The notes under the pieces were generated by a model. The model had not been told where the DNA came from. It made no database searches and saw only the letters and a list, made by a program, of their open reading frames with translations. DNA of 64,000 nt. It comes from Ferruginibacter sp. (GTDB lineage: Bacteria; Bacteroidota; Bacteroidia; Chitinophagales; Chitinophagaceae). Position numbers and translations under genes: made by a program. This document shows, in pieces, positions 1 through 64,000 of this stretch. The stretch covers positions 124,001-188,000 of the forward strand of contig JABFRP010000004.1 of NCBI GenBank assembly GCA_013141115.1. Direction: 5' to 3'. Each line of letters opens with the position of its first letter. The stretch's first letter is position 1.

Positions 1-43
1 GTTGGCAACCCTGGAAACTAATTAACCAGTAAACCAATAAACA

Positions 44-1342
44 ATGAATTTTTACAGTTTAAATAAAAAATCACCCAACGTAAATTTTAAAGAAGCTACC
101 ATTAACGGGCAGGCGCCGGATAAAGGATTGTATTTTCCGGAAATAATTCCGCAGGTTAAAAATGAGTTGATCAGTAATATTGAAAACATCAGTAATGAAG
201 AAATTGCTTTTGAAGTGATACAACCTTATGTTGGTGATTCTATTGTAACAAATGATCTGCTGAACATTGTAAAAGAAACGGTTAATTTTTCTATTCCATT
301 AATACAAGTAACCAACGATATTTTTTCTTTAGAATTATATCACGGACCAACATTGGCCTTTAAAGATATTGGCGCAAGATTTATGAGTCGCTGCCTTGGC
401 CATTTTGTTAAGGGCAGCGATAAAAAAGTTACCGTACTGGTTGCAACAAGCGGCGATACCGGCGGTGCAGTTGCCAATGGTTTTTACAATGTGCCCGGTG
501 TGGATGTAGTAATATTATATCCTTCGGGTAAAGTAAGCAGTGTACAGGAAAAACAACTTACCACGCTGGGCAATAACATTCATGCATTGGAAGTACAAGG
601 TAATTTTGATGATTGCCAGCAAATGGTGAAAGCTGCTTTTTTAGATGAGGAATTAAATAAAAAATTATTTCTTACATCCGCTAATTCTATAAACGTTGCA
701 AGATGGTTACCCCAACAATTTTATTATTTCTTTGCTTATAAACAATGGCTGAAAAAAGATAAGCCACCTGTTATTTGTGTGCCCAGCGGCAACTTTGGAA
801 ATATCTGCGCAGGTTTATTAGCCAATGCATCCGGCTTGCCGGTACAGCATTTTATTGCTGCCACCAATGCCAACGATGTGGTGCCGCAATATTTTGAAAC
901 ACAAAATTACCAGCCTAAAAAAGCTGTGTCAACTATCAGTAATGCTATGGATGTTGGCGACCCCAGCAATTTTGTACGCATTATGGAAATATTTCAACAA
1001 CAGTTTAGTAGCCTTACTGCAAAAGTGAGTAGCTGCAGTGTAACAGATGCCGTAACCAAACAAACTTTACTTGATGTATATCAACAGCATAATTATTTAT
1101 GCGATCCTCATGGAGCTGTTGCTTACCGGGCATTAGAAGATTATTTGCAAACCAACCCCAACAATAAAGGCATCTTTTTAGAAACTGCCCACCCCGTAAA
1201 ATTTTACGATGTGGTGGAACCGGTAATTGGCCAGACAGTAGAAATCCCCGAAAGTATAAGAGCCGAACTTTTAAAAGAAAAGAAAAGCACAGTGATCAAT
1301 GCAGGTGCATCGGAATTGAAAAGTTTTTTAATGCAGTTGTAG
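44..1342 (+). CDS. thrC: Threonine synthase
   Basis: PLP-dependent enzyme converting O-phosphohomoserine to threonine in the cytoplasm, the last step of threonine synthesis. At 432 residues it has normal family length. The PLP-lysine motif HGPTLAFKD lies at residues 100-108 (K107), followed by the phosphate-binding loop TSGDTGG near residue 136 and a SGNFGN stretch near 250. The N-terminus (MNFYSLN) is typical of Bacteroidota ThrC. The bases before it (1-43) probably hold the end of an upstream gene; thrA-thrB-thrC order is usual in this phylum, but too little is visible to name that gene. A copy of the dispersed element starts 8 bases after the stop. Confidence 0.96.
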   Translation: MNFYSLNKKSPNVNFKEATINGQAPDKGLYFPEIIPQVKNELISNIENISNEEIAFEVIQPYVGDSIVTNDLLNIVKETVNFSIPLIQVTNDIFSLELYHGPTLAFKDIGARFMSRCLGHFVKGSDKKVTVLVATSGDTGGAVANGFYNVPGVDVVILYPSGKVSSVQEKQLTTLGNNIHALEVQGNFDDCQQMVKAAFLDEELNKKLFLTSANSINVARWLPQQFYYFFAYKQWLKKDKPPVICVPSGNFGNICAGLLANASGLPVQHFIAATNANDVVPQYFETQNYQPKKAVSTISNAMDVGDPSNFVRIMEIFQQQFSSLTAKVSSCSVTDAVTKQTLLDVYQQHNYLCDPHGAVAYRALEDYLQTNPNNKGIFLETAHPVKFYDVVEPVIGQTVEIPESIRAELLKEKKSTVINAGASELKSFLMQL

Positions 1343-1349
1343 TTTTTGG

Positions 1350-1417
1350 GTTACCAGCTATATTTCGTTGTTCAACATCGTTGCATCGCACTCTTGTACG
1401 TTTTGTTTTCTATTGAG
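1350..1417 (-). repeat. Dispersed 70-base element, copy A
   Basis: On the minus strand it runs from CTCAATAGAA through GTACAAGAGTGCGATGC to GCTGGTAACC. Outer ends match copy G (63634-63703), but the middle is of the AACGATG type, shared with copy D (40704). It lies between the convergent ends of thrC and the DUF4177 gene. There is no clear hairpin and no coding potential I trust. Confidence 0.75.
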
Positions 1418-1474
1418 CATTTATTGAAGCGTAGATTGATGCAAAATATTAAAAGGAAATTATACTGTACAAAC

Positions 1475-1693
1475 TTAAGCCTCGTGCTGTTTTTTTACTC
1501 TTTTAAAAATAAAAACCATTTCTGTTGTTTCTCCAACCTGCCAAAGCATTGAACTTCCATTCATCCCTTCGGCGCTGATCAGTTCCCACTCATCTTCCCC
1601 GTAATCATTAAATTTTGAAAGCATTTCTGTTTGAAAACTTTCTCTTTTCATATGTTCTCTGGATACTGTTAAAATTTTATATTCAAATTTCAT
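1475..1693 (-). CDS. DUF4177 domain-containing small protein
   Basis: 72-residue soluble protein. It begins MKFEYKILTV, has the EDEWELISAEG core and ends in a beta strand with FKR, the pattern of DUF4177 proteins, which are small cytoplasmic proteins of unknown role. No signal peptide or membrane segment. It stands alone, converging with thrC across a dispersed repeat, 58 bases downstream of the next lipoprotein gene on the same strand. The family assignment is by pattern recognition; no function can be inferred. Confidence 0.8.
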   Translation of the reverse strand: MKFEYKILTVSREHMKRESFQTEMLSKFNDYGEDEWELISAEGMNGSSMLWQVGETTEMVFIFKRVKKQHEA

Positions 1694-1751
1694 GGTAATT
1701 TAAGTTTTACTCAAGTTACAAACTAAAGCCAGAAATTGAATGCAAATACAA

Positions 1752-2195
1752 TTACTGTCGCTTAAAAGAATATTGATATTCGGAAGAAGCGGAGTAAATA
1801 AAACCATCCATTCTGTTGCTGCTTCTTTTAAAAATGGTATCATCAAATTCCCAGTCAATAAAACGGTTGGCTCCAAAGTTTACCAGCTTGATACGCAGCA
1901 CTAAATTATTTTGATACTGGTAATTGCCATTGGCGTCGTAATAGCCTCTGTCTTCATAATACATATTCCAGTTGCCCGACATTGTAATAGTATCTGAATA
2001 AGATGCCGTACCATTTTCATAAAATTTAAACAGGCCAGCTTCGTAACCTGTGGTAAGATGGCTGTTGTTAAAGAATTTTCTTTTAACTACATCATCCAGC
2101 TTCCAGGTACCCACAATTTTACTTTCGGGATCTAATTTTGCACAGGAAGAAAAAATAATAGTGCTTAATAAAGCGAAGGTGTAAAGTTTTTTCAT
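1752..2195 (-). CDS. Lipoprotein with lipocalin-like fold
   Basis: 147-residue predicted lipoprotein. The signal peptide ends in the lipobox FSSC, with lipidated Cys18. The mature part starts with the IVGTWKLDDV motif common to Bacteroidota lipocalin-like lipoproteins and continues with short beta strands (KFYENGTASYSD, GNWNMYYED). Probably a periplasmic or surface outer-membrane lipoprotein; ligand unknown. A candidate promoter (TTG, 18-base gap, TAATTTTC) lies about 50 bases upstream on the minus strand. It could instead belong to another small beta-rich lipoprotein family. Confidence 0.8.
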   Translation of the reverse strand: MKKLYTFALLSTIIFSSCAKLDPESKIVGTWKLDDVVKRKFFNNSHLTTGYEAGLFKFYENGTASYSDTITMSGNWNMYYEDRGYYDANGNYQYQNNLVLRIKLVNFGANRFIDWEFDDTIFKRSSNRMDGFIYSASSEYQYSFKRQ

Positions 2196-2480
2196 ACAGA
2201 AGTTTTTTAATTAACTACAAAAACAATTCCGTAGAATAACTGAAAATTAGTTTTGTACTATTATTAACAATGCTGTGATTTATTACAGATCTTAATTTTC
2301 ATTCCGGGATATTTTAGCTGCAGTGCAGCTTCTTTGCTACTTTAATAAAAGCTCAATAATGCTAAAAAAGTATATAAGTGCCCCGAATACTTTCGGGATA
2401 AACTGTGCGCCATGGCTGAACAGAATTCCTTGAGCTTGTAACAAAAAAGTATTAATTTTATAATCACAAAATTTTCCAAC

Positions 2481-3944
2481 GTGTTGTTTGGTCCAACGAT
2501 TATTGCTTTGCTTTTTAAACCCCGCTTTTTTTTAATTGCTCTACTTTGTTTTTGCTCCACTTTTGCTACGGCGCAATTGTGTAATGGAAGCTTGGGCGAT
2601 CCTGTAGTAAACATCAATTTTGGTAATGGCAGCTCGGTTACCACGGCTACCAACGGTTATATTTATACCAGCTCTACTTGTCCTAATGATGGGTATTATA
2701 CAGTTACCAGCAGCACAACAGGTTGTTTTAATAATAGCTGGCTCAGTGTTACAGCAGATCATACTGGTGGTGGTGCTTTTATGCTGGTTAATGCATCTTA
2801 TACACCCGGCGATTTTTTTTTAACTACGGTAACAGATCTTTGCCCCAATACTACTTACGAATTTGCAGCCTGGATGCTGAATGTATTGAGGAACAGTGGT
2901 ATTAAACCCAATATTACTTTCAGTATTGAAACACCGGCCGGGGTGGTGCTGCAGCAATATTCTACCGGCGATATTCCCGAAACATCGCAACCAACCTGGA
3001 AGCAATATGGCTTTTATTTCACCACACCCATTAATAATCCTGTAATCGTTTTGCGCATGACGAACAATGCACCGGGTGGCATTGGTAACGATATTGCTTT
3101 AGATGATATCACTTTCAGGCCCTGCGGCCCTGCATTTGTTACTGCAGATATACAGGCTAATAATGACACTGTAGATATTTGTGATAATAATACCAGCCAG
3201 TATATATTTAATGGTACTGTTTCTGTGGGCTATACGTCACCGGTATATCAGTGGCAGGTAAGCACAGATGCTGCTGCAAAGTGGACGGATATTCCGGGAG
3301 CCAACACATTAGCTTACCTGCGTATGCCTACAATGGCAGGCAATTATTTATACAGGCTAACAGTAACCGAACAATCAGCAATAAGCTTTACGGCCTGCCG
3401 TATTGCATCCAACGTGGTGGCAGTTAATGTACATGCAAAACCGGTGGTAAATGCCGGCCCCGATAAAATTGTATTTGCAAAAGATTCGGTTACACTCGAT
3501 GGAATTGCCACCGGGAATGATTTGTTGTATTATTGGGATCCTCCTGATTATTTAAACAACAGCAGCCTACTTACGCCTTTTGCTTCGCCACCATCAGATA
3601 TTGGATATACAATTTATGCAACATCACAATTTGGTTGTACTAACCAGGATGCGATGCAGGTAAAAGTAGTGGCAGGTATTTTTATACCCAATGCTTTTAC
3701 CCCTAACGGCGATGGGAAAAATGATCATTGGCGTATCCCATTTTTATATCCGCAGTTTGGTGCGGTGGTAAATGTATTCAACCGCTATGGGCAGTTACTG
3801 TATCATAGCGAAGGTGGCACTGTAGATTGGGATGGGAAATTGGGCGATTCGCCGCAACCCGCCGGCGCTTATATTTATCATATCCGGTATAAAAAAAGCA
3901 ACGGCGAAGTAAATTTGAAGGGTACGATAATGTTAATAAGGTAA
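2481..3944 (+). CDS. T9SS type B sorting domain (gliding-motility C-terminal) secreted protein
   Basis: 487-residue secreted protein. After a signal peptide (FFLIALLCFCSTFATAQ) come a carbohydrate-binding-like beta-sandwich (about residues 40-215, ending DDITFRPCGPA), Ig/PKD-like strands (220-395) and a C-terminal CHU_C domain with the hallmark IFIPNAFTPNGDGKND (about 405-420), ending GTIMLIR. CHU_C domains direct export by the type IX secretion system and often attach adhesins to the cell surface. There is no ATG: the frame opens with GTG at 2481, and TTG at 2508 would give a better signal peptide. Converges with the thioredoxin-like gene. Cargo function unknown. Confidence 0.9.
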   Translation: MLFGPTIIALLFKPRFFLIALLCFCSTFATAQLCNGSLGDPVVNINFGNGSSVTTATNGYIYTSSTCPNDGYYTVTSSTTGCFNNSWLSVTADHTGGGAFMLVNASYTPGDFFLTTVTDLCPNTTYEFAAWMLNVLRNSGIKPNITFSIETPAGVVLQQYSTGDIPETSQPTWKQYGFYFTTPINNPVIVLRMTNNAPGGIGNDIALDDITFRPCGPAFVTADIQANNDTVDICDNNTSQYIFNGTVSVGYTSPVYQWQVSTDAAAKWTDIPGANTLAYLRMPTMAGNYLYRLTVTEQSAISFTACRIASNVVAVNVHAKPVVNAGPDKIVFAKDSVTLDGIATGNDLLYYWDPPDYLNNSSLLTPFASPPSDIGYTIYATSQFGCTNQDAMQVKVVAGIFIPNAFTPNGDGKNDHWRIPFLYPQFGAVVNVFNRYGQLLYHSEGGTVDWDGKLGDSPQPAGAYIYHIRYKKSNGEVNLKGTIMLIR

Positions 3945-3952
3945 TGTGATTA

Positions 3953-4047
3953 GGTACAAGCAAGAGTGATTAATTTCTTTGTAGCAAAAAAGAAATTAAC
4001 AAACCACTATCGCCAATGCAACCCAATAGAACATTAAAAGCGGCTAT
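3953..4047 (+). repeat. Dispersed element, copy B, with hairpin insert
   Basis: Left part GTACAAGCAAGAGTG, right part CGCCAATGCAACCCAATAG and AAAGCGGCTAT. Between them sits an insert that starts with a hairpin: TTAATTTCTTT pairs with AAAGAAATTAA at about 3970-3999. It separates two convergent genes, so the hairpin may also end transcription. Confidence 0.65.
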
Positions 4048-4053
4048 CAAAAA

Positions 4054-4659
4054 TTACCCTTTGCGTTTAATAGTACAACCTACGCTTCTGCTTTCTTTAT
4101 GGCTAATTTCTTTGCCTGCAATCATTTCGTTAATAGCTTCTTTTAAATGATGACGTTTTACATTGTCAGCATCGCTGGGGTTATCGTCAATTGCACCATG
4201 GTACACTAATTTCAACTCTTTATTAAATAAAAATGATTCAGGGGTACGGTTGGCACCAAATGCATCGGCCAGTTCATGGTTTTTATCTATTACATAATGC
4301 CATTTGTAACCTTGCTCTTTAGCATAGGCTTTCATGGCTTCATAACTATCGGCATCATCACGTTGGCCTTCGTTACTGTTTAAAATAATTATACCCACAT
4401 TGTTTTTTTCGGCAAAGGCTGCTATATCAATGGTGCGTTGCTGATTTTTTATTACATACGGGCAGGTGTTGCAACTGAACATTACCAGCACACCATTTTC
4501 TTTTTTTACTTCTCTAATGGCTACCTCTTTGCCGGAAATATCTTTTAGTTTAACATCGGCCTTTGGCATTGCACTACCAATAGGCAATACTTCACTAACA
4601 GTAAATGCCATTGTTGCAATTGCTGCAAAAGCCAGCAGGGAAAACAATATTTTTTTCAT
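4054..4659 (-). CDS. Thioredoxin-family (redoxin) exported protein
   Basis: 201 residues with an N-terminal signal peptide (MKKILFSLLAFAAIATMAFT) and a thioredoxin-like fold of the AhpC/TSA-redoxin type. The redox motif is CNTCPYV (CXXC) at about residues 78-84; the cis-Pro region is NRTPESFLFN. This subgroup is common in Bacteroidota as a periplasmic thiol protein of unknown partner. The C-terminus carries a further Cys (SVGCTIKRKG). It converges with the T9SS gene and has no same-strand partner close by. Electron donor and substrate cannot be told from sequence. Confidence 0.88.
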   Translation of the reverse strand: MKKILFSLLAFAAIATMAFTVSEVLPIGSAMPKADVKLKDISGKEVAIREVKKENGVLVMFSCNTCPYVIKNQQRTIDIAAFAEKNNVGIIILNSNEGQRDDADSYEAMKAYAKEQGYKWHYVIDKNHELADAFGANRTPESFLFNKELKLVYHGAIDDNPSDADNVKRHHLKEAINEMIAGKEISHKESRSVGCTIKRKG

Positions 4660-4780
4660 AAAATAAATTTTAGTGTGTTTTAAAATTCGATGCTAATCAG
4701 CCTTCTACAAGTTGAGCCAGACGTTAGTATACAAAAGGGCTTATTAAAGTTAATGTAAGAATAAGCAAAATAAAAACCGC

Positions 4781-5749
4781 TTATGTAATTTGTTTAACGG
4801 CTTTTAACTTTTCGTCAACTTCACGTTGTATTGCAATCGACTTTAGCGATTTGATACTCACGTTCAGCTCAAACCCAATTAACAAAACCAGAGAGTTGAT
4901 AAATATTAATGCCATCAGCATAATGATAGTGCCAATAGAACCATACAAGGCATTGTATTTGCCAAAATTATTTACAAAAGTAGAAAACCCTAATGTGGCC
5001 ACAATGCTTAAAAAAGTAGCCAGTATTGTGCCGGGGGAGGTAAGCTTCCACCGCTTATGTACAGCAGGTGCATATTTGTAAATGAATGCGATGGAATAAA
5101 ATATTAATGCAATAATAACTATCCAGCGCACATAATAAATAAAGTCTTTCCAAAATTTGCTTTGCACCCCCAGCCATGTTAAAACGGCTCCTTGCGTAAT
5201 TAGCAATAGAAGACTTGCCAATACAAGTCCGAAAATAAGCACCGTTAGCCTTATAGCTATCCAGCGGTCGTGCAAACCTTTTCTCTTTGCAAAGCCAATG
5301 TAATTTTTATTAAAAGAACGCATTAAGCCCATCATGGCGTTGGAGGCAAAAAATAAAGCCAATAGCAAACCGAAAGAGAGCAAGCCCAGTTTACTGCTTT
5401 CAATAAATGAATCAACAAAAAGGATCAGATTTTTATTATGCACTTTGGCAGGTACAATATCTAATATTAAAGCATGCAGTTGTGTTTTAAGGCTTCCTTT
5501 GGATATAAAAGGTAAGTTGGGTATCAGCGTAAATAAAAATAAAAAAGATGGCGGTATGGCCATAATAAAATTATAAGAAACTGCCGAAGCCCTTTCTGTT
5601 AACCCCACAGCTTTGATCTGTTTATAAAAAAACTGCAACACATCATAAAGTGGTACGCCTTCAAACCCCGGCAAATACCAATGCTTGCTTTTACGTAAAA
5701 TAAAAGCAAGAGGAGTTTGGGTTAATAATATGCGTTCCAGCCGGGTCAT
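4781..5749 (-). CDS. YihY/BrkB-family inner membrane protein
   Basis: 322 residues with about six hydrophobic segments. It has the conserved entry GLTERASAVSYNFIMAIPPSFLFLF near residue 50 and the GTILATFLSIVATLGFSTFVNNFGKYNALYGSIG stretch near 245, both typical of the YihY/virulence-factor-BrkB family (once called ribonuclease BN in error). Located in the cytoplasmic membrane; role unsettled, possibly transport or envelope. Monocistronic by appearance, with 138 bases to mltG. Confidence 0.93.
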   Translation of the reverse strand: MTRLERILLTQTPLAFILRKSKHWYLPGFEGVPLYDVLQFFYKQIKAVGLTERASAVSYNFIMAIPPSFLFLFTLIPNLPFISKGSLKTQLHALILDIVPAKVHNKNLILFVDSFIESSKLGLLSFGLLLALFFASNAMMGLMRSFNKNYIGFAKRKGLHDRWIAIRLTVLIFGLVLASLLLLITQGAVLTWLGVQSKFWKDFIYYVRWIVIIALIFYSIAFIYKYAPAVHKRWKLTSPGTILATFLSIVATLGFSTFVNNFGKYNALYGSIGTIIMLMALIFINSLVLLIGFELNVSIKSLKSIAIQREVDEKLKAVKQIT

Positions 5750-5887
5750 TAAACTGTTTTAATGGACAATGTTGTACTTTTTCAGTCAATATAAAAATAG
5801 CGAATTTATGATTGCAGAATGCTATTACATAATCAAGGTCATAAAACATACCACACTCTTTAACCTGATATTATAAATGCAGATAGA

Positions 5888-6925
5888 TTATTGATTGGCG
5901 GCTCTTGCTGCTTTTGCTTTTATCAAACTATCCAACGCATTTTGGTAAGCTTTTGCAAATACCAAATGCTCTGCATAAGTGGATGCAAAATTAGAGTAGC
6001 CATTAAAATCGGGTTTTGCCACAAAGAAAATATAATTGGTTTGCGGGGCATTTAAAACCGCATCAATGGTTTTAGATGATGGCGTACATATTGGGCCTGG
6101 TGGCAAACCTGTTTGCTGGTAAGTGTTGTAAGGCGATGGATAAGCAAGGTGTACATGGCGTATTCTTTTCAACCCAAAATCTCTCATGGCAAATTTTACG
6201 GTGGGGTCGGCTTCCAGCTTCATACCGGTTTCAATACGGTTGATGTACACACTGGCAATCTTTCCTTTGTCTTCTTCTTTATTGGTTTCTTCTTCCACTA
6301 TGCTGGCCATGGTGTACACTTGTTTTGGTGTCATGTTTAAAGCAGCTGCTTTTTCTCTGCGGCTTTCGGTCCAGAATTTTTCATGATCGGCATATAATTT
6401 TTTAAAAATTTTTGCTGGAGAAGTATTCCATAAAATGCTGTAGGTATTGGGTATAACAGCTGTCATTACGGTATTACTGTCTAAATTATAATTACGGATA
6501 GAATCCGTATTGTTTAAAAAAGAAATTACGCTCAGTGAATCACATTCAAAGTTGGCAGCAATTTTTTTCGCCAGGTCCTCCTTGGTTCTTAATTTATTTA
6601 TAACCAGCTTTACCGGGCTTTGGTTGCCGGAGCGTAGCATGCGTACCAGGCTAAAAATACTCATGCCGTCTTTTATTTCGTAACGGCCAGCTTTTACTTT
6701 GGCATTATAGCTTAATTTTTTTGCCACCTGGTTAAACCAGAATCCGCCACCAATTATTTTTGCTTCCAACAGGTCGGTCTTTACCATTTCGTAAGTATCA
6801 CCTGTTTTTACATAAAAATATTTTTTTTCGGGGGCATTAACAGTAGGCCCAAAAACTTTAAAGGTTGCAATGGCACTAATAACAAGTACAAGGGCAATAA
6901 CGGAATAAATGATTTTCTTTTTCAT
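5888..6925 (-). CDS. mltG: Endolytic murein transglycosylase
   Basis: 345 residues with one N-terminal membrane helix (about 5-25), a LysM-like region and the YceG/MltG catalytic domain. The active-site segment ASIVEEETNKEEDKGKIAS lies near residue 208 with the catalytic Glu inside it, followed by VYINRIETGMKLEADPTV. It cuts nascent glycan strands and so sets peptidoglycan strand length at the inner membrane. A terminator behind secG (6955-6981) sits just upstream, so it is probably transcribed separately from the secG group. Confidence 0.95.
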   Translation of the reverse strand: MKKKIIYSVIALVLVISAIATFKVFGPTVNAPEKKYFYVKTGDTYEMVKTDLLEAKIIGGGFWFNQVAKKLSYNAKVKAGRYEIKDGMSIFSLVRMLRSGNQSPVKLVINKLRTKEDLAKKIAANFECDSLSVISFLNNTDSIRNYNLDSNTVMTAVIPNTYSILWNTSPAKIFKKLYADHEKFWTESRREKAAALNMTPKQVYTMASIVEEETNKEEDKGKIASVYINRIETGMKLEADPTVKFAMRDFGLKRIRHVHLAYPSPYNTYQQTGLPPGPICTPSSKTIDAVLNAPQTNYIFFVAKPDFNGYSNFASTYAEHLVFAKAYQNALDSLIKAKAARAANQ

Positions 6926-6954
6926 TGTTTATTATCAGAGCAACAAAGTAAAAT

Positions 6955-6981
6955 AAAAAACCCCGGTGTTACCAACGGGGC
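6955..6981 (-). terminator. Intrinsic terminator after secG
   Basis: On the minus strand AGCCCCG and CGGGG pair around a loop of about 10 bases and are followed by six T. It lies 32 bases after the secG stop and separates that group from mltG. Confidence 0.7.
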
Positions 6982-7012
6982 TATTAAAATATTTTTATAA
7001 AGTTTATTCAGC

Positions 7013-7372
7013 TTATTTAGGCGTATCTGCTTTTGGTTGCACTGCTCCCGGCATTGGCGCTGTGGTATTGGTTGCTGGTGTAGTAGCTGGTTTTGGGGTA
7101 GAAACACCTTTAAGCAGATCATCATTGGCTGAAGAGCTACCGGCATTTTTGGGTATAAATGCAGGAGAAACGATGCAAAGAATACCTACTAATGCTGCGA
7201 ATAACCAGGTGCCTTTTTCAAGTACATCAGTAGTTTGTTTTACACCCATTAACTGGTTGCTAAAGCCACCTAAACTGGCAGATAATCCACCACCTTTAGG
7301 GTTTTGTATCAATACGATCAAACCTAATATTACAGAGAGAATGATTACTAAAATTCCAAATAAAATTAACAT
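7013..7372 (-). CDS. secG: Preprotein translocase subunit SecG
   Basis: 119 residues. Two membrane helices (about 1-24 and 52-72) flank the cytoplasmic loop with the family motif NPKGGGLSASLGG, followed by a low-complexity Ala/Thr/Pro tail (residues 80-119), usual in Bacteroidota SecG. Accessory subunit of the SecYEG channel. The start lies four bases after the stop of the TPR gene upstream, so the two are probably co-transcribed and coupled. Confidence 0.95.
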   Translation of the reverse strand: MLILFGILVIILSVILGLIVLIQNPKGGGLSASLGGFSNQLMGVKQTTDVLEKGTWLFAALVGILCIVSPAFIPKNAGSSSANDDLLKGVSTPKPATTPATNTTAPMPGAVQPKADTPK

Positions 7373-7376
7373 GTTA

Positions 7377-8273
7377 CTATCCTTTTAATTGTTCAATTTT
7401 GGCTGCAAAGAAAGCGCTTTTGGCGGGATTGAGCAAACTTAATTTTTTATACACTTCAATAGCTTTTCCGGCTTTGCCCTGCTGCATAAGTACTTCGGCC
7501 ATGGCCTCGGTAACTATTTCGCCCTCGGCATTGCTTTTGGCAGCCAGGGTTTGTATCACCATATCGGAAATGCCGGCATTGGCCTCGGTAGTGGAATTAT
7601 GAATTTTCTTCATGGTTTTTAACCAATCGGTAAAGCTTTTCAGCTGTTTGCCCAGTTTATCGGCAGTTTGTACCTCATCGCTTAATTTAATACCCTGCGA
7701 TGCAAAATAATCCACCAGGTGCATAGGCTCAAATGATAGCGTATCATCAGTTGTGGTGGGAGTAACCGGAGCCGGAATTGTAATTTTCATGGGCGCAATT
7801 TCTTCTTCTTGTATAAAATCATCATCATTATCGGCATTTTCGGCCAGCATTAATTGCTCGGCAGTAGGGGCTTGCGCTTCAATTACCGGCTCATTTTCAG
7901 GTATATTTTTTTTGTCAACTGGTATTGTTTCCGGTGTTGCAATCAGCACAGGTACTTCCGCAATGTCATCATCATTGTCCTGGTTTTCAGGCGGCAAAGT
8001 TGCAGTGGAAATAATTTCGATAGCTTCTTGTACTGGATTAACAACCGGCTGCTGTAATTTAAAATGCAACCAATGCGGATTGTTGAATAGTACCGCAGTT
8101 TTGGCGGCCTGTAAGTTATACTCCGTATCATTTACAGGCATCTGCTGCAGCAAATAAAATTGTGCCGGTATAAAATAAGGATGTTGGCGGCTCACCTGCT
8201 TTAAAAAATCGGCAGTGGATAAACCCGAATGGTTTTTATGTACAATATCGTTAAGTAAAGAAGGCTGCTGCAT
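7377..8273 (-). CDS. TPR-like protein between lptE and secG
   Basis: 298-residue soluble protein without a signal peptide. The middle (about 100-185) is acidic and Pro/Ala/Thr-rich, hence probably disordered; the C-terminal 60 residues (EVLMQQGKAGKAIEVYKKLSLLNPAKSAFFAAKIEQLKG) read as one TPR hairpin. Genes of this type sit between lptE and secG in many Bacteroidota, which supports it being a real conserved gene; the function is not known to me. Four bases separate it from secG and 43 from lptE. Confidence 0.85.
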   Translation of the reverse strand: MQQPSLLNDIVHKNHSGLSTADFLKQVSRQHPYFIPAQFYLLQQMPVNDTEYNLQAAKTAVLFNNPHWLHFKLQQPVVNPVQEAIEIISTATLPPENQDNDDDIAEVPVLIATPETIPVDKKNIPENEPVIEAQAPTAEQLMLAENADNDDDFIQEEEIAPMKITIPAPVTPTTTDDTLSFEPMHLVDYFASQGIKLSDEVQTADKLGKQLKSFTDWLKTMKKIHNSTTEANAGISDMVIQTLAAKSNAEGEIVTEAMAEVLMQQGKAGKAIEVYKKLSLLNPAKSAFFAAKIEQLKG

Positions 8274-8316
8274 TTTTCAAAGCTATAGCACAAACCACAA
8301 ATGGCAAACTGTTTTT

Positions 8317-8856
8317 TTACCAGTTAGAAAAAATCTTGTTGAAAATAGCATCAATAATATTACTGATGATCTTGGTATTGTTGGCGGCTTCGGCCTGCGA
8401 AAGGCTTAGTGTAGCTAAATAATCTATATTGGTGCTTACATCGGTTTCAAAGTTCTTCTTTTCATCCAGGCTGTTTTTAAATACCAGGTGAAACGAAATA
8501 TTGAGCCGGTTGGTGCTGGCATTATTGCCGCTGATACCTGTAGTGCTGGTATAATACTGGCTTACATAACCGCTGATATCGTAATGGGCATCATCGCTGT
8601 TGGTTTGGCGCAGCCTGGTGGTATTGATGATCTTTTGCTTTAATTTTTCGGTTAACTGCGGACTCAATTGCGGGTTTACATACTGGGCTTTATTGGTAAG
8701 ATAATTAACCCGGAATGTTTTGATCTCCTCCGGAATGGGGGCTGTATCTTTAAAACCATATTTGCAGGTGGAGTAGGAGCAGGTTACAAGTATTATTAAG
8801 CAAACAGCCAATACTTTAATACTGCTGCTGAAATTGTATTTGAATTGTGTTGCCAT
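8317..8856 (-). CDS. lptE: LPS-assembly lipoprotein LptE
   Basis: 179 residues. The signal peptide holds two candidate cysteines, C26 (VTC) and C31 (STC); C31 fits the usual mature start CKYGFKDTAPIPEEIKTFRV. The following VNYLTNKAQYVNPQLSPQLTEKLKQKI matches Bacteroidota LptE, which plugs the LptD barrel in the outer membrane. First gene of the lptE-TPR-secG unit. In many relatives this unit follows the sigma-54 regulator directly; here an unrelated lipoprotein gene lies between them. Confidence 0.9.
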   Translation of the reverse strand: MATQFKYNFSSSIKVLAVCLIILVTCSYSTCKYGFKDTAPIPEEIKTFRVNYLTNKAQYVNPQLSPQLTEKLKQKIINTTRLRQTNSDDAHYDISGYVSQYYTSTTGISGNNASTNRLNISFHLVFKNSLDEKKNFETDVSTNIDYLATLSLSQAEAANNTKIISNIIDAIFNKIFSNW

Positions 8857-8916
8857 TGAGGGGGCAAATTAAAGAGAAATTATTTATTGTGGGTGTTAAA
8901 AATTACCAGGAGTTAT

Positions 8917-10005
8917 CTATCGATATCTTAATTCTGCAATCGTAGATTCTTCCAAAGGAATTTGATGCTTAGTTTTGTAGCCTTCTGCAAGGGGTTTTAG
9001 TGTTTGTATTAAGGCCTTAAATTCTTCGCAGGAATCTTGTTTTAAGACATCATACAGTAAACATTCAAATTCATTATCCCCTATTGTTCCTCGGTTTGGG
9101 AAAATTCTCTCTTTTAGTATTTCTGAAAACATTTCTGCACTTTCTTTATTTTTAAATTTTGCAAGGGTTATCAGGAAATCTTCATAATATTTTCCTCTGT
9201 CCTGTCTAAAAAATGCAATCTGTAAAGATTCTGGGCTACTTTTTTTAGCTCCTTTTAACCTATCATAGTATTCTTCAACAAAACCAAAATAAGTACTGTC
9301 GGGATTATTGGAAATTATTTTCCAGGAATTATCTTTGGCATAATATAAATGATCCTTGATAAACACTATATCATTTTTACTTTTATACTTTGAAAGTGCA
9401 AAAAGAATATCGTTTGGTTTTTCATACTCATAAGTAATATATGGTGCTCCATTACCTCCACGTTGATTTATAACATTTACTGCCATTTGTTTTATGGCAT
9501 CATGGTATTTTTCAGGCAAACTATCAGCGGTACCTAATTTAGCGAAAGTAATATTAAGATATGGATGCTTTTCAAAAAGGATGTTCAGCATTTCTGGCAT
9601 TTTGCTCCTTTTCATATCACTTACCTGATTATAATAATAATCTGCACAGTACATAGTTGGTATTCCCCATTCGCCATGGTCAACTGAAATTATTGCCGTA
9701 TCATCTAAAGAAGAAAGAAGTAGTTCCTTTATATTAGAAGTATCCTTATTAATAAGAAGACTAAAAGCTTCTGCTCTGATCAAAGGGTGTTCGCACTTAA
9801 GTAATTTTTTCAAATCGGCAATAGAACATTGCTCGTTAAATTCTTTAGAGTAATATGCTCCGGCAATCCCCATTTCAACCACTTTTTCCAAATGCTTTCT
9901 CAACTCTGGCCTAAAATCATCCAACGAATATGGATATTTTGTTTTGTAGGTATTACAACCACTAAGAAGAGCGAAGAGTACGGTTAATTTTAAAAGCTGT
10001 TGCAT
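8917..10005 (-). CDS. Hypothetical lipoprotein, possibly HEAT-like
   Basis: 362 residues. The lipobox LLSGC puts lipidated Cys at about residue 17. The body is helical and charged, with a stretch (ADLKKLLKCEHPLIRAEAFSLLINKDTSNIKELLLSSLDD) that resembles a HEAT-type repeat: a short helix, a turn, then alternating hydrophobics. I do not recognise a named family. It interrupts the common sigma-54 regulator / lptE neighbourhood and looks richer in A+T than its neighbours, which suggests later acquisition (inference). It stands alone: a terminator palindrome precedes it and 60 bases separate it from lptE. Confidence 0.75.
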   Translation of the reverse strand: MQQLLKLTVLFALLSGCNTYKTKYPYSLDDFRPELRKHLEKVVEMGIAGAYYSKEFNEQCSIADLKKLLKCEHPLIRAEAFSLLINKDTSNIKELLLSSLDDTAIISVDHGEWGIPTMYCADYYYNQVSDMKRSKMPEMLNILFEKHPYLNITFAKLGTADSLPEKYHDAIKQMAVNVINQRGGNGAPYITYEYEKPNDILFALSKYKSKNDIVFIKDHLYYAKDNSWKIISNNPDSTYFGFVEEYYDRLKGAKKSSPESLQIAFFRQDRGKYYEDFLITLAKFKNKESAEMFSEILKERIFPNRGTIGDNEFECLLYDVLKQDSCEEFKALIQTLKPLAEGYKTKHQIPLEESTIAELRYR

Positions 10006-10087
10006 AAACCATCAGTTTGGTAAAGCTTTGATGCAAATACATTGGTTTTTAATAAAAATAATCTTTAGAAAAACAGCGCACTGCAAA

Positions 10088-10113
10088 AAGCCTCCGCCAG
10101 CTGGCGGAGGCTT
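10088..10113. repeat. Perfect 26-base palindrome, also terminator of the sigma-54 regulator
   Basis: Arm AAGCCTCCGCCAG is followed directly by its exact complement, giving a 13+13 palindrome without spacer. On the minus strand it is followed by T5, so it can terminate the miaB/sigma-54 transcript. It is far richer in G+C than the surrounding DNA, as expected of a mobile palindromic repeat. Confidence 0.85.
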
Positions 10114-10120
10114 AGAGGCT

Positions 10121-11365
10121 TTACTCCTCAATATCATACTCCTTCAATTTCCTGTACAATGTTCTTTCACTGATACCTAAATCAAGCGATGCATCTTTAC
10201 GTTTGCCCTTATGTTTTTTCAATGCTTTTATGATCAGTTCTTTTTCCTTGTCCATAATGCTTAAAGATTCTTCCACATCTTCGTGATGGTGAATATCATT
10301 GCCATTGCTGTTATTAGCCGGATGTAATATTACCGATTGCGAAGTAGAACCTGGCAATACATTGTTATTGGAATTGTTGTACTCTTTTAATTCATCTGCA
10401 AATACCGGCGCATGATTACCAGCAAGATTAGGGTTTTGTAAAAGATCGAAAAACATCTTCTTTAACTCGTTCACATCTTTTTTCATATCAAAGAAGAGTT
10501 TGTACAAAATTTCTCTTTCGTTGGCAAACTCTGTTTGGCTTACCGCATTTGCACCACCTGCCAGCACCGGTAATCTTGAATAATTATGTTCGGGTAAAAA
10601 ACTTTTTAGTTGAGCTGCATTAATATTCTTATTCTGGCTCAGTACAGATATTTGTTCTGCAATATTTTTCAGTTCTCTTACATTACCTGGCCAGGTATAA
10701 TTGATCAACACATTTTTTGCCTCTTCATCCAATTGCACCGGTGGGGCTTTGTATTTGTCTGCAAAGTCGGCTACAAATTTTCTAAACAATAAAGGAATAT
10801 CATCTTTTCTGTCTCTTAAAGATGGCACCCTGATAGGCACGGTATTTAAACGATAATACAGATCTTCTCTAAACCTGCCGGTTTGTGTAAACTCTATTAA
10901 CTCTTTATTGGTGGCGGCTATAACACGTACATCCGTTTTTTGCACTTTACTCGATCCTACACGAATATATTCTCCTGCTTCCAGTACACGTAGTAAACGA
11001 GCCTGTGTTCCTAAGGGCATTTCACCAATCTCATCTAAAAAGATGGTGCCACCATTCACTGTTTCAAAATACCCTTTGCGACTGTCCATGGCGCCGGTAA
11101 AACTTCCTTTCTCGTGGCCAAATAATTCACTGTCGATAGTACCTTCCGGTATGGCACCGCAGTTTACTGCAATAAACGGGTTGTGTTTTCTTGCAGATAA
11201 GGCATGAATAATTTGTGAGAACACTTCTTTACCTACACCACTTTCGCCGTTTATTAAAACAGACAAATCGGTATTGGCAACTTGTGTTGCAATATTAAGT
11301 GCATGGTTTAATGCCGGGGCATTACCAATAATTGCAAAACGATTTTTTATCGATTGTAGATCCAT
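10121..11365 (-). CDS. Sigma-54-dependent transcriptional activator without receiver domain
   Basis: 414 residues. The AAA+ domain starts almost at the N-terminus: Walker A GESGVGKE (40-47), sigma-54 contact loop GSFTGA (87-92, in place of the usual GAFTGA), Walker B GGTIFLDE (105-112), arginine region FREDLYYRLN. A Fis-type helix-turn-helix closes the protein (GKRKDASLDLGISERTLYRKLKEY). With no sensory or receiver domain it must be controlled by level or by a partner. Its ATG shares one base with the stop of the 57-residue peptide gene, and that gene overlaps miaB, so translation of all three is probably coupled. Confidence 0.94.
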   Translation of the reverse strand: MDLQSIKNRFAIIGNAPALNHALNIATQVANTDLSVLINGESGVGKEVFSQIIHALSARKHNPFIAVNCGAIPEGTIDSELFGHEKGSFTGAMDSRKGYFETVNGGTIFLDEIGEMPLGTQARLLRVLEAGEYIRVGSSKVQKTDVRVIAATNKELIEFTQTGRFREDLYYRLNTVPIRVPSLRDRKDDIPLLFRKFVADFADKYKAPPVQLDEEAKNVLINYTWPGNVRELKNIAEQISVLSQNKNINAAQLKSFLPEHNYSRLPVLAGGANAVSQTEFANEREILYKLFFDMKKDVNELKKMFFDLLQNPNLAGNHAPVFADELKEYNNSNNNVLPGSTSQSVILHPANNSNGNDIHHHEDVEESLSIMDKEKELIIKALKKHKGKRKDASLDLGISERTLYRKLKEYDIEE

Positions 11366-11538
11366 TAAAGTTCTTTGTCTTCTTGATTAATAATTTTAAG
11401 ATCCTGGATTTCAATTAAGGCATAGCCAATAAAAGCGCCGGCTGATGCAATACCTGCTGCTATATTGTTTACACTAAAGCTGGCAAAGCCAGCAATAAAA
11501 GCAAAACCAAGGATGATAAATTTTACCGGTAGTTTCAT
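11365..11538 (-). CDS. 57-residue small membrane protein, coupled to miaB and sigma-54 regulator
   Basis: Short gene read directly from sequence. It starts [20 protein letters not shown], has a second hydrophobic stretch ([20 protein letters not shown]) and a charged tail ending INQEDKEL. Two membrane segments or one long hairpin are likely. Its ATG overlaps the miaB stop (ATGA, four bases) and its TAA shares an A with the ATG of the sigma-54 activator (TAATG). Such tight overlaps on both sides are strong evidence that it is translated. Family unknown to me; it could be a membrane partner of the activator (inference). Confidence 0.8.
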
Positions 11539-13001
11539 GCTGTTTTAATTGGGGTTCCAAACAATGTACCAGCGGTACAACGGTCTATCTTTACTGTTAC
11601 ATAGTCTCCTTTCTTTAAATTCCCTTTTGGAAAGATCACCACTTTATTATGGTCCGTTCTTCCCTGCAATTCATTTTCATCTTTTTTACTACTGCCTTCA
11701 ATCAGTACTTTAAATGTTTTGCCCACATCTCTTTGCATGCTGTGTAAAGATTGAATGCGGTGCAGGTCTATCATTTCCTGTAATCTTCTTTTCTTTACTT
11801 CTTCCGGTATATCATCTTTAAATCTTCTGGCTGCTAAAGTGCCGGGGCGCTCGCTGTAAAAATACATATACGCCAGATCGTACTGGCAGTAGCGCATCAG
11901 GCTTAAAGATTCCTGGTGGTCTTCTTCGGTTTCGGTACAAAAGCCGGTGATCATATCGGTACTTAATCCACAATCCGGTATAATTTCTTTAATGCGGTTT
12001 ACTTTAGCAATGTACCACTCACGGCTGTAAGTGCGGTTCATTAATTGCAATACCCTGCTGCTGCCGCTTTGTACGGGCAGGTGAATGTAGTTGCAAATGT
12101 TTTTATATTTAGCAATGGTAAACAACACATCATCCGTAATATCTTTTGGATGCGATGTAGAAAAACGAACCCTTAGCAACGGAGAGATCAATGCTACTTT
12201 TTCCATCAGCATGGCAAAGGAAACAGCCCCCTCTATCTCCCCCGGCGGGGGAGGAAAAGTAGAAGATTGACTGGAAGGGTTATGCGAAGGTATCCATTGG
12301 TAACTATCAACATTTTGCCCCAATAGTGTAACTTCTCTATACCCTTGTTCAAATAACTCTTTACATTCATTAATTATACTTTCTGCATCACGGCTTCTTT
12401 CTCTGCCTCTTGTAAATGGCACCACACAAAAACTGCACATATTGTTGCAGCCCCTCATAATGCTTACAAAAGCGGTAACGCCATTGCTGTTTAAACGTAT
12501 GGGTGCAATGTCGGCGTAAGTTTCATCACGGCTTAATAAAACATTCACGGCTTTTTGCCCAGTTTCGGCTTCTTCAATTAAGCCAGGTAAAGTGCGGTAA
12601 GCATCCGGGCCTATCACCATATCCACCAGTTTCTCTTCTTCTAAAAACTGTGCTTTTAATCTTTCGGCCATGCAGCCCAAAACACCTACTAATAATCCGG
12701 GGTTATTTTTTTTAAGTTTGCGGAATTCTGTCAGCCTTTTTCTAACAGTTTGCTCGGCTTTATCTCTAATACTGCAGGTATTAATAAATATCAGGTCGGC
12801 AGTTTCAGCCGTTTTGGTAGCACCAAAGCCATTATTATTTAATATAGAAGCTACTACTTCGCTATCGGCAAAGTTCATGGCACAGCCATAGCTTTCAATA
12901 TAAAAATGTTTTTTATATGGGTTGATCTCGTTTACAAAAGGCGCATAAGCTTCTCCCTGCCTTGCTTCATCATGTTCTTTATTGGTCAATGTTTCCAGCA
13001 T
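11535..13001 (-). CDS. miaB: tRNA-2-methylthio-N6-dimethylallyladenosine synthase
   Basis: 488 residues, somewhat long. The N-terminal UPF0004 domain carries C40, C76 and C110, which bind the auxiliary cluster; the radical-SAM motif [10 protein letters not shown] has C185, C189 and C192; a TRAM domain ends the protein ([12 protein letters not shown]). It methylthiolates i6A37 of tRNAs reading UNN codons. Residues about 237-260 form an unusual insert with PPPPGEIEG, encoded by a G+C-rich palindrome (12229-12255), right after the conserved [12 protein letters not shown] perfect -7 box (TATCTTTG) lies 25 bases before the ATG. Confidence 0.95.
12226..12256. repeat. G+C-rich palindromic repeat inside miaB
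   Basis: Read on the minus strand it contains CTCCCCCG next to CCGGGGGAG and continues with AGAGGGGGCT. It encodes [10 protein letters not shown] in frame. Composition and sequence resemble dispersed palindromic repeats of Bacteroidota rather than MiaB coding sequence. Confidence 0.6.
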
Positions 13002-13025
13002 TTTGCTCCACTTTTTTTAAGACGG

Positions 13026-13033
13026 CAAAGATA
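13026..13033 (-). promoter_or_regulatory. -7 box of the miaB operon
   Basis: TATCTTTG on the minus strand, an exact match to the Bacteroidota TAnnTTTG consensus, 25 bases upstream of the miaB ATG. No clear TTG is seen at the -33 position. Confidence 0.6.
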
Positions 13034-13173
13034 AACAAAACCCCGAAGATTGTGACAGGATGTCAGCGCAGGGTTTCCCAAATAAGGAAAATATTTATTT
13101 AACCACTGGTAATAAATAGGCAGCAGCATTGCCATTAAGTAATAAATTTGTTGCTAACTAAACCCGTTTTCAG

Positions 13174-15609
13174 TTGAAATTTGTTTTTGCTGTTATTTTC
13201 TCCCTGCAGTTTTTTGTGGCTGTTGCACAAAAGGATACTACCAAAATAAATGCTAATCCGGGCATTATTATAGGCAATGTGCTGGATTTTGATAATGGCA
13301 AAGCCGTTACTCCCGCTACCGTAACCATTTCTAAAATTGCAGATACTGCGGCCGCAAAAACAATGATCACCGCAAAAGACGGCTCCTTTTTATTTGAGCA
13401 ATTAACTTATGGTTATTACCGCCTGCAAATAAGCATGATGGGCTACAGTAATTTAAGGCTGGACAGTATTTATATAAGAGCCGAGCGTTTTGACTTTGAC
13501 CTGAATGACATTAAACTGCATAAAAAAACTACGGACCTGGATGAAGTTATTATTTATACCGAAAAGCCACTTATTGAAAGTAAGGATGGCAAAATAATTT
13601 TTAATGCAGGCGAATCAGCATTAAGCTCCGGTGCCTCCACTACCGAATTATTAAAGCAAACACCATTGGTAAATGTAGATAACGATGGTAAGGTACAGCT
13701 GCGTGGTAAGGACGTAAAAATATTAATTGATGATAAGCCGGTAGAATTAAATGCCAAACAATTGCAGGATCTTTTAGAGAGTATGCCCGGCAGTATGATA
13801 GATAAAATTGAAGTGATGACCACACCACCACCTCAATATGCCAGCGAAAGGGGTGGCGTAATAAATATTGTAACTAAAAAAGGAAGAGTAGGAATGAGTG
13901 GCCGCTTAAATGTTAGTTATGGTACCCGTGGCGAAAATGGCATTAACGGAAATTTTGCTTACCGAAAAAACAGGATAGCTATTAATGCCAGCGCTGGTAT
14001 TGGGTATAACGAATTTGAAGGCAACAGCTACAGCAACCGGCAAAATATTTATGCAGACTCCACCAATTTTTTTAATACCACCGGTATTAACAGTAACAAC
14101 AGTTTAAGGCCCAATGCAAGGTTGAGTATTGATTACGAACGTAACAAACGCAGCGCCTATAATTTTACAGCCTTTTACAACAGCAGCGATGCGGAAAGCA
14201 GTAATCAAAATCAATACACCAATCTCAATAGTAATAATTTAATTTACAGGTTGAGTAACAGGCTTACGGCTACTGCTGCCAGCAGTGCATCACCCAATTT
14301 TAATGCAACGTATACTTACAAAGGAAAGAAACCCGGTACGGTATTAAGAGTAATAACCGGTTTAAATTTAGGATACAATAATAATGAGAGAGATTATTAC
14401 CAGCAATACTTAAATCCTGATTATACTTTTACCGGCATCGATAGCAGCCAGCAGCAAGACACTAAAATTAAAAGTAGCACCATCAGTATTCGTATCAACT
14501 ACGACAGGGCTTTAAAAGAAAATAAACTTTACCTGAGTGCAGGCAATGGTTTGATAAGAAGTAACAGTCATAATATTTTAAACACGGTGTTTCTTAAAAA
14601 GCCGGATAATATTTTTGTTACGAACGACTTGTTGAGTAATGATATCAGCTTTCATCAAAACATATTTTTTTACCGGGCTGCATTGCGCTACACTATAAAA
14701 CCCGATTTTAATATTACTGCTGGCGCACAGCTGGAGCAAACCACTACCAAATTTGATATTGTAAACAATACCAGCAACTACGCCAATAATTACTGGAGTG
14801 CTTTACCATTTGTAACCGCTATTAAAAAGTGGGAGAATGATGTGAATATTACTTTAAGTTATAAACGCACTATACAACGGCCGGGCATAGCCCATCTAAA
14901 CCCCAGTGTGGATTATGGCGACCCGTATAATACCCGTTTTGGCAACCCTTACCTGCAACCTTACTTTGCTGATAATTTTGATTTTATTGTGGGCAAGTGG
15001 AATAAGAAGTACTATTTAAATGGTTCTTTAGGCTACAATGCTTTGCAGAATATTTACAGCTCAATAAGAACATTGCAGGCAGATGGAAAAACCACCACCA
15101 CCTGGCAAAACCTGAGTGGCAGAAAAGAGTATGAAGCCAATGCCTGGGGCGGCTATACGGTAAGTAAAAAAACAAAACTGAATTTAAGTTTGGGGTATAG
15201 TTATAATGTATACAGTGTGCACGACAGAACGGTAAATAAATTTCGTAATGGCGGCTCTATGTTTTCCACCTTTAACGGCAGTTACCAGTTTACTGATTTG
15301 CTCAACAGTAATGCCAGCATTACCTACAACCGCTTTGCCAATCCGCAAGGCACGGTAAGAAGTACGTTGAGTATGAGCGTTGGCGTACAACAAAAAATGT
15401 TTAAAAAGAAAATGGTCCTTGCTATAAGTATGATTGATCCTTTTAGGCAGCAGCAGAATAAAAACTTTACTTACGCCAGTAATTTTAATTTAGAAAGTTT
15501 TAGTACTACCAAAACAAAAAATTTCAGGGTGGCGCTGAGCTATATTTTTAGTAGGAAGGTGAAGAAGAATACTGCTAAAGCAGACTTGCTTAAAAAACTT
15601 AAGAAATAA
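13174..15609 (+). CDS. Outer-membrane beta-barrel receptor family protein with TTG start
   Basis: 811 residues. Signal peptide (FVFAVIFSLQFFVAVAQ), carboxypeptidase-like regulatory domain at about 30-110 (IIGNVLDFDNGKAVTPATVTI), TonB-plug-like domain at 125-215 (LLKQTPLVNVDNDGKVQLRGKDVKILIDDKP, then IDKIEVMTTPPPQYASERGGVINIVTK), then a long outer-membrane beta-barrel (OMP_b-brl_3 type). Probably outer-membrane uptake or a surface role; ligand unknown, no SusD partner. The start must be TTG at 13174, because a stop lies five codons upstream with no ATG between and a later start would lose the signal peptide. Confidence 0.9.
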   Translation: MKFVFAVIFSLQFFVAVAQKDTTKINANPGIIIGNVLDFDNGKAVTPATVTISKIADTAAAKTMITAKDGSFLFEQLTYGYYRLQISMMGYSNLRLDSIYIRAERFDFDLNDIKLHKKTTDLDEVIIYTEKPLIESKDGKIIFNAGESALSSGASTTELLKQTPLVNVDNDGKVQLRGKDVKILIDDKPVELNAKQLQDLLESMPGSMIDKIEVMTTPPPQYASERGGVINIVTKKGRVGMSGRLNVSYGTRGENGINGNFAYRKNRIAINASAGIGYNEFEGNSYSNRQNIYADSTNFFNTTGINSNNSLRPNARLSIDYERNKRSAYNFTAFYNSSDAESSNQNQYTNLNSNNLIYRLSNRLTATAASSASPNFNATYTYKGKKPGTVLRVITGLNLGYNNNERDYYQQYLNPDYTFTGIDSSQQQDTKIKSSTISIRINYDRALKENKLYLSAGNGLIRSNSHNILNTVFLKKPDNIFVTNDLLSNDISFHQNIFFYRAALRYTIKPDFNITAGAQLEQTTTKFDIVNNTSNYANNYWSALPFVTAIKKWENDVNITLSYKRTIQRPGIAHLNPSVDYGDPYNTRFGNPYLQPYFADNFDFIVGKWNKKYYLNGSLGYNALQNIYSSIRTLQADGKTTTTWQNLSGRKEYEANAWGGYTVSKKTKLNLSLGYSYNVYSVHDRTVNKFRNGGSMFSTFNGSYQFTDLLNSNASITYNRFANPQGTVRSTLSMSVGVQQKMFKKKMVLAISMIDPFRQQQNKNFTYASNFNLESFSTTKTKNFRVALSYIFSRKVKKNTAKADLLKKLKK

Positions 15610-16176
15610 CTATTGAAATTTAATAGAAATTGGCTTGCTCCAGATATAATCTTTTTTGGGGTATTCAGGATCATCATGGAACTGGTCAATAAAATCTTTA
15701 ATTTTCTTTTCATTACCATCAGCCAAGTCAGCATTTAAAAATTCTAAAATATTATGGTATGGTAGTTTTATTACTCTAAGGCCTACGCTTAGCTTTACAA
15801 CAGAATTTTTAATCAAGCTATCCAGCTTATAACCAGCATCTAGAAAAAAAGAACTATCGGGTTTAAGTGTTATTTCTTCCGGAAAATTTCTGTCACAACC
15901 CGTAAAATCGCTGTAAACTATATCAGGATTGAAATTTATGCACCCATGCCATGAACAAGTCATTAACCAAAAAGAAAATGAAGTGTCAGCTTTATTGGTG
16001 ATTTTTATTCGCAGTTTATGAAAAATATCTCTGCTATAATTAGAAGTGTGTTTATCAATATCTTCTAACGTTACTTTTAATGGGTAAGCAATATTTTTAT
16101 TTAATGAGTCTTTTTGGCTAAATACCTTTACTGATGTAAATAGCAGAATAATTAGTATAAAGTATTTTGTTTTCAT
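15610..16176 (-). CDS. Hypothetical secreted protein
   Basis: 188 residues. Signal peptide MKTKYFILIILLFTSVKVFSQ, cleaved before or after Q21; the mature part is probably all-beta (KLRIKITNKADTSFSFWLMTCSWHGCINFNPDIVYSDFTGCDRNFPEEITLKPDSSF), with three cysteines that could pair in the periplasm. No family recognised. The stop codon abuts the stop of the beta-barrel receptor on the other strand, and 13 bases separate its start from the next gene upstream. Function unknown. Confidence 0.75.
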   Translation of the reverse strand: MKTKYFILIILLFTSVKVFSQKDSLNKNIAYPLKVTLEDIDKHTSNYSRDIFHKLRIKITNKADTSFSFWLMTCSWHGCINFNPDIVYSDFTGCDRNFPEEITLKPDSSFFLDAGYKLDSLIKNSVVKLSVGLRVIKLPYHNILEFLNADLADGNEKKIKDFIDQFHDDPEYPKKDYIWSKPISIKFQ

Positions 16177-16189
16177 TAGTAATAAGTAA

Positions 16190-16705
16190 TTACACTTTTG
16201 CAGGTAACCTTTTTGCCAACCAGCTATCCTTAACCGGAACGATCCATTTTTCCAGCAATTCTTTTTTTGTTAATACTGTATTATTAAAATACAAAGTATC
16301 TCCATCAATAAAATTATTTTCTACCGCATAGTTTAATTGCGAAAGCGGTAATAACTGCACTTTATCTTTAATAATAAAAGCTAAATTTTGCCGGTTAAAA
16401 AGATCTACGTTGAATTTTTTCTCGATGTCTTTTATCAAATGCACAGAACTGTCGGTACTGCAACCGCTAACGCCGCTTTGTGTTTCATCCGCCATCAGTA
16501 TAATAAACTGGCCAAAAAATAAATTGGCAAATCCTTTTACAGTGTCGGCATGGCTTTTCCAGTTGGCTACAAAATTGTTCAGCATGTCTTCCATTTCAAA
16601 GGCTTCGCTCATTAAAAAAAGGCGGCTGCTTTGGTAAATCCATACTTTGGAGTTATCATCAAAATCTTCTGGAATATGTTCTGTAATATCTGTGTTCATT
16701 ATCAA
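16190..16705 (-). CDS. Conserved Bacteroidota protein beside Fe-S reductase subunit
   Basis: 171-residue soluble protein with a conserved-looking GVSGCSTDSSVHLIKDIEKKFNVDLFNRQ segment (about 90-118). In Bacteroidota genomes such proteins, often labelled ABC transporter ATPase although no Walker motif is present, lie directly after the HdrB-like Fe-S gene, exactly as here (11-base gap). No Walker A or B motif is visible, so that label should not be used. M3 could be the real start. A role linked to the Fe-S protein is inference from position. Confidence 0.82.
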   Translation of the reverse strand: MIMNTDITEHIPEDFDDNSKVWIYQSSRLFLMSEAFEMEDMLNNFVANWKSHADTVKGFANLFFGQFIILMADETQSGVSGCSTDSSVHLIKDIEKKFNVDLFNRQNLAFIIKDKVQLLPLSQLNYAVENNFIDGDTLYFNNTVLTKKELLEKWIVPVKDSWLAKRLPAKV

Positions 16706-16716
16706 TTATTTCATTA

Positions 16717-17499
16717 TTAATTATTCATTGAGGCAGCCACCAACTCCGCAATATCCAGCACTTGCACACTCTCTTCTTTTTCATTGGTCTTTACACCATC
16801 CGTCATCATGGTATTACAAAAAGGGCATGCCGCAGCAATTACCGATGCGCCTGTTGCCAATGCCTCTGTGGTTCTTTCTAAATTAATTCTAACATCGCCT
16901 TTTTCTTCTTCCTTAAACATTTGTGCACCACCGGCACCGCAGCAAAGGCCATTACTTTTACAACGTTTCATTTCCACCAGTTCGGCATCCAGTGCTTCTA
17001 AAACTTTTCGGGGCGCTTCATAAATGTTATTGGCACGGCCTAAATAACAACTATCGTGGTAAGTAATTTTTTTTCCTTTAAAGCTATTGCCATCACTCAT
17101 TTTTATTTTGCCTTCATCAATCAATTGTTGAATAAATGTTGCATGATGAATAACCTCATAAGTGCCGCCTAACTCCGGGTACTCATTTTTTAAAGTATTA
17201 AAACAATGCGGACAAGCGGTTACAATTTTCTTAATACCATATCCATTTAATATCTGGATATTCTGATACGCCATCATCTGAAACATAAATTCGTTACCGC
17301 TTCTTCTTGCAGGGTCGCCGGTACAGCTTTCTTCTTTACCCAGGATGGCATATTTAGTACCCACCTTATCTAAAATAGTAACAAATGCCTTGGTTATTTT
17401 TTGTGCCCGTTGATCAAAACTTCCGGCGCAGCCTACCCAAAATAATATTTCAGGTGTTTCACCACTAGCTGTTAACTCTGCCATTGTTGGTATGTGCAT
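16717..17499 (-). CDS. CCG-domain (Fe-S) protein, HdrB/LutA-like
   Basis: 260 residues with two cysteine-rich CCG domains: ACPHCFNTL and HDSCYLGRANN, then CKSNGLCCGAGGAQMF and AACPFCNTMM. This is the fold of heterodisulfide reductase subunit B, LutA and the GlcF C-terminus, which bind an unusual Fe-S cluster and act in electron transfer or 2-hydroxyacid oxidation. The N-terminus MHIPTMAEL is typical of the Bacteroidota group. The 4Fe-4S dicluster partner gene that usually precedes it is not in this window; instead an ATP-grasp gene diverges from its start. Confidence 0.9.
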   Translation of the reverse strand: MHIPTMAELTASGETPEILFWVGCAGSFDQRAQKITKAFVTILDKVGTKYAILGKEESCTGDPARRSGNEFMFQMMAYQNIQILNGYGIKKIVTACPHCFNTLKNEYPELGGTYEVIHHATFIQQLIDEGKIKMSDGNSFKGKKITYHDSCYLGRANNIYEAPRKVLEALDAELVEMKRCKSNGLCCGAGGAQMFKEEEKGDVRINLERTTEALATGASVIAAACPFCNTMMTDGVKTNEKEESVQVLDIAELVAASMNN

Positions 17500-17542
17500 A
17501 CAAGTTTATTTGATACAGCAAATGTAATTAATAGTTTTACGA

Positions 17543-17572
17543 TTGCCGTTTGCTGTTTAGGGTTTATTTTTG
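17543..17572 (+). promoter_or_regulatory. Promoter of the ATP-grasp gene
   Basis: TTG at 17543-17545, 19-base spacer, TATTTTTG at 17565-17572, matching the Bacteroidota sigma consensus in both boxes and spacing. It lies downstream of the GTG at 17494, so it argues for the TTG start at 17590. Confidence 0.65.
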
Positions 17573-17589
17573 GAGATAATTTTGAGCAT

Positions 17590-18639
17590 TTGAAAAATAT
17601 TTTTAAAAGGATCGCTAATTGGGAGGCTTGGCCATTTAAACTAATATATGCACCTATTACACCGGTTTGGCTTTGGTATATTTTAAGATCCGGATATGTT
17701 TGGTTTTTTACACCCAGCAACCCCAAGCTTACATTTGGCGGTATGGAAGGTGAGCCTAAAAAGGAAATGTACGATCTGCTACCGAAGGAATTGTATCCTC
17801 CAACTTTTAATGTGCTGCCAAAAGAAGATGTTGCATCCATCAATGAAAAATTGCAGCAGCACAAAATTGTTTACCCTTTTATTGTAAAGCCCGAAATTGG
17901 TGGGCAAGGTATTTTATTTAGAAAAATAGACACCGAAAAAGAATTATTGCATTACCATTCCATAATGCCGTTTGAATATATTGTTCAGCAACTGGTGCAT
18001 TATCCTGTGGAAGTAAGTGTGTTTTATATCCGTCATCCCCAACAGGAAAAGGGGATTGTAACTGGGTTTTTGCATAAGATTCCCTTGCAGGTAACGGGCA
18101 ATGGAAAAGATACCCTGGAGCAACTTATATTGGAGCATCCAAAAGGACAAAAGCGAACAGAAGAGTTATATGGTAAACATAAGGATAAATGGAATACTGT
18201 TATTCCTGCAGGAGAAAGATATATGTTGAGTTATGCGGCCAACCACAACCGTGGTGCTAATTTTGTAGATTTGAAAGAGCACATTGATGAAAAACTGGTT
18301 AGTATTTTTGATAACATCAGCCATAGTATCAACGATTTTTTTTATGGCCGTTACGATATTATGTGTGCCAGTGTGGAAGATTTAAAGAACGGAAAAAACT
18401 TTACCATTCTGGAGTATAATGGCTGCGGTGCCGAGCCCAATCATTTTTATGATACCGGCTACACTTTACCCGGGGCTTATAAAGAAATTTTAAAACACTG
18501 GAAGGCCTTATATCAAATAAGCAAGTACAACAGGCAACAAGGCATACAACCATGGCCAATGCAAAAGGGCCGCAGGTTTTTAAAGAAAACAAACGAACAC
18601 ATCAAGGAAATGAAAGCAATTGATGAACAGATTGGCTAA
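17590..18639 (+). CDS. ATP-grasp domain protein of unknown substrate
   Basis: About 349 residues from TTG 17590 (381 if read from GTG 17494, which would overlap the divergent Fe-S gene and precede the promoter at 17543-17572). The order of PFIVKPEIGGQGILFRKI (ATP-binding lysine), FEYIVQQLVHYPVEVSVFYIRH and DIMCASVEDLKNGKNFTILEYNGCGAEPNHFYD (metal ligands near ILEYN) shows an ATP-grasp fold related to D-Ala-D-Ala ligase-like enzymes. An N-terminal hydrophobic stretch (PVWLWYILRSGYVWFF) suggests membrane association. Carboxylate-amine or thiol ligation is likely; substrate unknown. Confidence 0.82.
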   Translation: MKNIFKRIANWEAWPFKLIYAPITPVWLWYILRSGYVWFFTPSNPKLTFGGMEGEPKKEMYDLLPKELYPPTFNVLPKEDVASINEKLQQHKIVYPFIVKPEIGGQGILFRKIDTEKELLHYHSIMPFEYIVQQLVHYPVEVSVFYIRHPQQEKGIVTGFLHKIPLQVTGNGKDTLEQLILEHPKGQKRTEELYGKHKDKWNTVIPAGERYMLSYAANHNRGANFVDLKEHIDEKLVSIFDNISHSINDFFYGRYDIMCASVEDLKNGKNFTILEYNGCGAEPNHFYDTGYTLPGAYKEILKHWKALYQISKYNRQQGIQPWPMQKGRRFLKKTNEHIKEMKAIDEQIG

Positions 18640-18644
18640 CAAGT

Positions 18645-18726
18645 GCAATGTTGAATGTATCAATATTGAAATTGAATGTGTGTTTAACAGGAAAATATTC
18701 GATAGTCGAACATTCTCATATTCGAA
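18645..18726. repeat. AT-rich iterated-word spacer
   Basis: Spacer between the ATP-grasp and LysE genes made of variants of one word: TGTTGAATGTATCAATATTG, then GAAATTGAATGTG, then ATTCGATAGTCGAACATTC. It resembles the arms of the 43347-43424 inverted repeat but has no second arm; only the short ATTCGA/TCGAA symmetry is seen. Confidence 0.5.
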
Positions 18727-18732
18727 GTGCTG

Positions 18733-19410
18733 ATGAAGAAAATCATAAAAATATTTTGCTGGGGTTTGGTAATAAGTTTCCTGGGGTCGTTACCATTGGG
18801 CACGCTTAATATTGCCGCTATGCAAATTGGCATACAGGAAAGTATTGCAGATGCTATGTACTTTTCTTTTGGCTCGTTGTTGGTGGAAATGATTTATGTA
18901 AGACTTTCGTTAGTGGGTATTGATTGGGTGCGTAAGCAGGATAAACTGATGAAAGCGATGGAATGGGTAACGCTGTTTATTATTATTGCTTTGGCAGTGG
19001 GAAGTTTTATTGCTGCAGCAAAAGATGGCGGTAATACCAAAAACGTACTGTTACAAAATAACATGCATCGCTTTTTATTAGGCATGTTTATGTGTGCTAT
19101 TAACCCGGTACAAATTCCTTTTTGGTTTGGCTGGAGTACAGTTTTGTTCACTAAAAAAATACTGGAACCAAAGCCAGATCAATACAACAGTTATATTATC
19201 GGCATTGGAATAGGCACTTTGATGGGTAACTGTGTTTTTATTTTTGGAGGTAAGTGGCTGGTACAGCGCATTGCCAACAGCCAGCAATATTTAAACTGGG
19301 TAATAGGTGGCATATTTGCAATAACTGCAATTATACAATTGATAAAGATGCTGCTTAAAAAAGATGCGGTCACTAAATTTGGAGAAAAAGATTCCGTTAC
19401 TCCACAATAA
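18733..19410 (+). CDS. LysE-family transporter
   Basis: 225 residues from ATG 18733; an in-frame GTG six bases earlier is probably not used. Six hydrophobic helices. The N-terminal SFLGSLPLGTLNIAAMQIGI matches the LysE/RhtB PGP-like signature, and helix-5 text INPVQIPFWFGWS is usual in the Bacteroidota branch. Probable exporter of amino acids or small metabolites in the inner membrane; substrate unknown. Runs in the same direction as the ATP-grasp gene after a spacer of about 90 bases. Confidence 0.88.
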   Translation: MKKIIKIFCWGLVISFLGSLPLGTLNIAAMQIGIQESIADAMYFSFGSLLVEMIYVRLSLVGIDWVRKQDKLMKAMEWVTLFIIIALAVGSFIAAAKDGGNTKNVLLQNNMHRFLLGMFMCAINPVQIPFWFGWSTVLFTKKILEPKPDQYNSYIIGIGIGTLMGNCVFIFGGKWLVQRIANSQQYLNWVIGGIFAITAIIQLIKMLLKKDAVTKFGEKDSVTPQ

Positions 19411-19726
19411 ATAATTTGCAACCATTAACTGATGAAGAACGGTGAGCTTCACTATCATCACCTATCTGGTACGTCATTCCTTTAGATAGTTTAAAAACCC
19501 TGCCATCTTCCAGTTTGGTTTCCATTTCACCTTCAATACAATAAATAATATGCCCCTTATGGCACCAGTGATCGGCTAAATAATTGGCCGAATATTCCAC
19601 CATTCTTACTTTCATATCACCCATAAAAAATATCCTGGAGAACGATTTGCCCGTAACACCATTACGTTCCTTTACTTCCATATCGGTCCAGTCGGTTGCT
19701 GTAAAGGGAAATTTGTCAATTTTCAT
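19397..19726 (-). CDS. Cupin-fold protein of the DHCW-motif group
   Basis: 109 residues forming one small cupin barrel: first motif DHWCHKGHIIYCIEGEMETKLEDGR (about 50-74), second motif near DDSEAHRSSS. The DHWCxKGH pattern is characteristic of a small family of single-domain cupins of unknown activity; His residues in both motifs can bind a metal. The coding end overlaps the end of the convergent LysE gene by 14 bases. Cytoplasmic; no signal peptide. Confidence 0.85.
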   Translation of the reverse strand: MKIDKFPFTATDWTDMEVKERNGVTGKSFSRIFFMGDMKVRMVEYSANYLADHWCHKGHIIYCIEGEMETKLEDGRVFKLSKGMTYQIGDDSEAHRSSSVNGCKLFIVE

Positions 19727-19775
19727 ATAGCTTTTGTCTTTAAATATCTGTTATAAAACGCTGTAAAGATTGGTT

Positions 19776-19783
19776 TACATTTG
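19776..19783 (+). promoter_or_regulatory. -7 box of the methyltransferase gene
   Basis: TACATTTG, an exact match to TAnnTTTG, 25 bases before the ATG at 19809. It lies inside the longer open frame that begins with TTG at 19770 and so argues against that start. Confidence 0.55.
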
Positions 19784-19808
19784 CAATGTCGTAAAAAAAA
19801 TTAAATTC

Positions 19809-20975
19809 ATGACCAATCAGTTGCAATCTTTTCTGCAAAAAATTGCTGAAAGCTTTAACCAAAAGGAACTTATTAAAATTACATTGGGTAATAAAAGGTC
19901 TAAGTCGGCAGATTTGAAAAATGTTTTTATTAAGCCGGTGCTTATTAAAAATGCCCCTAAATTATCATTTACCTACCGCAATCCCACGCAGGATATTTTT
20001 AAAAATTACGACTTAAAAGAAAGCCTCATCTTAATAGAGAAGATGTTGCAAACAGATTTTTTTAATGCCGACCTTTTTACTGCCGCAAACGATCTTCATT
20101 TATCAGCAGATAATAGTGAAACCATAAAAATAATTACGAGGCCGGCAACATTAGCAGTAAAGGCGGATACGCTGCAACATGATAAAACAAAAAACAGGGT
20201 GATTAATTCCGGCACTGCTAATTATTTAAAAGAGTTGGGCATTACTACTGCAGAAGGGTTGGTAAAAAAAGATATGCAGGATAAGTTTAAACAGATCAAC
20301 CGCTATGTGGAAATTATTGAAGGCATTATAAAAGATATTCAATTTGATAAAAGTATAACTGTGGCCGATATGGGCAGTGGCAAAGGGTATTTAACTTTTG
20401 CTTTGTATGATTATTTAACCAGCAACTTAAAAAAAGATGCTGCTGTAGTGGGTATAGAGTTAAGAGATGACCTGGTGGATAAATGTAATCAGATAGCTGC
20501 CAATGCAGGCTATAGTAAACTTAAATTTGAAAAAGGCACTATACAGGATGCCAGCCTGCCATCGGTTGATATGCTGATTGCTTTGCATGCCTGCGATACC
20601 GCAACTGACGATGCTATTTACAAAGGCATTAAGGCCAATGCCAAAGTAATTATTTGTGCGCCTTGCTGCCATAAACAGATACGCAAACAAATGGCGCCGG
20701 AAAATGAGTTAAAAAATATTACAAAGCATGGTATTTTATTAGAGCGCCAGGCAGAAATTGTAACGGATACTATCAGGGCATTAATTTTAGAAGCACATGG
20801 CTACAAAACAAAAGTGTTTGAATTTATTGCCACCGAACATACACCCAAGAATGTTTTAATTGTAGGTACAAAATCAGTTAAAACGGAAACAGAAAAGCAG
20901 GCAAGCCTGGATAAAGTAAAAGGATTGAAAGTCCTTTTCAATATTAAAGATCACTATTTAGAAACCTTGTTTTAA
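19809..20975 (+). CDS. Class I SAM-dependent methyltransferase (Methyltransf_32-like)
   Basis: 388 residues from ATG 19809. An N-terminal helical region (1-130) precedes a Rossmann methyltransferase domain: motif I DMGSGKGYLTFALYDYL near 190, acidic loop GIELRDDLVDKC, motif IV-like ADxLIALHACDTATDDAIY and the conserved VIICAPCCHKQIR near 285. The ALHACD and PCCHK motifs point to the family that includes eukaryotic METTL25/RRNAD1-like proteins; an RNA or protein substrate is possible but unproven. A strong terminator follows at 20991. Confidence 0.88.
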   Translation: MTNQLQSFLQKIAESFNQKELIKITLGNKRSKSADLKNVFIKPVLIKNAPKLSFTYRNPTQDIFKNYDLKESLILIEKMLQTDFFNADLFTAANDLHLSADNSETIKIITRPATLAVKADTLQHDKTKNRVINSGTANYLKELGITTAEGLVKKDMQDKFKQINRYVEIIEGIIKDIQFDKSITVADMGSGKGYLTFALYDYLTSNLKKDAAVVGIELRDDLVDKCNQIAANAGYSKLKFEKGTIQDASLPSVDMLIALHACDTATDDAIYKGIKANAKVIICAPCCHKQIRKQMAPENELKNITKHGILLERQAEIVTDTIRALILEAHGYKTKVFEFIATEHTPKNVLIVGTKSVKTETEKQASLDKVKGLKVLFNIKDHYLETLF

Positions 20976-20990
20976 ACAAATTACATCTTT

Positions 20991-21046
20991 TGCCGGAAAG
21001 GCGATAAGTCGCTTTATCGTCTTATTTCCTTTCCGGCAGTTTTTTT
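20991..21046 (+). terminator. Intrinsic terminator
   Basis: Arms TGCCGGAAAGG and CCTTTCCGGCA (11 bp, perfect) enclose a second small stem CGATAA/TTATCG and are followed by a T7 run. It ends the methyltransferase transcript. Confidence 0.85.
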
Positions 21047-21119
21047 CTCCGTTGACTAAAATAATTAGTAAATTGCTTTTTCTTACAAACAACTACCAAC
21101 GTAAATCGACCAAAACATA

Positions 21120-22460
21120 ATGTACGCCATTGTAGATATAGAAACCACCGGCGGTTATGCAGCAGCAAGCTCCATCACCGAAATTTCTGTATTTATACAT
21201 GATGGTACAAGGGTGGTGAAGCATTTTGAAACACTCATTAATCCCCAACAAAGTATACCAAGGTATATTACTGCATTAACAGGTATTGATGATGACATGG
21301 TAAAAGATGCACCAGCATTTGATGAAATTGCGGATATACTTTTTGAGCTGTTAAATGAAAATGTTTTTGTAGCACATAGTGTAAACTTCGATTACAGTTT
21401 TGTAAAACACCAGTTAAAAAATTCGGGGTACGAGCTTACTGCAAAAAAAATATGTACTGTTCGATTAGGCAGAAAAATTTTTCCGGGATTGCCTTCTTAT
21501 AGTTTAGGGAATCTTTGCCGCTCTTTAAATATCCATATAGAAAACAGGCACAGGGCAGGGGGCGATGCAAAAGCAACCGTTACTTTATTTGAATATTACC
21601 TGGCTAATAATGGCGATGTTTTTATTAATGAAATGCTGAAGAAATCTTCCAAAGATCAATGGTTGCCATTGTATTTGGAAAAAAAGGAAATTGACCAGTT
21701 GCCTGCAAAACCCGGTGTGTATTATTTTCACAACAGTAAAGACAAAATTGTATACGTTGGCAAGGCCATCAATATAAAAAAAAGGGTAAGCAGTCATTTT
21801 ACACATAACGATCCGGATAGAAAGCGGCAAAATTTTTTACGCAATATTCATAAAGTTACCCATAAAGAATGTGCTACTGAATTAGAAGCATTGGTTTTAG
21901 AAAGCACCGAAATAAAAAGAATTTGGCCTTTGTACAACCGCAGCCAGAAACAACCCTTGCAAAAATATGCACTGTATTTATTTGAAGATGCAAGAGGGTA
22001 TATGCGGCTGGCCATCGACAAAAAGAAAAAAAACATATCCGCATTGTATGTGTTTAATTTATTGCACGAAGGATTGGTAATGCTGCAAAAAATGATAGAA
22101 GAATTTGAATTAAATGCCAAGCTTTGCTTTGTAGATAAAACGCCCTTTACAATTAATGATTACGAATTTTTAGAACCGCCATCAATTTATAATGGCAAAG
22201 TAAACCGGGCTTTGGAAGCATTGAATGAGCAACTGCCCACATTTGCGGTGGTGGATAAAGGTATTACAGCAGAAGAGAAATTATGCCTGTTGATTGAACG
22301 GGGAAGTTTCTGGGGTATGGGCTATATACCTAAAAAATTAAAACCCACTTCTTGTAGTGAAATAAAGAATTATTTAAATCCTTATGCCGATAATGATTAT
22401 ATCCGCAACAGTATTTATTCGTTTGCTGAAGCTAACCCACAAAAAAAAATAATGTTGTAA
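21120..22460 (+). CDS. DnaQ-like exonuclease fused to GIY-YIG nuclease domain
   Basis: 446 residues. The first half is a DEDDh 3'-5' exonuclease: DIETTG at residues 6-11 (D6, E8), HSVNFDYSFV (D about 103), HRAGGDAKAT (His and Asp near 145-150). Then comes a GIY-YIG domain at about 200-285 (KPGVYYFHNSKDKIVYVGKAINIKKRVSSHF), as in UvrC/Cho, and a C-terminal region of unknown fold. This architecture occurs in several phyla, sometimes labelled DNA polymerase III epsilon-like; a role in repair that cuts and trims DNA is likely. It stands alone after a terminator. Confidence 0.92.
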   Translation: MYAIVDIETTGGYAAASSITEISVFIHDGTRVVKHFETLINPQQSIPRYITALTGIDDDMVKDAPAFDEIADILFELLNENVFVAHSVNFDYSFVKHQLKNSGYELTAKKICTVRLGRKIFPGLPSYSLGNLCRSLNIHIENRHRAGGDAKATVTLFEYYLANNGDVFINEMLKKSSKDQWLPLYLEKKEIDQLPAKPGVYYFHNSKDKIVYVGKAINIKKRVSSHFTHNDPDRKRQNFLRNIHKVTHKECATELEALVLESTEIKRIWPLYNRSQKQPLQKYALYLFEDARGYMRLAIDKKKKNISALYVFNLLHEGLVMLQKMIEEFELNAKLCFVDKTPFTINDYEFLEPPSIYNGKVNRALEALNEQLPTFAVVDKGITAEEKLCLLIERGSFWGMGYIPKKLKPTSCSEIKNYLNPYADNDYIRNSIYSFAEANPQKKIML

Positions 22461-22486
22461 AAGGCAGGCATTTAAATAGTTTTAAG

Positions 22487-22553
22487 CCTGAAAGGATGGT
22501 ATTAATATATATACAAACCACGTGTTAAGTACAAACCCCGGAGGGGGTGATAT
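22487..22553 (+). repeat. Paired CCtgAAaGG / CCCCGGAGGGGG motif
   Basis: First half: CCTGAAAGGATGGTATTAAT at 22487. Second half, 49 bases later: ACCCCGGAGGGGGTGATATA. The same two motifs in the same order and with nearly the same spacing (54) occur at 46349-46421. Confidence 0.65.
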
Positions 22554-22633
22554 ACAGCAAAAAGCATGAAAATATTTTACAAGACCACAAAAAAATAAAA
22601 GTTATCATAAAAAAACGATGTTAATAGAAACAA

Positions 22634-22664
22634 TTTTTTGTTTCGGTACACAACATTATTTTCG
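22634..22664 (+). promoter_or_regulatory. Promoter of tex
   Basis: TTTTTTG at 22634-22640, 16-base spacer, TATTTTCG at 22657-22664, close to the Bacteroidota consensus. The ATG of tex is 57 bases downstream of the -7 box. Confidence 0.5.
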
Positions 22665-22720
22665 CAGCCCAAAAATCAGTTGATAGTAGAAAAAATATAA
22701 CAATAAAAATAATTCAAATA

Positions 22721-24967
22721 ATGTCAGAGTTTGTTCAGCCCATAGCGCAAAAATTTAATTTCAAGATACAGCAGGTAGAAGCTGTACTATCCTTATTGGA
22801 AGAAGGCGCTACTATTCCCTTTATTGCCCGTTATCGTAAAGACAGAACAGGTGCATTAGATGAAGTACAGATTCAACAGATACAGGAAGAAGCTAAATTT
22901 TTAAAAGAATTTACAGAGCGTAAAGCCTTTATAGAAAAAGCCATTACCGATCAGGAAAAAATGACCGAAGCCCTGCAGCAAAAATTAAATAAAGCTACTA
23001 CCGTTGCTGAGCTGGAAGATATTTACCTGCCCTTTAAACCAAAAAGAAAAACAAAAGCACAAACGGCAAGAGAAAATGGATTAGAACCTTTGGCTACCTT
23101 AATATTAGAACAACATGATGTTGACCTTGTGGCCGAAGCAACAAAATACATCAACGAAAAAGTGTTAGATATAGACGCTGCCTTGCAGGGTGCAAGAGAT
23201 ATTATTGCAGAAACCGTAAATGAAGATGCACAGGTAAGAGCAAAACTGCGTAAACTTTTTGAAACCGAAGCTACATTACAAAGTAAAGTGGTAACCGATA
23301 AAGAAACTGAAGGCGTTAAGTACAAAGATTATTTTGAGTTTAGCGAATTAATTTCTAAGACACCGTCACATAGAATTTTAGCAGTGCTTCGTGGATTTTT
23401 AGAGGGTTTTTTGCGTATTGAAATTTCGCCATTGGAAGAAAATGCTTTGGAGATGATTGAAGGCTTGTACATAAAAGGTATGAGTACCTGCAGTGATCAA
23501 ATTCGCAAAGCCATACGAGATGCGTACCGAAGGTTGTTGCAACCCAGTTTGGAAACAGAATTCCGCACCGCATTAAAAACTAAAGCGGATGAAGATGCAA
23601 TAAATGTGTTTGCAGAAAATTTACGCCAGTTATTATTGAGTTCTCCATTGGGAAGTAAAAGAATTTTAGCCATCGATCCGGGTTACCGCACCGGATGCAA
23701 AGTGGTTTGTTTAGATGAAAAAGGAGAGCTGCAAAAAACAGATCTGATCTTCCCTCACGAAAATAACCGTGTAGCTGCCGAAGAAATAAAAATTAAAAGT
23801 TTAGTACAGCAATACGGTATTGAAGTTTTTGCTATTGGTGATGGCACTGCAGGAAGAGAAACAGAACAATTTATTAAGAAACTGAATTTAAACCTACCGG
23901 TGTTTTTAGTAAATGAAGATGGCGCATCAATTTATTCTGCATCAGCAATTGCAAGAGAAGAATTTCCGGATGAAGATATTACGGTACGTGGTGCGGTAAG
24001 CATTGGCCGCAGGTTGATGGACCCATTAGCAGAGTTGGTAAAGCTGGATCCCAAAAGTATCGGCGTAGGACAGTATCAGCATGATGTAAATCAATTCAGA
24101 TTAAAAGAACGGCTGGACGCAACTGTTATCAGTTGTGTAAATAATGTGGGTGTTAATTTAAATACGGCCAGCAAACATTTGCTGAGTTATGTAAGCGGTA
24201 TTGGTAGTACTTTGGCCGATAATATAGTTAAGTACAGAAATGAAATTGGTAAATTCAGTAACCGTAAACAATTATTAAAAGTACCACGGTTAGGGGGAAA
24301 GGCATTTGAACAGTGTGCAGGTTTCCTGCGTATTAAAGATGGTGAAGATCTTTTGGATGCCAGCGCAGTACATCCCGAGGCATACACTGTTGTAGAAAAT
24401 ATTGCAAAAGACCTGGGCGTTGCAGTAAATGCTGTAATTGGTAAAGAAGAGTTGTTGAAAACAGTAGATGCAAAAAAATATGCTACCGAACAAATAGGAG
24501 AGTTGACGATAAAAGATATTTTGAATGAATTAAAAAAGCCGGGCCTCGATCCACGAAGTGAAGCACAGCAATTTGAGTTTGCCAATATCTACAGTATTGA
24601 TGATGTGAAAATTGGAATGGAAGTGCCGGGGGTGGTTACTAATATCACTCGTTTTGGTGCGTTCATTGATATTGGCGTTAAGCAGGATGGCTTGGTGCAT
24701 GTGTCTGAAATTTCGCATACCTATATTACCGACCCCAATGAAGTGCTTAAGCTGAATCAAAAAGTAAATGTAAAAATATTGGAAGTAGATACGGCCCGGA
24801 AAAGAATTGCTTTATCCATTAAACAAACTTTGGAAGCGCCTGCAAGAAATCAGGGCCAACGGCCAAAATTTAATGGTAATCCTCAACAAAAACCACAGCA
24901 AAAACCAGTTGCCGAAATGCCTTTGAATGATGCGCTTGCTGCGCTAAAACAAAAGTTTGGAAAATAA
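22721..24967 (+). CDS. tex: Tex-family RNA-binding transcription accessory protein
   Basis: 748 residues, full length for the family. Helical N-terminal Tex domain (IPFIARYRKDRTGALDE near 30), YqgF/RNase H-like fold near 325 (ILAIDPGYRTGCKVV), helix-hairpin-helix region near 490-560 (LLSYVSGIGSTLADNIVKYR), S1 RNA-binding domain near 640-710 (GMEVPGVVTNITRFGAFIDIGVKQDGLVHVSE) and a short Gln/Pro tail. Cytoplasmic protein tied to transcription and RNA metabolism. Converges with aat; an 18-bp inverted repeat lies exactly between the two stops. Confidence 0.96.
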   Translation: MSEFVQPIAQKFNFKIQQVEAVLSLLEEGATIPFIARYRKDRTGALDEVQIQQIQEEAKFLKEFTERKAFIEKAITDQEKMTEALQQKLNKATTVAELEDIYLPFKPKRKTKAQTARENGLEPLATLILEQHDVDLVAEATKYINEKVLDIDAALQGARDIIAETVNEDAQVRAKLRKLFETEATLQSKVVTDKETEGVKYKDYFEFSELISKTPSHRILAVLRGFLEGFLRIEISPLEENALEMIEGLYIKGMSTCSDQIRKAIRDAYRRLLQPSLETEFRTALKTKADEDAINVFAENLRQLLLSSPLGSKRILAIDPGYRTGCKVVCLDEKGELQKTDLIFPHENNRVAAEEIKIKSLVQQYGIEVFAIGDGTAGRETEQFIKKLNLNLPVFLVNEDGASIYSASAIAREEFPDEDITVRGAVSIGRRLMDPLAELVKLDPKSIGVGQYQHDVNQFRLKERLDATVISCVNNVGVNLNTASKHLLSYVSGIGSTLADNIVKYRNEIGKFSNRKQLLKVPRLGGKAFEQCAGFLRIKDGEDLLDASAVHPEAYTVVENIAKDLGVAVNAVIGKEELLKTVDAKKYATEQIGELTIKDILNELKKPGLDPRSEAQQFEFANIYSIDDVKIGMEVPGVVTNITRFGAFIDIGVKQDGLVHVSEISHTYITDPNEVLKLNQKVNVKILEVDTARKRIALSIKQTLEAPARNQGQRPKFNGNPQQKPQQKPVAEMPLNDALAALKQKFGK

Positions 24968-24974
24968 GGTATCA

Positions 24975-25034
24975 CCACGGATTGCACAGATTTTTACTGA
25001 AAAAATAATCTGTGTTAATCTGTGCAATCCGTGG
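24975..25034. repeat. Inverted repeat between convergent tex and aat
   Basis: Arm CCACGGATTGCACAGATT at 24975-24992 and its perfect complement at 25017-25034, with a 24-base spacer that itself repeats AATCTGTG. It fills nearly the whole gap and touches the aat stop. Probably a two-way terminator, but no clean T-run follows. Confidence 0.8.
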
Positions 25035-25676
25035 CTAAATTTCTCTTGCTAAAATTTCGCAAAATAATTTTCTGTCAATCATCCTTGCACCCAGGCTTTC
25101 CAAATGTGCCGTATAAACCTGGCAATCGATCAGTTTTATGTTTTGCTTTTGCAAATGCTTTACTAAATTGATAAAGGCAAATTTGCTGGCATTGCTTTTT
25201 TTGCTAAACATACTTTCACCAAAAAAAATATTTCCTAATAATACACCGTATAAGCCACCCACCAATTCGCCCTGTTGCCAGGCTTCTGCACTAATGGCAA
25301 AGCCAAGCTGATGCAGTTTGGTATAAGCTTCAATTACTTCCTGTTGTATCCAGGTACCTTCCTGTTCTTTTCTGGTTATGGTTTTACAACCAGCAATCAC
25401 TTTATCAAAAGCTTTGTTTATCGTAAACCTGAAACTGCCGTTGTTTAAAACGGTTTGCATGCTTTTGCTTATTTTTATCTCTTTAGGAAATAAAACAAAC
25501 CTGGGGTTGGGGCACCACCAGCAAATGGGTTCATCTTCGTTATACCAGGGAAAAATGCCGTTTTTGTAAGCCAGCAACAAGCGGTCGGTACTTAAATTGC
25601 CGCCAATGGCCAGCAATCCATCTTCATCAGCCATCTCTGCCGGCGGAAAAATAAGTTCGTCAGTTAAAAGAAACAT
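25035..25676 (-). CDS. aat: Leucyl/phenylalanyl-tRNA--protein transferase
   Basis: 213 residues, the normal length. Conserved text [36 protein letters not shown] at the N-terminus and [11 protein letters not shown] follow the family closely; [19 protein letters not shown] near 145 forms the aminoacyl-tRNA binding core. It adds Leu or Phe to proteins with N-terminal Arg or Lys so that the ClpS/ClpAP N-end-rule path degrades them. The stop touches the tex/aat inverted repeat. Confidence 0.96.
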
Positions 25677-25730
25677 GATTTAAAAGTACGTAAAGCAGGC
25701 GATGTTTTTGTTATAACATAATAGCCGCAG

Positions 25731-25985
25731 TTACATTTTTGTTGCAATAAAATAGAGGGGTAAAAATAAAAGTAATACAGCAATGCTGGTTTGTTTAAAT
25801 GCAGCTAACTGATTACCGCCAAATATTTTTAAACTGAGCCATAGCGCAACATTTAAAAATACAATTACCGGGTAATAAAAAAAGAAAAGGGTAATTGCTT
25901 TATCGCTGCCTGCCTGTGCCATTTTCCAAAATAAAAAACCAATGCACAATGCGTTAACAGTATATGCTAAAATTTTGTTGCCCAT
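25731..25985 (-). CDS. Small three-helix membrane protein
   Basis: 84 residues, nearly all hydrophobic: three likely membrane helices (about 5-22, 31-50, 62-81) with short polar turns (AQAGSDKA, GGNQLAAFKQ). No family recognised. Codon use and in-frame hydrophobicity make it credible. It lies 54 bases upstream of aat in the same direction, so co-transcription with aat is possible. Function unknown. Confidence 0.65.
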   Translation of the reverse strand: MGNKILAYTVNALCIGFLFWKMAQAGSDKAITLFFFYYPVIVFLNVALWLSLKIFGGNQLAAFKQTSIAVLLLFLPLYFIATKM

Positions 25986-26141
25986 ATTTTTATTTTACTA
26001 TCATTATAATTTAATACAATAAGCAGCAATGGTAAAACCTGTAGTTGCCTTCATTTTTTATTGCCGCTTATAAAGTTACAAACTTTTTACCTGCATTATT
26101 TATTACTTATTCAGCGGTGTAATTTATCACTACCAATCAAT

Positions 26142-26172
26142 AAAAAAAGCCTCTGGCAAAGAGGCTTTTTTT
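26142..26172 (-). terminator. Intrinsic terminator after the glycine-rich T9SS gene
   Basis: AGCCTCT/AGAGGCT stem with a five-base loop, flanked by A7 and T7 runs, 18 bases after the stop of the minus-strand gene. The flanking runs would let it act in both directions. Confidence 0.85.
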
Positions 26173-26189
26173 ATAAATAGTTTGTTTTT

Positions 26190-28334
26190 TTATTCTGCTG
26201 CAACAACTAATTTCTGACTAACTAAAACTGCGCCATTTTTGTTGGTTATTTTTATAAGATAACCACCGGCTGCAAATTTTGAACAATCAAGGGAAATAAA
26301 ATTATTACCGTTATGTATCATAATTGTATTTACGGCAACTTTTTTACCTGTCTGATCAAAAATATTTAGTGTTGCAGTTGATGTTGCATCACCCGGAAAC
26401 TGAAGTGTTGTTTTTATTCTTGCAGGATTGGGAAACAAAACAACTGCCGCCATATCAGTGGTTGTTCTTATTTTGATCACATCACTGTAAGTGTACGATC
26501 CGTTATCATTAAACATTTTTAAGCGATAATAAATTACGGGAGCATTTTGTTGAGAGTGTAAAAAATTATACAAAGCTTTATTGCTGCTATAATCAACTTT
26601 ACCGATATAATTAAATGAAGTACCATCAGTACTGTATTCCACTTCAAAACTATTAAAATCCAAGGCTTTTTCTACCTGCCAGAAAAGTGTTGTAGTACCA
26701 GACTTAGCTACGCCATAAAAATTTTGTAGCTTAATGGGCAATACACCACATGGAGAAGATCCGTTGGTATAATTTCTTAAAACAGGAGCAGAAGCTAACA
26801 AAGTAACAACGCCTGGTGTTCCTGCAGCTGCACCATAAATGTTGTCTATTGGCCCTCCGGCTGAGCCAGTACGGGTTAATCCGTTAACACCAGCTATTAC
26901 CGATGTAGAAGCAAAACTGCCATTGCTGTATATGATACCGCCGCCGCCGCCGCCGCCTGGCCCATGGCTAAAATAATTGGTCATATCGCCGCCTTTGCCA
27001 CCTTTTGCAGATGCAGTAATTAAGGCCAAACCTGTAACGCCACTTGTTCTTGTAATTGCAATAATAGTACCTCCGGCACCGCCGCCGCCGGCAGCATCAG
27101 TATTGGTTGTTCCACCAACTCCAATAACTCCTGGTGCAGCACCTCCATCAGCAACAAAGCTTCCGTTTCCGGCATATAATTTTGCACGTAGTAAAATTAT
27201 ACCCCCGCCACAGCCTCCGCTGCTTTGGTATTCATTTGTTACCGTACTGTTGTTAGCTGTGCCGGAACCTCCTCCTCCGCCCATTACTACACGGTTAATA
27301 GAAGTATTAGAAAAGAGTGCTCCGGGTTCGCCACCAACTGCAAGGTTTGTCGACCATGAGTTACCACCTCTTCCTCCGCTGCCGCCATTACCACCACCAG
27401 CGCCTCCGGCGTTTTCTGCATTTGTTGCAATATCGCCGTCACTACCGCCTCCACCACCATTTGCTGCAGCGCCTCTTCCAAACGAGCCATTAATATATCC
27501 TTCAACTGCATTGGTTGTTGTGGTAACTGCATTTTGTGGCAGTACATACACAGGTGTACCCGCAATGCCTTCGCCTTTTGCAGCACCAACAGTATTAGCT
27601 GTAGTAATTAATGGAGAGTTCCAGCGATAATCGGTATTTACTATTGCAGAAACACCGTTGGTATTACCGGCTGTTGCACCTGAAAATTGTTTTCCGCCAC
27701 CGCCTCTAAAACCTAATGCAGTTACATTTACAGAACCGTTATTGGTAAAAGTATTTGCCGCATCTAATGCTACCACGCCGCCTGTAGCACCATTCCACGC
27801 TGGTGCCGTAACTGATGACGCAGCATTAATGGTAAAGTTATAATACCTTGGCACCCTTATCACCTGAAACCTTCTGATGCTATTGGCGCCACTAAAATTC
27901 TGTGTGTAATAACTGTTGGCTAACGGGTACGTGAATGTGATTACAGATGCAGCAAAAGAAGTTACTGTATTGTACTCATACGCACCTGCATAAAGATTGG
28001 TGGATAAATAACCGTTGGCATTTCCTCCGCTTACACCATCACCATAGGCATCGGTATTGGTAGCATTAATATCGGCACCTTGTATTTGTATAATTAATAT
28101 AAGATCGCCTGCTGAAATAGTAGTAGCACTACCTCTGCCATCAATTGCGCCTACCGTAATACTAAAAGTTCCTATGCCAGGATTACCTGTTCCCGGAAAA
28201 TAGCTGTTAGTAATTTGATTGGCTGCAGCAATGGTAACAGTTCCACTTACCGGATCGGTACCGCATTGGCTTAACAGAGAAAATGATAAAAATAAACTTA
28301 GAATGATGCATAAAGCAGCTTTTTTAATGAACAT
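26190..28334 (-). CDS. Glycine-rich T9SS type A secreted protein
   Basis: 714 residues. Signal peptide (about 1-22, LFLSFSLLSQ), a beta-rich N-terminal region (30-230), a very glycine-rich region (about 260-500: GGGGGSDGD, GGAGGGNGGSGGRGGN, GPGGGGGGGIIYSNG), an Ig-like fibronectin-type segment (about 540-620, LFWQVEKALDFNSFEVEYSTDG) and a C-terminal type A T9SS sorting domain (VLFPNPARIKTTLQF to LVSQKLVVAAE). It should be exported across the outer membrane; surface adhesin or structural coat is inference. Monocistronic, with its own -7 box and terminator. Confidence 0.9.
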   Translation of the reverse strand: MFIKKAALCIILSLFLSFSLLSQCGTDPVSGTVTIAAANQITNSYFPGTGNPGIGTFSITVGAIDGRGSATTISAGDLILIIQIQGADINATNTDAYGDGVSGGNANGYLSTNLYAGAYEYNTVTSFAASVITFTYPLANSYYTQNFSGANSIRRFQVIRVPRYYNFTINAASSVTAPAWNGATGGVVALDAANTFTNNGSVNVTALGFRGGGGKQFSGATAGNTNGVSAIVNTDYRWNSPLITTANTVGAAKGEGIAGTPVYVLPQNAVTTTTNAVEGYINGSFGRGAAANGGGGGSDGDIATNAENAGGAGGGNGGSGGRGGNSWSTNLAVGGEPGALFSNTSINRVVMGGGGGSGTANNSTVTNEYQSSGGCGGGIILLRAKLYAGNGSFVADGGAAPGVIGVGGTTNTDAAGGGGAGGTIIAITRTSGVTGLALITASAKGGKGGDMTNYFSHGPGGGGGGGIIYSNGSFASTSVIAGVNGLTRTGSAGGPIDNIYGAAAGTPGVVTLLASAPVLRNYTNGSSPCGVLPIKLQNFYGVAKSGTTTLFWQVEKALDFNSFEVEYSTDGTSFNYIGKVDYSSNKALYNFLHSQQNAPVIYYRLKMFNDNGSYTYSDVIKIRTTTDMAAVVLFPNPARIKTTLQFPGDATSTATLNIFDQTGKKVAVNTIMIHNGNNFISLDCSKFAAGGYLIKITNKNGAVLVSQKLVVAAE

Positions 28335-28380
28335 GGGATAAGTTGTTAGGTTTTATTTTTTAATGCTGATAAATTAATTT

Positions 28381-28388
28381 CAAAAATA
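28381..28388 (-). promoter_or_regulatory. -7 box of the glycine-rich T9SS gene
   Basis: TATTTTTG on the minus strand, a match to TAnnTTTG, 47 bases upstream of the ATG at 28334. No good TTG is seen at -33. Confidence 0.45.
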
Positions 28389-28641
28389 TGTAGCCCGATT
28401 ATTAAATATAAAATCCCTTATCTGTTCTTAAAACAAATATTTTCATATTTTATTAAATGTTACGGAGAAGTTTTTGGCGGAAATGCCTGAAAAGTATAAG
28501 GTTGCTGCAAAGTAAAATAAAAAAATACTACTAAACTAATTTTAGAAATAAAAAATATTTCTATTGTTACGCTAACATGCATACGTAAATAACTGCATGG
28601 TGTAAAATATTGATAAAATGGTTTGCCACAAATAGAGCTAA

Positions 28642-28675
28642 TAAGTAACTGCCGCATTGCTGCAGCAGTTACTTA
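28642..28675. repeat. 11-bp hairpin in the long spacer
   Basis: TAAGTAACTGC at 28642-28652 and GCAGTTACTTA at 28665-28675 pair perfectly around a 12-base loop (CGCATTGCTGCA). No T-run follows on either strand, so it is not a standard terminator. Confidence 0.6.
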
Positions 28676-28702
28676 CCCTATTAAAATCTTTTTGTGTCTC
28701 AG

Positions 28703-28948
28703 ATTTAGGGATTGGATTCAAGGTTTTTTTGGATACTGGTTGGTTTTAAAAAGGATAATAGTTTAGGTTTTAGTTAGAATATTGAGTTGGTTTTCTTTGG
28801 TTGTTGGTTTTTGTTTTAGTAATTGGATTTGTTGTTTTTGGAGGTTAAGAATTGCGTTTAAATTTGTTAAGATATTGGGTGTTATTATTTTTAATTTGAT
28901 AATGGGGTTTAAATGTTTTTTTTAGTGTTTAATATTTTTAGTGATGCT
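28703..28948 (+). other. Cytosine-depleted G/T-rich tract
   Basis: By hand count about 4 C against about 60 G in roughly 245 bases on the plus strand; the rest is T with some A. No repeat unit, no open frame of note and no similarity to neighbouring DNA. The skew begins and ends rather sharply. Confidence 0.6.
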
Positions 28949-29164
28949 GGTTGTGCTGCACTAATTACTATTACTGTGCCAAAACGATAAATAGTTGATA
29001 ATGAATACCTGCTTGTTTTTAACACAGCGTTGGTTGTCTAAAAAATGGAAATAGATTATTTAATTGGGAAAAAACGGGAATAAAGTGGCTGTTTTATTTT
29101 AAAAATAATAAATGTGTGCCGCTTGTTTTTTGTATGGGCTGGTTTTGAAGTTGCTAATTGCTGT

Positions 29165-29671
29165 TTATTTAATTTTTAATTGCCAGTTAAACAGGCTGTC
29201 TGTTTCACCGGTTTTTATAAAATTATTTTTTTCAAGTACAGCAAAAGAAGCAAGGTTGTTTTTTTCGGTAGCGGCAAATATAGATTTAACATTGTGTTGT
29301 TGTTTTGCCCAGGTAATCATACCGCTTACAGCTTCTGTCATGTAACCTTTTTTTCTAAATCCCTCGTAGGTACCATAGCCAATTTCAATTGCACCTTTTG
29401 TGTTGGGCTCGCCAACAAAACACAGGTCACCCACCATTTTATTTTCTGCTTTTACAATCACCGTCCATAGTGTAGAAAATAAATAATTTTTTGTTGTATC
29501 AGCAACGCTGGGCAATATGGTTTGCTCAAGTGCTTCTTTAAGCTCTATCGAAATTTTTCTTGAAGTACTGTTTAAATGTAATGCAGCTTCAAGCGAATTA
29601 TCGTTATTAATGTATTGTATCAGTTGCCCGTAAGTAAGGGGTATTAGAATAAGCCGTTCTGTTGTTACCAT
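29165..29671 (-). CDS. GNAT-family N-acetyltransferase
   Basis: 168 residues. It opens MVTTERLILIPLTYGQL, typical of the RimJ/RimL-like branch, and has the acetyl-CoA-binding region IEIGYGTYEGFRKKGYMTEAVSGMITWAKQ (about 104-133) and the closing AVLEKNNFIKTGE. Cytoplasmic acetyl-CoA-dependent transferase; substrate unknown. A perfect -7 box (TATCTTTG, 29694-29701 minus strand) is 22 bases upstream of the start. Divided from its neighbours by spacers, so probably single. Confidence 0.9.
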   Translation of the reverse strand: MVTTERLILIPLTYGQLIQYINNDNSLEAALHLNSTSRKISIELKEALEQTILPSVADTTKNYLFSTLWTVIVKAENKMVGDLCFVGEPNTKGAIEIGYGTYEGFRKKGYMTEAVSGMITWAKQQHNVKSIFAATEKNNLASFAVLEKNNFIKTGETDSLFNWQLKIK

Positions 29672-29693
29672 TATCTGTATTACAAATTATTTG

Positions 29694-29701
29694 CAAAGAT
29701 A
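29694..29701 (-). promoter_or_regulatory. -7 box of the acetyltransferase gene
   Basis: TATCTTTG on the minus strand, 22 bases before the ATG at 29671; same box as at miaB and glmM. Confidence 0.55.
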
Positions 29702-29720
29702 CAAATGATTACAAAATTAT

Positions 29721-30245
29721 CTAAAAGCTAAAACCTGCGCCTGCCGTAATACCGGCGTACACTTTGCCATCCATCTTCCAAAAATTATCCGAAGGAGGAT
29801 CAAGATAAATAACAGGTGCTACTATTGCTTTAAAGAAAAAACCGCCTTCTGGTTTTTGATAACGGTAACCGGCGCCGGGGATGATATATAATTTTTTATC
29901 GGATAAATTATTGCCGGAAAAAAGGTCTTTGTAAGTTTCTATATACGGTACCACGGTTAAACTAAACTCCGCATGAGAAGCATTGTGCCCGGTAAAAAAA
30001 TTAATACCCAGCGGTAATGCCACTGCATTTTTTAAAACAGCAAAACCAACACGATAAGTTTTGCTCAGCTTTTCTCCCACACTGAAAATCCTGTCGTAGT
30101 TTACAGAATAGGTAGCGCCTTTAGAAGCAAAGTCGGCATAAAAAGTATTGCGGGCCGTGTTTTTTGTTTGCTGGGCGTAGGTGTAGTTTATAAAAGTTGT
30201 TAATAATGTTACAACAAAAAAAGGTAGCAGTTTTTTATTATTCAA
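29721..30245 (-). CDS. Small outer-membrane beta-barrel-like protein
   Basis: 174 residues. Signal peptide MNNKKLLPFFVVTLLTTFINYTYAQ. The mature part alternates short amphipathic strands and turns (TYSVNYDRIFSVGEKLSKTYRVGFAVL, LYIIPGAGYRYQKPEGGFFFKAIVAPVIYL) and ends in an aromatic-terminated strand (GITAGAGFSF), the usual C-terminal signal of outer-membrane barrels. Eight strands are plausible. No named family. Stands between two unrelated minus-strand genes. Confidence 0.78.
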   Translation of the reverse strand: MNNKKLLPFFVVTLLTTFINYTYAQQTKNTARNTFYADFASKGATYSVNYDRIFSVGEKLSKTYRVGFAVLKNAVALPLGINFFTGHNASHAEFSLTVVPYIETYKDLFSGNNLSDKKLYIIPGAGYRYQKPEGGFFFKAIVAPVIYLDPPSDNFWKMDGKVYAGITAGAGFSF

Positions 30246-30334
30246 GGCAAATGTTTTTGTGGATTTAGGTGAAATAAAATTGAGATTTTTTTTGTTACGG
30301 TCATTTTTTACGCAGTTCGTGTTGGCAGCTGTTT

Positions 30335-31366
30335 TTAATAATATTTCAAAATTATTTTTTGAGATACGTCAAGAGATTGCCATCTAATTTTATATACTCT
30401 TGGAAAATTATCTGGCAATTTTTTAATACCATCATTACTCCCCCAAAAGTAATAATCAGAAATTGGTAAAACTGATTTGGTAGGATTGTTACATGTAATC
30501 TCACGTATATCTAAAGTGTTCCACACTGGGCAATAATAAATTTTGTCAAAATGCGTAGGCTGGTTTAGCGAGTCTACTATATTGAATGTTATGGGAATAT
30601 CATTGATATTATTATTTATTGCCTTGTTGTCAATTGCAAAAAAAATGTCGCTAAACATCTCTAAATAATTAACCTTAAGTTCCTTTTTTGATTTACTATT
30701 TAAACTTTGCTGTGCTATAACATTTTTTAAAATGCTAAGCATAACCTCTAATGAACCCTTACTGTAGGGTTTATTAAACTTTAGATTTCCATCAACTTGA
30801 GTTTTTATAAATTCCAATTTTGATTTGTCAGAATTAAAATCAATTTTAATGAGATTCATTATCTCTCTATCATTTTTCGCAAACCCAATGATTTTCTTAG
30901 TTAACTTACTTAAAGTGTCTCTTAAACCTGGAAAAAGAATAATGTCAAATTTTACATCATCGCTAATAATATAGTCAGAATTTAGTCCGTTAACGTAGTG
31001 ATAGTCGCCTGCCTTAATTTTCAAGTTGATATATTGCATACATAATCTAGTAGAAGGTACAATCGCTGGAGTCGATTTATTATTTAAAATAACATCAGAA
31101 GAATTCAGATAGAATAATAAAGCCTCGTATGAACTCGGAAGATGAAACAAATCGGAGAAATTGGAGCAATAAATATTTTCACGATTAGGGTTTTGAATAG
31201 TATCAATAACTAACATTTTTTTGAAAGTTAACGTGTCTATATTTATTACTTTATTTTTGAAAAGGAATGCAATTTCTGGAATTTCATTCCTTTGTCCGTA
31301 AACTTCAGTTAACGATACAATAATTGCTAAGGATGCCAATAAAAATTTCATTTTATACATAGTCAT
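30335..31366 (-). CDS. Hypothetical secreted protein, AT-rich orphan
   Basis: 343 residues. Three close ATGs (M1, M3, M6); the last, at 31351, gives the neat signal peptide MKFLLASLAIIVSLTEVYGQ. The rest is lysine- and asparagine-rich without a motif I recognise; a C-terminal stretch (FDKIYYCPVWNTLDIREITCNNPTKS) holds two Cys. It lies downstream of plsX, separated by a 258-base spacer holding element copy C, and its A+T content looks above average. Unknown function; probably accessory (inference). Confidence 0.7.
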   Translation of the reverse strand: MTMYKMKFLLASLAIIVSLTEVYGQRNEIPEIAFLFKNKVINIDTLTFKKMLVIDTIQNPNRENIYCSNFSDLFHLPSSYEALLFYLNSSDVILNNKSTPAIVPSTRLCMQYINLKIKAGDYHYVNGLNSDYIISDDVKFDIILFPGLRDTLSKLTKKIIGFAKNDREIMNLIKIDFNSDKSKLEFIKTQVDGNLKFNKPYSKGSLEVMLSILKNVIAQQSLNSKSKKELKVNYLEMFSDIFFAIDNKAINNNINDIPITFNIVDSLNQPTHFDKIYYCPVWNTLDIREITCNNPTKSVLPISDYYFWGSNDGIKKLPDNFPRVYKIRWQSLDVSQKIILKYY

Positions 31367-31567
31367 TTTAGTAAAAGCAAATTCTTAAGAAAGTACTTAA
31401 AAAAAGTATTTTATTGAACTTAATATTGAAAATAGCAGTCAACAAATAAATTTACGCACAAACTCTGATTATCCAGAAAATTAAATATTGATTGTTACTA
31501 GCATTTATGTTGCCTTTCTGTATTTATAAAAACACCACTTCAGCTCAAATCTCCGCTGCGAAAAAAG

Positions 31568-31634
31568 CCCAGTAAAGCTTAAAAAGTACAAGAGTGCGAC
31601 GCCAATGAAGCTAAATAGAATTACTTACGCCTGT
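31568..31634 (+). repeat. Dispersed element, copy C, overlapping the plsX stop
   Basis: Runs from CCCAGTAAAGC through GTACAAGAGTGCGACGCC and AATGAAGCTAAATAGAATTA to GCCTGT. The last 10 bases lie inside plsX, encoding its final residues and stop. Confidence 0.75.
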
Positions 31635-32572
31635 CCCACAAAGCTATCCTTCATTTTTTCCAGCAGGTCGGTTTCAATCATGCGCTGTGCAATGCGGATC
31701 ATGTTTTTAAATGCGGTGGCATGGGAGATGCCGTGGCCAATAATTACAGGCTTGGCTACACCTAAAACGGGTACGCCGCCGTATTGCTCAAAATTAAAGC
31801 GGTCAAAATGTTCGTCGTGCAGGTTGCGGCGTTTTACAATATCGTAAATGCTTTCGGCAAGTTTTAAAACTACATTGCCGGTAAAGCCTTCGCAAACCAA
31901 CACATCGGCCTTGGTCATTAAAATATCCCGGCCTTCAATATTGCCAATAAAATTTATCTGGTTATTTTCTTTTAACAGGGGATAAGTAGCTTGTGCTAAC
32001 AAATTGCCTTTGCCTTCTTCTTCGCCTAAATTTACCAGGCCCACTTTGGGGTTATCAAAATTTAAAATATACTTGGCATATAAAGAGCCTAATACGGCAA
32101 ACTGGTTAAGGTTCTCGGGTTTGCAATCGGCATTAAGGCCAACATCCACCAGTAAACCTAAAGTGCCATCTTCACGGGGCATGTAAGCGCCAATGGTAGG
32201 GCGTAAAACGCCTTCGATGGCTTTAATGCTAAAGAGAGAGCCTACCATCATAGCGCCGGTATTTCCAGCACTGATAAAGGCATCAATTTTGCCGGAAGCC
32301 AGTAAATAAAAACCCACGGCAATGGAAGAATCTTTTTTTTCTTTTAAAGCTTTGGTGGGGTGCTCGTTCATCTCAATTACCTGTGTGGTAGCAACGATAG
32401 TGTATTTTTCGGCAGCTACAGGATGTGCTGCAAGATGTATTATTATTTGAGCTTCGTCGCCAATTAATGTAAGGTGAACATTAGTAGTGTTGGCGGCTAA
32501 AAATTCAGCAACTCCTTTTACAGCTTCCAGTGGCGCAAAATCGCCACCCATCATATCTAATCCTATATTCAT
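31625..32572 (-). CDS. plsX: Phosphate acyltransferase PlsX
   Basis: 315 residues from ATG 32572 (MNIGLDMMGGDFAPLEAVKG, the canonical N-terminus); a 12-codon upstream extension to 32608 is not conserved in the family. Makes acyl-phosphate from acyl-ACP for phospholipid synthesis. Core motifs: HPTKALKEKKDSSIAVG (about 85-101), FISAGNTGAMM, GFTGNVVLKLAES. It follows rpmF, as is usual; fabH, often next, is absent here. A hairpin with T-run between rpmF and plsX could attenuate expression. Its last codons lie in element copy C. Confidence 0.95.
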   Translation of the reverse strand: MNIGLDMMGGDFAPLEAVKGVAEFLAANTTNVHLTLIGDEAQIIIHLAAHPVAAEKYTIVATTQVIEMNEHPTKALKEKKDSSIAVGFYLLASGKIDAFISAGNTGAMMVGSLFSIKAIEGVLRPTIGAYMPREDGTLGLLVDVGLNADCKPENLNQFAVLGSLYAKYILNFDNPKVGLVNLGEEEGKGNLLAQATYPLLKENNQINFIGNIEGRDILMTKADVLVCEGFTGNVVLKLAESIYDIVKRRNLHDEHFDRFNFEQYGGVPVLGVAKPVIIGHGISHATAFKNMIRIAQRMIETDLLEKMKDSFVGQA

Positions 32573-32636
32573 TTCAATTGCTTTTATGGTAAGGGCTGCC
32601 TCCTTCAAAAATTTCAGGATGACATTGTGTTCCTTT

Positions 32637-32685
32637 AAATAAAAATTCTAAACTCTATATTCGTAAACGAATTTAGAGTTTAGAA
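32637..32685 (-). terminator. Long hairpin with T-run between rpmF and plsX
   Basis: Near-perfect palindrome: outer arms TTCTAAACTCTA/TAGAGTTTAGAA (12 bp), a T-T mismatch, then inner arms ATTCGT/ACGAAT with a two-base loop. On the minus strand it is followed by TTTTTATTT. It could end or weaken transcription between rpmF and plsX. Confidence 0.75.
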
Positions 32686-32704
32686 CGCAAAGTTGAAAAT
32701 ATAA

Positions 32705-32899
32705 TTAGGCTTTAAGCGGCGCTTTTTCTGCTACTAACTTTCCTTTGTAGTACAATTTTCCTTCACTTACATGTGCACGGTGGCGTACATGAGTTTCGCC
32801 GGTTGTTTTATCAACACTTAAAGTAGTTTCTACCGCTTTGTAATGCGTTCTTCTTTTTGCACTGCGTTGCTGACTATGGCGCCTTTTTGGATTTGGCAT
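32705..32899 (-). CDS. rpmF: 50S ribosomal protein L32
   Basis: 64 residues. The N-terminus MPNPKRRHSQQRSAKRRTHYKA is the L32 signature. The zinc-binding cysteines of some L32 forms are absent (HRAHVSEGKLYYKGK), which is the common cysteine-free type. It sits between the DUF177 gene and plsX, the standard lipid/ribosome cluster. It ends 20 bases before a strong hairpin. Confidence 0.97.
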   Translation of the reverse strand: MPNPKRRHSQQRSAKRRTHYKAVETTLSVDKTTGETHVRHRAHVSEGKLYYKGKLVAEKAPLKA

Positions 32900-32968
32900 G
32901 ACTTATAAATTGAAATTATGAATTATTAATTGTTATCTGCTTTTAACTAATTACGTTATATACCTTTT

Positions 32969-33526
32969 CTACTTCTTGCTTTTACCCTTTACTTTAAACT
33001 GTTCCAACCCTTTCCAAATCTGGTTGCTGTTGGCCTCTTGTTCTTTTACTTCCATCATCCGCAGCTTTTCCAGCACTTCTTTGTTACATAATGGGCCGCC
33101 CATTTCTTCTTCGCTGCAGGTTTTTTGTATCGGAAAACTCAGTAGCACAAATTCATAGATCCAGTTGGCCACATCAATATGGCTTTCGGTACGGGAGATG
33201 TAAAAAACATCAGGATCTTCTTCCTGGTCATTCATCTCCTCAGGATTTTCTACCAGCTTTACCAGCATGTTAAACTCATCCCAGATATCCATTGGTAATG
33301 GATTTCCGCAACGGTCGCAGGTAACATTTGCCTTGCCACCAATTTCAAACTTCAGCAGCATAAAGCCACTTTTTTTATCTAAACTAAGTTTGATACTGGC
33401 GTTGCAATTGGTAAAATCTGTAACCCCTTTTTCAACAAAGAACTTATCATCCACCTCGTAAGTAAACTCGTGAATTCCGGGCTTCAATCCCACAAAAGCT
33501 ATCTCAAATGCCCGTTTATTAGCCAT
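32969..33526 (-). CDS. DUF177 (YceD-like) protein
   Basis: 185 residues from ATG 33526 (MANKRAFEIAFVGLKPG). A possible ATG eight codons earlier (33550) lies inside the -7 box CAAAGGTA/TACCTTTG and is unlikely. A zinc-ribbon-like pair is visible: TCDRCGNPLP near 89 and TCSEEEMGGPLCN near 148. YceD-family proteins precede rpmF in most bacteria and are linked to 23S rRNA or ribosome large-subunit metabolism. First gene of the DUF177-rpmF-plsX unit. Confidence 0.9.
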   Translation of the reverse strand: MANKRAFEIAFVGLKPGIHEFTYEVDDKFFVEKGVTDFTNCNASIKLSLDKKSGFMLLKFEIGGKANVTCDRCGNPLPMDIWDEFNMLVKLVENPEEMNDQEEDPDVFYISRTESHIDVANWIYEFVLLSFPIQKTCSEEEMGGPLCNKEVLEKLRMMEVKEQEANSNQIWKGLEQFKVKGKSKK

Positions 33527-33547
33527 TACGGATGGTTTAAAGGACGG

Positions 33548-33555
33548 CAAAGGTA
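33548..33555 (-). promoter_or_regulatory. -7 box of the DUF177-rpmF-plsX operon
   Basis: TACCTTTG on the minus strand followed by CCGTCC, 21 bases before the ATG at 33526. It overlaps the alternative ATG at 33550, which decides the start. Confidence 0.55.
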
Positions 33556-33728
33556 GGGTAAAATTTTTGATTTTAGATTGCTTACGGCAGATTTATTACG
33601 CAAATTGCCCAGATTGGTTAAGGATTACAGGGATATGCACTTTTATTACCCTGTTTTTTTCTGAAAAACAATGTAAACTACTGAAATATTAAGGACAATT
33701 GCGCCTGAAAAACTAATTTTAATCCTGT

Positions 33729-34823
33729 ATGAATAGAAAACGTTTTTGGGTGATAACCGCCATTTTAGTTGTGGTAGCAATAATAATTAAATGGTACAGC
33801 GCTAACCCCGGCAGGGTAGAGGCTGGCTATTCCCTTGGTTTTTACCCCACCATAAGTTCATTTTTCAGGCTGATATTTGGCTGGCTACCCTTTAGTTTTG
33901 GCGATATTTTATTTGGAGTAGCCGGCTTATGGCTTTTATGGAAATTGTTACAAGGCATTACAGCGCTGGTAAAAAAAAGAATTACGAAGGAAAGTTTTTA
34001 TAAAGGAGTAAGAAAAGCAGTAGTAATTGTTTTAATCATTAATGTGGTGTTCAATCTTTTTTGGGGTATTAATTACAACCGCCAGGGTATTGCTAAACAG
34101 CTCGATTTAAAAATGGATACTGTTAGTTATACCGATTTGAAAGAAGTAACCATATTGATCATTGAAAAATTAAATGCATCTAAAAAATATTTACTGAATA
34201 ATAAAATTGCTTATCCAACCAATGTGGTGTTGTTTAAAAAAGTAGAAGCGGCTTATGCTAATGCCAAGCTGCAATTTCCTTTCTTAACATACGATCATAT
34301 TTCCATAAAATCTTCTATGTGGGGCTGGCTGGGCAATTACACCGGCTTTACCGGCTACTACAACCCTTTTACAGGTGAGGCGCAGGTGAATACCACAGCG
34401 CCTAAATTTTTACAGCCCTTTGTTGCCTGCCACGAAGTGGGGCATCAATTGGGGTATGCTAAAGAAGAGGAAGCCAATAGTGTGGGTTATCTTGCTGCAC
34501 TTAATTCCGGCGACAGCCTGCTGCTGTATTCTACCTATTTTGACCTGTACACTTATACCAACCGGCAGCTGCGCTTTCAATTGTATATGCACAACGATTC
34601 GGTACTTGCCAAACAGTTTAGCGCAATGCTGCTGCCCGAAGTAAAGGCAGATATAAAGGAAGTGTCCGACTTTTATCGCAGGCACCGCAACCCTATTGAG
34701 CCATTGGTGAGAAAAGGGTATGGCTTTTATTTAAAAAATAACAACCAACCCAAAGGCGTATTATCTTATGATGAAGTGACAGCTTTTTTAATTGCTTATT
34801 ATAAAAAATTTGGAAAGATATAA
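33729..34823 (+). CDS. DUF3810 membrane-bound putative zinc protease
   Basis: 364 residues. Three N-terminal hydrophobic segments (about 5-22, 43-75, 93-115), then an extracytoplasmic domain with ACHEVGHQLGYAKEEEANSVGYLA near residue 236: the HExxH-type H-E-V-G-H and a downstream Glu fit a zinc-dependent peptidase. This is the DUF3810 family, frequent in Bacteroidota and Firmicutes, without a known substrate. Followed by tspO in the same direction after 69 bases. Confidence 0.9.
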   Translation: MNRKRFWVITAILVVVAIIIKWYSANPGRVEAGYSLGFYPTISSFFRLIFGWLPFSFGDILFGVAGLWLLWKLLQGITALVKKRITKESFYKGVRKAVVIVLIINVVFNLFWGINYNRQGIAKQLDLKMDTVSYTDLKEVTILIIEKLNASKKYLLNNKIAYPTNVVLFKKVEAAYANAKLQFPFLTYDHISIKSSMWGWLGNYTGFTGYYNPFTGEAQVNTTAPKFLQPFVACHEVGHQLGYAKEEEANSVGYLAALNSGDSLLLYSTYFDLYTYTNRQLRFQLYMHNDSVLAKQFSAMLLPEVKADIKEVSDFYRRHRNPIEPLVRKGYGFYLKNNNQPKGVLSYDEVTAFLIAYYKKFGKI

Positions 34824-34892
34824 AGGGCGAAAAGTGAATAGATCAGGCGGAATTAAGCTTAAACTTATTTTGTGTTATGTTGTTATAATGAC

Positions 34893-35354
34893 ATGAAATT
34901 ATTTATTTCGATATTGATCCCGCTTTTGGTGGGAGGTATTTCGGGTTATTTTACTTCTTCGGGTGTGGAAGGCTGGTATGCAGCAGCTAACAAGCCCTGG
35001 TTTAATCCGCCCAATTGGATATTTGCACCCGTGTGGACGGCGCTTTACATTATGATGGGTATTGCATTGTACTTAGTTTGGAAAGCGGAAACCACCTCGT
35101 CATCGGTAAAACAAACCGCTGTAATTTTATTTGCTGTACAATTAACGCTTAACTTTTTTTGGTCGCTGATATTTTTTAAACTGCAGCAACCTGGCTGGGC
35201 TTTTGCCGAAATTATTACCATGTGGCTGGCAATACTATTCACCATCATTTGGTTTGGAAAAATATCTTCCACCGCAGCATGGCTGTTGGTGCCTTACATC
35301 TGTTGGGTAAGTTTTGCTTCGGTGTTAAACTATGCTATCTGGAAGTTGAATTAG
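34893..35354 (+). CDS. TspO/MBR family protein
   Basis: 153 residues from ATG 34893; the frame opens at GTG 34872, which is less likely. Five membrane helices. The signature WFNPPNWIFAPVWTALYIMMGIALYLVW and NFFWSLIFFKLQQPGWAFAEI mark a TspO translocator protein, a membrane protein that binds porphyrins and possibly transports or degrades them. Same direction as DUF3810, so it may be co-transcribed. Confidence 0.95.
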   Translation: MKLFISILIPLLVGGISGYFTSSGVEGWYAAANKPWFNPPNWIFAPVWTALYIMMGIALYLVWKAETTSSSVKQTAVILFAVQLTLNFFWSLIFFKLQQPGWAFAEIITMWLAILFTIIWFGKISSTAAWLLVPYICWVSFASVLNYAIWKLN

Positions 35355-35368
35355 GTAAAACCGGAAAA

Positions 35369-35674
35369 TCACTTTGTAAACGCTTCAGTATTGATGTATA
35401 ATCCGGTTTGCCCGGTAAAGGATTTTACCTTCATCTCATAGTTTTTTGCATCAGTCCATACAACAATACATTTTGGAATACTTTCTCTGAAAATCGTATC
35501 ATGCGATAACTTATAATAAGCACTGGCATCAAAGTCAACAAAATCTCCATCACCAATTTTATAGCCAGAATCCCATTGCCATAAATTAGATTGTACATAA
35601 TTCAGGTCGGCATGGTGGCAAGAGAAAAACAAAGAAACAAGTGCACAAACGGAGATGATTTTTCTGATTGACAT
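35369..35674 (-). CDS. Small hypothetical lipoprotein
   Basis: 101 residues. The signal peptide ends in the lipobox FFSC (Cys about 19). The short mature part (HHADLNYVQSNLWQWDSGYKIGDGDFVDFDASAYYKLSHDTIFRES) looks beta-rich and has a conserved-looking tryptophan pair. It begins three bases after the dcd stop, so it is probably co-transcribed with dcd, although a functional tie is not evident. No family recognised. Confidence 0.75.
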   Translation of the reverse strand: MSIRKIISVCALVSLFFSCHHADLNYVQSNLWQWDSGYKIGDGDFVDFDASAYYKLSHDTIFRESIPKCIVVWTDAKNYEMKVKSFTGQTGLYINTEAFTK

Positions 35675-35677
35675 CGT

Positions 35678-36214
35678 CTAAAATTTATTCTTCCACATCA
35701 TACTTTCCACCGGCTTATTAATTTGTCCGCTGTATTTGGCATTTTTCTTTTGATTGTATTTTACTTCAATCTCTCCATCAACAGGAAAATAAATTAACTG
35801 GCCAATAGGCATTCCTTTATATACTCTTACGGGTTGTTTTACCGAAATTTCTAAGGTCCAGTTGCCACAAAAGCCCACATCACCTTTACCGGCAGTGGCG
35901 TGTATATCTATACCCAAACGGCCGGTGCTGGATTTGCCTTCTAAAAAAGGAACATGGGCATGTGTTTCGGTGTATTCTAAAGTAACGCCTAAATAAAATT
36001 CGTGCGGTTGTAAAACATAGCCTTCTTCGGGTATTTCAAAATGTTCGATGGTATTGTGTTTTTTAGCATCCAATTCTCTGTCCACATACCGGGCAAGATC
36101 TTTCCCCAAATGCACATCATAACTGTTGCTGCCAAGGTCTTCCCTGTTATAAGGAACAATTTTTATGGTGCCTTTTTCCATTTCTTCTAAAATTCTTGTG
36201 TCGCTTAAGATCAT
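35678..36214 (-). CDS. dcd: dCTP deaminase
   Basis: 178 residues. Conserved blocks GSNSYDVHLGKDLARY (about 28-43), LEGKSSTGRLGIDIHATAG (90-108, with the catalytic Ser-Ser-x-Gly-Arg region) and FCGNWTLEISVKQPVRVYKGMPIGQLIYF are those of dCTP deaminase, which makes dUTP from dCTP. Length agrees with the family. No thymidylate gene next to it. The start codon is ATG (MILSDTRI), the canonical N-terminus. Confidence 0.96.
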   Translation of the reverse strand: MILSDTRILEEMEKGTIKIVPYNREDLGSNSYDVHLGKDLARYVDRELDAKKHNTIEHFEIPEEGYVLQPHEFYLGVTLEYTETHAHVPFLEGKSSTGRLGIDIHATAGKGDVGFCGNWTLEISVKQPVRVYKGMPIGQLIYFPVDGEIEVKYNQKKNAKYSGQINKPVESMMWKNKF

Positions 36215-36217
36215 AAA

Positions 36218-36310
36218 TGGTTAATTAGTTAATTCGTTTATTGGTTAATTTGTGCCTGAATTATTTTATTCGCAAATATTCAATCAAAAATCTGCAATCA
36301 AAAATCTTAA
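36218..36310. repeat. Iterated-word spacer between dcd and phosphopantetheinyl transferase
   Basis: Made of two kinds of word: GGTTAATTAGTTAATTCG / TTATTGGTTAATTTG, then ATTCAATCAAAAATCTGC / AATCAAAAATCTTAAATC. Each word is repeated two or three times with changes. No arms that pair. Confidence 0.5.
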
Positions 36311-36319
36311 ATCGGTTTT

Positions 36320-36934
36320 ATGCCTTTGGTTTATCAACAAAATATTAACGCCGTAACCCGAATGGGTGTTTGGCATATTGCAGAAGACGAAGATTTTTTT
36401 AAATCGGTGCCGCTGCAAAAAGACATCAGCCACCCTCATAAACGATTGCAACATCTTGCCGGACGGTATTTACTTAAAGAATTGTATCCCGACTTTCCTT
36501 TGGCATTAATTAAAATAGCCGATACCCGTAAACCTTTTTTAGAAGACGAGGCCTACCATTTTTCTATTTCGCATTGCAGAGATTATGCAGCCGTTTTAAT
36601 AAGTAAAGAACAAAGAACAGGTGTGGATATAGAACTGGTGAATGGTAAGATCGATCGTATTATGCCTAAATTTTTAACCGATGAAGAATACACTTTAATT
36701 CTAAACGACGAAATACATAAAACTGCCACATTATTCTGGAGTGTGAAAGAAGCAGTATATAAATGGCAAGGTGCCGGCGGCACTGATTTTAAAAAGCATA
36801 TTCATATTCAAAAGTATACTGGTAACCTGGATGAAGGCACGGTGTATTGTTTATTTAAAAATGAAATTGTATTGCAGGTGCATTATCTTTTTTTTAATGG
36901 CAATTTTTTAACCTGGGTTTTAAGTAATCACTGA
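36320..36934 (+). CDS. 4'-phosphopantetheinyl transferase superfamily protein
   Basis: 204 residues. It has the Sfp-type signature with GVDIELVNGKIDRIMPKFLTDEEY (Asp/Glu magnesium ligands near 107-109) and LFWSVKEAVYKWQGAGG (WxxKEA, near 137), plus FSISHCRDYAAVLIS. It attaches the phosphopantetheine arm to carrier proteins. The Sfp-like rather than AcpS-like layout suggests a secondary-metabolite or broad-range enzyme. Its end overlaps the end of the M90 peptidase gene by 15 bases. Confidence 0.93.
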   Translation: MPLVYQQNINAVTRMGVWHIAEDEDFFKSVPLQKDISHPHKRLQHLAGRYLLKELYPDFPLALIKIADTRKPFLEDEAYHFSISHCRDYAAVLISKEQRTGVDIELVNGKIDRIMPKFLTDEEYTLILNDEIHKTATLFWSVKEAVYKWQGAGGTDFKKHIHIQKYTGNLDEGTVYCLFKNEIVLQVHYLFFNGNFLTWVLSNH

Positions 36935-37993
36935 TGCAATTCTGTTGAAAGGATCCTGGTTCAATAATGATTGCATGGCATCATATAATTGCGGATAAGC
37001 CGCTTTCATTGCTGCAGGTTTTTCAAAAAATATTTCGGTACTCTCTGCCCAAAACTCCTGAAAGTTTTTTAATGCATAATCAGAATACAGATCGCTGCCG
37101 GGTTGAGCCTCCTGGTTAAATACTTTGTTGCCATGGTTACTAAAATCATCAAAAGTATCCCTGAAACTATGGTCCACATTTTCTTCTACCACAAAAGTTT
37201 GATAATATAAAGCATGGGCAAATTCGTGCAGCCCTACGTTTTGGCCGTTAACCGGGTTGGCATAACCCTGCAGAAAATGTTTCCAGGATAAATTAACGGA
37301 ATGGCCGGATACATTACCTTCTAAAAAACAAATACTTTCGTTTACCCTCATAAACTCCTGCGGATATACATGAATGAAATCGAAATTGGGCAGCAGGTAT
37401 TTTTTTAAACCAAAAGTTAATTGAACAGCAGCTGCACTAATCAATATCGGCATTTCTTTATAAGCTGCTTTATCATGTATCTTAAAAATTTTACTGGCTA
37501 TAAAATGGTGCAGCCTTTCTAAAAACCGTGCCTTTTGAATTTGGGAAAGCGAATTGAAATAAGGAAAACGTTTGGTAAGAACATTGGTTAATTCTTTATC
37601 CGAAAAATTTAATTCGTCGCCATAATAAGTAATATAAGCAGATTGTTTTTTATTGCTGCTTTTTACAGATAAAGATTGAACAAAATTATCCCGTGTGCCT
37701 TCTTCTTCGGTTTCAAAATTTCTTTTTATACGAAACAATACAAAAATGAAAATTGCAATAAACGCAATGACCATTCCGGGGCCGGGTATATAATGCTCTT
37801 CTTTTTTAGGTTGTTCAATATCTGGTAAGGGAATTGTTCGCAGCAGTTCATCTACATTGGGAAAACTATCTATTCCCGGAGGCAGCTCATCTTTATCCAG
37901 GTAAATATCAATATCCTTACCGCCCGATACTTTGTAGGTAACAATGGTAGTTTTATCAGTTGGGGCAATATGGTACGTAGTATCAAAGGGCAT
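36920..37993 (-). CDS. M90 (MtfA-like) zinc metallopeptidase with membrane anchor
   Basis: 357 residues. The N-terminal part (1-75) has no family resemblance and leads into one membrane helix (about 72-90, GMVIAFIAIFIFVLF). The M90 domain follows: NVGLHEFAHALYYQ carries HEFAH near residue 257, with a third ligand probably in NFQEFWAESTEIFF. The relative MtfA of E. coli is a cytosolic peptidase regulated with Mlc; here the anchor is extra. The start lies eight bases after the DUF2130 gene's stop on the same strand. Confidence 0.9.
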   Translation of the reverse strand: MPFDTTYHIAPTDKTTIVTYKVSGGKDIDIYLDKDELPPGIDSFPNVDELLRTIPLPDIEQPKKEEHYIPGPGMVIAFIAIFIFVLFRIKRNFETEEEGTRDNFVQSLSVKSSNKKQSAYITYYGDELNFSDKELTNVLTKRFPYFNSLSQIQKARFLERLHHFIASKIFKIHDKAAYKEMPILISAAAVQLTFGLKKYLLPNFDFIHVYPQEFMRVNESICFLEGNVSGHSVNLSWKHFLQGYANPVNGQNVGLHEFAHALYYQTFVVEENVDHSFRDTFDDFSNHGNKVFNQEAQPGSDLYSDYALKNFQEFWAESTEIFFEKPAAMKAAYPQLYDAMQSLLNQDPFNRIASVIT

Positions 37994-38001
37994 GGGTAAT
38001 A

Positions 38002-39276
38002 TTAAATGGCTTCGTCTTCAGTAAAATCTCCTTCCAGCAAAGGAATATCATTTACCGAAGCACCGGCAATACCTTTTACGCTGCCATATAAACCGCTGGT
38101 GCTAAGTAAAACCTTTTCCAATTGCTTTTCTCTTTCCTTCCACATTTTTTCCATCTGTATCCGCTCTTTGGTAATAGAATTTTTCATGGATACAAATCCT
38201 TCTACAATAGCTTCCATTTGTCCACGAAATTCGTTGCCGGTTAAATAATCGTACAGCATCTGCATTTTATCGCCTTTGTTTTCCTGAGCTTTATTTGCAT
38301 TAAACACTTTTATGATACCTTCTCTTAATAAATAAGCAACGCTGCCTACCTCGCTAAAATTACAGATCCATACACCATCTTTTTCGCCAAACTTTTCCAT
38401 ATCCTTTGGAAAAACCTGTGATACTAAAATAGCTACATCGCTGCCACTGGTGCGTTTATCGGTTTTTAATTTATCTATCCAGCCATTGCTCCATGCTTTG
38501 GTGCGTTTGCTTTCGTAAATAATTCTGCCGCAAACTACACCACTGTTATTGCGAACCAGTTGTATACAATCGGCACCTTCCACACCTTTGCCTACTTCTT
38601 CAATTACATCAAAAGGAAAATTTTCTTTTAAAATATCTTCAAGCAATAATTCCTGTACTTCGCCCTGGCGTTGCATACTGCCTTGTTCTGCCCTGCGTTT
38701 CATTTCGTCGGCTAACTTTTTTTGTTCTTCCAGCTGTATCTCTAAAGATTTCATCTTCATTTGAAATTCAGCTTCTTTCAAACCGTTTTTTTCAACTTCT
38801 TGCTTGCGTATCTGTTCAGATAAACTTTCTCTTTCCTGCTGCAATTTTTTTTGCAGGGTTATTTCCATCTCTGCTTCTTTGTTCTTTAGTTCCTGTTCCT
38901 TTTGTAAAAACTCCAGTTCTTTTTTTCTGGCTTCTTTTAATTTTTCTTCATTGTCTTTATTGTTATTTTCCAGCATCCGCAATTGATTCTCAAAATCAGC
39001 AGCAGTGCTTTTAGTGATCTGTTCTTTCAGGTCGTTTTCAATTTTCTGTCTTTCCTGCTGCATTTTTTGGGCAAATATTTCATTCTCCCTTTTTTTGGTT
39101 TCTTCAAAGCGCTGCTGGTTTTCCTGCAATTTTTTCTTGTCTTCTTCTATACTGCTTAAAGATTTTTGTAATTCTTTTTGGTATTGCTGTTTATATTTTT
39201 GTTCAAGGTCTGCAGCAATTACATTCTCCACATCAAATTCATGACCGCAATTGGGACATTTTATATTGTTTGCCAT
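38002..39276 (-). CDS. DUF2130 coiled-coil protein
   Basis: 424 residues. A zinc-ribbon-like start (CPNCGHEFDVE), a long charged coiled coil (about 30-210, rich in Glu/Lys/Gln) and the DUF2130 domain (about 210-375: NFPFDVIEEVGKGVEGADCIQLV, GRIIYESKRTKAWSNGWIDKLKTD). The ESKRTKAWS stretch resembles a restriction-endonuclease-like active site (E/D-x-K), so a nuclease is possible. No transposase or methylase neighbours; the gene lies in an otherwise ordinary region. Function unproven. Confidence 0.9.
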   Translation of the reverse strand: MANNIKCPNCGHEFDVENVIAADLEQKYKQQYQKELQKSLSSIEEDKKKLQENQQRFEETKKRENEIFAQKMQQERQKIENDLKEQITKSTAADFENQLRMLENNNKDNEEKLKEARKKELEFLQKEQELKNKEAEMEITLQKKLQQERESLSEQIRKQEVEKNGLKEAEFQMKMKSLEIQLEEQKKLADEMKRRAEQGSMQRQGEVQELLLEDILKENFPFDVIEEVGKGVEGADCIQLVRNNSGVVCGRIIYESKRTKAWSNGWIDKLKTDKRTSGSDVAILVSQVFPKDMEKFGEKDGVWICNFSEVGSVAYLLREGIIKVFNANKAQENKGDKMQMLYDYLTGNEFRGQMEAIVEGFVSMKNSITKERIQMEKMWKEREKQLEKVLLSTSGLYGSVKGIAGASVNDIPLLEGDFTEDEAI

Positions 39277-39303
39277 CTATTATTTTTTTTACAAGATAGA
39301 TAA

Positions 39304-39331
39304 AATAAAAAAGCGAAGCAAAAGCTTCGCT
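39304..39331 (-). terminator. Terminator of tRNA-Leu(GAG)
   Basis: Stem AGCGAAGC / GCTTCGCT with a TTTT loop on the minus strand, followed by a run of T, 10 bases after the tRNA 3' end. Confidence 0.85.
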
Positions 39332-39340
39332 GTACTTATG

Positions 39341-39424
39341 TGACCGAGACTGGATTCGAACCAGCACGCCGTTTCCAGCGCCACCACCTCAAGGTGGTGC
39401 GTCTACCAATTTCGCCACCCGGCC
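39341..39424 (-). tRNA. tRNA-Leu (anticodon GAG)
   Basis: 84 bases with a long variable arm. Acceptor GGCCGGG pairs with CTCGGTC, discriminator A; anticodon stem CCACC/GGTGG around TTGAGGT gives anticodon GAG; T-arm CTGG-TTCGAAT-CCAG. No encoded CCA. It has its own promoter and terminator. Confidence 0.95.
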
Positions 39425-39440
39425 AATAATTTTGGGACTG

Positions 39441-39471
39441 CAAATGTAAGGTGATTATTTTTTCAGAACAA
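39441..39471 (-). promoter_or_regulatory. Promoter of tRNA-Leu(GAG)
   Basis: On the minus strand TTG at 39471-39469, 20-base spacer, TACATTTG at 39448-39441, 16 bases before the tRNA 5' end. The -33 box lies inside the last codons of the histidine kinase. Confidence 0.65.
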
Positions 39472-40615
39472 TTCTAAAAGTGGTTCCTTTACCGGGCTCG
39501 GAATGTTTTACAAACAATTCGCCTTTATGGTATTGCTCTACAATTCTTTTTGATAAACTTAAACCCAGGCCCCAGCCACGTTTTTTTGTGGTAAAGCCGG
39601 GCTTAAATACATTGGCAATATTTTGCTTACTGATGCCTTTGCCACTATCGGTTACATCAATAATAATATTGGCCGTTTCGTTTTTTATGCTGATGCCAAT
39701 ATTGCCTTTGCCATCCATTGCATCCAGCGCATTTTTTAAAAGGTTTTCAATCACCCAATCAAACAAGGGCGCATTTACCATTGCAATAATTTCTGTTTCA
39801 TTAAAACTATTTATGGCAAAACTTACTTTCTCGGTGGCACGGCGTTTTATATAGGCCACCATATCTTCAATTAATGTAAGAATATTTTTTTCTTCCAGTT
39901 GAGGTGTACTGCCAATTTTTCCAAAGCGGTCGCTTACTAATTTTAAGCGATCCACATCTTTGGCCATTTCAAAAGCAATTTTTTCGTGCTGCGGATTATC
40001 TTTCAGCATTTCCACCCAGCCTTGTAACGAGGAGAGCGGCGTACCTAACTGATGTGCAGTTTCTTTTGCCATGCCGGCCCACACCTGGTTTTGAGTAGAT
40101 TTATTTCGGGTAGAAACCGTTATTAAAGTGATGATGATAAATAGTGCCACAATAAAAAGCTGTATGATGGGGTAGTAGCGCACTTGCTGCAATAACTGAG
40201 AATCGCCGTAATAATATTTGTTAATATACAACGGATCCTTACTGATCTCTACTCTTATAGGCTCATGTTGATTTTTAAATTCTTTTACCTTATCCTTTAA
40301 ATAATTGCTGTCTGCTTTTACCTTGTTACTATCCAGGTTGGAGTAATCATTAGGGCCAAGTGGTTTATCATTTTCATCAGTGCCTATAATGGGTATTTCT
40401 GTGTTTTCGGATGTAATAATATTGGTAAGTGCTATTGCTGATGGTTCGGTAGTATTAACCCTGGTTTTTAAAGATTGTACCCATACATTCACTTTCTTTC
40501 TTTCATCCACTGCAATTTTTTTAGCCAGGTAATTGGAATAAAAAACGGTGCCCGTAACAATGGCAATGGCAATGGCCGCTAATAATGTACGCCAGTTGAG
40601 GAATTGTGAAAGCAT
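39455..40615 (-). CDS. Sensor histidine kinase (orphan)
   Basis: 386 residues from ATG 40615; the upstream frame to 40690 translates a simple intergenic repeat and is rejected. Two membrane helices (about 8-27 and 140-160) frame a periplasmic sensor part. Kinase motifs: H box KETAHQLGTPLSSLQG (about 185), N box NLLKNALDAM, G1 DSGKGI, F box FKPGFTTK, G2 GWGLGLSLSKRI. No HAMP domain and no response-regulator gene nearby, so the partner is elsewhere. Confidence 0.92.
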   Translation of the reverse strand: MLSQFLNWRTLLAAIAIAIVTGTVFYSNYLAKKIAVDERKKVNVWVQSLKTRVNTTEPSAIALTNIITSENTEIPIIGTDENDKPLGPNDYSNLDSNKVKADSNYLKDKVKEFKNQHEPIRVEISKDPLYINKYYYGDSQLLQQVRYYPIIQLFIVALFIIITLITVSTRNKSTQNQVWAGMAKETAHQLGTPLSSLQGWVEMLKDNPQHEKIAFEMAKDVDRLKLVSDRFGKIGSTPQLEEKNILTLIEDMVAYIKRRATEKVSFAINSFNETEIIAMVNAPLFDWVIENLLKNALDAMDGKGNIGISIKNETANIIIDVTDSGKGISKQNIANVFKPGFTTKKRGWGLGLSLSKRIVEQYHKGELFVKHSEPGKGTTFRIVLKK

Positions 40616-40623
40616 AAGTAAAA

Positions 40624-40670
40624 ATAAGAAATTAGGAATTAGGAATTGGGGATTGGGAATTGGGTATGAA
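40624..40670. repeat. Iterated GGAATT word spacer
   Basis: AAATTAGGAATTAGGAATTG then GGGATTGGGAATTGGG: five variants of one 7-base word between the divergent kinase and glycosyltransferase genes. Confidence 0.6.
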
Positions 40671-40703
40671 AAAACAGTAAGTTTGTGCAAAACACAATTA
40701 AAG

Positions 40704-40771
40704 CTAAATAGTAGTAATGCAGATGAACGGATTGCGACGCAACGATGATGAAGCGCTTGTTGCAGCTGGTA
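40704..40771 (+). repeat. Dispersed element, copy D
   Basis: Starts CTAAATAGTA, holds ATTGCGACGC and the AACGATGATGAA middle shared with copy A, and ends in GCTGGTA. It lies just upstream of the glycosyltransferase ATG (40780) and is open in the same frame. Confidence 0.65.
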
Positions 40772-40779
40772 TTAAAAAA

Positions 40780-41799
40780 ATGCCATCTGTAGCAATTGTT
40801 ATTTTAAACTGGAACGGAAGAAATTTTTTACAACAATTTCTTCCTTCGGTAATGGCATCGGTGTATGAAAACAAAAGAGTAATTGTTGCAGATAATGCAT
40901 CTACTGATGATTCTATTGCATTTGTAAAAACGCATTATCCCTCCATTGAAATTATTATTAACAGCCATAATGAAGGTTTTGCAAAAGGCTACAACACCGC
41001 TTTAAAGCAGGTACAAAGCGATTATTATGTTTTACTGAACAGTGATGTGGAAGTAACGCCTGGTTGGATAACACCAGTTATTGAGTTGATGGAAAGCGAT
41101 ACTGCTATTGCTGCCTGTCAGCCTAAATTATTAGCATGGAGCAATAAAAATAAATTTGAGTATGCCGGTGCAAGCGGTGGCTGGCTGGATCAATTTGGCT
41201 ACCCTTTTTCCAGGGGAAGGGTGTTTGATATTTGTGAAGATGATAACGGGCAATACAATACAGCAGCTCCATGTTTTTGGGCAAGCGGTGCGGCATTGTT
41301 TGTAAAGGCAGCAATATATCATGAGATGAAAGGGCTGGACGAATACTTTTTTGCCCATCAGGAAGAAATAGACCTTTGCTGGCGGATGCAACTGGCGGGA
41401 TATAAAATTTATGTACAACCTGCATCGGTAGTGTATCATGTGGGTGGAGGTACTTTGCCCAAAGGCAACAGTAAAAAAACTTTTCTCAACTTTAGGAATA
41501 ATCTTATTATGTTGACCAAAAATTTATCAATGGCCAATGCCTTATGGAAAATTCCTTTCAGGCTGGGGTTGGATGCCGTATCTGCATGGGAAAATTTATT
41601 AAAAGGTGATGTAGGCTATTTTATTGCAATTGCAAAAGCACATGTACATTTTTTAAAATGGATATTATTTGATAAAAAACAATCTGTATTTCCTAAAAAA
41701 AAGAGTGGAAAGCCAAGCGGATGCTACAATGGGCTGGTGATATGGCAGTATTTTATAAAAAAGAAAAAAACGTTTTCAGAAATTGTTGATAACAAATAA
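40780..41799 (+). CDS. Family 2 glycosyltransferase
   Basis: 339 residues from ATG 40780 (MPSVAIVILNWNGRNFLQQF); 21 more codons are open upstream but translate element copy D. GT-A fold: NWNGR, VIVADNASTDDS (about 38-49), YYVLLNSDVEVTPGW with the DxD-like DVE, and a HQEEIDLCWRMQLAG acceptor-side motif. The C-terminus (about 240-300) has amphipathic helices. Rhamnosyl or galactofuranosyl-like transfer to surface glycans is usual for this group; acceptor unknown. Confidence 0.93.
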   Translation: MPSVAIVILNWNGRNFLQQFLPSVMASVYENKRVIVADNASTDDSIAFVKTHYPSIEIIINSHNEGFAKGYNTALKQVQSDYYVLLNSDVEVTPGWITPVIELMESDTAIAACQPKLLAWSNKNKFEYAGASGGWLDQFGYPFSRGRVFDICEDDNGQYNTAAPCFWASGAALFVKAAIYHEMKGLDEYFFAHQEEIDLCWRMQLAGYKIYVQPASVVYHVGGGTLPKGNSKKTFLNFRNNLIMLTKNLSMANALWKIPFRLGLDAVSAWENLLKGDVGYFIAIAKAHVHFLKWILFDKKQSVFPKKKSGKPSGCYNGLVIWQYFIKKKKTFSEIVDNK

Positions 41800-41820
41800 G
41801 TTTTTTTGAACGCTACACCT

Positions 41821-41828
41821 TATTTTTG
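41821..41828 (+). promoter_or_regulatory. -7 box upstream of the 67-residue protein
   Basis: TATTTTTG followed by CA, 18 bases before the ATG at 41847. It makes the TTG at 41826 unlikely as start. Confidence 0.5.
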
Positions 41829-41846
41829 CACAGCAAATTTTTAAAC

Positions 41847-42050
41847 ATGGAGCAGGAAATTATAGACAACTCTCACAAGGATTTTACTCATAACTGGGTT
41901 TCATCTTCCCGTTTTATCTGGTTTTGCCAGGTTTTTTTGGTGATTGCTTTTCTTTTAGGAGGCTGTTATAATCTGTACACACACCGCTACAAAGGCAAAC
42001 CAGAGGTGAATGTACCAGCAAATACCCTGTACAATCCAAAATATAAATAA
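41847..42050 (+). CDS. Small single-helix membrane protein
   Basis: 67 residues from ATG 41847 (MEQEIIDNSHKDF). One membrane helix (about 24-43, FIWFCQVFLVIAFLLGGCYN) and a short charged tail (KGKPEVNVPANTLYNPKYK). No family recognised. It has its own -7 box upstream and lies before the tRNA pair. Codon use looks normal, so I consider it real; function unknown. Confidence 0.7.
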   Translation: MEQEIIDNSHKDFTHNWVSSSRFIWFCQVFLVIAFLLGGCYNLYTHRYKGKPEVNVPANTLYNPKYK

Positions 42051-42055
42051 AAAAA

Positions 42056-42087
42056 TTTTTGTTGTAGCGTTACAACCCTTATTTTTG
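42056..42087 (+). promoter_or_regulatory. Promoter of the tRNA-Gly / tRNA-Leu pair
   Basis: TTTTTG at 42056-42061, 18-base spacer, TATTTTTG at 42080-42087, 36 bases before the tRNA-Gly 5' end. Near-consensus in both boxes. Confidence 0.65.
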
Positions 42088-42123
42088 CCGTCCGAAAAAC
42101 GGATTAGTTCTTTAAACACAATT

Positions 42124-42196
<73 letters not shown>

Positions 42197-42203
42197 CTAA
42201 ATT

Positions 42204-42228
42204 ATCCCGACTCGTCGGGATTTTTTTT
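42204..42228 (+). terminator. Terminator after tRNA-Gly
   Basis: ATCCCGAC/GTCGGGAT stem (8 bp, two-base loop) followed by T8, seven bases after the tRNA. It could reduce read-through to tRNA-Leu. Confidence 0.8.
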
Positions 42229-42259
42229 CTTTACCAGATTCTCTTTAATGAGAATGTTT

Positions 42260-42345
42260 ACTCGGGTGGTGGAACTGGTAGACACGCAGGACTTAAAATC
42301 CTGTTTACAGTAATGTAAGTGTGGGTTCAACTCCCATCCCGAGTA
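42260..42345 (+). tRNA. tRNA-Leu (anticodon TAA)
   Basis: 86 bases with a long variable arm. Acceptor ACTCGGG/CCCGAGT with discriminator A; anticodon stem CAGGA/TCCTG around CTTAAAA gives anticodon TAA; T-arm GTGGG-TTCAACT-CCCAT. Confidence 0.96.
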
Positions 42346-42349
42346 CTTT

Positions 42350-42376
42350 AAAGCCGTTCTTATGAGCGGCTTTTTT
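42350..42376 (+). terminator. Terminator after tRNA-Leu(TAA)
   Basis: AAAGCCGTTC/GAGCGGCTTT stem (10 bp, one G-T pair, TTAT loop) with T6, five bases after the tRNA. Confidence 0.85.
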
Positions 42377-42407
42377 GTTTTATAACTTATCTGCATTTTC
42401 TTAGAAA

Positions 42408-42438
42408 TAAAAAAAGCTGCCTTTAAAAAAGACAGCTT
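42408..42438 (-). terminator. Terminator of yebC
   Basis: AAGCTGTC/GGCAGCTT stem on the minus strand, with a run of T after it, 24 bases past the yebC stop. Confidence 0.75.
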
Positions 42439-42461
42439 CAATTTTATAATCCCTTTGTATT

Positions 42462-43172
42462 TTATTTCAAATTATGAAACACCTTCTGTACATCTTCGTC
42501 CTGCTCTAAATGATCGATCATTTTTAAAACATCGTTAGCTTGTTCTTCACTTAACTCCATCGGGTTAGCAGGTATCCAGGTCAGTTCAGCACTAACCACT
42601 TCAATTTTCTTTTCATCCAGTGCCTTACTCATATTGCCATATTCATTAAATGCAGTACGAACAATAATGTTTCCGTCTGCATCTTCACCAATTTCTTCCA
42701 GGCCATAATCAATCAACTCCAACTCAAGATCATCCACATTCAGGCCGCTACTTTTTAATTTAAATTCGGCCATGTGCGTAAAACCAAATGCCACACTACC
42801 ACTGGTACCTAATGCACCCTGGCCTTTTGTAAAATGCATACGTACGTTAGCAACTGTACGGGTGGAGTTGTCGGTGGCAGTTTCTACCAGCACGGCAATA
42901 CCATGGGGTGCATAGCCTTCGTACATGATCTCTTCATAATTGCTGGTATCCTTACCCATTGCCCTTTTAATGGCCGCTTCCACACGGTCTTTAGGCATCC
43001 CACAGGCTTTGGCATTAAGGTAACACCTTCTTAAAGCCGGGTTGTTATTAGGGTCGGGACCGCTGGCTTTTACCGCAATGGCAATTTCTTTTCCAATGCG
43101 GGTAAAGTTTTTTGCCATCTTATCCCAGCGGGCAAACATGCTGCTTTTTCTAACTTCAAATATTCTTCCCAT
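42462..43172 (-). CDS. yebC: YebC/PmpR-family protein
   Basis: 236 residues. The N-terminal [30 protein letters not shown] and [25 protein letters not shown] follow the YebC three-domain family, as does [30 protein letters not shown]. The family was described as DNA-binding regulators and, more recently, as ribosome factors that help translate proline runs. Between two outer-membrane or tRNA genes; transcribed alone from a -7 box at 43201-43208, with a terminator after it. Confidence 0.95.
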
Positions 43173-43200
43173 GAATTTGGTTGATTGGTTAATCGGGATG

Positions 43201-43208
43201 CAAATTTA
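43201..43208 (-). promoter_or_regulatory. -7 box of yebC
   Basis: TAAATTTG on the minus strand, 28 bases before the ATG at 43172. Confidence 0.5.
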
Positions 43209-43346
43209 AGGAAAATCATTGCTTAAACAGAAAGTATGAAAAGAGAAGGTTTTTAGGTCCCGCAAATAAATATTGCTAAAAGGAGTTTTGGAAAAAAGCC
43301 AGGCATTATTTCTTAATATGGGCCGGACTTAAAAAATATTCAATAA

Positions 43347-43424
43347 TCAATGTTCAACCTACACTGTTCAATGAACACAGGGCTGTTTTACATTGAGTAT
43401 TGAACATTGTAGGTTGAACATTGA
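43347..43424. repeat. 26-bp inverted repeat made of iterated TTCAA words
   Basis: Left arm 43347-43372 (starts TCAATGTTCAACCTACA), right arm 43399-43424, one mismatch in 26 positions, 26-base spacer. Each arm repeats the word TGTTCAA(T). The spacer contains TTGAGTATTGAA-like text as well. Confidence 0.8.
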
Positions 43425-43432
43425 ACATTTTT

Positions 43433-43467
43433 AAAAAAAAGCGGCACCCTTTTACAGGCACCGCTTT
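43433..43467 (-). terminator. Terminator of the outer-membrane beta-barrel gene
   Basis: AAAGCGG/CCGCTTT stem on the minus strand followed by T8, 20 bases after the stop at 43487. Confidence 0.75.
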
Positions 43468-43486
43468 AACCCTAAAGTATAGCCAC

Positions 43487-44152
43487 CTAAAAACTAAATC
43501 CCAGAGAAATTTTTACCACACGGTTATAAGCTTTAAAATTATCGTTCTTATCTAATTTTGATAATCCGTAATCGTAACCAGCCTTAATGTTAAAACCATT
43601 ATCAAACTTGTAACCCACGCCGGCAACTGCACCTACATCCACACGATTGAAATTATCAGTAAGGTCTAATCTTTTATTTAAAAGTGATATACCCAATACA
43701 CTTGTATTAACATGAAGGCTTGTTTTTGACAGGTAAGAAATTTGAGGACCTGCATAAATACTTAAACCTTTGGCCACTTCGGCTTTTACCAGCAACGGCA
43801 TATCAAAATAATTGGCCTCTACTTTTGCACTGGCGTTAACACCTAAAAATTTAAGCGCTTCAATTTTTAAATCGCCTTGCATGGCATAACCTTTTTGAGA
43901 ATATTGTAAGCCGGGTTCAAAAGAAATTGTTTCTGTTAATGGAATGCTGGCATAACCACCAATGTGAAAACCTGTTCGGCTTTTAGTGCCAATAAAACCA
44001 TTGCTCAAATCAACCACATCATTCAGGCTCTGCATCGCATCACCCTGCCAGTTGGCAATGTTTACACCGGCTTGTACGCCATAACTAACTTGTGCTTTTG
44101 TACTGGTAATAAATAATAAACTAAGTACAGTAAGAGTAAAAAATTGTTTCAT
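43487..44152 (-). CDS. Outer-membrane beta-barrel protein (PorT-like family)
   Basis: 221 residues. Signal peptide MKQFFTLTVLSLLFITSTKAQ; the mature part starts VSYGVQAGVNIANWQGDAMQ, the usual opening of eight-stranded Bacteroidota barrels, and ends with an aromatic strand (RVVKISLGFSF). Repeated pairs of amphipathic strands (FNIKAGYDYGLSKLD, GLSIYAGPQISYLSK). A porin or structural role in the outer membrane is likely. Single gene with its own terminator. Confidence 0.88.
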   Translation of the reverse strand: MKQFFTLTVLSLLFITSTKAQVSYGVQAGVNIANWQGDAMQSLNDVVDLSNGFIGTKSRTGFHIGGYASIPLTETISFEPGLQYSQKGYAMQGDLKIEALKFLGVNASAKVEANYFDMPLLVKAEVAKGLSIYAGPQISYLSKTSLHVNTSVLGISLLNKRLDLTDNFNRVDVGAVAGVGYKFDNGFNIKAGYDYGLSKLDKNDNFKAYNRVVKISLGFSF

Positions 44153-44292
44153 GTTGTTGGGGGCAGTATTTTAAGTGGCTGCTTGCATACTGTTATTAGA
44201 ATAGTATGCCAGAAATATTTTGTTTAGATAAGAAAACGTTAAAGCAAATTTTTGTTCACCACCCGTTAACAAAAGCCACTTTACAAAAAACA

Positions 44293-44323
44293 TTTTTTGC
44301 AGCAATACATTTATGTAAGTTTG
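44293..44323 (+). promoter_or_regulatory. Promoter of the tryptophan dioxygenase gene
   Basis: TTTTTTG at 44293-44299, 16-base spacer, TAAGTTTG at 44316-44323, 20 bases before the ATG at 44344. It lies inside the longer frame from 44206 and so excludes that start. Confidence 0.6.
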
Positions 44324-44343
44324 CTGCACCAAAAACAACGGTT

Positions 44344-45336
44344 ATGGAAAATAAAGCAGTGTACTACGGCGACTATTTACAGTTAGAAAAAATTACCGGC
44401 GCACAGGAACCAGAAAGTTTTAAAGAAGGAAAGATTGCAGCGCATGATGAAATGCTTTTCATCATCATTCATCAGGCGTATGAATTATGGTTCAAACAAA
44501 TTTTGTTTGAAGTAAATTCTGTTATTGATATCATGAGCAAACCTGCATTGAATGATAACTCACCCGAAATGCAGACGGTGGTACATCGTTTAAAAAGAGT
44601 AACTACAATTTTAAAAGTGTTGGTACAGCAGATAGATATAATGGAAACGATGACGCCGATGGATTTTTTAGATTTCCGTGATATGCTGCGTCCTGCATCC
44701 GGTTTTCAGAGCTACCAGTTTAAAGTACTGGAGGCAAAACTGGGTTTGAAATTTGAACAACGCCACGGACAAAATTATTATACCTCACAATTAAAAGAAA
44801 AGGATATAGCGATTATTAAAGAGGCAGAGCATGGCCAATCCGTTTTACAATTAATTAATGCCTGGCTGGAGCGAATGCCTTTTATCACAGATGAATTCTG
44901 GAGCAATTATCAAAAGGTTTATGTAAACAGTTTAGCTGAAGCAGAAAAAAACAATGCCGAATTTTTTGCTGCGGTTTTTGATGATACACCCGAAATGCCG
45001 GAGAGAAATTTAACACCCAAAGCGTGCCGGGCAGCATTATTTATTATGCTGTACCGTGGTTACCCCATGCTGGAATTACCGTTTCAATTATTAGATACCT
45101 TATTAGAAATTGATAACCAGTTAGGCAACTGGCGCAACCGCCACATTAATATGGTGCGCCGTATGATTGGCACACGCATTGGTACCGGTGGTAGTACCGG
45201 CGCCGGTTATTTAAAAGCGGCCATGGATAAACATTATATTTTTAAAGAGCTGGCACAACTCAATAGTTTTTTAATTGACAGAAGGCAGCTGCCGGTATTG
45301 CCCAAAGAGTTGGTGGAGCGCTTAGGCTATTTGTAA
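44344..45336 (+). CDS. kynA: Tryptophan 2,3-dioxygenase
   Basis: 330 residues from ATG 44344 (MENKAVYYGDYLQLEKITGAQ); the 46 codons open upstream hold the promoter. Heme enzyme that opens the indole ring of tryptophan to N-formylkynurenine. Conserved AAHDEMLFIIIHQAYELWFKQILFEV (distal heme side), FQSYQFKVLEAKLG and the substrate-loop GTRIGTGGSTGAGYLKAA near residue 280. No other kynurenine-path gene is in the window. A 14-bp terminator hairpin follows. Confidence 0.94.
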   Translation: MENKAVYYGDYLQLEKITGAQEPESFKEGKIAAHDEMLFIIIHQAYELWFKQILFEVNSVIDIMSKPALNDNSPEMQTVVHRLKRVTTILKVLVQQIDIMETMTPMDFLDFRDMLRPASGFQSYQFKVLEAKLGLKFEQRHGQNYYTSQLKEKDIAIIKEAEHGQSVLQLINAWLERMPFITDEFWSNYQKVYVNSLAEAEKNNAEFFAAVFDDTPEMPERNLTPKACRAALFIMLYRGYPMLELPFQLLDTLLEIDNQLGNWRNRHINMVRRMIGTRIGTGGSTGAGYLKAAMDKHYIFKELAQLNSFLIDRRQLPVLPKELVERLGYL

Positions 45337-45362
45337 TACTATTTTTAAAAGCATAAAATAAC

Positions 45363-45399
45363 AAAACCCTTCGTTGTAATTTTTCAACGAAGGGTTTTT
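45363..45399. terminator. Two-way terminator between kynA and DinB genes
   Basis: Perfect 14-bp stem AAAACCCTTCGTTG / CAACGAAGGGTTTT with an 8-base loop and T/A runs on both sides, between convergent genes. Confidence 0.9.
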
Positions 45400-45421
45400 A
45401 TTTAAAATAGAGTGGGGTTAT

Positions 45422-46027
45422 TTAGTTTGCCGGGTAACCTGCACTGGCCTTCACTTCATCTATCTGCTTACTGTGCCTTACCGTATGTGCCGACATTAAC
45501 AGTACAATCTGGTAAGCATCAATTGGCCCAACTGGTGATTGTTCTGCAACGTGATTGCGGTAATCTTCTGTGGATGCTTTAAGTGCATCAATATGTTTTT
45601 TGCGTTCTTCTTTTAAAAACTGCAGCGCCTCTGGTACGTTGGCCCATTTGGCATTTTTGGGTTCAAAAGTTTCGCCGGTTTTTACTTTGTTGGTGCGGTC
45701 TTCTACACCGGCAAGTAATTTTTCATCGGTGATTTTTATACCAGCCCTTTTGTCGGGGTTGGCTGGTGCAGCCAATGTGCCTTGTGCCCAGCCCCATAAA
45801 TTGGTTTCGGAAAGTGCCAGGTGATACACACATTCTTTAATGGACCATTTATCTGGTGCAGCTTTAAAATTTAACTGGGCATCACTTAAACCCTTAATGG
45901 ATTTTTGTAAAACTTTTAAAGTGGCCTTTAAATTTTTACTTGCCATTTTCTTTTCGTCTTTGGTTAGTTGACCGAAGCTTGTAGCTGCAAACAGCAGCAA
46001 TAAAGCAATTGCAAATATTTTTTTCAT
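45422..46027 (-). CDS. Exported DinB-family protein
   Basis: 201 residues from ATG 46027 (MKKIFAIALLLLFAATSFGQ signal peptide); the 20 codons open upstream are not used, since the signal peptide starts here. The mature part is the four-helix DinB/YfiT-like fold: KWSIKECVYHLALSETNLWGW (first His about 79) and LLMSAHTVRHSKQIDEVKASAGYP near the end give the His triad that binds a metal. Export of a DinB protein is common in Bacteroidota; substrate unknown. Confidence 0.92.
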   Translation of the reverse strand: MKKIFAIALLLLFAATSFGQLTKDEKKMASKNLKATLKVLQKSIKGLSDAQLNFKAAPDKWSIKECVYHLALSETNLWGWAQGTLAAPANPDKRAGIKITDEKLLAGVEDRTNKVKTGETFEPKNAKWANVPEALQFLKEERKKHIDALKASTEDYRNHVAEQSPVGPIDAYQIVLLMSAHTVRHSKQIDEVKASAGYPAN

Positions 46028-46108
46028 ACATAAAAAATTTAGGTAAAAATGTAATAAGGCAATAAATCTACAGCGAATACTTAACAAATGCTAATGATTT
46101 TTTTGTTT

Positions 46109-46344
46109 GCGTGGGAACATGCTTTGTGGCGTGTTCTGCAGTATTCTGCCTGCATGCGTCGCTGGTTAAAAACCAGGCGACCGCGAAGATTGAAGCGGAT
46201 GACCTACAGCGGCGGAGGTGATTTTTTTTTGCGTGGGAATATGCTTTGTGGTGTGTTCTGTAGTATTGTACCTCATAAGGCGCTGGTTAAAAAACCAGGC
46301 GACGGCGAAGATTGTAGCGAATTATACACAGCGGCGAAAGACTT
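46109..46344 (+). repeat. Tandem repeat, two copies of about 120 bases
   Basis: Each copy starts GCGTGGGAAnATGCTTTGTG and contains a hairpin CGCTGGTTAA..AACCAGGCG followed by CGGCGAAGATTG and ends with ACAGCGGCGrAr. Differences between copies are scattered substitutions. A third, partial copy starting near CGCCGGTTAAAAACCAAG lies at about 46431-46515. Confidence 0.8.
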
Positions 46345-46348
46345 AAAA

Positions 46349-46421
46349 CTCCGAAGGGGTGGTATTAATATAGAAAGATTATCGAAAGATAAATTTGCAA
46401 AACCCCGGAGGGGTGATATTA
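46349..46421 (+). repeat. Paired CCGAAGGGG / CCCCGGAGGGG motif
   Basis: CTCCGAAGGGGTGGTATTAA at 46349 and, 54 bases later, ACCCCGGAGGGGTGATATTA. Same pair and order as at 22487-22553. Confidence 0.7.
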
Positions 46422-46518
46422 GGCTTTAAGGCGCTACATACATCGCCGGTTAAAAACCAAGTGACGGCGAAGATGGGGACGGAGATTTGAAGCGATGATA
46501 CCTACAGCGTCGAAGATT

Positions 46519-47220
46519 TTACAGTGTTAGATTAATTATATCAAGTTTTTCGAGAATATTCATATTCGCTAATTGCTTAAACCCTTTAGCTCCATCAAGC
46601 CCAGAATATGGCCCCACAAAATCAGGAACTGATGTTTTGATAATATGCAAATTGGTTTCATTAATCTGGATTTTTGCATCCCATTCAACTTTGCGAAACA
46701 CTTCAATTTCTTGTTTTGAATAAATTTTCTTTTTTGTAAAGCTGATTGGACTAATTACCTTTTCGTGTTTGGTTGGAATAGTTATATCAGTGAACCAAAA
46801 GAAATAGTATTTTTCTGAATCAAGGTCTTTGTATATTTTATTAGACTCAGAGTCTTTCATAGAATTACCATCAGCAAATAAATAGGCATTTGCATTTTCT
46901 ACAAAATACTTATTTCCTGAATTATAAATAGAGCCGTGTCCATGGCTTCCGCTTTCATAACGAATTATTACTACTCCTTTTTTTAATATTTCTACCTTCT
47001 TATAACCTCTTATAGGCCCCCGTTCAAAGAATTTAGTTAATATGACAGTAAATATATTGCCATTTATTTCAAATTCATCTACTTTAACTTTGGTGCCCGT
47101 ATCAGTTGGGTCGTAAAATGAAAGCTCTTTGCTAATGGTGGGATTGTAACCAATGAAATCTTTGCAAGCATATAATAACTCATCTTCAAATAAACAAAAA
47201 TCACGAAGTTTTTTGATCAT
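46519..47220 (-). CDS. Hypothetical cytoplasmic protein, repeat-pocket orphan
   Basis: 233 residues, no signal peptide or membrane segment, rich in Lys, Ile, Phe and Asn. Probable all-beta or mixed fold (VDEFEINGNIFTVILTKFFERGP, VVIIRYESGSHGHGSIYNSGNKYFVENANAYLFADG). No motif recognised. A gap of 65 bases separates it from the membrane protein gene upstream on the same strand. The pair lies between the tandem repeat block and element copy E and looks more A+T-rich than its surroundings, so recent gain is likely (inference). Confidence 0.68.
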   Translation of the reverse strand: MIKKLRDFCLFEDELLYACKDFIGYNPTISKELSFYDPTDTGTKVKVDEFEINGNIFTVILTKFFERGPIRGYKKVEILKKGVVIIRYESGSHGHGSIYNSGNKYFVENANAYLFADGNSMKDSESNKIYKDLDSEKYYFFWFTDITIPTKHEKVISPISFTKKKIYSKQEIEVFRKVEWDAKIQINETNLHIIKTSVPDFVGPYSGLDGAKGFKQLANMNILEKLDIINLTL

Positions 47221-47285
47221 ATAAATTTCTTTAATTATTATAATTTATACTGCTATTCAAGGTATCAAATAAATTTTGGTACAAG

Positions 47286-48089
47286 TCAAATTTTTCTTGC
47301 CTGAATAATTATTTGAAGATTGTATGGGACATTATTACCTTCATACAAGTTCGTATGTTTTCCGACAAATAGATTAAGAGAGTAATCATCGAATATATTT
47401 AAAAAGTCTAACTGTATTTTTTCAATTAGATATTCTGAATCTTTAAATTTTATCCGTTTCTGATTTAGTATTGATTTTCCATTTAAACTATCAAATATCC
47501 CAAAAGCTTTATTTATTACAGAAAAATCACTTGAGTCAAAAATTATCTGACTTAATTTATCTTCTTCAATACTGAGATCATAAATTGTAAATCTCGGGTA
47601 CGTTGGTATTCTACTAGCATCAATCTCTGAAATTTTTTGTGGGATTTTATCTGTTCTATATTTGGATACGTTACTTTTTTTCGAGCTAAGAAATGACTTT
47701 TTCTTTTTACCATCCCACCATACTCTGGCACCGAAGTAAAATAGTATTAAACTAAAGAAGATTAATACCTGAGCCCACCAGGGGTTTGAATATATGAATG
47801 TTTCAAACTGCCGACTTGTACCTATTCCAATTAGAGAAATTAGAAGTATACCGCCTAAAAAAGCAGGCAGCGCAATTATGATTATGAAGGCGTAGAAAAA
47901 AACTTTTTTGTTAATATGATTTTCAATAAAAAAACTCAATCTCGGAGAATTAGGAATGTCTACTTTGATTGGTTTTTGAGAATTGAGCCACGAAGAGTGT
48001 TTATAAAGTTGTCTTGCAATAAGCCAAGTTAAACTAACAAGAAAAATCTGTAACAAGAATAACCAGTTAATCGATTTTAAAAATTCCAT
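47286..48089 (-). CDS. Hypothetical membrane protein, partner of the 46519 gene
   Basis: 267 residues with three membrane helices in the first half (about 8-26, 62-88, 100-118: VFFYAFIIIIALPAFLGGILLISLIGIG, WWAQVLIFFSLILFYFGARVWW) and a charged C-terminal domain (about 130-267) that should face the cytoplasm. No family recognised. Same strand and close to the 233-residue gene, so probably co-transcribed; toxin/immunity or envelope-stress roles are guesses without motif support. Confidence 0.68.
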   Translation of the reverse strand: MEFLKSINWLFLLQIFLVSLTWLIARQLYKHSSWLNSQKPIKVDIPNSPRLSFFIENHINKKVFFYAFIIIIALPAFLGGILLISLIGIGTSRQFETFIYSNPWWAQVLIFFSLILFYFGARVWWDGKKKKSFLSSKKSNVSKYRTDKIPQKISEIDASRIPTYPRFTIYDLSIEEDKLSQIIFDSSDFSVINKAFGIFDSLNGKSILNQKRIKFKDSEYLIEKIQLDFLNIFDDYSLNLFVGKHTNLYEGNNVPYNLQIIIQARKI

Positions 48090-48401
48090 TTGTGTATTTT
48101 ATGGTCTAAAATTTTGTTGTATTGACAGTTGTACAAAAATTACATCGGGGTAGTAGTAAAATTACTAGGTAAATGTATAATGCAATTTATAAAATAATAA
48201 TTAGAAATGCCCCTTCGCCAAGCTCGTGTTCTCACGGGACATTCGCTTCAATCCCGACTTTAATAAAAGTCCAATAAAGTTGTCTTGCTGAGGAGTGCGA
48301 CGCCAATGCAGCCCAATAGAATTACTAAAGCTAGTTACAAAATAAAAAAGTGGCTAAAGCCACTTGTATTTTTTCAATTGCACAAAGCAATGTTATTATT
48401 A
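48090..48401. other. 312-base spacer with element copy E
   Basis: Contains the start region of the membrane protein gene, a stretch without visible signal, the dispersed element copy E (48270-48339) and a short AT-rich lead into the stop of the cysteine desulfurase gene. At 48352 GTGGCTAAAGCCAC forms a small perfect palindrome (48352-48365). Confidence 0.65.
48270..48339 (+). repeat. Dispersed element, copy E
   Basis: TCCAATAAAG, then GAGGAGTGCGACGCCAATG, AGCCCAATAGAATTACT and GCTAGTTACA. Same orientation and nearly the same sequence as copy C (31568). Confidence 0.75.
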
Positions 48402-49529
48402 TTACACCAAACTCTTCAACTTTTCCACCACCGCATCAACCTCAGCCTTAGTATTATGTTTGCTAAAACTAAAACGCACGGTAACTTGATTGGGATTATT
48501 GTTAATGGCACGTATAACATGACTGCCCTGGTCGGCGCCGCTGGTACAGGCGCTACCGCCGCTGGCGCAAATATTATTAATGTCCATGTTAAAGAGGATC
48601 ATTTCGCTTTTTTCCGTTTTAGGAAAGCTTACACTTAATACGGTGTATAAACTACTGCCTAATGTATCGCCATTAAAAGCCACACCGGGGATGGATTTTT
48701 TCAATTCATCCATCATGTAATATTTCAAGGTGCCGATGGCAGCACTGTCTTCTTCGTAGCCTGCAGTGGCCATTTCTAATGCTTTGGCAAAACCTACTAT
48801 GCCATACAGGTTTTCGGTGCCCGCTCTCATATTGCGTTCTTGCGAACCTCCATGTACAAAGGGTTTTATTTTCACATTTTCGTTGATGTATAAAATGCCC
48901 ACACCTTTTGGCCCGTGAAATTTATGTGCTGCACCGGTAATAAAATGTACGGGTGTGTTTCTAAGATCGAAAGGAAAGTGGCCAACCGTTTGCACGGTAT
49001 CACTATGAAAAATGGCATTGTATAATTTGCAGAGATTGCCTACTGCATGAATGTCTAAAATATTACCGATCTCGTTGTTAGCATGCATTAAAGTAACCAG
49101 TGTTTTTTCAGTGCTGGCGGCCAATAGCTTTTCCAGGTCTTCAATATCCACGTGGCCGTTAGGTAATAATTTTACAAAACTAACTTTAGCAATATCTAAA
49201 TTATCAGCATGTTCAACAGAATGCGAAACCGCATGGTGTTCTATTGGCGAAGTGATGATATGTTTACAACCTAAATCTCTTACGGCAGCAGTAATAGCAG
49301 TATTACTGCTTTCGGTACCGCCACTGGTAAAAAATATTTCGGCAGGGTGTGCATTTAAAATTTTTGCTACGCTTTTTCTTGCGGCTTCAATGGCCATCCT
49401 GGTTTCTCTTCCATAAGAATAAATAGAAGAGGGGTTGCCAAATTTTTCGGTTAAATAAGGCATCATGGTTTCCAGTACTTGTGGATCCAGTGCGGTGGTG
49501 GCGGCGTTGTCGAAATATATGCGGTTCAT
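48402..49529 (-). CDS. Cysteine desulfurase (NifS/IscS-like)
   Basis: 375 residues from ATG 49529 (MNRIYFDNAATTALDPQVLETMMPYL, the canonical start); the 18 codons open upstream translate an iterated repeat. PLP-Lys in TGAAHKFHGPKGVGIL (about 203), HAEI..FTSGGTESSN phosphate region near 67, and the catalytic Cys in GGSACTSGADQGSHV (about 325). Supplies sulfur for Fe-S clusters and tRNA thiolation, which fits MiaB in the same genome. Not next to iscU or a suf cluster. Confidence 0.95.
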   Translation of the reverse strand: MNRIYFDNAATTALDPQVLETMMPYLTEKFGNPSSIYSYGRETRMAIEAARKSVAKILNAHPAEIFFTSGGTESSNTAITAAVRDLGCKHIITSPIEHHAVSHSVEHADNLDIAKVSFVKLLPNGHVDIEDLEKLLAASTEKTLVTLMHANNEIGNILDIHAVGNLCKLYNAIFHSDTVQTVGHFPFDLRNTPVHFITGAAHKFHGPKGVGILYINENVKIKPFVHGGSQERNMRAGTENLYGIVGFAKALEMATAGYEEDSAAIGTLKYYMMDELKKSIPGVAFNGDTLGSSLYTVLSVSFPKTEKSEMILFNMDINNICASGGSACTSGADQGSHVIRAINNNPNQVTVRFSFSKHNTKAEVDAVVEKLKSLV

Positions 49530-49534
49530 AATTA

Positions 49535-49636
49535 AAAGCTTTGAGCTATGAGCTATCAGCAGTGAGCTTTCAGCATTGAGCATAAAATATTAGCGGCTCA
49601 CTGCTCATAACTGACTGCTCATAGCTCACAGCTTTT
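49535..49636. repeat. Inverted repeat of iterated TGAGC words
   Basis: Left arm about 49535-49581 (AAGCTTTGAGCTATGAGC and more), right arm about 49593-49636 (GCTCATAGCTCACAGCTTTT and before). Each arm repeats GAGCTATGAGC-like words four or five times; 70-80% of the positions pair. It fills the gap between the glmM and cysteine desulfurase genes. Confidence 0.75.
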
Positions 49637-51016
49637 TTACATCATCTGCCCAATATCCTGCATTAATCTTTTAGCAATATTATCGGATGTGGTTTCAAAA
49701 TTACTTTCGGCATAAATACGAATGATGGGTTCGGTATTGCTGGTACGTAAGTGTACCCAGTCGGTATCAAACTCAATCTTTAAACCATCTTCGGTATTTA
49801 TTGGCTGGTTTTTATATTTGTCTTTTATTTTTTCAAAAATTTCTTTTACATCGGTACCATTTTGCAAAGCAATTTTATTTTTGCTCATAAAATAATCCGG
49901 ATAGGTATTACGCAATTGCTTGATGGTTTTTTCGCTGTTGGCCAGGTGCGTTAAAAATAATGCAATGCCAATTAATGCATCTCTTCCGTAATGTAGATCG
50001 GGAACAATAATGCCGCCATTACCTTCGCCACCAATTACTGCATTCACCGCTTTCATTTTATTTACCACATTTACTTCACCTACAGCACTGGGAAAATATT
50101 CGCCGCCGTTTTTTACAGTAACATCTTTTAATGCACGGGTAGATGACATATTGCTTACGGTATTGCCCTGCCTTTTACTTAGTACATAATCTGATACTGC
50201 TACCAGTGTATATTCTTCGCCAAACATGCTGCCATCTTCACATACAAAACAAAGGCGGTCTACATCAGGGTCAACAGCAATACCCAGGCTGGCTTTTTCT
50301 TTAACCACTTCGCTGCTTAATTGTGTAAGGTGTTCGGGTAATGGTTCGGGGTTGTGTGCAAATTTGCCATTTACTTCTTCATTAATTACAATAATATCTT
50401 TTACGCCTAATGCTTTAAGCATTGCAGGCACGGCAATGGCTCCGGTGCTGTTCACAGCATCTACCACAATTTTAAATTTAGCTTTTTTTATTGCGGCAAT
50501 ATCTACTAAATCGTAGTTGAGCACCGCATCAATATGTTTTTGTAAAGAAGTGCCGTTTTTAATATAAGTGCCTAATTTATCTACCGAAGCAAAATTAAAA
50601 TCTTCTGCTGCAGCCAAATCTAAAATTAATTTTCCTTCATCGCCGCTGATGAATTCGCCTTTGCTGTTTAATAATTTTAAGGCATTCCATTCTTTGGGGT
50701 TATGGCTGGCCGTTAAGATAATACCGCCTGCGGCAGCTTCAAATTGTACTGCCATTTCAACTGTGGGGGTGGTGCTAAGGCCAAGGTCAACCACATCTAA
50801 CCCCAAACCTAATAATGTATTTACTACAAGACTGCTCACCATTTCGCCGCTTATTCTTCCATCTCTGCCAATAACAACTTTAGGGTTATTGCTTTGCTGC
50901 ATCAACCATGTGCCATAGGCAGCAGCAAATTTTACAATGTCGAGCGGAGTAAGGTTATCATTTGTTTTTCCGCCAATAGTACCTCTAATACCGGATATAC
51001 TTTTTATCAGTGCCAT
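49637..51016 (-). CDS. glmM: Phosphoglucosamine mutase
   Basis: 459 residues. Catalytic serine loop TASHNPKEWNALK (about 98-110), metal loop DPDVDR near 250 (VDPDVDRLCFV), sugar-binding GGEGNGGIIVPDLHYGRDA near 330 and phosphate-binding RTSNTEPIIRIYAE near 434. Converts glucosamine-6-P to glucosamine-1-P for peptidoglycan and LPS. The Bacteroidota phosphoglucosamine/phosphomannomutase branch is intended; the sugar preference is not proved by sequence. A perfect -7 box lies 22 bases upstream. Confidence 0.93.
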   Translation of the reverse strand: MALIKSISGIRGTIGGKTNDNLTPLDIVKFAAAYGTWLMQQSNNPKVVIGRDGRISGEMVSSLVVNTLLGLGLDVVDLGLSTTPTVEMAVQFEAAAGGIILTASHNPKEWNALKLLNSKGEFISGDEGKLILDLAAAEDFNFASVDKLGTYIKNGTSLQKHIDAVLNYDLVDIAAIKKAKFKIVVDAVNSTGAIAVPAMLKALGVKDIIVINEEVNGKFAHNPEPLPEHLTQLSSEVVKEKASLGIAVDPDVDRLCFVCEDGSMFGEEYTLVAVSDYVLSKRQGNTVSNMSSTRALKDVTVKNGGEYFPSAVGEVNVVNKMKAVNAVIGGEGNGGIIVPDLHYGRDALIGIALFLTHLANSEKTIKQLRNTYPDYFMSKNKIALQNGTDVKEIFEKIKDKYKNQPINTEDGLKIEFDTDWVHLRTSNTEPIIRIYAESNFETTSDNIAKRLMQDIGQMM

Positions 51017-51037
51017 ACGCTTCTAATTTAGGGAAGG

Positions 51038-51045
51038 CAAAGATA
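51038..51045 (-). promoter_or_regulatory. -7 box of glmM
   Basis: TATCTTTG then CC on the minus strand, 22 bases before the ATG at 51016. Confidence 0.55.
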
Positions 51046-51100
51046 CAAAAGTTTGCAGCTATCTGCTTAAGGGAAACGATTGCGTTAATATTTTAATTAA

Positions 51101-51191
51101 AAGTTTAGGGGTTTAGAAGTTTAGAGGTTTAGCACCTAAGCGTTTGTAAAAGCAAACCTCAAAACCCTAAACTTCTAAACCCCTAAACCTT
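51101..51191. repeat. Inverted repeat of iterated TTTAG words
   Basis: Left arm 51101-51130 (AAGTTTAGGGGTTTAGAAG and on), right arm 51154-51191 (CTAAACTTCTAAACCCCTAA and before). The right arm carries one extra word (AAAACCCT). The spacer is about 23 bases. It lies between divergent glmM and methyltransferase genes, and its right end touches the -7 box of the latter. Confidence 0.85.
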
Positions 51192-51199
51192 TATCTTTG
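51192..51199 (+). promoter_or_regulatory. -7 box abutting the methyltransferase ATG
   Basis: TATCTTTG, exact consensus, ending five bases before the ATG at 51205. With a start site about seven bases after the box, the mRNA would begin at or near the A of ATG, that is, leaderless. Confidence 0.6.
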
Positions 51200-51204
51200 C
51201 CTGC

Positions 51205-51945
51205 ATGCAACAATCATGGTTTAAAGATTGGTTTAACTCTCCCTATTATCATCAACTTTATTTTAAAAGAGATGAAAATGAGGCGGCTGCGTTTGTTGAT
51301 AAACTGATAGATTACCTGAAACCCTTACCCGGGAGCAGTATGCTGGATGTGGCTTGTGGCAAAGGCAGGCACTCCATTCAACTGGCAGGCAAAGGTTTTG
51401 ATGCTACCGGAATAGATTTGAGCGAAGACAGCATTGCCGAAGCATTACAAAGCGAAAGTGATTACCTGCATTTTTACCGCCATGATATGCGCCTGCCCTT
51501 CTGGATAAATTATTTTAACTACGCTTTTAATTTTTTTACAAGTTTTGGTTATTTTAAAACCCGGCGGGAGCATGATAATGCTATAAGAACTATTGCACAG
51601 GCTATAAAACCCGGGGGCTCTTTTGTAATGGATTATTTAAATGTGCATTATGCCGAAGATCACCTGGTACACCAAACGGAAAAAGAAATTGAAGGCATAA
51701 ATTTTATTATTACCAAATGGTATGATGAAACCCATTTTTATAAAAAAATAATTGTTGAAGATGAGGCTTTACATGAGCCACTTATTTACACAGAAAAAGT
51801 GGCTAAATTTTCTTTAGGTGATTTTACAGATATGTTTGCCTACCAGGGATTACAGATACAGGAAGTTTTTGGCGATTACAATTTTGCTAACTATGATGTT
51901 AAGAAAGCTCCCAGGCTTATTATGATAGCGAAGAAGATTTCGTGA
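51205..51945 (+). CDS. Class I SAM-dependent methyltransferase
   Basis: 246 residues. WFKDWFNSPYYHQLYFKRDENEA at the N-terminus is typical of a conserved Bacteroidota family; motif I MLDVACGKGRHSIQLA (about 46-61), acidic end of strand 2 ATGIDLSEDSI, motif near NFFTSFGYF, post-motif AIKPGGSFVMDYLNVHY. Cytoplasmic; substrate unknown. Its -7 box touches the ATG, which implies a leaderless transcript. Convergent with the first LTA-synthase-like gene. Confidence 0.9.
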   Translation: MQQSWFKDWFNSPYYHQLYFKRDENEAAAFVDKLIDYLKPLPGSSMLDVACGKGRHSIQLAGKGFDATGIDLSEDSIAEALQSESDYLHFYRHDMRLPFWINYFNYAFNFFTSFGYFKTRREHDNAIRTIAQAIKPGGSFVMDYLNVHYAEDHLVHQTEKEIEGINFIITKWYDETHFYKKIIVEDEALHEPLIYTEKVAKFSLGDFTDMFAYQGLQIQEVFGDYNFANYDVKKAPRLIMIAKKIS

Positions 51946-52128
51946 TTAGTGAGTCGTCAGTTATGAGTAACAGTGTTTGGTTTTACCTTTCTGCTTCTGT
52001 TGTTGCAAAAATCAAGTAAGTAATAAATAAAATTTTTTGGTGTCGAAACGCAGAAAGCCTTTAATAAGTTGAATAAAATTTGGAAATTCAGGCTGCCACT
52101 CACGTCTCACTATTCACCACTCACGTTC
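51946..52128. repeat. Spacer with GTGAGT/ACTCAC iterated words at both ends
   Basis: Near 51946: GATTAGTGAGTCGTCAG and TTATGAGTAAC; near 52095-52130: CACTCACGTCTCACTATTC and ACCACTCACG. The two ends are rough complements of each other (many mismatches), framing about 140 bases without visible signal, between convergent genes. Confidence 0.5.
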
Positions 52129-54108
52129 TTACTTCTTTTTATTATTCACCAACATCCATTTACTCGTTTCAAAAATAGCAGCCGTTAATTGCGATAATTG
52201 TTTTTTGATAGAATCTGATTGTTGAGTAGTGAGCGGAGGCAAACCGTCTTTAACAGGTACTAATTCCTGATGGGTGATGTTAACATTTTTTACAAAGTAA
52301 TAATCGTCTGTTATTACACCAATATTGCCTTCATCATGATGAATGATAAATGCAGAGTGAAAAATATCAGATTGATTAATCACATCTCTGCCTAAAGTGC
52401 TGTTGGTATAAGGTTGGTGTATCATGCCGGCTAATGTGGGCAATACATCAACCTGCGATACTGTGTAATCGTAAGTGACTGGCTGTAATAGTGCCGGCGC
52501 ATAATACAGCAATGGCACATGTTCATCACTCAGGCGATGGGAGTTCCATGCTTTGGGATATACGGCACCGGATTCTCCTTCCACACCATGGTCGCCAACA
52601 AAAACAAAAATGGTATTATTAAAATATGGTTGCTGCTTTGCAGCCTCCATAAATTTTTTAAAACAAAAATCGGTGTAACAAAATGCTTCGTATTCTGCCT
52701 GCGATTCAAAACCATTTTTTGCAAGTGTTTCTTTATCTAATTTTTCGCAGGTAAATTCTTTCTCATTTGGCGGCAGCATGTATGGCCTGTGATTATGTGC
52801 AGTTTGAATAACGGCAAAAAAAGGTTTGCTCTGTTGTTTAAAAACTTCGCCAGCTTCGGTAAGCAGATCTTTATCGCTGATGCCCCAAACATTTATTTCC
52901 GGCGCTTTATAACTGCCTTTTTCAAAAATGCTTAAGCCATCCACATTATTCATAAATCCTCTGAAATTATTGAACTGGCTTCTGCCGCCAATAAAATAAA
53001 ATTTATTGTAGCCCTCAAAATTGTTGATGATGGTTTGCTGGTTGGCAGCCTCCGGGTTTTGTGTGGAGAATTTGGCCATCTGCACATCGGGTATACCGCT
53101 GATAGTTGCAAAAACGCCTCTTGCAGTACCAAAGGTTGGCGTAAAACAGCGATTGAAGAAAATGCCATTTTTGCAAAGCTCATTAAAGTACGGTGTGCTG
53201 TTGAGTTTGTTGCCACTCATACTGCTTTTGTACATGCTGAAACTTTCGCAAAGCACTAAAACAATATTGGGTTTACTTTCCAGGCTTCGGCTGTTAGGCA
53301 GTATAGTTCTTTCGTAATTTAATTTAGATTGAGTTATTGAATCCAGCTGAAGATACTTTGCAATATCTGTATAATATTTTGCTGCACCGCTGGTATTAAA
53401 ATCGGGCTTGCGTTGTTTTAAAGAAGTAATAAAATTTTGAAAAGGATTTAAGGCGAGGTAACTTTTAAAGTTATCATTCAATTTGTAAGCATCTTGCCGG
53501 GTTAGTGGTTTTAATTGTAAAAAACCATACACAAACCAAAACATTAGTAATAATGCAAGCAAATACCAACGGCGCTTATATTCAAACTTGTGCCAGTAAT
53601 TGTTGGCATCTACACTGCCATGTGTACGACGAAATAATTTGGCAGTAAAAAAAACGGCGATACCTAGGCCAATCAATATCCATACAATGGGATAGGTTTC
53701 CCAAACCATGCGGAACATTTCGTAAGGATCGTCTTTAAAATTTAATGCACTGGCACCAATCCTGGTATGATTATAACTGAAGTTGCCAAAATCGGCACCA
53801 TAAAAAAACATAATGACCAGTGTGATGATGGCTAAATAGATCGTCCACACTTTTTTTGTTCGGGCAGAATGAAAGGGAGAAAATTTTTTAAAAATAGATA
53901 ACACAATGATAGGAGAGAGCACCACGGCTATCCAGCGCAGATCGTATTTTAAGCCCAGCCAAAAGGAAGGAAATAATTCTATAAAACCTATAGTATTAGG
54001 CTTAAAAAGAATTACAGTGGCAATACGGAATGCAGTAAACATACAGAGGTAGATAATAAATATTTTTATTATCCACTGAATGGTTTTAGATACTTTCCAC
54101 TTTCTCAT
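52129..54108 (-). CDS. LTA synthase family membrane sulfatase, paralog 1
   Basis: 659 residues. Five N-terminal membrane helices (about 10-190), then the sulfatase-fold domain (about 280-600): VLVLCESFSMYKSSM, the nucleophile region FTPTFGTARGVFATISGIPDV (Thr), HNHRPYMLPPNE, and metal-binding GDHGVEGESG. It belongs to the LtaS/MdoB/EptA-like alkaline-phosphatase superfamily. A Gram-negative cell lacks lipoteichoic acid, so transfer of phosphoglycerol or another phosphate group to envelope glycans or lipids is more likely. The second paralog lies directly upstream. Confidence 0.92.
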   Translation of the reverse strand: MRKWKVSKTIQWIIKIFIIYLCMFTAFRIATVILFKPNTIGFIELFPSFWLGLKYDLRWIAVVLSPIIVLSIFKKFSPFHSARTKKVWTIYLAIITLVIMFFYGADFGNFSYNHTRIGASALNFKDDPYEMFRMVWETYPIVWILIGLGIAVFFTAKLFRRTHGSVDANNYWHKFEYKRRWYLLALLLMFWFVYGFLQLKPLTRQDAYKLNDNFKSYLALNPFQNFITSLKQRKPDFNTSGAAKYYTDIAKYLQLDSITQSKLNYERTILPNSRSLESKPNIVLVLCESFSMYKSSMSGNKLNSTPYFNELCKNGIFFNRCFTPTFGTARGVFATISGIPDVQMAKFSTQNPEAANQQTIINNFEGYNKFYFIGGRSQFNNFRGFMNNVDGLSIFEKGSYKAPEINVWGISDKDLLTEAGEVFKQQSKPFFAVIQTAHNHRPYMLPPNEKEFTCEKLDKETLAKNGFESQAEYEAFCYTDFCFKKFMEAAKQQPYFNNTIFVFVGDHGVEGESGAVYPKAWNSHRLSDEHVPLLYYAPALLQPVTYDYTVSQVDVLPTLAGMIHQPYTNSTLGRDVINQSDIFHSAFIIHHDEGNIGVITDDYYFVKNVNITHQELVPVKDGLPPLTTQQSDSIKKQLSQLTAAIFETSKWMLVNNKKK

Positions 54109-54222
54109 GTTTGTATTAACCTTAATATTAAACGAGTGCGAATATAATACTCAATAGGGAGAATTGAATACTTAATAATTACAAAGGGTATTAGATTATA
54201 ATGCTATGGGTTTAAGCCGGAG

Positions 54223-56226
54223 CTATTTCTTTTTATTATTCAGTAATAAATATTTAGCCGTTTCATAATACGCATCGGTTAAATGGCTTAAATAATTTTT
54301 AATACTATCGGTGGCCGGAGTTTTTTGTACCGGGTCATTATTTATCATTGACACAAAGTTTTCTTTACCGGTTTTTAAGTTTTTAAGAAAATAATATTGG
54401 TTGCTGATCAGTCCTACCGTTTTTGCATCATGATCAATAATAAAAGAAAAATTCTCTTTGGGAAGTATGGATTTGTACTGCAATGCCGGAACAGTGTCAA
54501 ACAAATTTCTGCCAAAAGTAGTATTGCGGTAATTGGTTTTTACAAGCGATGCCACTGTAGGTAAAATGTCTGCCTGGCTGCACACCTCATTAATTCTTTT
54601 AGGTTGCAATAATTTAGGCGCATAAAAAAGCAGCGGTACGTGTTCGCACGTAAGTCCCTGCTCTGTCCAGCTTTTAGGAAACATATCGCCTGCATTGCCC
54701 CTGATACCATGGTCGCCAATAAAAACAAAAATAGTATTGTCGAAATATTTTTCTTTTTTAGCCGCTTCCATAAATTGCTGGTAGCTAAAATCGGTATAGC
54801 GAAAAGCATTCATTTCTTCATTACTTTCAAAGCCAAACTTTTTTAAGGAGTCGGTTGAAAAAGAAACTCTTTTAAATACGGCTTCATCTTCTTTGGGGAT
54901 GGTGTATGGCCGGTGGTTATCTGCAGTTTGAATGATGGCAAAGAAAGGTTTGGTTTGTTCTTTCAATACTTTATTGGCTTCTAAAAATAAATTTTTATCG
55001 CTGATACCCCACACATCAATTTTTGCAGCTTTATAATCCTGTTCTTCATAAAGATGTAAGCCATTAATATTGTTGGTTAGCAAACCACGTATGTTGGCCC
55101 AGGTGGCACTGCCGCCTAAAAAATAATAATTATTGTAGCCTTTAAAATCGTTGATGATGGTGTGCTGGTTTACAGCATTGGGGTTGCGGCTTGCTGTGCT
55201 GGGGCTTTCCACATCGGGTATGCCGGTAATGGTTGCCCACACACCACGGGCTGTGCCATAGGCGGGAGTAAAACAGCGGTCGAAAAAAATGCCGTTTTTA
55301 CAGAGTTCATTAAAGTAAGGCGTAGTGTTTAAAGGGTTGCCATACATGCTGCTTTTATAAGCGCTAAAACTTTCGCAGATCACTAAAACTACATTGGGTT
55401 TATTGCCAATTGAATCGGCAACGGTATATTTTCTTTCGTAGTTTAATTGTATGCTATCGGGTTGTTGCACTGCTAAATACTTAGCCATTAGGGGATAATA
55501 CTCTTTTACTTTTTTTGCATCGTAAGTAGAATTTCTAAAACTTAATGTGCTGAAAAAACTTTGAAAAGGATTGAGTGCCAGGTTGGCTTTAAAATCATCG
55601 CTTAATGTAAAAGCATCGCTCCAGCGCAGGGGAAACTGGCCAATCTTTCCAAAGATAAATCCTCCTAAAATAAAAAATGTGACGATATAAAATGCAATAC
55701 CTTTTCTTTTATAAAAACTGTCTTTTTGTAAATAACCACCAAGCAATCTTGCAAAAAGAAATCGGGCTAGCAGCAATAACACAGCTATGGCAATACCTAC
55801 TTTTATTAAAGGATAAGTTTGCCACATCATGTTAAAAGAAATACCTGCATCTTCCAAATAATTTAACACTGTTGCATTAAGGCGTTGGTGTAAATAATCA
55901 AAATGGTAAAAATCAATAAAATAAAAAAGTATTAGTACAGTAAAGATCAATGGCAATAAAATATTCCAGATTTTTTTTGCCGCCGCATTTTTAAAAGGGT
56001 TTAAAAACGGAATAGCGTTCAGCAGCATTATGGCCAACCCAACAATGCAGGCAATACGGGCATCAAATCTAAAACCTAAAATAAAAGCTGAGCCGGAAAA
56101 TGCTTTTTGGGGTGGATTATATTGTATATAAAACAGTATCCGGCAAATCGTCATGGTTAGCAATAATAAAATAACCACCGAAAATATCCAACGCAGTAAC
56201 CTGGGAATTCTTTGTAAAAAAAGCAT
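54223..56226 (-). CDS. LTA synthase family membrane sulfatase, paralog 2
   Basis: 667 residues with the same layout as paralog 1: five membrane helices, VLVICESFSAYKSSM, FTPAYGTARGVWATITGIPDVESPSTASRNPNAVNQHTIINDFKGYN, HRPYTIPKEDE, GDHGIRGNAGDMFPKSW. The pair reads as an old tandem duplication: long blocks are aligned without gaps, yet identity by eye is only moderate. The 114-base gap suggests separate or joint transcription. PAP2 and a CBS membrane protein diverge from its start. Catalytic Thr and metal ligands seem intact in both, so neither looks degraded. Confidence 0.92.
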   Translation of the reverse strand: MLFLQRIPRLLRWIFSVVILLLLTMTICRILFYIQYNPPQKAFSGSAFILGFRFDARIACIVGLAIMLLNAIPFLNPFKNAAAKKIWNILLPLIFTVLILFYFIDFYHFDYLHQRLNATVLNYLEDAGISFNMMWQTYPLIKVGIAIAVLLLLARFLFARLLGGYLQKDSFYKRKGIAFYIVTFFILGGFIFGKIGQFPLRWSDAFTLSDDFKANLALNPFQSFFSTLSFRNSTYDAKKVKEYYPLMAKYLAVQQPDSIQLNYERKYTVADSIGNKPNVVLVICESFSAYKSSMYGNPLNTTPYFNELCKNGIFFDRCFTPAYGTARGVWATITGIPDVESPSTASRNPNAVNQHTIINDFKGYNNYYFLGGSATWANIRGLLTNNINGLHLYEEQDYKAAKIDVWGISDKNLFLEANKVLKEQTKPFFAIIQTADNHRPYTIPKEDEAVFKRVSFSTDSLKKFGFESNEEMNAFRYTDFSYQQFMEAAKKEKYFDNTIFVFIGDHGIRGNAGDMFPKSWTEQGLTCEHVPLLFYAPKLLQPKRINEVCSQADILPTVASLVKTNYRNTTFGRNLFDTVPALQYKSILPKENFSFIIDHDAKTVGLISNQYYFLKNLKTGKENFVSMINNDPVQKTPATDSIKNYLSHLTDAYYETAKYLLLNNKKK

Positions 56227-56263
56227 TACTTTTTATTTTATCAGTTTGCTAAATTAGTTTAAT

Positions 56264-56271
56264 TATTTTTG
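56264..56271 (+). promoter_or_regulatory. -7 box of the PAP2 gene
   Basis: TATTTTTG, 32 bases before the ATG at 56304; TTTG at 56245-56248 is a possible -33 box with a short (15-base) spacer. Confidence 0.5.
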
Positions 56272-56303
56272 GGTGATTTTAATTTAACAACCACTTACAT
56301 TTA

Positions 56304-56867
56304 ATGGAGCAATTGTTAGCATTTGACCGGCGTTTATTTAAATGGATCAATTACGATTGGCATAACAGTTTTTTTGATTGGTTGATGCCCTGGTTGCGTA
56401 ATTCTAATGTGTGGGTACCATTATATTTTTTTCTGCTGCTTTTTGCAGTTATCAATTACAAAAAAACAGGCTGGTGGTGGGTAATTTTTGCCTTGTGCAC
56501 CGTTATACTTACCGATTTTATGAGCAGCAAAATTATTAAAGAAAATATAATACGTTTAAGGCCCTGCAACGATCCTGCTATTGCAGACTGGGTAAGGGTT
56601 TTGGTAGGTTACCGGCCGCAGAGCAGCAGCTTTACCTCTTCTCATGCCGCCAATCATTTTGGTATGACTGTGTTTTTATATGTAACCCTTAAAAAAGATT
56701 TCGGAAAATGGCCGCTTATCTTCTTTTTATGGGCCTTTAGTATTGCCTTTGCACAGGTGTATGTGGGGGTGCATTATCCACTGGATGTAACCTGCGGAGC
56801 ACTTATTGGAATACTTATCGGATATTTGTGCGGAAAATCGTTTGATAGAAACTACGGTTTACTCTAA
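56304..56867 (+). CDS. PAP2-family phosphatase
   Basis: 187 residues, five to six membrane helices. Phosphatase motifs: KENIIRLRPCND (C1, K and RP), QSSSFTSSHAANHFG (C2, His in SSHA) and VYVGVHYPLDVTCG (C3, His and Asp). Membrane-bound enzyme that may dephosphorylate undecaprenyl pyrophosphate or phosphatidic acid/lipid A. The next gene starts five bases after its stop; co-transcription is likely. Divergent from the LTA-synthase-like genes, so an envelope role is a reasonable inference. Confidence 0.94.
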   Translation: MEQLLAFDRRLFKWINYDWHNSFFDWLMPWLRNSNVWVPLYFFLLLFAVINYKKTGWWWVIFALCTVILTDFMSSKIIKENIIRLRPCNDPAIADWVRVLVGYRPQSSSFTSSHAANHFGMTVFLYVTLKKDFGKWPLIFFLWAFSIAFAQVYVGVHYPLDVTCGALIGILIGYLCGKSFDRNYGLL

Positions 56868-56871
56868 TATT

Positions 56872-58170
56872 ATGGCGGAAATTATTATTCTAACACTTTT
56901 AATTATTATTAACGGGCTGTTTGTAATGAGTGAAATTGCACTGGTGAGTGCCCGTAAAGCAAGGCTGGAAGGTATGGCTAATAAAGGTGATACCAAGGCA
57001 AAAGTGGCTTTGGCTTTGGCTGAAAATCCGGAAAAATTTTTGTCTACTGCACAAATTTTTATAACACTTATCGCTATTTTAACGGGCGTGTACTCCGGCG
57101 AAAAGTTTGGCCATTATCTGCAACCTTATGTTGAAGAAATTGCTTTTCTAAAAATTTATGCCGATACTATCTCAACAGTGATCATCGTAATAATAGTAAC
57201 TTTTCTTTCTATTATTTTTGGCGAACTGATACCTAAAAGGCTGGGTATGCTGCAGGCTGAAAGAATAGCCCGCCATGTGGCTGCACCTATGAATTTTTTA
57301 TCGGTGGTAACGCATCCTATTGTTTGGTTGCTCTCTAAAATTTCTCAACTGTTCTTTAAATTATTTAATGTAAAAACATCTAATGATAATGCTGTTACTG
57401 AGGAAGAGATAAAGGCAATGATAACAGAAGGGAGTGAGCATGGTACTATTGAGGAAGAAGAAAAGGAAATTATTGAAAGGTTGTTTCATTTAGGCGACAG
57501 AAATATTACATCGCTGATGACACACCGTACCGATATTGCCTGGTTTGATGGTAACGAAACGGTACAACAGGTAAAAGATAAAATGGATACCGTTATTTAC
57601 AGCAGCTACCCGGTGTGCGAAGAAACGATCGATAATATTAAAGGTATTATCAGTGTAAAAGATCTGTTGAAGGCTGCACCTGATAAATTATTAAAAGATA
57701 TTGCAAAGCCTGCATTGTTTGTGCCCGAAAATAATACCGCCTACCAATTGCTGGAAAAATTTAAAGAAACAAAAATTCACGGTTGCTTTATTGTAAATGA
57801 ATATGGCACACTGGAAGGTATGATCACTTTAAATGATATTTTAGAAGCTATTGTAGGTGATGTGCCGCAAACCGGCCAGGAAGAATATGAAATTGTGGAA
57901 AGGGCCGATGGTACTTTTTTAGTGGATGCTCAAATTCCCTTCTATAATTTTTTAAGTAAGTTTGAAAAAATGGATTGGATGAACGAAGCAGAACATGATT
58001 TTGACACGCTGGCAGGATTTGTATTGCATGAGCTGGAACATATTCCTCAAACTGGTGAAACCTTCGATTGGCGTGGTTTTGATTTTGAAATAATAGACAT
58101 GGACGGGCAAAGGATTGATAAATTACTGGTGAAAATATCAGAAACTATTAAGGAAGAAATGGAAGAATAA
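56872..58170 (+). CDS. CorC/HlyC-type hemolysin-family CBS membrane protein
   Basis: 432 residues from ATG 56872 (MAEIIILTLLIIINGLFVMSEIALVSARKARLEGMANKG). N-terminal DUF21 membrane domain with four helices, two CBS domains (about 210-330: LMTHRTDIAWFDGNETVQQVKDKM, HGCFIVNEYGTLEGMITLNDILEAIVGD) and the CorC_HlyC C-terminal domain (about 350-430). Family members handle magnesium/cobalt efflux or sensing; the haemolysin name is historical. Five bases downstream of PAP2. Confidence 0.94.
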   Translation: MAEIIILTLLIIINGLFVMSEIALVSARKARLEGMANKGDTKAKVALALAENPEKFLSTAQIFITLIAILTGVYSGEKFGHYLQPYVEEIAFLKIYADTISTVIIVIIVTFLSIIFGELIPKRLGMLQAERIARHVAAPMNFLSVVTHPIVWLLSKISQLFFKLFNVKTSNDNAVTEEEIKAMITEGSEHGTIEEEEKEIIERLFHLGDRNITSLMTHRTDIAWFDGNETVQQVKDKMDTVIYSSYPVCEETIDNIKGIISVKDLLKAAPDKLLKDIAKPALFVPENNTAYQLLEKFKETKIHGCFIVNEYGTLEGMITLNDILEAIVGDVPQTGQEEYEIVERADGTFLVDAQIPFYNFLSKFEKMDWMNEAEHDFDTLAGFVLHELEHIPQTGETFDWRGFDFEIIDMDGQRIDKLLVKISETIKEEMEE

Positions 58171-58172
58171 AC

Positions 58173-58700
58173 CTAAAACTCAAAACTGCATTTATCACTG
58201 GGGTTGTTCAATTTTGTGCTTTTTCTGTTGCCGGCAACAGTTACATGCATAATGCCGATCTGTTCTTTTTTGTATTCGTATAAAATGGTATTTGTAATAT
58301 CAATTTTTTTTACGCTGCTGATATTATTTACCTGAAAATAACTTAGCGTACCTTCTTCCTGTTGCTCGTAACCTAAAAACTGCAACTCCACTTTTTTGCC
58401 ATCAACCAAAAGCGATAAATGTTTTTGTACATAATCGCTTATCAGTTTATTAATGGCAACTTTATCTTTTGGATTAATAAGATCGATGCTGGTTTTATAA
58501 TTCTGGCGTAAAGTTTTTTCAAAATCATCGGTAAAAATTTTGCAACTTATTTCCAGTGTTTTGTCTTTAACATTGTGTTCAATTTCGGTAACACTCATAA
58601 AAATGGGATGCCTTACTGCTTTACCGGCAGATATATTTGAAAATACCGGCATATTAATCATACTAAAAAAAAGCGACCATTTAAATAAAATTGATACCAT
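58173..58700 (-). CDS. DUF6702-like protein
   Basis: 175 residues. A signal-peptide-like N-terminus (MVSILFKWSLFFSMINMPVFSNISAGKA; start uncertain) precedes HPIFMSVTEIEHNVKDKTLEISCKIFTDDFEKTLRQNY, the typical DUF6702 text with the SVTEI and CKIFTDDFE blocks. Such proteins lie next to HupE-like and M1 peptidase genes in many Bacteroidota, as here, although this one is on the opposite strand. Exported; function unknown. Its end nearly meets the end of the CBS gene. Confidence 0.85.
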   Translation of the reverse strand: MVSILFKWSLFFSMINMPVFSNISAGKAVRHPIFMSVTEIEHNVKDKTLEISCKIFTDDFEKTLRQNYKTSIDLINPKDKVAINKLISDYVQKHLSLLVDGKKVELQFLGYEQQEEGTLSYFQVNNISSVKKIDITNTILYEYKKEQIGIMHVTVAGNRKSTKLNNPSDKCSFEF

Positions 58701-58785
58701 TTAGCAAAGAGATTAGGTATTAAAATTTAGTTTCAAGATATTTGAACAGCAAAACTAACATAAACATTCAAGCCGGAGGAAGTAA

Positions 58786-59385
58786 ATGCAGGATTTTACA
58801 TTTTATTTTAAAACAGGCTGGCAGCACATTATTAGTTGGGATGCATTAGATCATATTTTGTTTGTGTTGGTTTTAAGTGCCATTTATTTGCTCAGCAATT
58901 GGAAGCAGGTGCTGGTTTTAGTTACTGCTTTTACCATTGGGCATTCGGTAACGCTGGCATTAAGTGTGTATAATATTTTAAAAGTAAATGATAGCCTTGT
59001 AGAGTTTTTAATTCCCTGTACTATAATTGCCACGGCAATTTTTAATTTTTTTCAGAAAGACTTTACACCTAAATCGTTAAGGTTAAACTATTTTCTGGCT
59101 TTGTTCTTTGGGCTGATACACGGATTGGGCTTTGCCAATACCATTCGTTTTATGCTGGCAAAAGACCAAAGCATTGGCTGGAGTTTATTTGCTTTTAATG
59201 TTGGATTGGAAGCAGGACAAGTTGCAGTAGTGTTTTGTATTTTAGTAGCAAGCTTTTTAATAGTCAGGCAATTTGATTTTAAAATAATAAAATTTAGTAT
59301 AAAAAGAAGTTGGTGGGTTTGGGCATTATCAGGCTTTGCATTTTACGTAGCAGTAAATATGATTATTGAAAGATGGATATTTTAA
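58786..59385 (+). CDS. HupE/UreJ-family membrane protein
   Basis: 199 residues with six membrane helices. HISWDALDHILFVLVLSAIYLL (HxxxxDHxxF) and ALFFGLIHGLGFAN (HGLGF) are the family signature; the histidines may bind nickel or another metal. Related to HupE/UreJ nickel-uptake proteins, but no hydrogenase or urease gene is nearby, so the substrate is unknown. It precedes the M1 peptidase in the same direction after 179 bases that hold element copy F. Confidence 0.9.
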   Translation: MQDFTFYFKTGWQHIISWDALDHILFVLVLSAIYLLSNWKQVLVLVTAFTIGHSVTLALSVYNILKVNDSLVEFLIPCTIIATAIFNFFQKDFTPKSLRLNYFLALFFGLIHGLGFANTIRFMLAKDQSIGWSLFAFNVGLEAGQVAVVFCILVASFLIVRQFDFKIIKFSIKRSWWVWALSGFAFYVAVNMIIERWIF

Positions 59386-59444
59386 TTTGCTATAGAGGCA
59401 CAGCGGCATATAATTGCATAGGCCATTTACGCTTAGATAAAAAT

Positions 59445-59532
59445 TGAATAAAGAAATATAGTTGAAGAGTGCACTTCCTTTGTCAGTGTAAACTCTGCCA
59501 ATGAAGCTGATAAAAGAAATTCAGCTGGTAAC
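59445..59532 (+). repeat. Dispersed element, copy F, with insert
   Basis: TTGAATAAAG, then GAAGAGTGC, a 22-base insert, CTGCCAATGAAGCTGATAAA and the end CAGCTGGTAACAAAA. The insert lies at the same point as in copy B. Confidence 0.65.
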
Positions 59533-59564
59533 AAAAAAACTAAACAATAACAATAAAGAAAACC

Positions 59565-61946
59565 ATGAAACAACTAACAGCGTTAGCTATTTTATTTTCA
59601 TTCGTGCTTTCTGTTGCTGCACAGGATATTAAAAATAATCCCGGCAGTAATCATGGAAACAGGTTTGAACAACTGGGTACTATTCTTCCAACACCCAACG
59701 AATATCGTACGGCAAGCGGTGCACCTGGGCCAAAGTACTGGCAGCAGCGTTGCGATTATGATATTACCTGTGAACTGGATGAACCCAACCGCAGATTGAT
59801 CGGCAAAGAAACATTGACCTATTTCAACAACTCTCCCGATGTATTAACTTATTTGTGGATTCAGTTAGATGAAAATGAACACAGCTCTGTAAACAATTCC
59901 GGTTATCAGAATAGCAGCTATATGCCAACCAGGATCGGCGAAGCCGATATTCAACGCTTTACCGGAAAGATGGATAAGGATAAAGAGTATGGCGATAATA
60001 TTACCCGTGTGGCAGATGCCGCTGGTAAATTATTAAAGTATACCATCAACAAAACAATGATGAGGGTAGAATTGCCACAGGCATTAAAACCCGGCCAACA
60101 ATTTATTTTTAAAATAGACTGGAACTATAATATTATAGAAAAAGGCAAATATGGCGGACGTGGAGGTTTCGAATATTTTCCGGAAGATGGTAATGACCTG
60201 TTCACCATGACGCAGTGGTTTCCACGCCTGTGTGTGTACAGCGATTTTCAGGGCTGGCAAAATCACCAGTTTGTGGGTAGCGGCGAGTTTGCGTTAACTT
60301 TTGGTAATTATAAAGTAGCTATGACGGTGCCTGCAGATCATGTGGTAATGAGTACCGGGCAAGGGCAAAACTACCAGCAGGTATTAACGCCTGCACAATT
60401 TGCACGCTGGCAAAAAGCGCAAACAGCCACTGATGTTACCGAAGTAGTAACATTAGATGAAGCCACTGCAAGAGAAAAACAAAAAGTAAAAGAGAAGAAG
60501 ACCTGGATATTTAAAGCTGATATGGTACGTGATTTTGCATGGGGTTCTTCACGCAAATTTGTTTGGGATGCCATGCCTGCAATGGTTGAAGGCAAAAAAG
60601 TAATGTGCATGAGTGCTTATGGAAAAGAAGCCTATAATTTATACAGAAAGTACAGCACCAAAGCAGTAGCACACACTATTAAAACCTATTCTAAATTTAC
60701 TATTCCATATCCATACCCTGTTGCACAAAGTTTAGAGGCTGCTAACGGCATGGAATACCCCATGATCTGTTTCAACTTTGGCCGTTGCGAAAAAGATGGC
60801 ACGTACAGCGAAGGAACAAAAAATGGTATGTTGGGGGTAGTGATACATGAAGTGGGCCATAACTTTTTTCCAATGATCATCAACAGCGATGAAAGGCAGT
60901 GGACATGGATGGATGAAGGTTTGAATTCTTTTGTGGAATATTTAAGTGAAGAATTATGGGATAATAAATTTCCGGTAAGCAAAGGCCCTGCATATAAAAT
61001 TGTAGATTATATGCGTTTGCCTAAAGACCAGCTGGAGCCTATTATGACCAATAGCGAAAACATTATTCAGTTTGGGCCTAATGCTTACAGCAAACCTGCA
61101 ACGGGTTTAAATATTTTAAGAGAAACCATTATGGGCAGAGAGTTGTTTGACTATGCTTTTAAAGAATATGCCAGGCGTTGGGCATTTAAACATCCTACAC
61201 CGGCAGATCTTTTCCGCACCATGGAAGATGCCAGTGCCGAAGATTTGGATTGGTACTGGAGAGGTTGGTTTTACGGAACTGAACCATGTGATATTTCTTT
61301 AGATACTGTAAAGTGGGCCAACTTAAGTACGGCATCAGTAGCACCACGTACCGGTGGTGGCGGCACTTCTAAAATACCTGTAACAAAACCATTACTTAAT
61401 ACCTTTGATGATATTTCTAAAATAAGAAACAGGGAAGATAAAAAAATAGTGTTTGCCACTGATGCTGATGAATCGTTAAGAGATTTTTACTGGAGATACG
61501 ACAGGGGATTGGCAAAAGTTGATGAAACGCCTTTTGAAGTTACCATGCCTGCAGCAAGCGTTGATACGTTTACAGAAGCAGAACGCTTTGCAATTGCCGG
61601 AAAGAAAAATATATACGAACTCACATTCAGCAACAAAGGCGGTTTGGTAATGCCAATAATTATTGAGTGGACATTTAAAGACGGTACCAAAGAAATAGAC
61701 AGGATTCCGGTACAGATATGGCGCAAGAATGAAAATAAGGTTACTAAAACATTTATGAAGGATAAAGAAGTGGCTTCTATTAAATTAGATCCGATGAGAG
61801 AAACTGCCGACATTAATGAAAAGAATAACAGCTGGCCATCTGTGGAAACACCCAGCAAGTTCCAATTGTTTAAAGGTGGCGGCGGCGGCCGTGGCCCAAG
61901 AGGTGGAGGCGGTGGTGGTAACCCGATGCAGAAAGAAATTAAGTAA
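59565..61946 (+). CDS. M1-family zinc metallopeptidase, exported
   Basis: 793 residues. Signal peptide MKQLTALAILFSFVLSVAAQ; beta-sandwich N-domain; M1 catalytic domain with VVIHEVGHNFFP (H-E-x-x-H, about 429-433) and the third ligand in WMDEGLNSFVEYL (about 452). The exopeptidase motif is replaced by NGMEYPMICF, as in the Bacteroidota group. The last 25 residues are Gly/Arg-rich (GGGGRGPRGGGGGGN), probably disordered. Periplasmic or surface aminopeptidase. Ends before a good terminator. Confidence 0.94.
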   Translation: MKQLTALAILFSFVLSVAAQDIKNNPGSNHGNRFEQLGTILPTPNEYRTASGAPGPKYWQQRCDYDITCELDEPNRRLIGKETLTYFNNSPDVLTYLWIQLDENEHSSVNNSGYQNSSYMPTRIGEADIQRFTGKMDKDKEYGDNITRVADAAGKLLKYTINKTMMRVELPQALKPGQQFIFKIDWNYNIIEKGKYGGRGGFEYFPEDGNDLFTMTQWFPRLCVYSDFQGWQNHQFVGSGEFALTFGNYKVAMTVPADHVVMSTGQGQNYQQVLTPAQFARWQKAQTATDVTEVVTLDEATAREKQKVKEKKTWIFKADMVRDFAWGSSRKFVWDAMPAMVEGKKVMCMSAYGKEAYNLYRKYSTKAVAHTIKTYSKFTIPYPYPVAQSLEAANGMEYPMICFNFGRCEKDGTYSEGTKNGMLGVVIHEVGHNFFPMIINSDERQWTWMDEGLNSFVEYLSEELWDNKFPVSKGPAYKIVDYMRLPKDQLEPIMTNSENIIQFGPNAYSKPATGLNILRETIMGRELFDYAFKEYARRWAFKHPTPADLFRTMEDASAEDLDWYWRGWFYGTEPCDISLDTVKWANLSTASVAPRTGGGGTSKIPVTKPLLNTFDDISKIRNREDKKIVFATDADESLRDFYWRYDRGLAKVDETPFEVTMPAASVDTFTEAERFAIAGKKNIYELTFSNKGGLVMPIIIEWTFKDGTKEIDRIPVQIWRKNENKVTKTFMKDKEVASIKLDPMRETADINEKNNSWPSVETPSKFQLFKGGGGGRGPRGGGGGGNPMQKEIK

Positions 61947-61966
61947 TTATTAAAATGCATTCATAC

Positions 61967-61995
61967 AAAGCTGCCTGTTATCGGGCAGCTTTTTT
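61967..61995 (+). terminator. Terminator of the M1 peptidase gene
   Basis: AAAGCTGCCTG/CGGGCAGCTTT stem (11 bp, one G-T pair, TTAT loop) followed by T6, 20 bases after the stop. Confidence 0.85.
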
Positions 61996-62036
61996 ATTTT
62001 GTGATAATTGTATCTTGCCAAATAAAATATTTCAGG

Positions 62037-62855
62037 ATGAAGAAAATCAGTTGCTTTTTTATTGTTGTTCTTTTTTCTTTTGCCAGCATTGCCGCTACTG
62101 TTGATACGGTGGCCGTTTTTAGCAATGCCATGCACCAATCAATAAATTGTGTGGTAATAAAACCAGATAGTTACAAGAAAAAGAAAAATCATTTTCCGGT
62201 GGTTTATTTGTTGCATGGCTACAGCGGCAAGTACAGCGATTGGATTATTACCATGCCCGGTTTGAAAGAATTGGCGGACGAAAATAAAATAATTATTGTA
62301 TGCCCGGATGGTGGTTTTAGCAGTTGGTATTTTGATAGCCCTATTGATAGCGCTTATAAATATGAAACACATGTGGTAACAGAAGTGGTAAGTTTTATAG
62401 ACCATAATTACCGCACTATTGCAGATAAAAACCACCGTGCCATTACAGGCTTAAGCATGGGTGGGCATGGTGGATTGTTTTTAGGCTTACGTCATGCTGA
62501 TGTTTTTGGTGCCGCAGGTTCTATGAGTGGTGGAGTGGATTTAAGCGAAAGCAGAAACCGTTTTCATATAATGAAACGTATTGGAGATACAACCGCCAAT
62601 GCAAAAAACTGGCACGACTATTCGGTGGTTAACTTAATTGAAAATTACAGCAACACGCCTGTAAAAATTATTTTTGATTGCGGTGTAAAAGATTTTTTTA
62701 TTGGCGGTAATCGACTGCTGCATAAAAAAATGATGGAGCTAAAAATACCACACGATTATATTGAGCGGCCCGGCGAACACAATTGGGATTACTGGAGAAA
62801 TGCGGTTAAGTTTCAGTTGTATTATTTCAGCAATTTTTTTGATAAGTCAGAATAG
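62037..62855 (+). CDS. Exported esterase (esterase D / alpha-beta hydrolase family)
   Basis: 272 residues from ATG 62037 (MKKISCFFIVVLFSFASIAA signal peptide; the upstream 12 codons are not part of it). Alpha/beta-hydrolase: HFPVVYLLHGYSGKYSDWI oxyanion region, nucleophile elbow GLSMGGHGG (Ser about 152), acid in FDCGVKDFF (Asp about 220) and His in GEHNWDYW (about 250). Resembles feruloyl/acetyl esterases and S-formylglutathione hydrolase-like enzymes. The substrate is probably a short acyl ester of carbohydrate or glycan (inference). Confidence 0.9.
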   Translation: MKKISCFFIVVLFSFASIAATVDTVAVFSNAMHQSINCVVIKPDSYKKKKNHFPVVYLLHGYSGKYSDWIITMPGLKELADENKIIIVCPDGGFSSWYFDSPIDSAYKYETHVVTEVVSFIDHNYRTIADKNHRAITGLSMGGHGGLFLGLRHADVFGAAGSMSGGVDLSESRNRFHIMKRIGDTTANAKNWHDYSVVNLIENYSNTPVKIIFDCGVKDFFIGGNRLLHKKMMELKIPHDYIERPGEHNWDYWRNAVKFQLYYFSNFFDKSE

Positions 62856-62880
62856 ATAATAAGAAGGTATTGCAAAGAAT

Positions 62881-62909
62881 AATTAAGGCCGCATTATGCG
62901 GCCTTAATT
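62881..62909. repeat. Perfect palindrome between convergent genes
   Basis: AATTAAGGCCGCAT / ATGCGGCCTTAATT, 14 bp with a single-base centre. It lies between the esterase and YwqK-like genes. Without a T-run it is a weak two-way terminator at best. Confidence 0.75.
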
Positions 62910-62927
62910 AAATGAATGACTTTGTTT

Positions 62928-63608
62928 TTACATTCCCGTCTTTCCATCTCTTAGCGCATTCTTCTTTCCTTTATTTTTCTTTTCCCACTCAAGCATTTCA
63001 GCTGTTTTATCGGGTTTTTTGTAGGGGCTTTTGGCATTAGCCGCCGCAGGCGTTCCGCCGGGTTTTTCTAAAAAGCCACGGTCGTATTTTTCAATTTTTA
63101 CCAGCCTGCCGGTGCTGGGGTCAAAATATTTCCATTCGCCATGCTTAACGCTGTATTGCTCGGCTTTAACCAGCTTCATGTCTATTATTTCGTTGCTTCC
63201 TGTGCCATAAACGGCTACGGTATCAAAAGGTGCTTCAGGGTCGTAGCCACGCCAGCTTTCCTCACGGTACAAGTCGCCCAGGTAAGTATAATATTGTTGT
63301 ATGCCATGCTTACCGCCTAACTTATAATTTTCCACGGCAATTATATCGCCGGTTAAATTATACAGGCGCCAAATACCTTCTTTCTTATCATTTTTAAAAA
63401 GTCCTTCTTCTTCATAACCTGGCTCGCCCCTTACTTCATCTACATGTATCACCCATTTACCCTGCTTCATATCTTTTTTATCAATGGCATTAATGGTGTC
63501 GCCTTTTTCAGATATCTTATAAGTTTTATACTGTGCAAAGCCATTCATCAAAAACAAAAATTGTATGATGAACAATAAGAACAATTGCCGTATTTTTAAA
63601 CTTCTCAT
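62928..63608 (-). CDS. Exported YwqK-like (MORN-type repeat) protein
   Basis: 226 residues. Signal peptide (LFLLFIIQFLFLMNGFAQ), then repeated GxWxxY/xxG-type units: KQGKWVIHVDEVRGEPGYEEEGLFKNDKKEGIWRLYNLTGDIIAVENYKLGGKHGIQQYYTYLGDLYREESW, later KHGEWKYFDPSTGRLVKIEKYDRGFLE. These resemble the repeats of YwqK-type proteins (some annotated as antitoxins without experimental proof) and MORN proteins. The C-terminus is Lys/Pro-rich. Role unknown; there is no toxin gene nearby. Confidence 0.85.
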   Translation of the reverse strand: MRSLKIRQLFLLFIIQFLFLMNGFAQYKTYKISEKGDTINAIDKKDMKQGKWVIHVDEVRGEPGYEEEGLFKNDKKEGIWRLYNLTGDIIAVENYKLGGKHGIQQYYTYLGDLYREESWRGYDPEAPFDTVAVYGTGSNEIIDMKLVKAEQYSVKHGEWKYFDPSTGRLVKIEKYDRGFLEKPGGTPAAANAKSPYKKPDKTAEMLEWEKKNKGKKNALRDGKTGM

Positions 63609-63633
63609 TTTTATAAATTTAATTTCTATTTAT

Positions 63634-63703
63634 GTTACCAGCATTTATAATTCTATTGGGCTTCATTGGCATCGCACTCTTGTACTGCATCAATTCTATT
63701 CAG
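63634..63703 (-). repeat. Dispersed element, copy G
   Basis: On the minus strand: CTGAATAGAATTG, GTACAAGAGTGCGATGCC, AATGAAGCCCAATAGAATTA, GCTGGTAACA. The best-preserved copy. The plus strand through it is open and would encode a hydrophobic stretch upstream of the beta-propeller gene. Confidence 0.8.
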
Positions 63704-63730
63704 CAAAAGCAGCCTGCGAACTTAAAACTG

Positions 63731-64000
63731 TTGTTCAACAAATTTACAGTTTTACTTTTTCTTTTAAATGTTAATTCTGTTGCTGCACAAATCAGGCCAA
63801 GCACCGCTTCTGAAAGATTAAACGGTTTGCAAAAAAGAAAATTGCTGGAAGATAACAGTCTTTTAAAAGATATTAAGTTTCGCAATATTGGCCCCAGTGT
63901 AATGAGCGGCCGTGTGGTGGATATTGAAGTAAACCCCGCAGACCCAACGGAGTTTTACGTGGCCTATGCCACAGGCGGTTTGTGGTACACTACCAACAAT
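63731..64000 (+). CDS. Beta-propeller (VPS10/sortilin-like, BNR-type) protein, 5' part only
   Basis: Cut by the window end; 90 codons visible. From TTG 63731: signal peptide FNKFTVLLFLLNVNSVAAQ, then SLLKDIKFRNIGPSVMSGRVVDIEVNPADPTEFYVAYATGGLWYTTNN, the conserved opening of Bacteroidota beta-propeller proteins of the sortilin/glycosyl-hydrolase BNR type. An ATG exists in frame at 63632, but the region between translates element copy G; I therefore prefer TTG. Exported; role unknown. Confidence 0.8.
   Translation, partial: MFNKFTVLLFLLNVNSVAAQIRPSTASERLNGLQKRKLLEDNSLLKDIKFRNIGPSVMSGRVVDIEVNPADPTEFYVAYATGGLWYTTNN

Follow-up and report, generated by a model that had tools for sequence, protein, structure and literature searches.

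The 64,000-nucleotide stretch of Ferruginibacter sp. DNA analysed here (the window) contains copies of a repeat that is about 85 bp long, dispersed and for the most part non-coding. With a probability of roughly 0.55, we interpret it as a mobile, non-autonomous family of intergenic repeats whose recognised DNA core is able to act as a recombination joint. The repeat has no clear stem, yet one genome carries more than two thousand exact cores, with at most two copies per intergenic gap in the stretches studied and a fixed orientation rule. It offers a testable way into two questions: by what means repeats of this kind spread when no transposase is known for them, and whether conserved short joints are what drives the exchange of genes between phage and host.

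Layout of the repeat and its copies in the window

Each copy runs from a head (ATAAAAG.TCAATAAAG) through a 20-bp core to a head-like second block and then a tail (GCYGGKTAC); the DNA that comes next is A-rich. The core is GTACAAGAGTGCGACGC plus a few sister cores, and core types can differ at the same locus, with AAGTGTGCGACGCAA in G315 and AAGTGAGTGACACAA in G407; a literature search with three core strings gave no paper that mentions them. The initial annotation described fixed ends around a variable middle, but it is the core that is constant, not the two ends. By column majority the bases at positions −4 to −1 of the core are GTAC in G000 and G126; GCAC is also frequent there, as is GTTG in G000. 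The similarity exceeds that of shuffled sequence: allowing up to three mismatches, GTACAAGAGTGCGACGC has three matches in the window against 0.05 expected, and none of 100 shuffles reaches three. The exact 13-mer core AAGAGTGCGAYGC occurs 54 times in the genome to which the window belongs, and its reversed pattern does not occur; relatives in the Chitinophagaceae have up to 2,301 exact cores.

We scanned the whole window, without filters, using a sequence-only model built from 55 copies of the same genome, namely the 54 with an exact 13-mer and the copy at 48270. All seven initially listed sites hold a member of the family, although three (40704, 3953, and 59445) are not textbook copies. Four match by construction because they belong to the training set: copy 5 at 48262–48343 on the plus strand (core GCTGAGGAGTGCGACGCC; E = 2.7e-19), copy 3 at 31561–31642 on the plus strand (8.8e-19), copy 7 at 63629–63705 on the minus strand (2.9e-17), and copy 1 at 1344–1425, also on the minus strand (6.4e-14). 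The last two share the core GTACAAGAGTGCGATGC, at 63669–63685 and 1383–1399, respectively, and copy 3 has an intact core at 31586–31602, with orthologous copies in G487, G489, G483, and G514. The tail end of copy 1 adjoins the stop codon of the gene at 44–1342 (threonine synthase by Pfam), and the tail of copy 3 overlaps the 3′ end of the minus-strand gene at 31625–32608. Copy 7 sits upstream of the minus-strand gene at 62928–63608. Downstream of copy 5 there is an A-run and then, by eye, a terminator-like hairpin.

The other three listed copies, all on the plus strand, lie outside the training set. In copy 6 (59436–59538; E = 7e-11) about 21 additional bases interrupt the core following AAGAGT, and copy 4 (40696–40779; 3.5e-6) has the variant core GATTGCGACGCAAC. 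Copy 4 is coding: it lies at the N-terminal end of a glycosyltransferase 2 gene (40717–41799), in the gene's reading frame, and the statement in the initial annotation that the element is non-coding fails at this site. Copy 2 (3953–4053; family D15), whose tail abuts the stop codon of the minus-strand gene at 4054–4659, fits the model in its right half only (4011–4053; E = 0.0043), its core being split by a palindromic insert. An eighth copy, new to the earlier list, lies on the plus strand at 2344–2448 and matches the model in two halves (2344–2375, E = 0.018; 2412–2448, E = 0.0031), with CCCCGAATACTTTCGGG splitting its core after AAGTG. Three of the eight window copies therefore have split cores; the insert folds clearly only in copy 2 (z = −3.5), and weakly in copy 6 (−1.4) and the eighth copy (−1.3). 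Core inserts are rare, with three among 126 high-scoring Ferruginibacter copies, plus one tandem duplication.

Abundance and placement between genes

Among 30 chosen Chitinophagaceae genomes the number of exact cores ranges from 0 to 2,301, and the highest counts, taken over three core types, are in G427 (2,301), G435 (2,168), G126 (1,715), and G346 (1,568). Strands are balanced in G427 (1,151 versus 1,150), and the reversed-pattern control never gives more than one match on either strand of a genome. Within one genus, G298 has no exact core and G389 has 452; a similar contrast is seen between G390 with one and G033 with 156. We considered whether low-copy genomes hide another dialect and rejected this for G298, G390, G338, and G352, where no 11-mer exceeds eight per 100 kb (eight in G298 and seven in G352, versus 31 in G427 and 20 in G126), in a test that cannot detect a repeat as sparse as that of G033, where the maximum count is five.

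In the two dense stretches chosen for closer study, 314 of 319 copies lie outside genes (153/155 over 400 kb of G126 and 161/164 over 300 kb of G427), and GTGCGACGCAA is inside coding sequence in only 2 of 101 occurrences in G427 and none of 115 in G126. Neighbouring copies less than 300 bp apart are almost always head to head (30/31 in G126 and 32/33 in G427, together 62/64); the G427 figure leaves out a tandem gene array at 249–296 kb, which was still included in a first count of 49 of 51 pairs less than 400 bp apart, and of which the 33- and 40-bp pairs in G427 are partly a product. Successive copies at least 300 bp apart are most often in +− order (54/94 in G427 and 55/123 in G126). Intergenic regions of at least 100 bp (172 in G126 and 125 in G427) never contain more than two copies each, and most of those of at least 200 bp are occupied (82/111 and 49/65, respectively).

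Orientation relative to the neighbouring genes is mixed. Where the tail points toward a gene start, the promoter-like TAnnTTTG lies between tail and gene in the sense rather than the antisense direction (12:3 in G126 and 9:2 in G427), and is found before the head only three and two times, respectively. Where the tail points toward a gene end, hairpins below −8 kcal/mol lie beyond it in 28% and 20% of cases versus 9% and 2% in simple shuffles, although in G427 they are as frequent before the head (20%). We see no promoter rule in the genome of the window itself, because 8 of its 10 sense TAnnTTTG motifs precede the head, in bins −90 to −70, and antisense motifs, at 21, are commoner than sense.

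Core conservation and competing explanations

Comparison of two sister species of Ferruginibacter, G538 and G539, shows where the repeat is conserved. Leaving out six weaker G538 matches, 23 of 23 tested copies are orthologous in place, and we see no recent jump in this pair because all of them are common to both. The 20-bp core differs at 6 of 460 sites (1.3%), versus 59/598 in the head and 72/874 in the post-core part (8–10% for the element outside the core); even well conserved columns outside the core differ at 39 of 437 sites. Flanks differ by 6–11% overall, with 148/2300 on the tail side and 713/6900 on the left, or 413/6300 without two pairs that have unlike left DNA. Core change is thus about five to seven times lower than in the surrounding DNA. 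The two unlike pairs were considered as identity breaks at the core, but both break elsewhere: in one, dissimilar DNA sets in about 35 bp to the left and continues for about 160 bases before similarity returns, and in the other a different neighbour begins some 100 bp to the left. Gene conversion could be the source of the core conservation.

That conversion between copies is all that keeps core identity in an otherwise functionless, drifting old repeat is favoured by different core types at one locus and by a head and tail evolving at about the flank rate; but conversion tracts would need to be limited to about 20 bp at 23 of 23 loci, and we consider this improbable. A structured RNA or REP-type palindrome is very improbable. 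The core does contain a short inverted repeat of 3–4 bp (TGCGACGCA), its columns 7 and 11 pair in 99–100% of copies, switching jointly from C-G to T-A as the core type changes, and some copies bear hairpin inserts at one same point of the core. However, folding of single copies shows no clear excess over dinucleotide shuffles, with mean z ranging from −0.80 to +0.35 across 18 tests that used 40 copies apiece, and therefore both forms are unsupported; the lowest value (the window's own genome, whole element, RNA parameters, with 17% of copies below −2) is the only hint of folding. Outside the one in-core pair, the columns that correlate most strongly do so in a way that resembles register shifts. 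A stem between core and tail (GAGTGCGAC with GCCGGGCTC) appears possible by eye and is absent from the column correlations. An Rfam scan gave no match where a copy lies, and the mixed orientation to neighbouring genes also argues against this explanation.

Copies could mark the boundaries of transcription units, with a chromosomal protein binding the core outside promoters and terminators to insulate or organise the units, and head-to-head pairs being the ends of two units. The prevalence of +− order among spaced copies, the limit of two per intergenic region, the occupancy of most longer regions, the sense bias of TAnnTTTG, the hairpin excess over simple shuffles at gene ends, and the core constraint between the sister species are all in keeping with such sites; yet some genomes of the same genus do without the element, the window's own genome shows no promoter rule, and G427 hairpins are equally common before the head, so that we regard this explanation as possible, if unlikely. 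It is doubtful that the core is a DNA-uptake-like signal, kept and spread through preferential uptake and recombination of the DNA that bears it: thousands of copies on balanced strands, sister cores, inverted pairs, and a core that is kept while the rest of the element drifts all fit, but there are nearly no coding copies, and the core is embedded in an 85-bp repeat with a common head and tail. We also speculate, as a rather unlikely combination, that in some Chitinophagaceae inward-pointing copies with a core under selection bracket most transcription units, with a double role as boundary sites on the chromosome and as joints for the exchange of units and also of phage genes—a genome-wide system of gene-cassette boundaries.

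Proposed mobility, known systems, and phage copies

Our preferred reading remains that of a mobile repeat between genes, its core usable as a joint. A DNA-binding protein or a recombinase would recognise the core as double-stranded DNA, new copies would be made in the DNA that borders transcription units, with the tail toward the nearest gene, and the inserted core may then serve as a joint for the exchange of flanking segments. Of the two interpretations first offered, a mobile or recombining unit is favoured by the strong copy-number differences within a genus, the presence of copies in phages, and one phage pair that changes identity at the core, whereas a structured RNA is not. Comparisons of occupied and unoccupied loci revealed absences, no exact junctions, and no unambiguous pairing of an empty site with a target duplication; G412 is without the element at six of six comparable window sites, where its intergenic flanks align poorly, and G537 has one clear short allele that could be a deletion. 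Among 443 copies tested for nested insertions, none was judged to have a clean, exact empty site, a few small gaps in the G427 array aside. No terminal inverted repeats were seen in single copies, and a head-to-head pair as a whole is an inverted repeat. A transposon bounded by two copies of the element found no support in the two inverted pairs inspected in the window's own genome: at spacings of 1.5 and 3.1 kb, they enclose genes that look ordinary by eye.

Bacterial high-copy intergenic repeats are usually palindromes, and the best known are linked to a transposase. A REP system with its RAYT was rejected here, as presence of the Y1 transposase family (PF01797) does not track copy number; there is no PF01797 match in the densest genome, G427, or in G315, and of the eight RAYT loci examined, two lie no more than about 300 bp from a copy, each in a genome that bears the repeat. 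DNA uptake sequences of Neisseria and the Pasteurellaceae are about 9–12 bp long and also lie in genes, and the Haemophilus signals are likewise short; our repeat resembles them in having about a thousand or more copies on both strands, inverted pairs near gene ends, and species dialects, but its core is almost never in genes. Short conserved sites at which neighbouring genes are exchanged form the boundary sequences of mosaic phages; unlike these, the present sequence is also a high-copy repeat in host genomes.

REP sequences are described as palindromes of 20–40 bp with terminal GTAG or CGTC, the CGTC stems being 8–9 bp long and that class likewise lacking a known transposase in the same account (PMC3733652). 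The present repeat is like REP/BIME as described there in its high copy number, intergenic position, head-to-head dimers, placement near gene ends, and patchiness between species, and differs in that a single copy is about 85 bp without a clear stem, mostly with GTAC before the core; it also differs from the GTAG class in the lack of a Y1 transposase family match in its densest genome (PMC3733652). RU-1 to RU-3 of enterobacteria, described as small MITE-like mobile repeats that also occur inside genes, are similarly small and intergenic, but the terminal inverted repeats of such elements are not seen in our single copies (PMC2759123). The staphylococcal STAR elements are also interspersed intergenic repeats (PMC3532100).

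Copies are also present in phage contigs. Between the phage contigs L143 and L157, 3 of 239 sites differ to the left of the core, 0 of 19 within it, and 54 of 294 columns to the right, a change from 1% to 18%, and the two are unlike again farther to the left; as a single pair, this break at the core could reflect ordinary homologous recombination. In a further phage contig, L155, a copy follows a head-decoration gene at a distance of 13 bp, and genes for the tail sheath and the tape measure are nearby.

Copies of the element and their distribution

The seven places at which the initial annotation had put a dispersed element with fixed ends and a variable middle do hold one element: a sequence-only profile built from 55 copies in the same genome matches six of them end to end and the seventh in its right half. 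Four of these copies belong to the training set, so independent support rests on the other three, at 59436–59538 (E = 7e-11), 40696–40779 (E = 3.5e-6), and 4011–4053, the right half-copy (E = 0.0043). An eighth copy, at 2344–2448, carries extra DNA inside its core. Further copies are present in the genome and its relatives, with at least 98 model matches in the genome (a lower bound, the scored set being 150 first-look candidates) and matches in 12 of 12 genus genomes tried; the genome, 5.44 Mb in size, contains 54 occurrences of the 13-mer AAGAGTGCGAYGC and none of its reversed control. Among 296 genomes drawn from the phylum, nine contain AAGAGTGCGAYGCMA, five of them in the same family and the other four with a single match each; within the family it is present in 78 of 195. 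A pattern for three core types matches 22 of 30 chosen genomes, with a maximum of 2,301 matches, balanced between strands, in the copy-dense genome G427, and with none in G298 versus 452 in its genus mate G389. Ferruginibacter appears in 57 of the 80 titles listed for the 107 stretches with the long form of the motif. Genus mate G487 and genome G538 have identical copies at identical coordinates.

Aligned on the core, copies are nearly gap-free from about −37 to +53, and consist of a head (ATAAAAG.TCAATAAAG), the core (GTACAAGAGTGCGACGC(C/A)A), a second block (AATGAAGCT.AATAG or ACGATG), and a tail (GCYGGKTAC), with A-rich DNA after it; further core types in other genomes are AAGTGTGCGACGCAA, AAGTGAGTGACACAA, and AACCGAGCGTGGCAA. 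At one point in the core, 3′ of AAGAGT or AAGTG, unrelated and in part palindromic inserts are found in the window (2344–2448, 3953–4053, and 59436–59538), in stretches L114 and L117, and at G407/G536 loci L129 and L136. Around position 1513 of stretch L034 the element lies in a tandem duplicate whose left and right halves pair over 118 bases, and several copies (L009, L025, and L037) have another small palindrome, GTCCCGTAGGGAC, upstream.

Position relative to genes

Placement was examined in 400-kb and 300-kb stretches of G126 and G427, respectively, using a simple in-house gene caller for genes and a weight matrix (score >20) for copies, so that counts are approximate. Copies lie between genes in 153/155 and 161/164 cases, and occupy 82/111 and 49/65 of the intergenic regions of at least 200 bp; every region of at least 100 bp carries two or fewer (172 and 125 regions), and divergent regions of 100–199 bp are mostly empty (occupied, 0/8 and 2/10). 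Neighbors <300 bp apart are head to head in 30/31 and 32/33 cases; at larger spacing the +− order is commonest (55/123 and 54/94). When the tail-side gene has its 3′ end facing the copy, its stop codon is <20 bp from the tail in 41/91 and 33/68 cases. In G427 (C1:249000–296000; L078–L080), a ~2.6-kb unit forms a tandem array with a head-to-head element pair in most gaps.

TAnnTTTG is the Bacteroidetes −7 box, and promoter-like matches between tail and gene start favor sense over antisense (12 versus 3 in G126, 9 versus 2 in G427). The window's own genome follows no such rule, with 10 sense matches, 8 of them before the head, versus 21 antisense. Hairpins are enriched 3′ of the tail, and in G427 are equally frequent before the head. 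That the core or element has a boundary function finds some support but seems unlikely. Contrary to the earlier description of the element as non-coding, the copy at 40696–40779 supplies the in-frame beginning of a glycosyltransferase, in three relatives as well as in the window, and another copy is read through by a phage open frame.

Inheritance, phages, and candidate mechanism

We compared 23 of the 29 matches in G538, leaving out the six weakest, with its sister species G539. All 23 have an orthologous copy, and one G539 match is unpaired; picking G538 copies by model match favors intact cores on that side, and dropouts are 0/23. Differences affect 6/460 core sites, 59/598 in the head, 72/874 after the core, and 713/6900 in the left flank (413/6300 without two pairs having unlike left DNA); near left and tail flanks differ at 260/2300 and 148/2300. 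Well-conserved non-core columns drift almost as the remainder does (39/437 versus 36/322). The head and tail thus appear to reflect common descent, and the core a retained site. Among more distant members of the genus, the window copies at 31561–31642 and 40696–40779 are in place in some species and missing in others, and G412 lacks the element at 6/6 comparable sites. In a second genus, two species share a core type at one locus where a third has a different type, and core tips are enlarged at two loci.

The core also occurs in twenty IMG/VR stretches, several from one phage, and on one contig tail sheath, head decoration, and tape-measure genes surround the copies; a blastn search with the copy at 63629–63705(−) found no match in collections of plasmid and phage records. 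One pair of related phage contigs, a single example, shows near identity over the 239 bp leading to the core and 54/294 differing columns after it; a third contig shares the pair's right side, has a different left segment, and beyond that is again 96% like the second.

These data are consistent with a small mobile repeat that would settle at transcription-unit edges, has a core recognized as DNA, and perhaps spreads through a recombinase. PF01797 is not a general requirement for the element, and no enzyme for its spread was found. An uptake-like drive that keeps and spreads the core seems improbable, more so than a boundary function. The suggestion of a structured RNA is not supported; single-copy folding showed no clear gain over shuffles (18 mean z values, of which the window's genome gave the lowest, −0.80). 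The element misses the defining features of both REPs and structured RNAs, and we therefore class it with neither.

The window also contains an intergenic tandem repeat at 46100–46483, with ~50-nt units containing CTGGTTAAAAACCAG at spacings of 122 and 162, and two adjacent paralogous genes at 52129–56226 (~660 aa, 71–83% identity in pieces).
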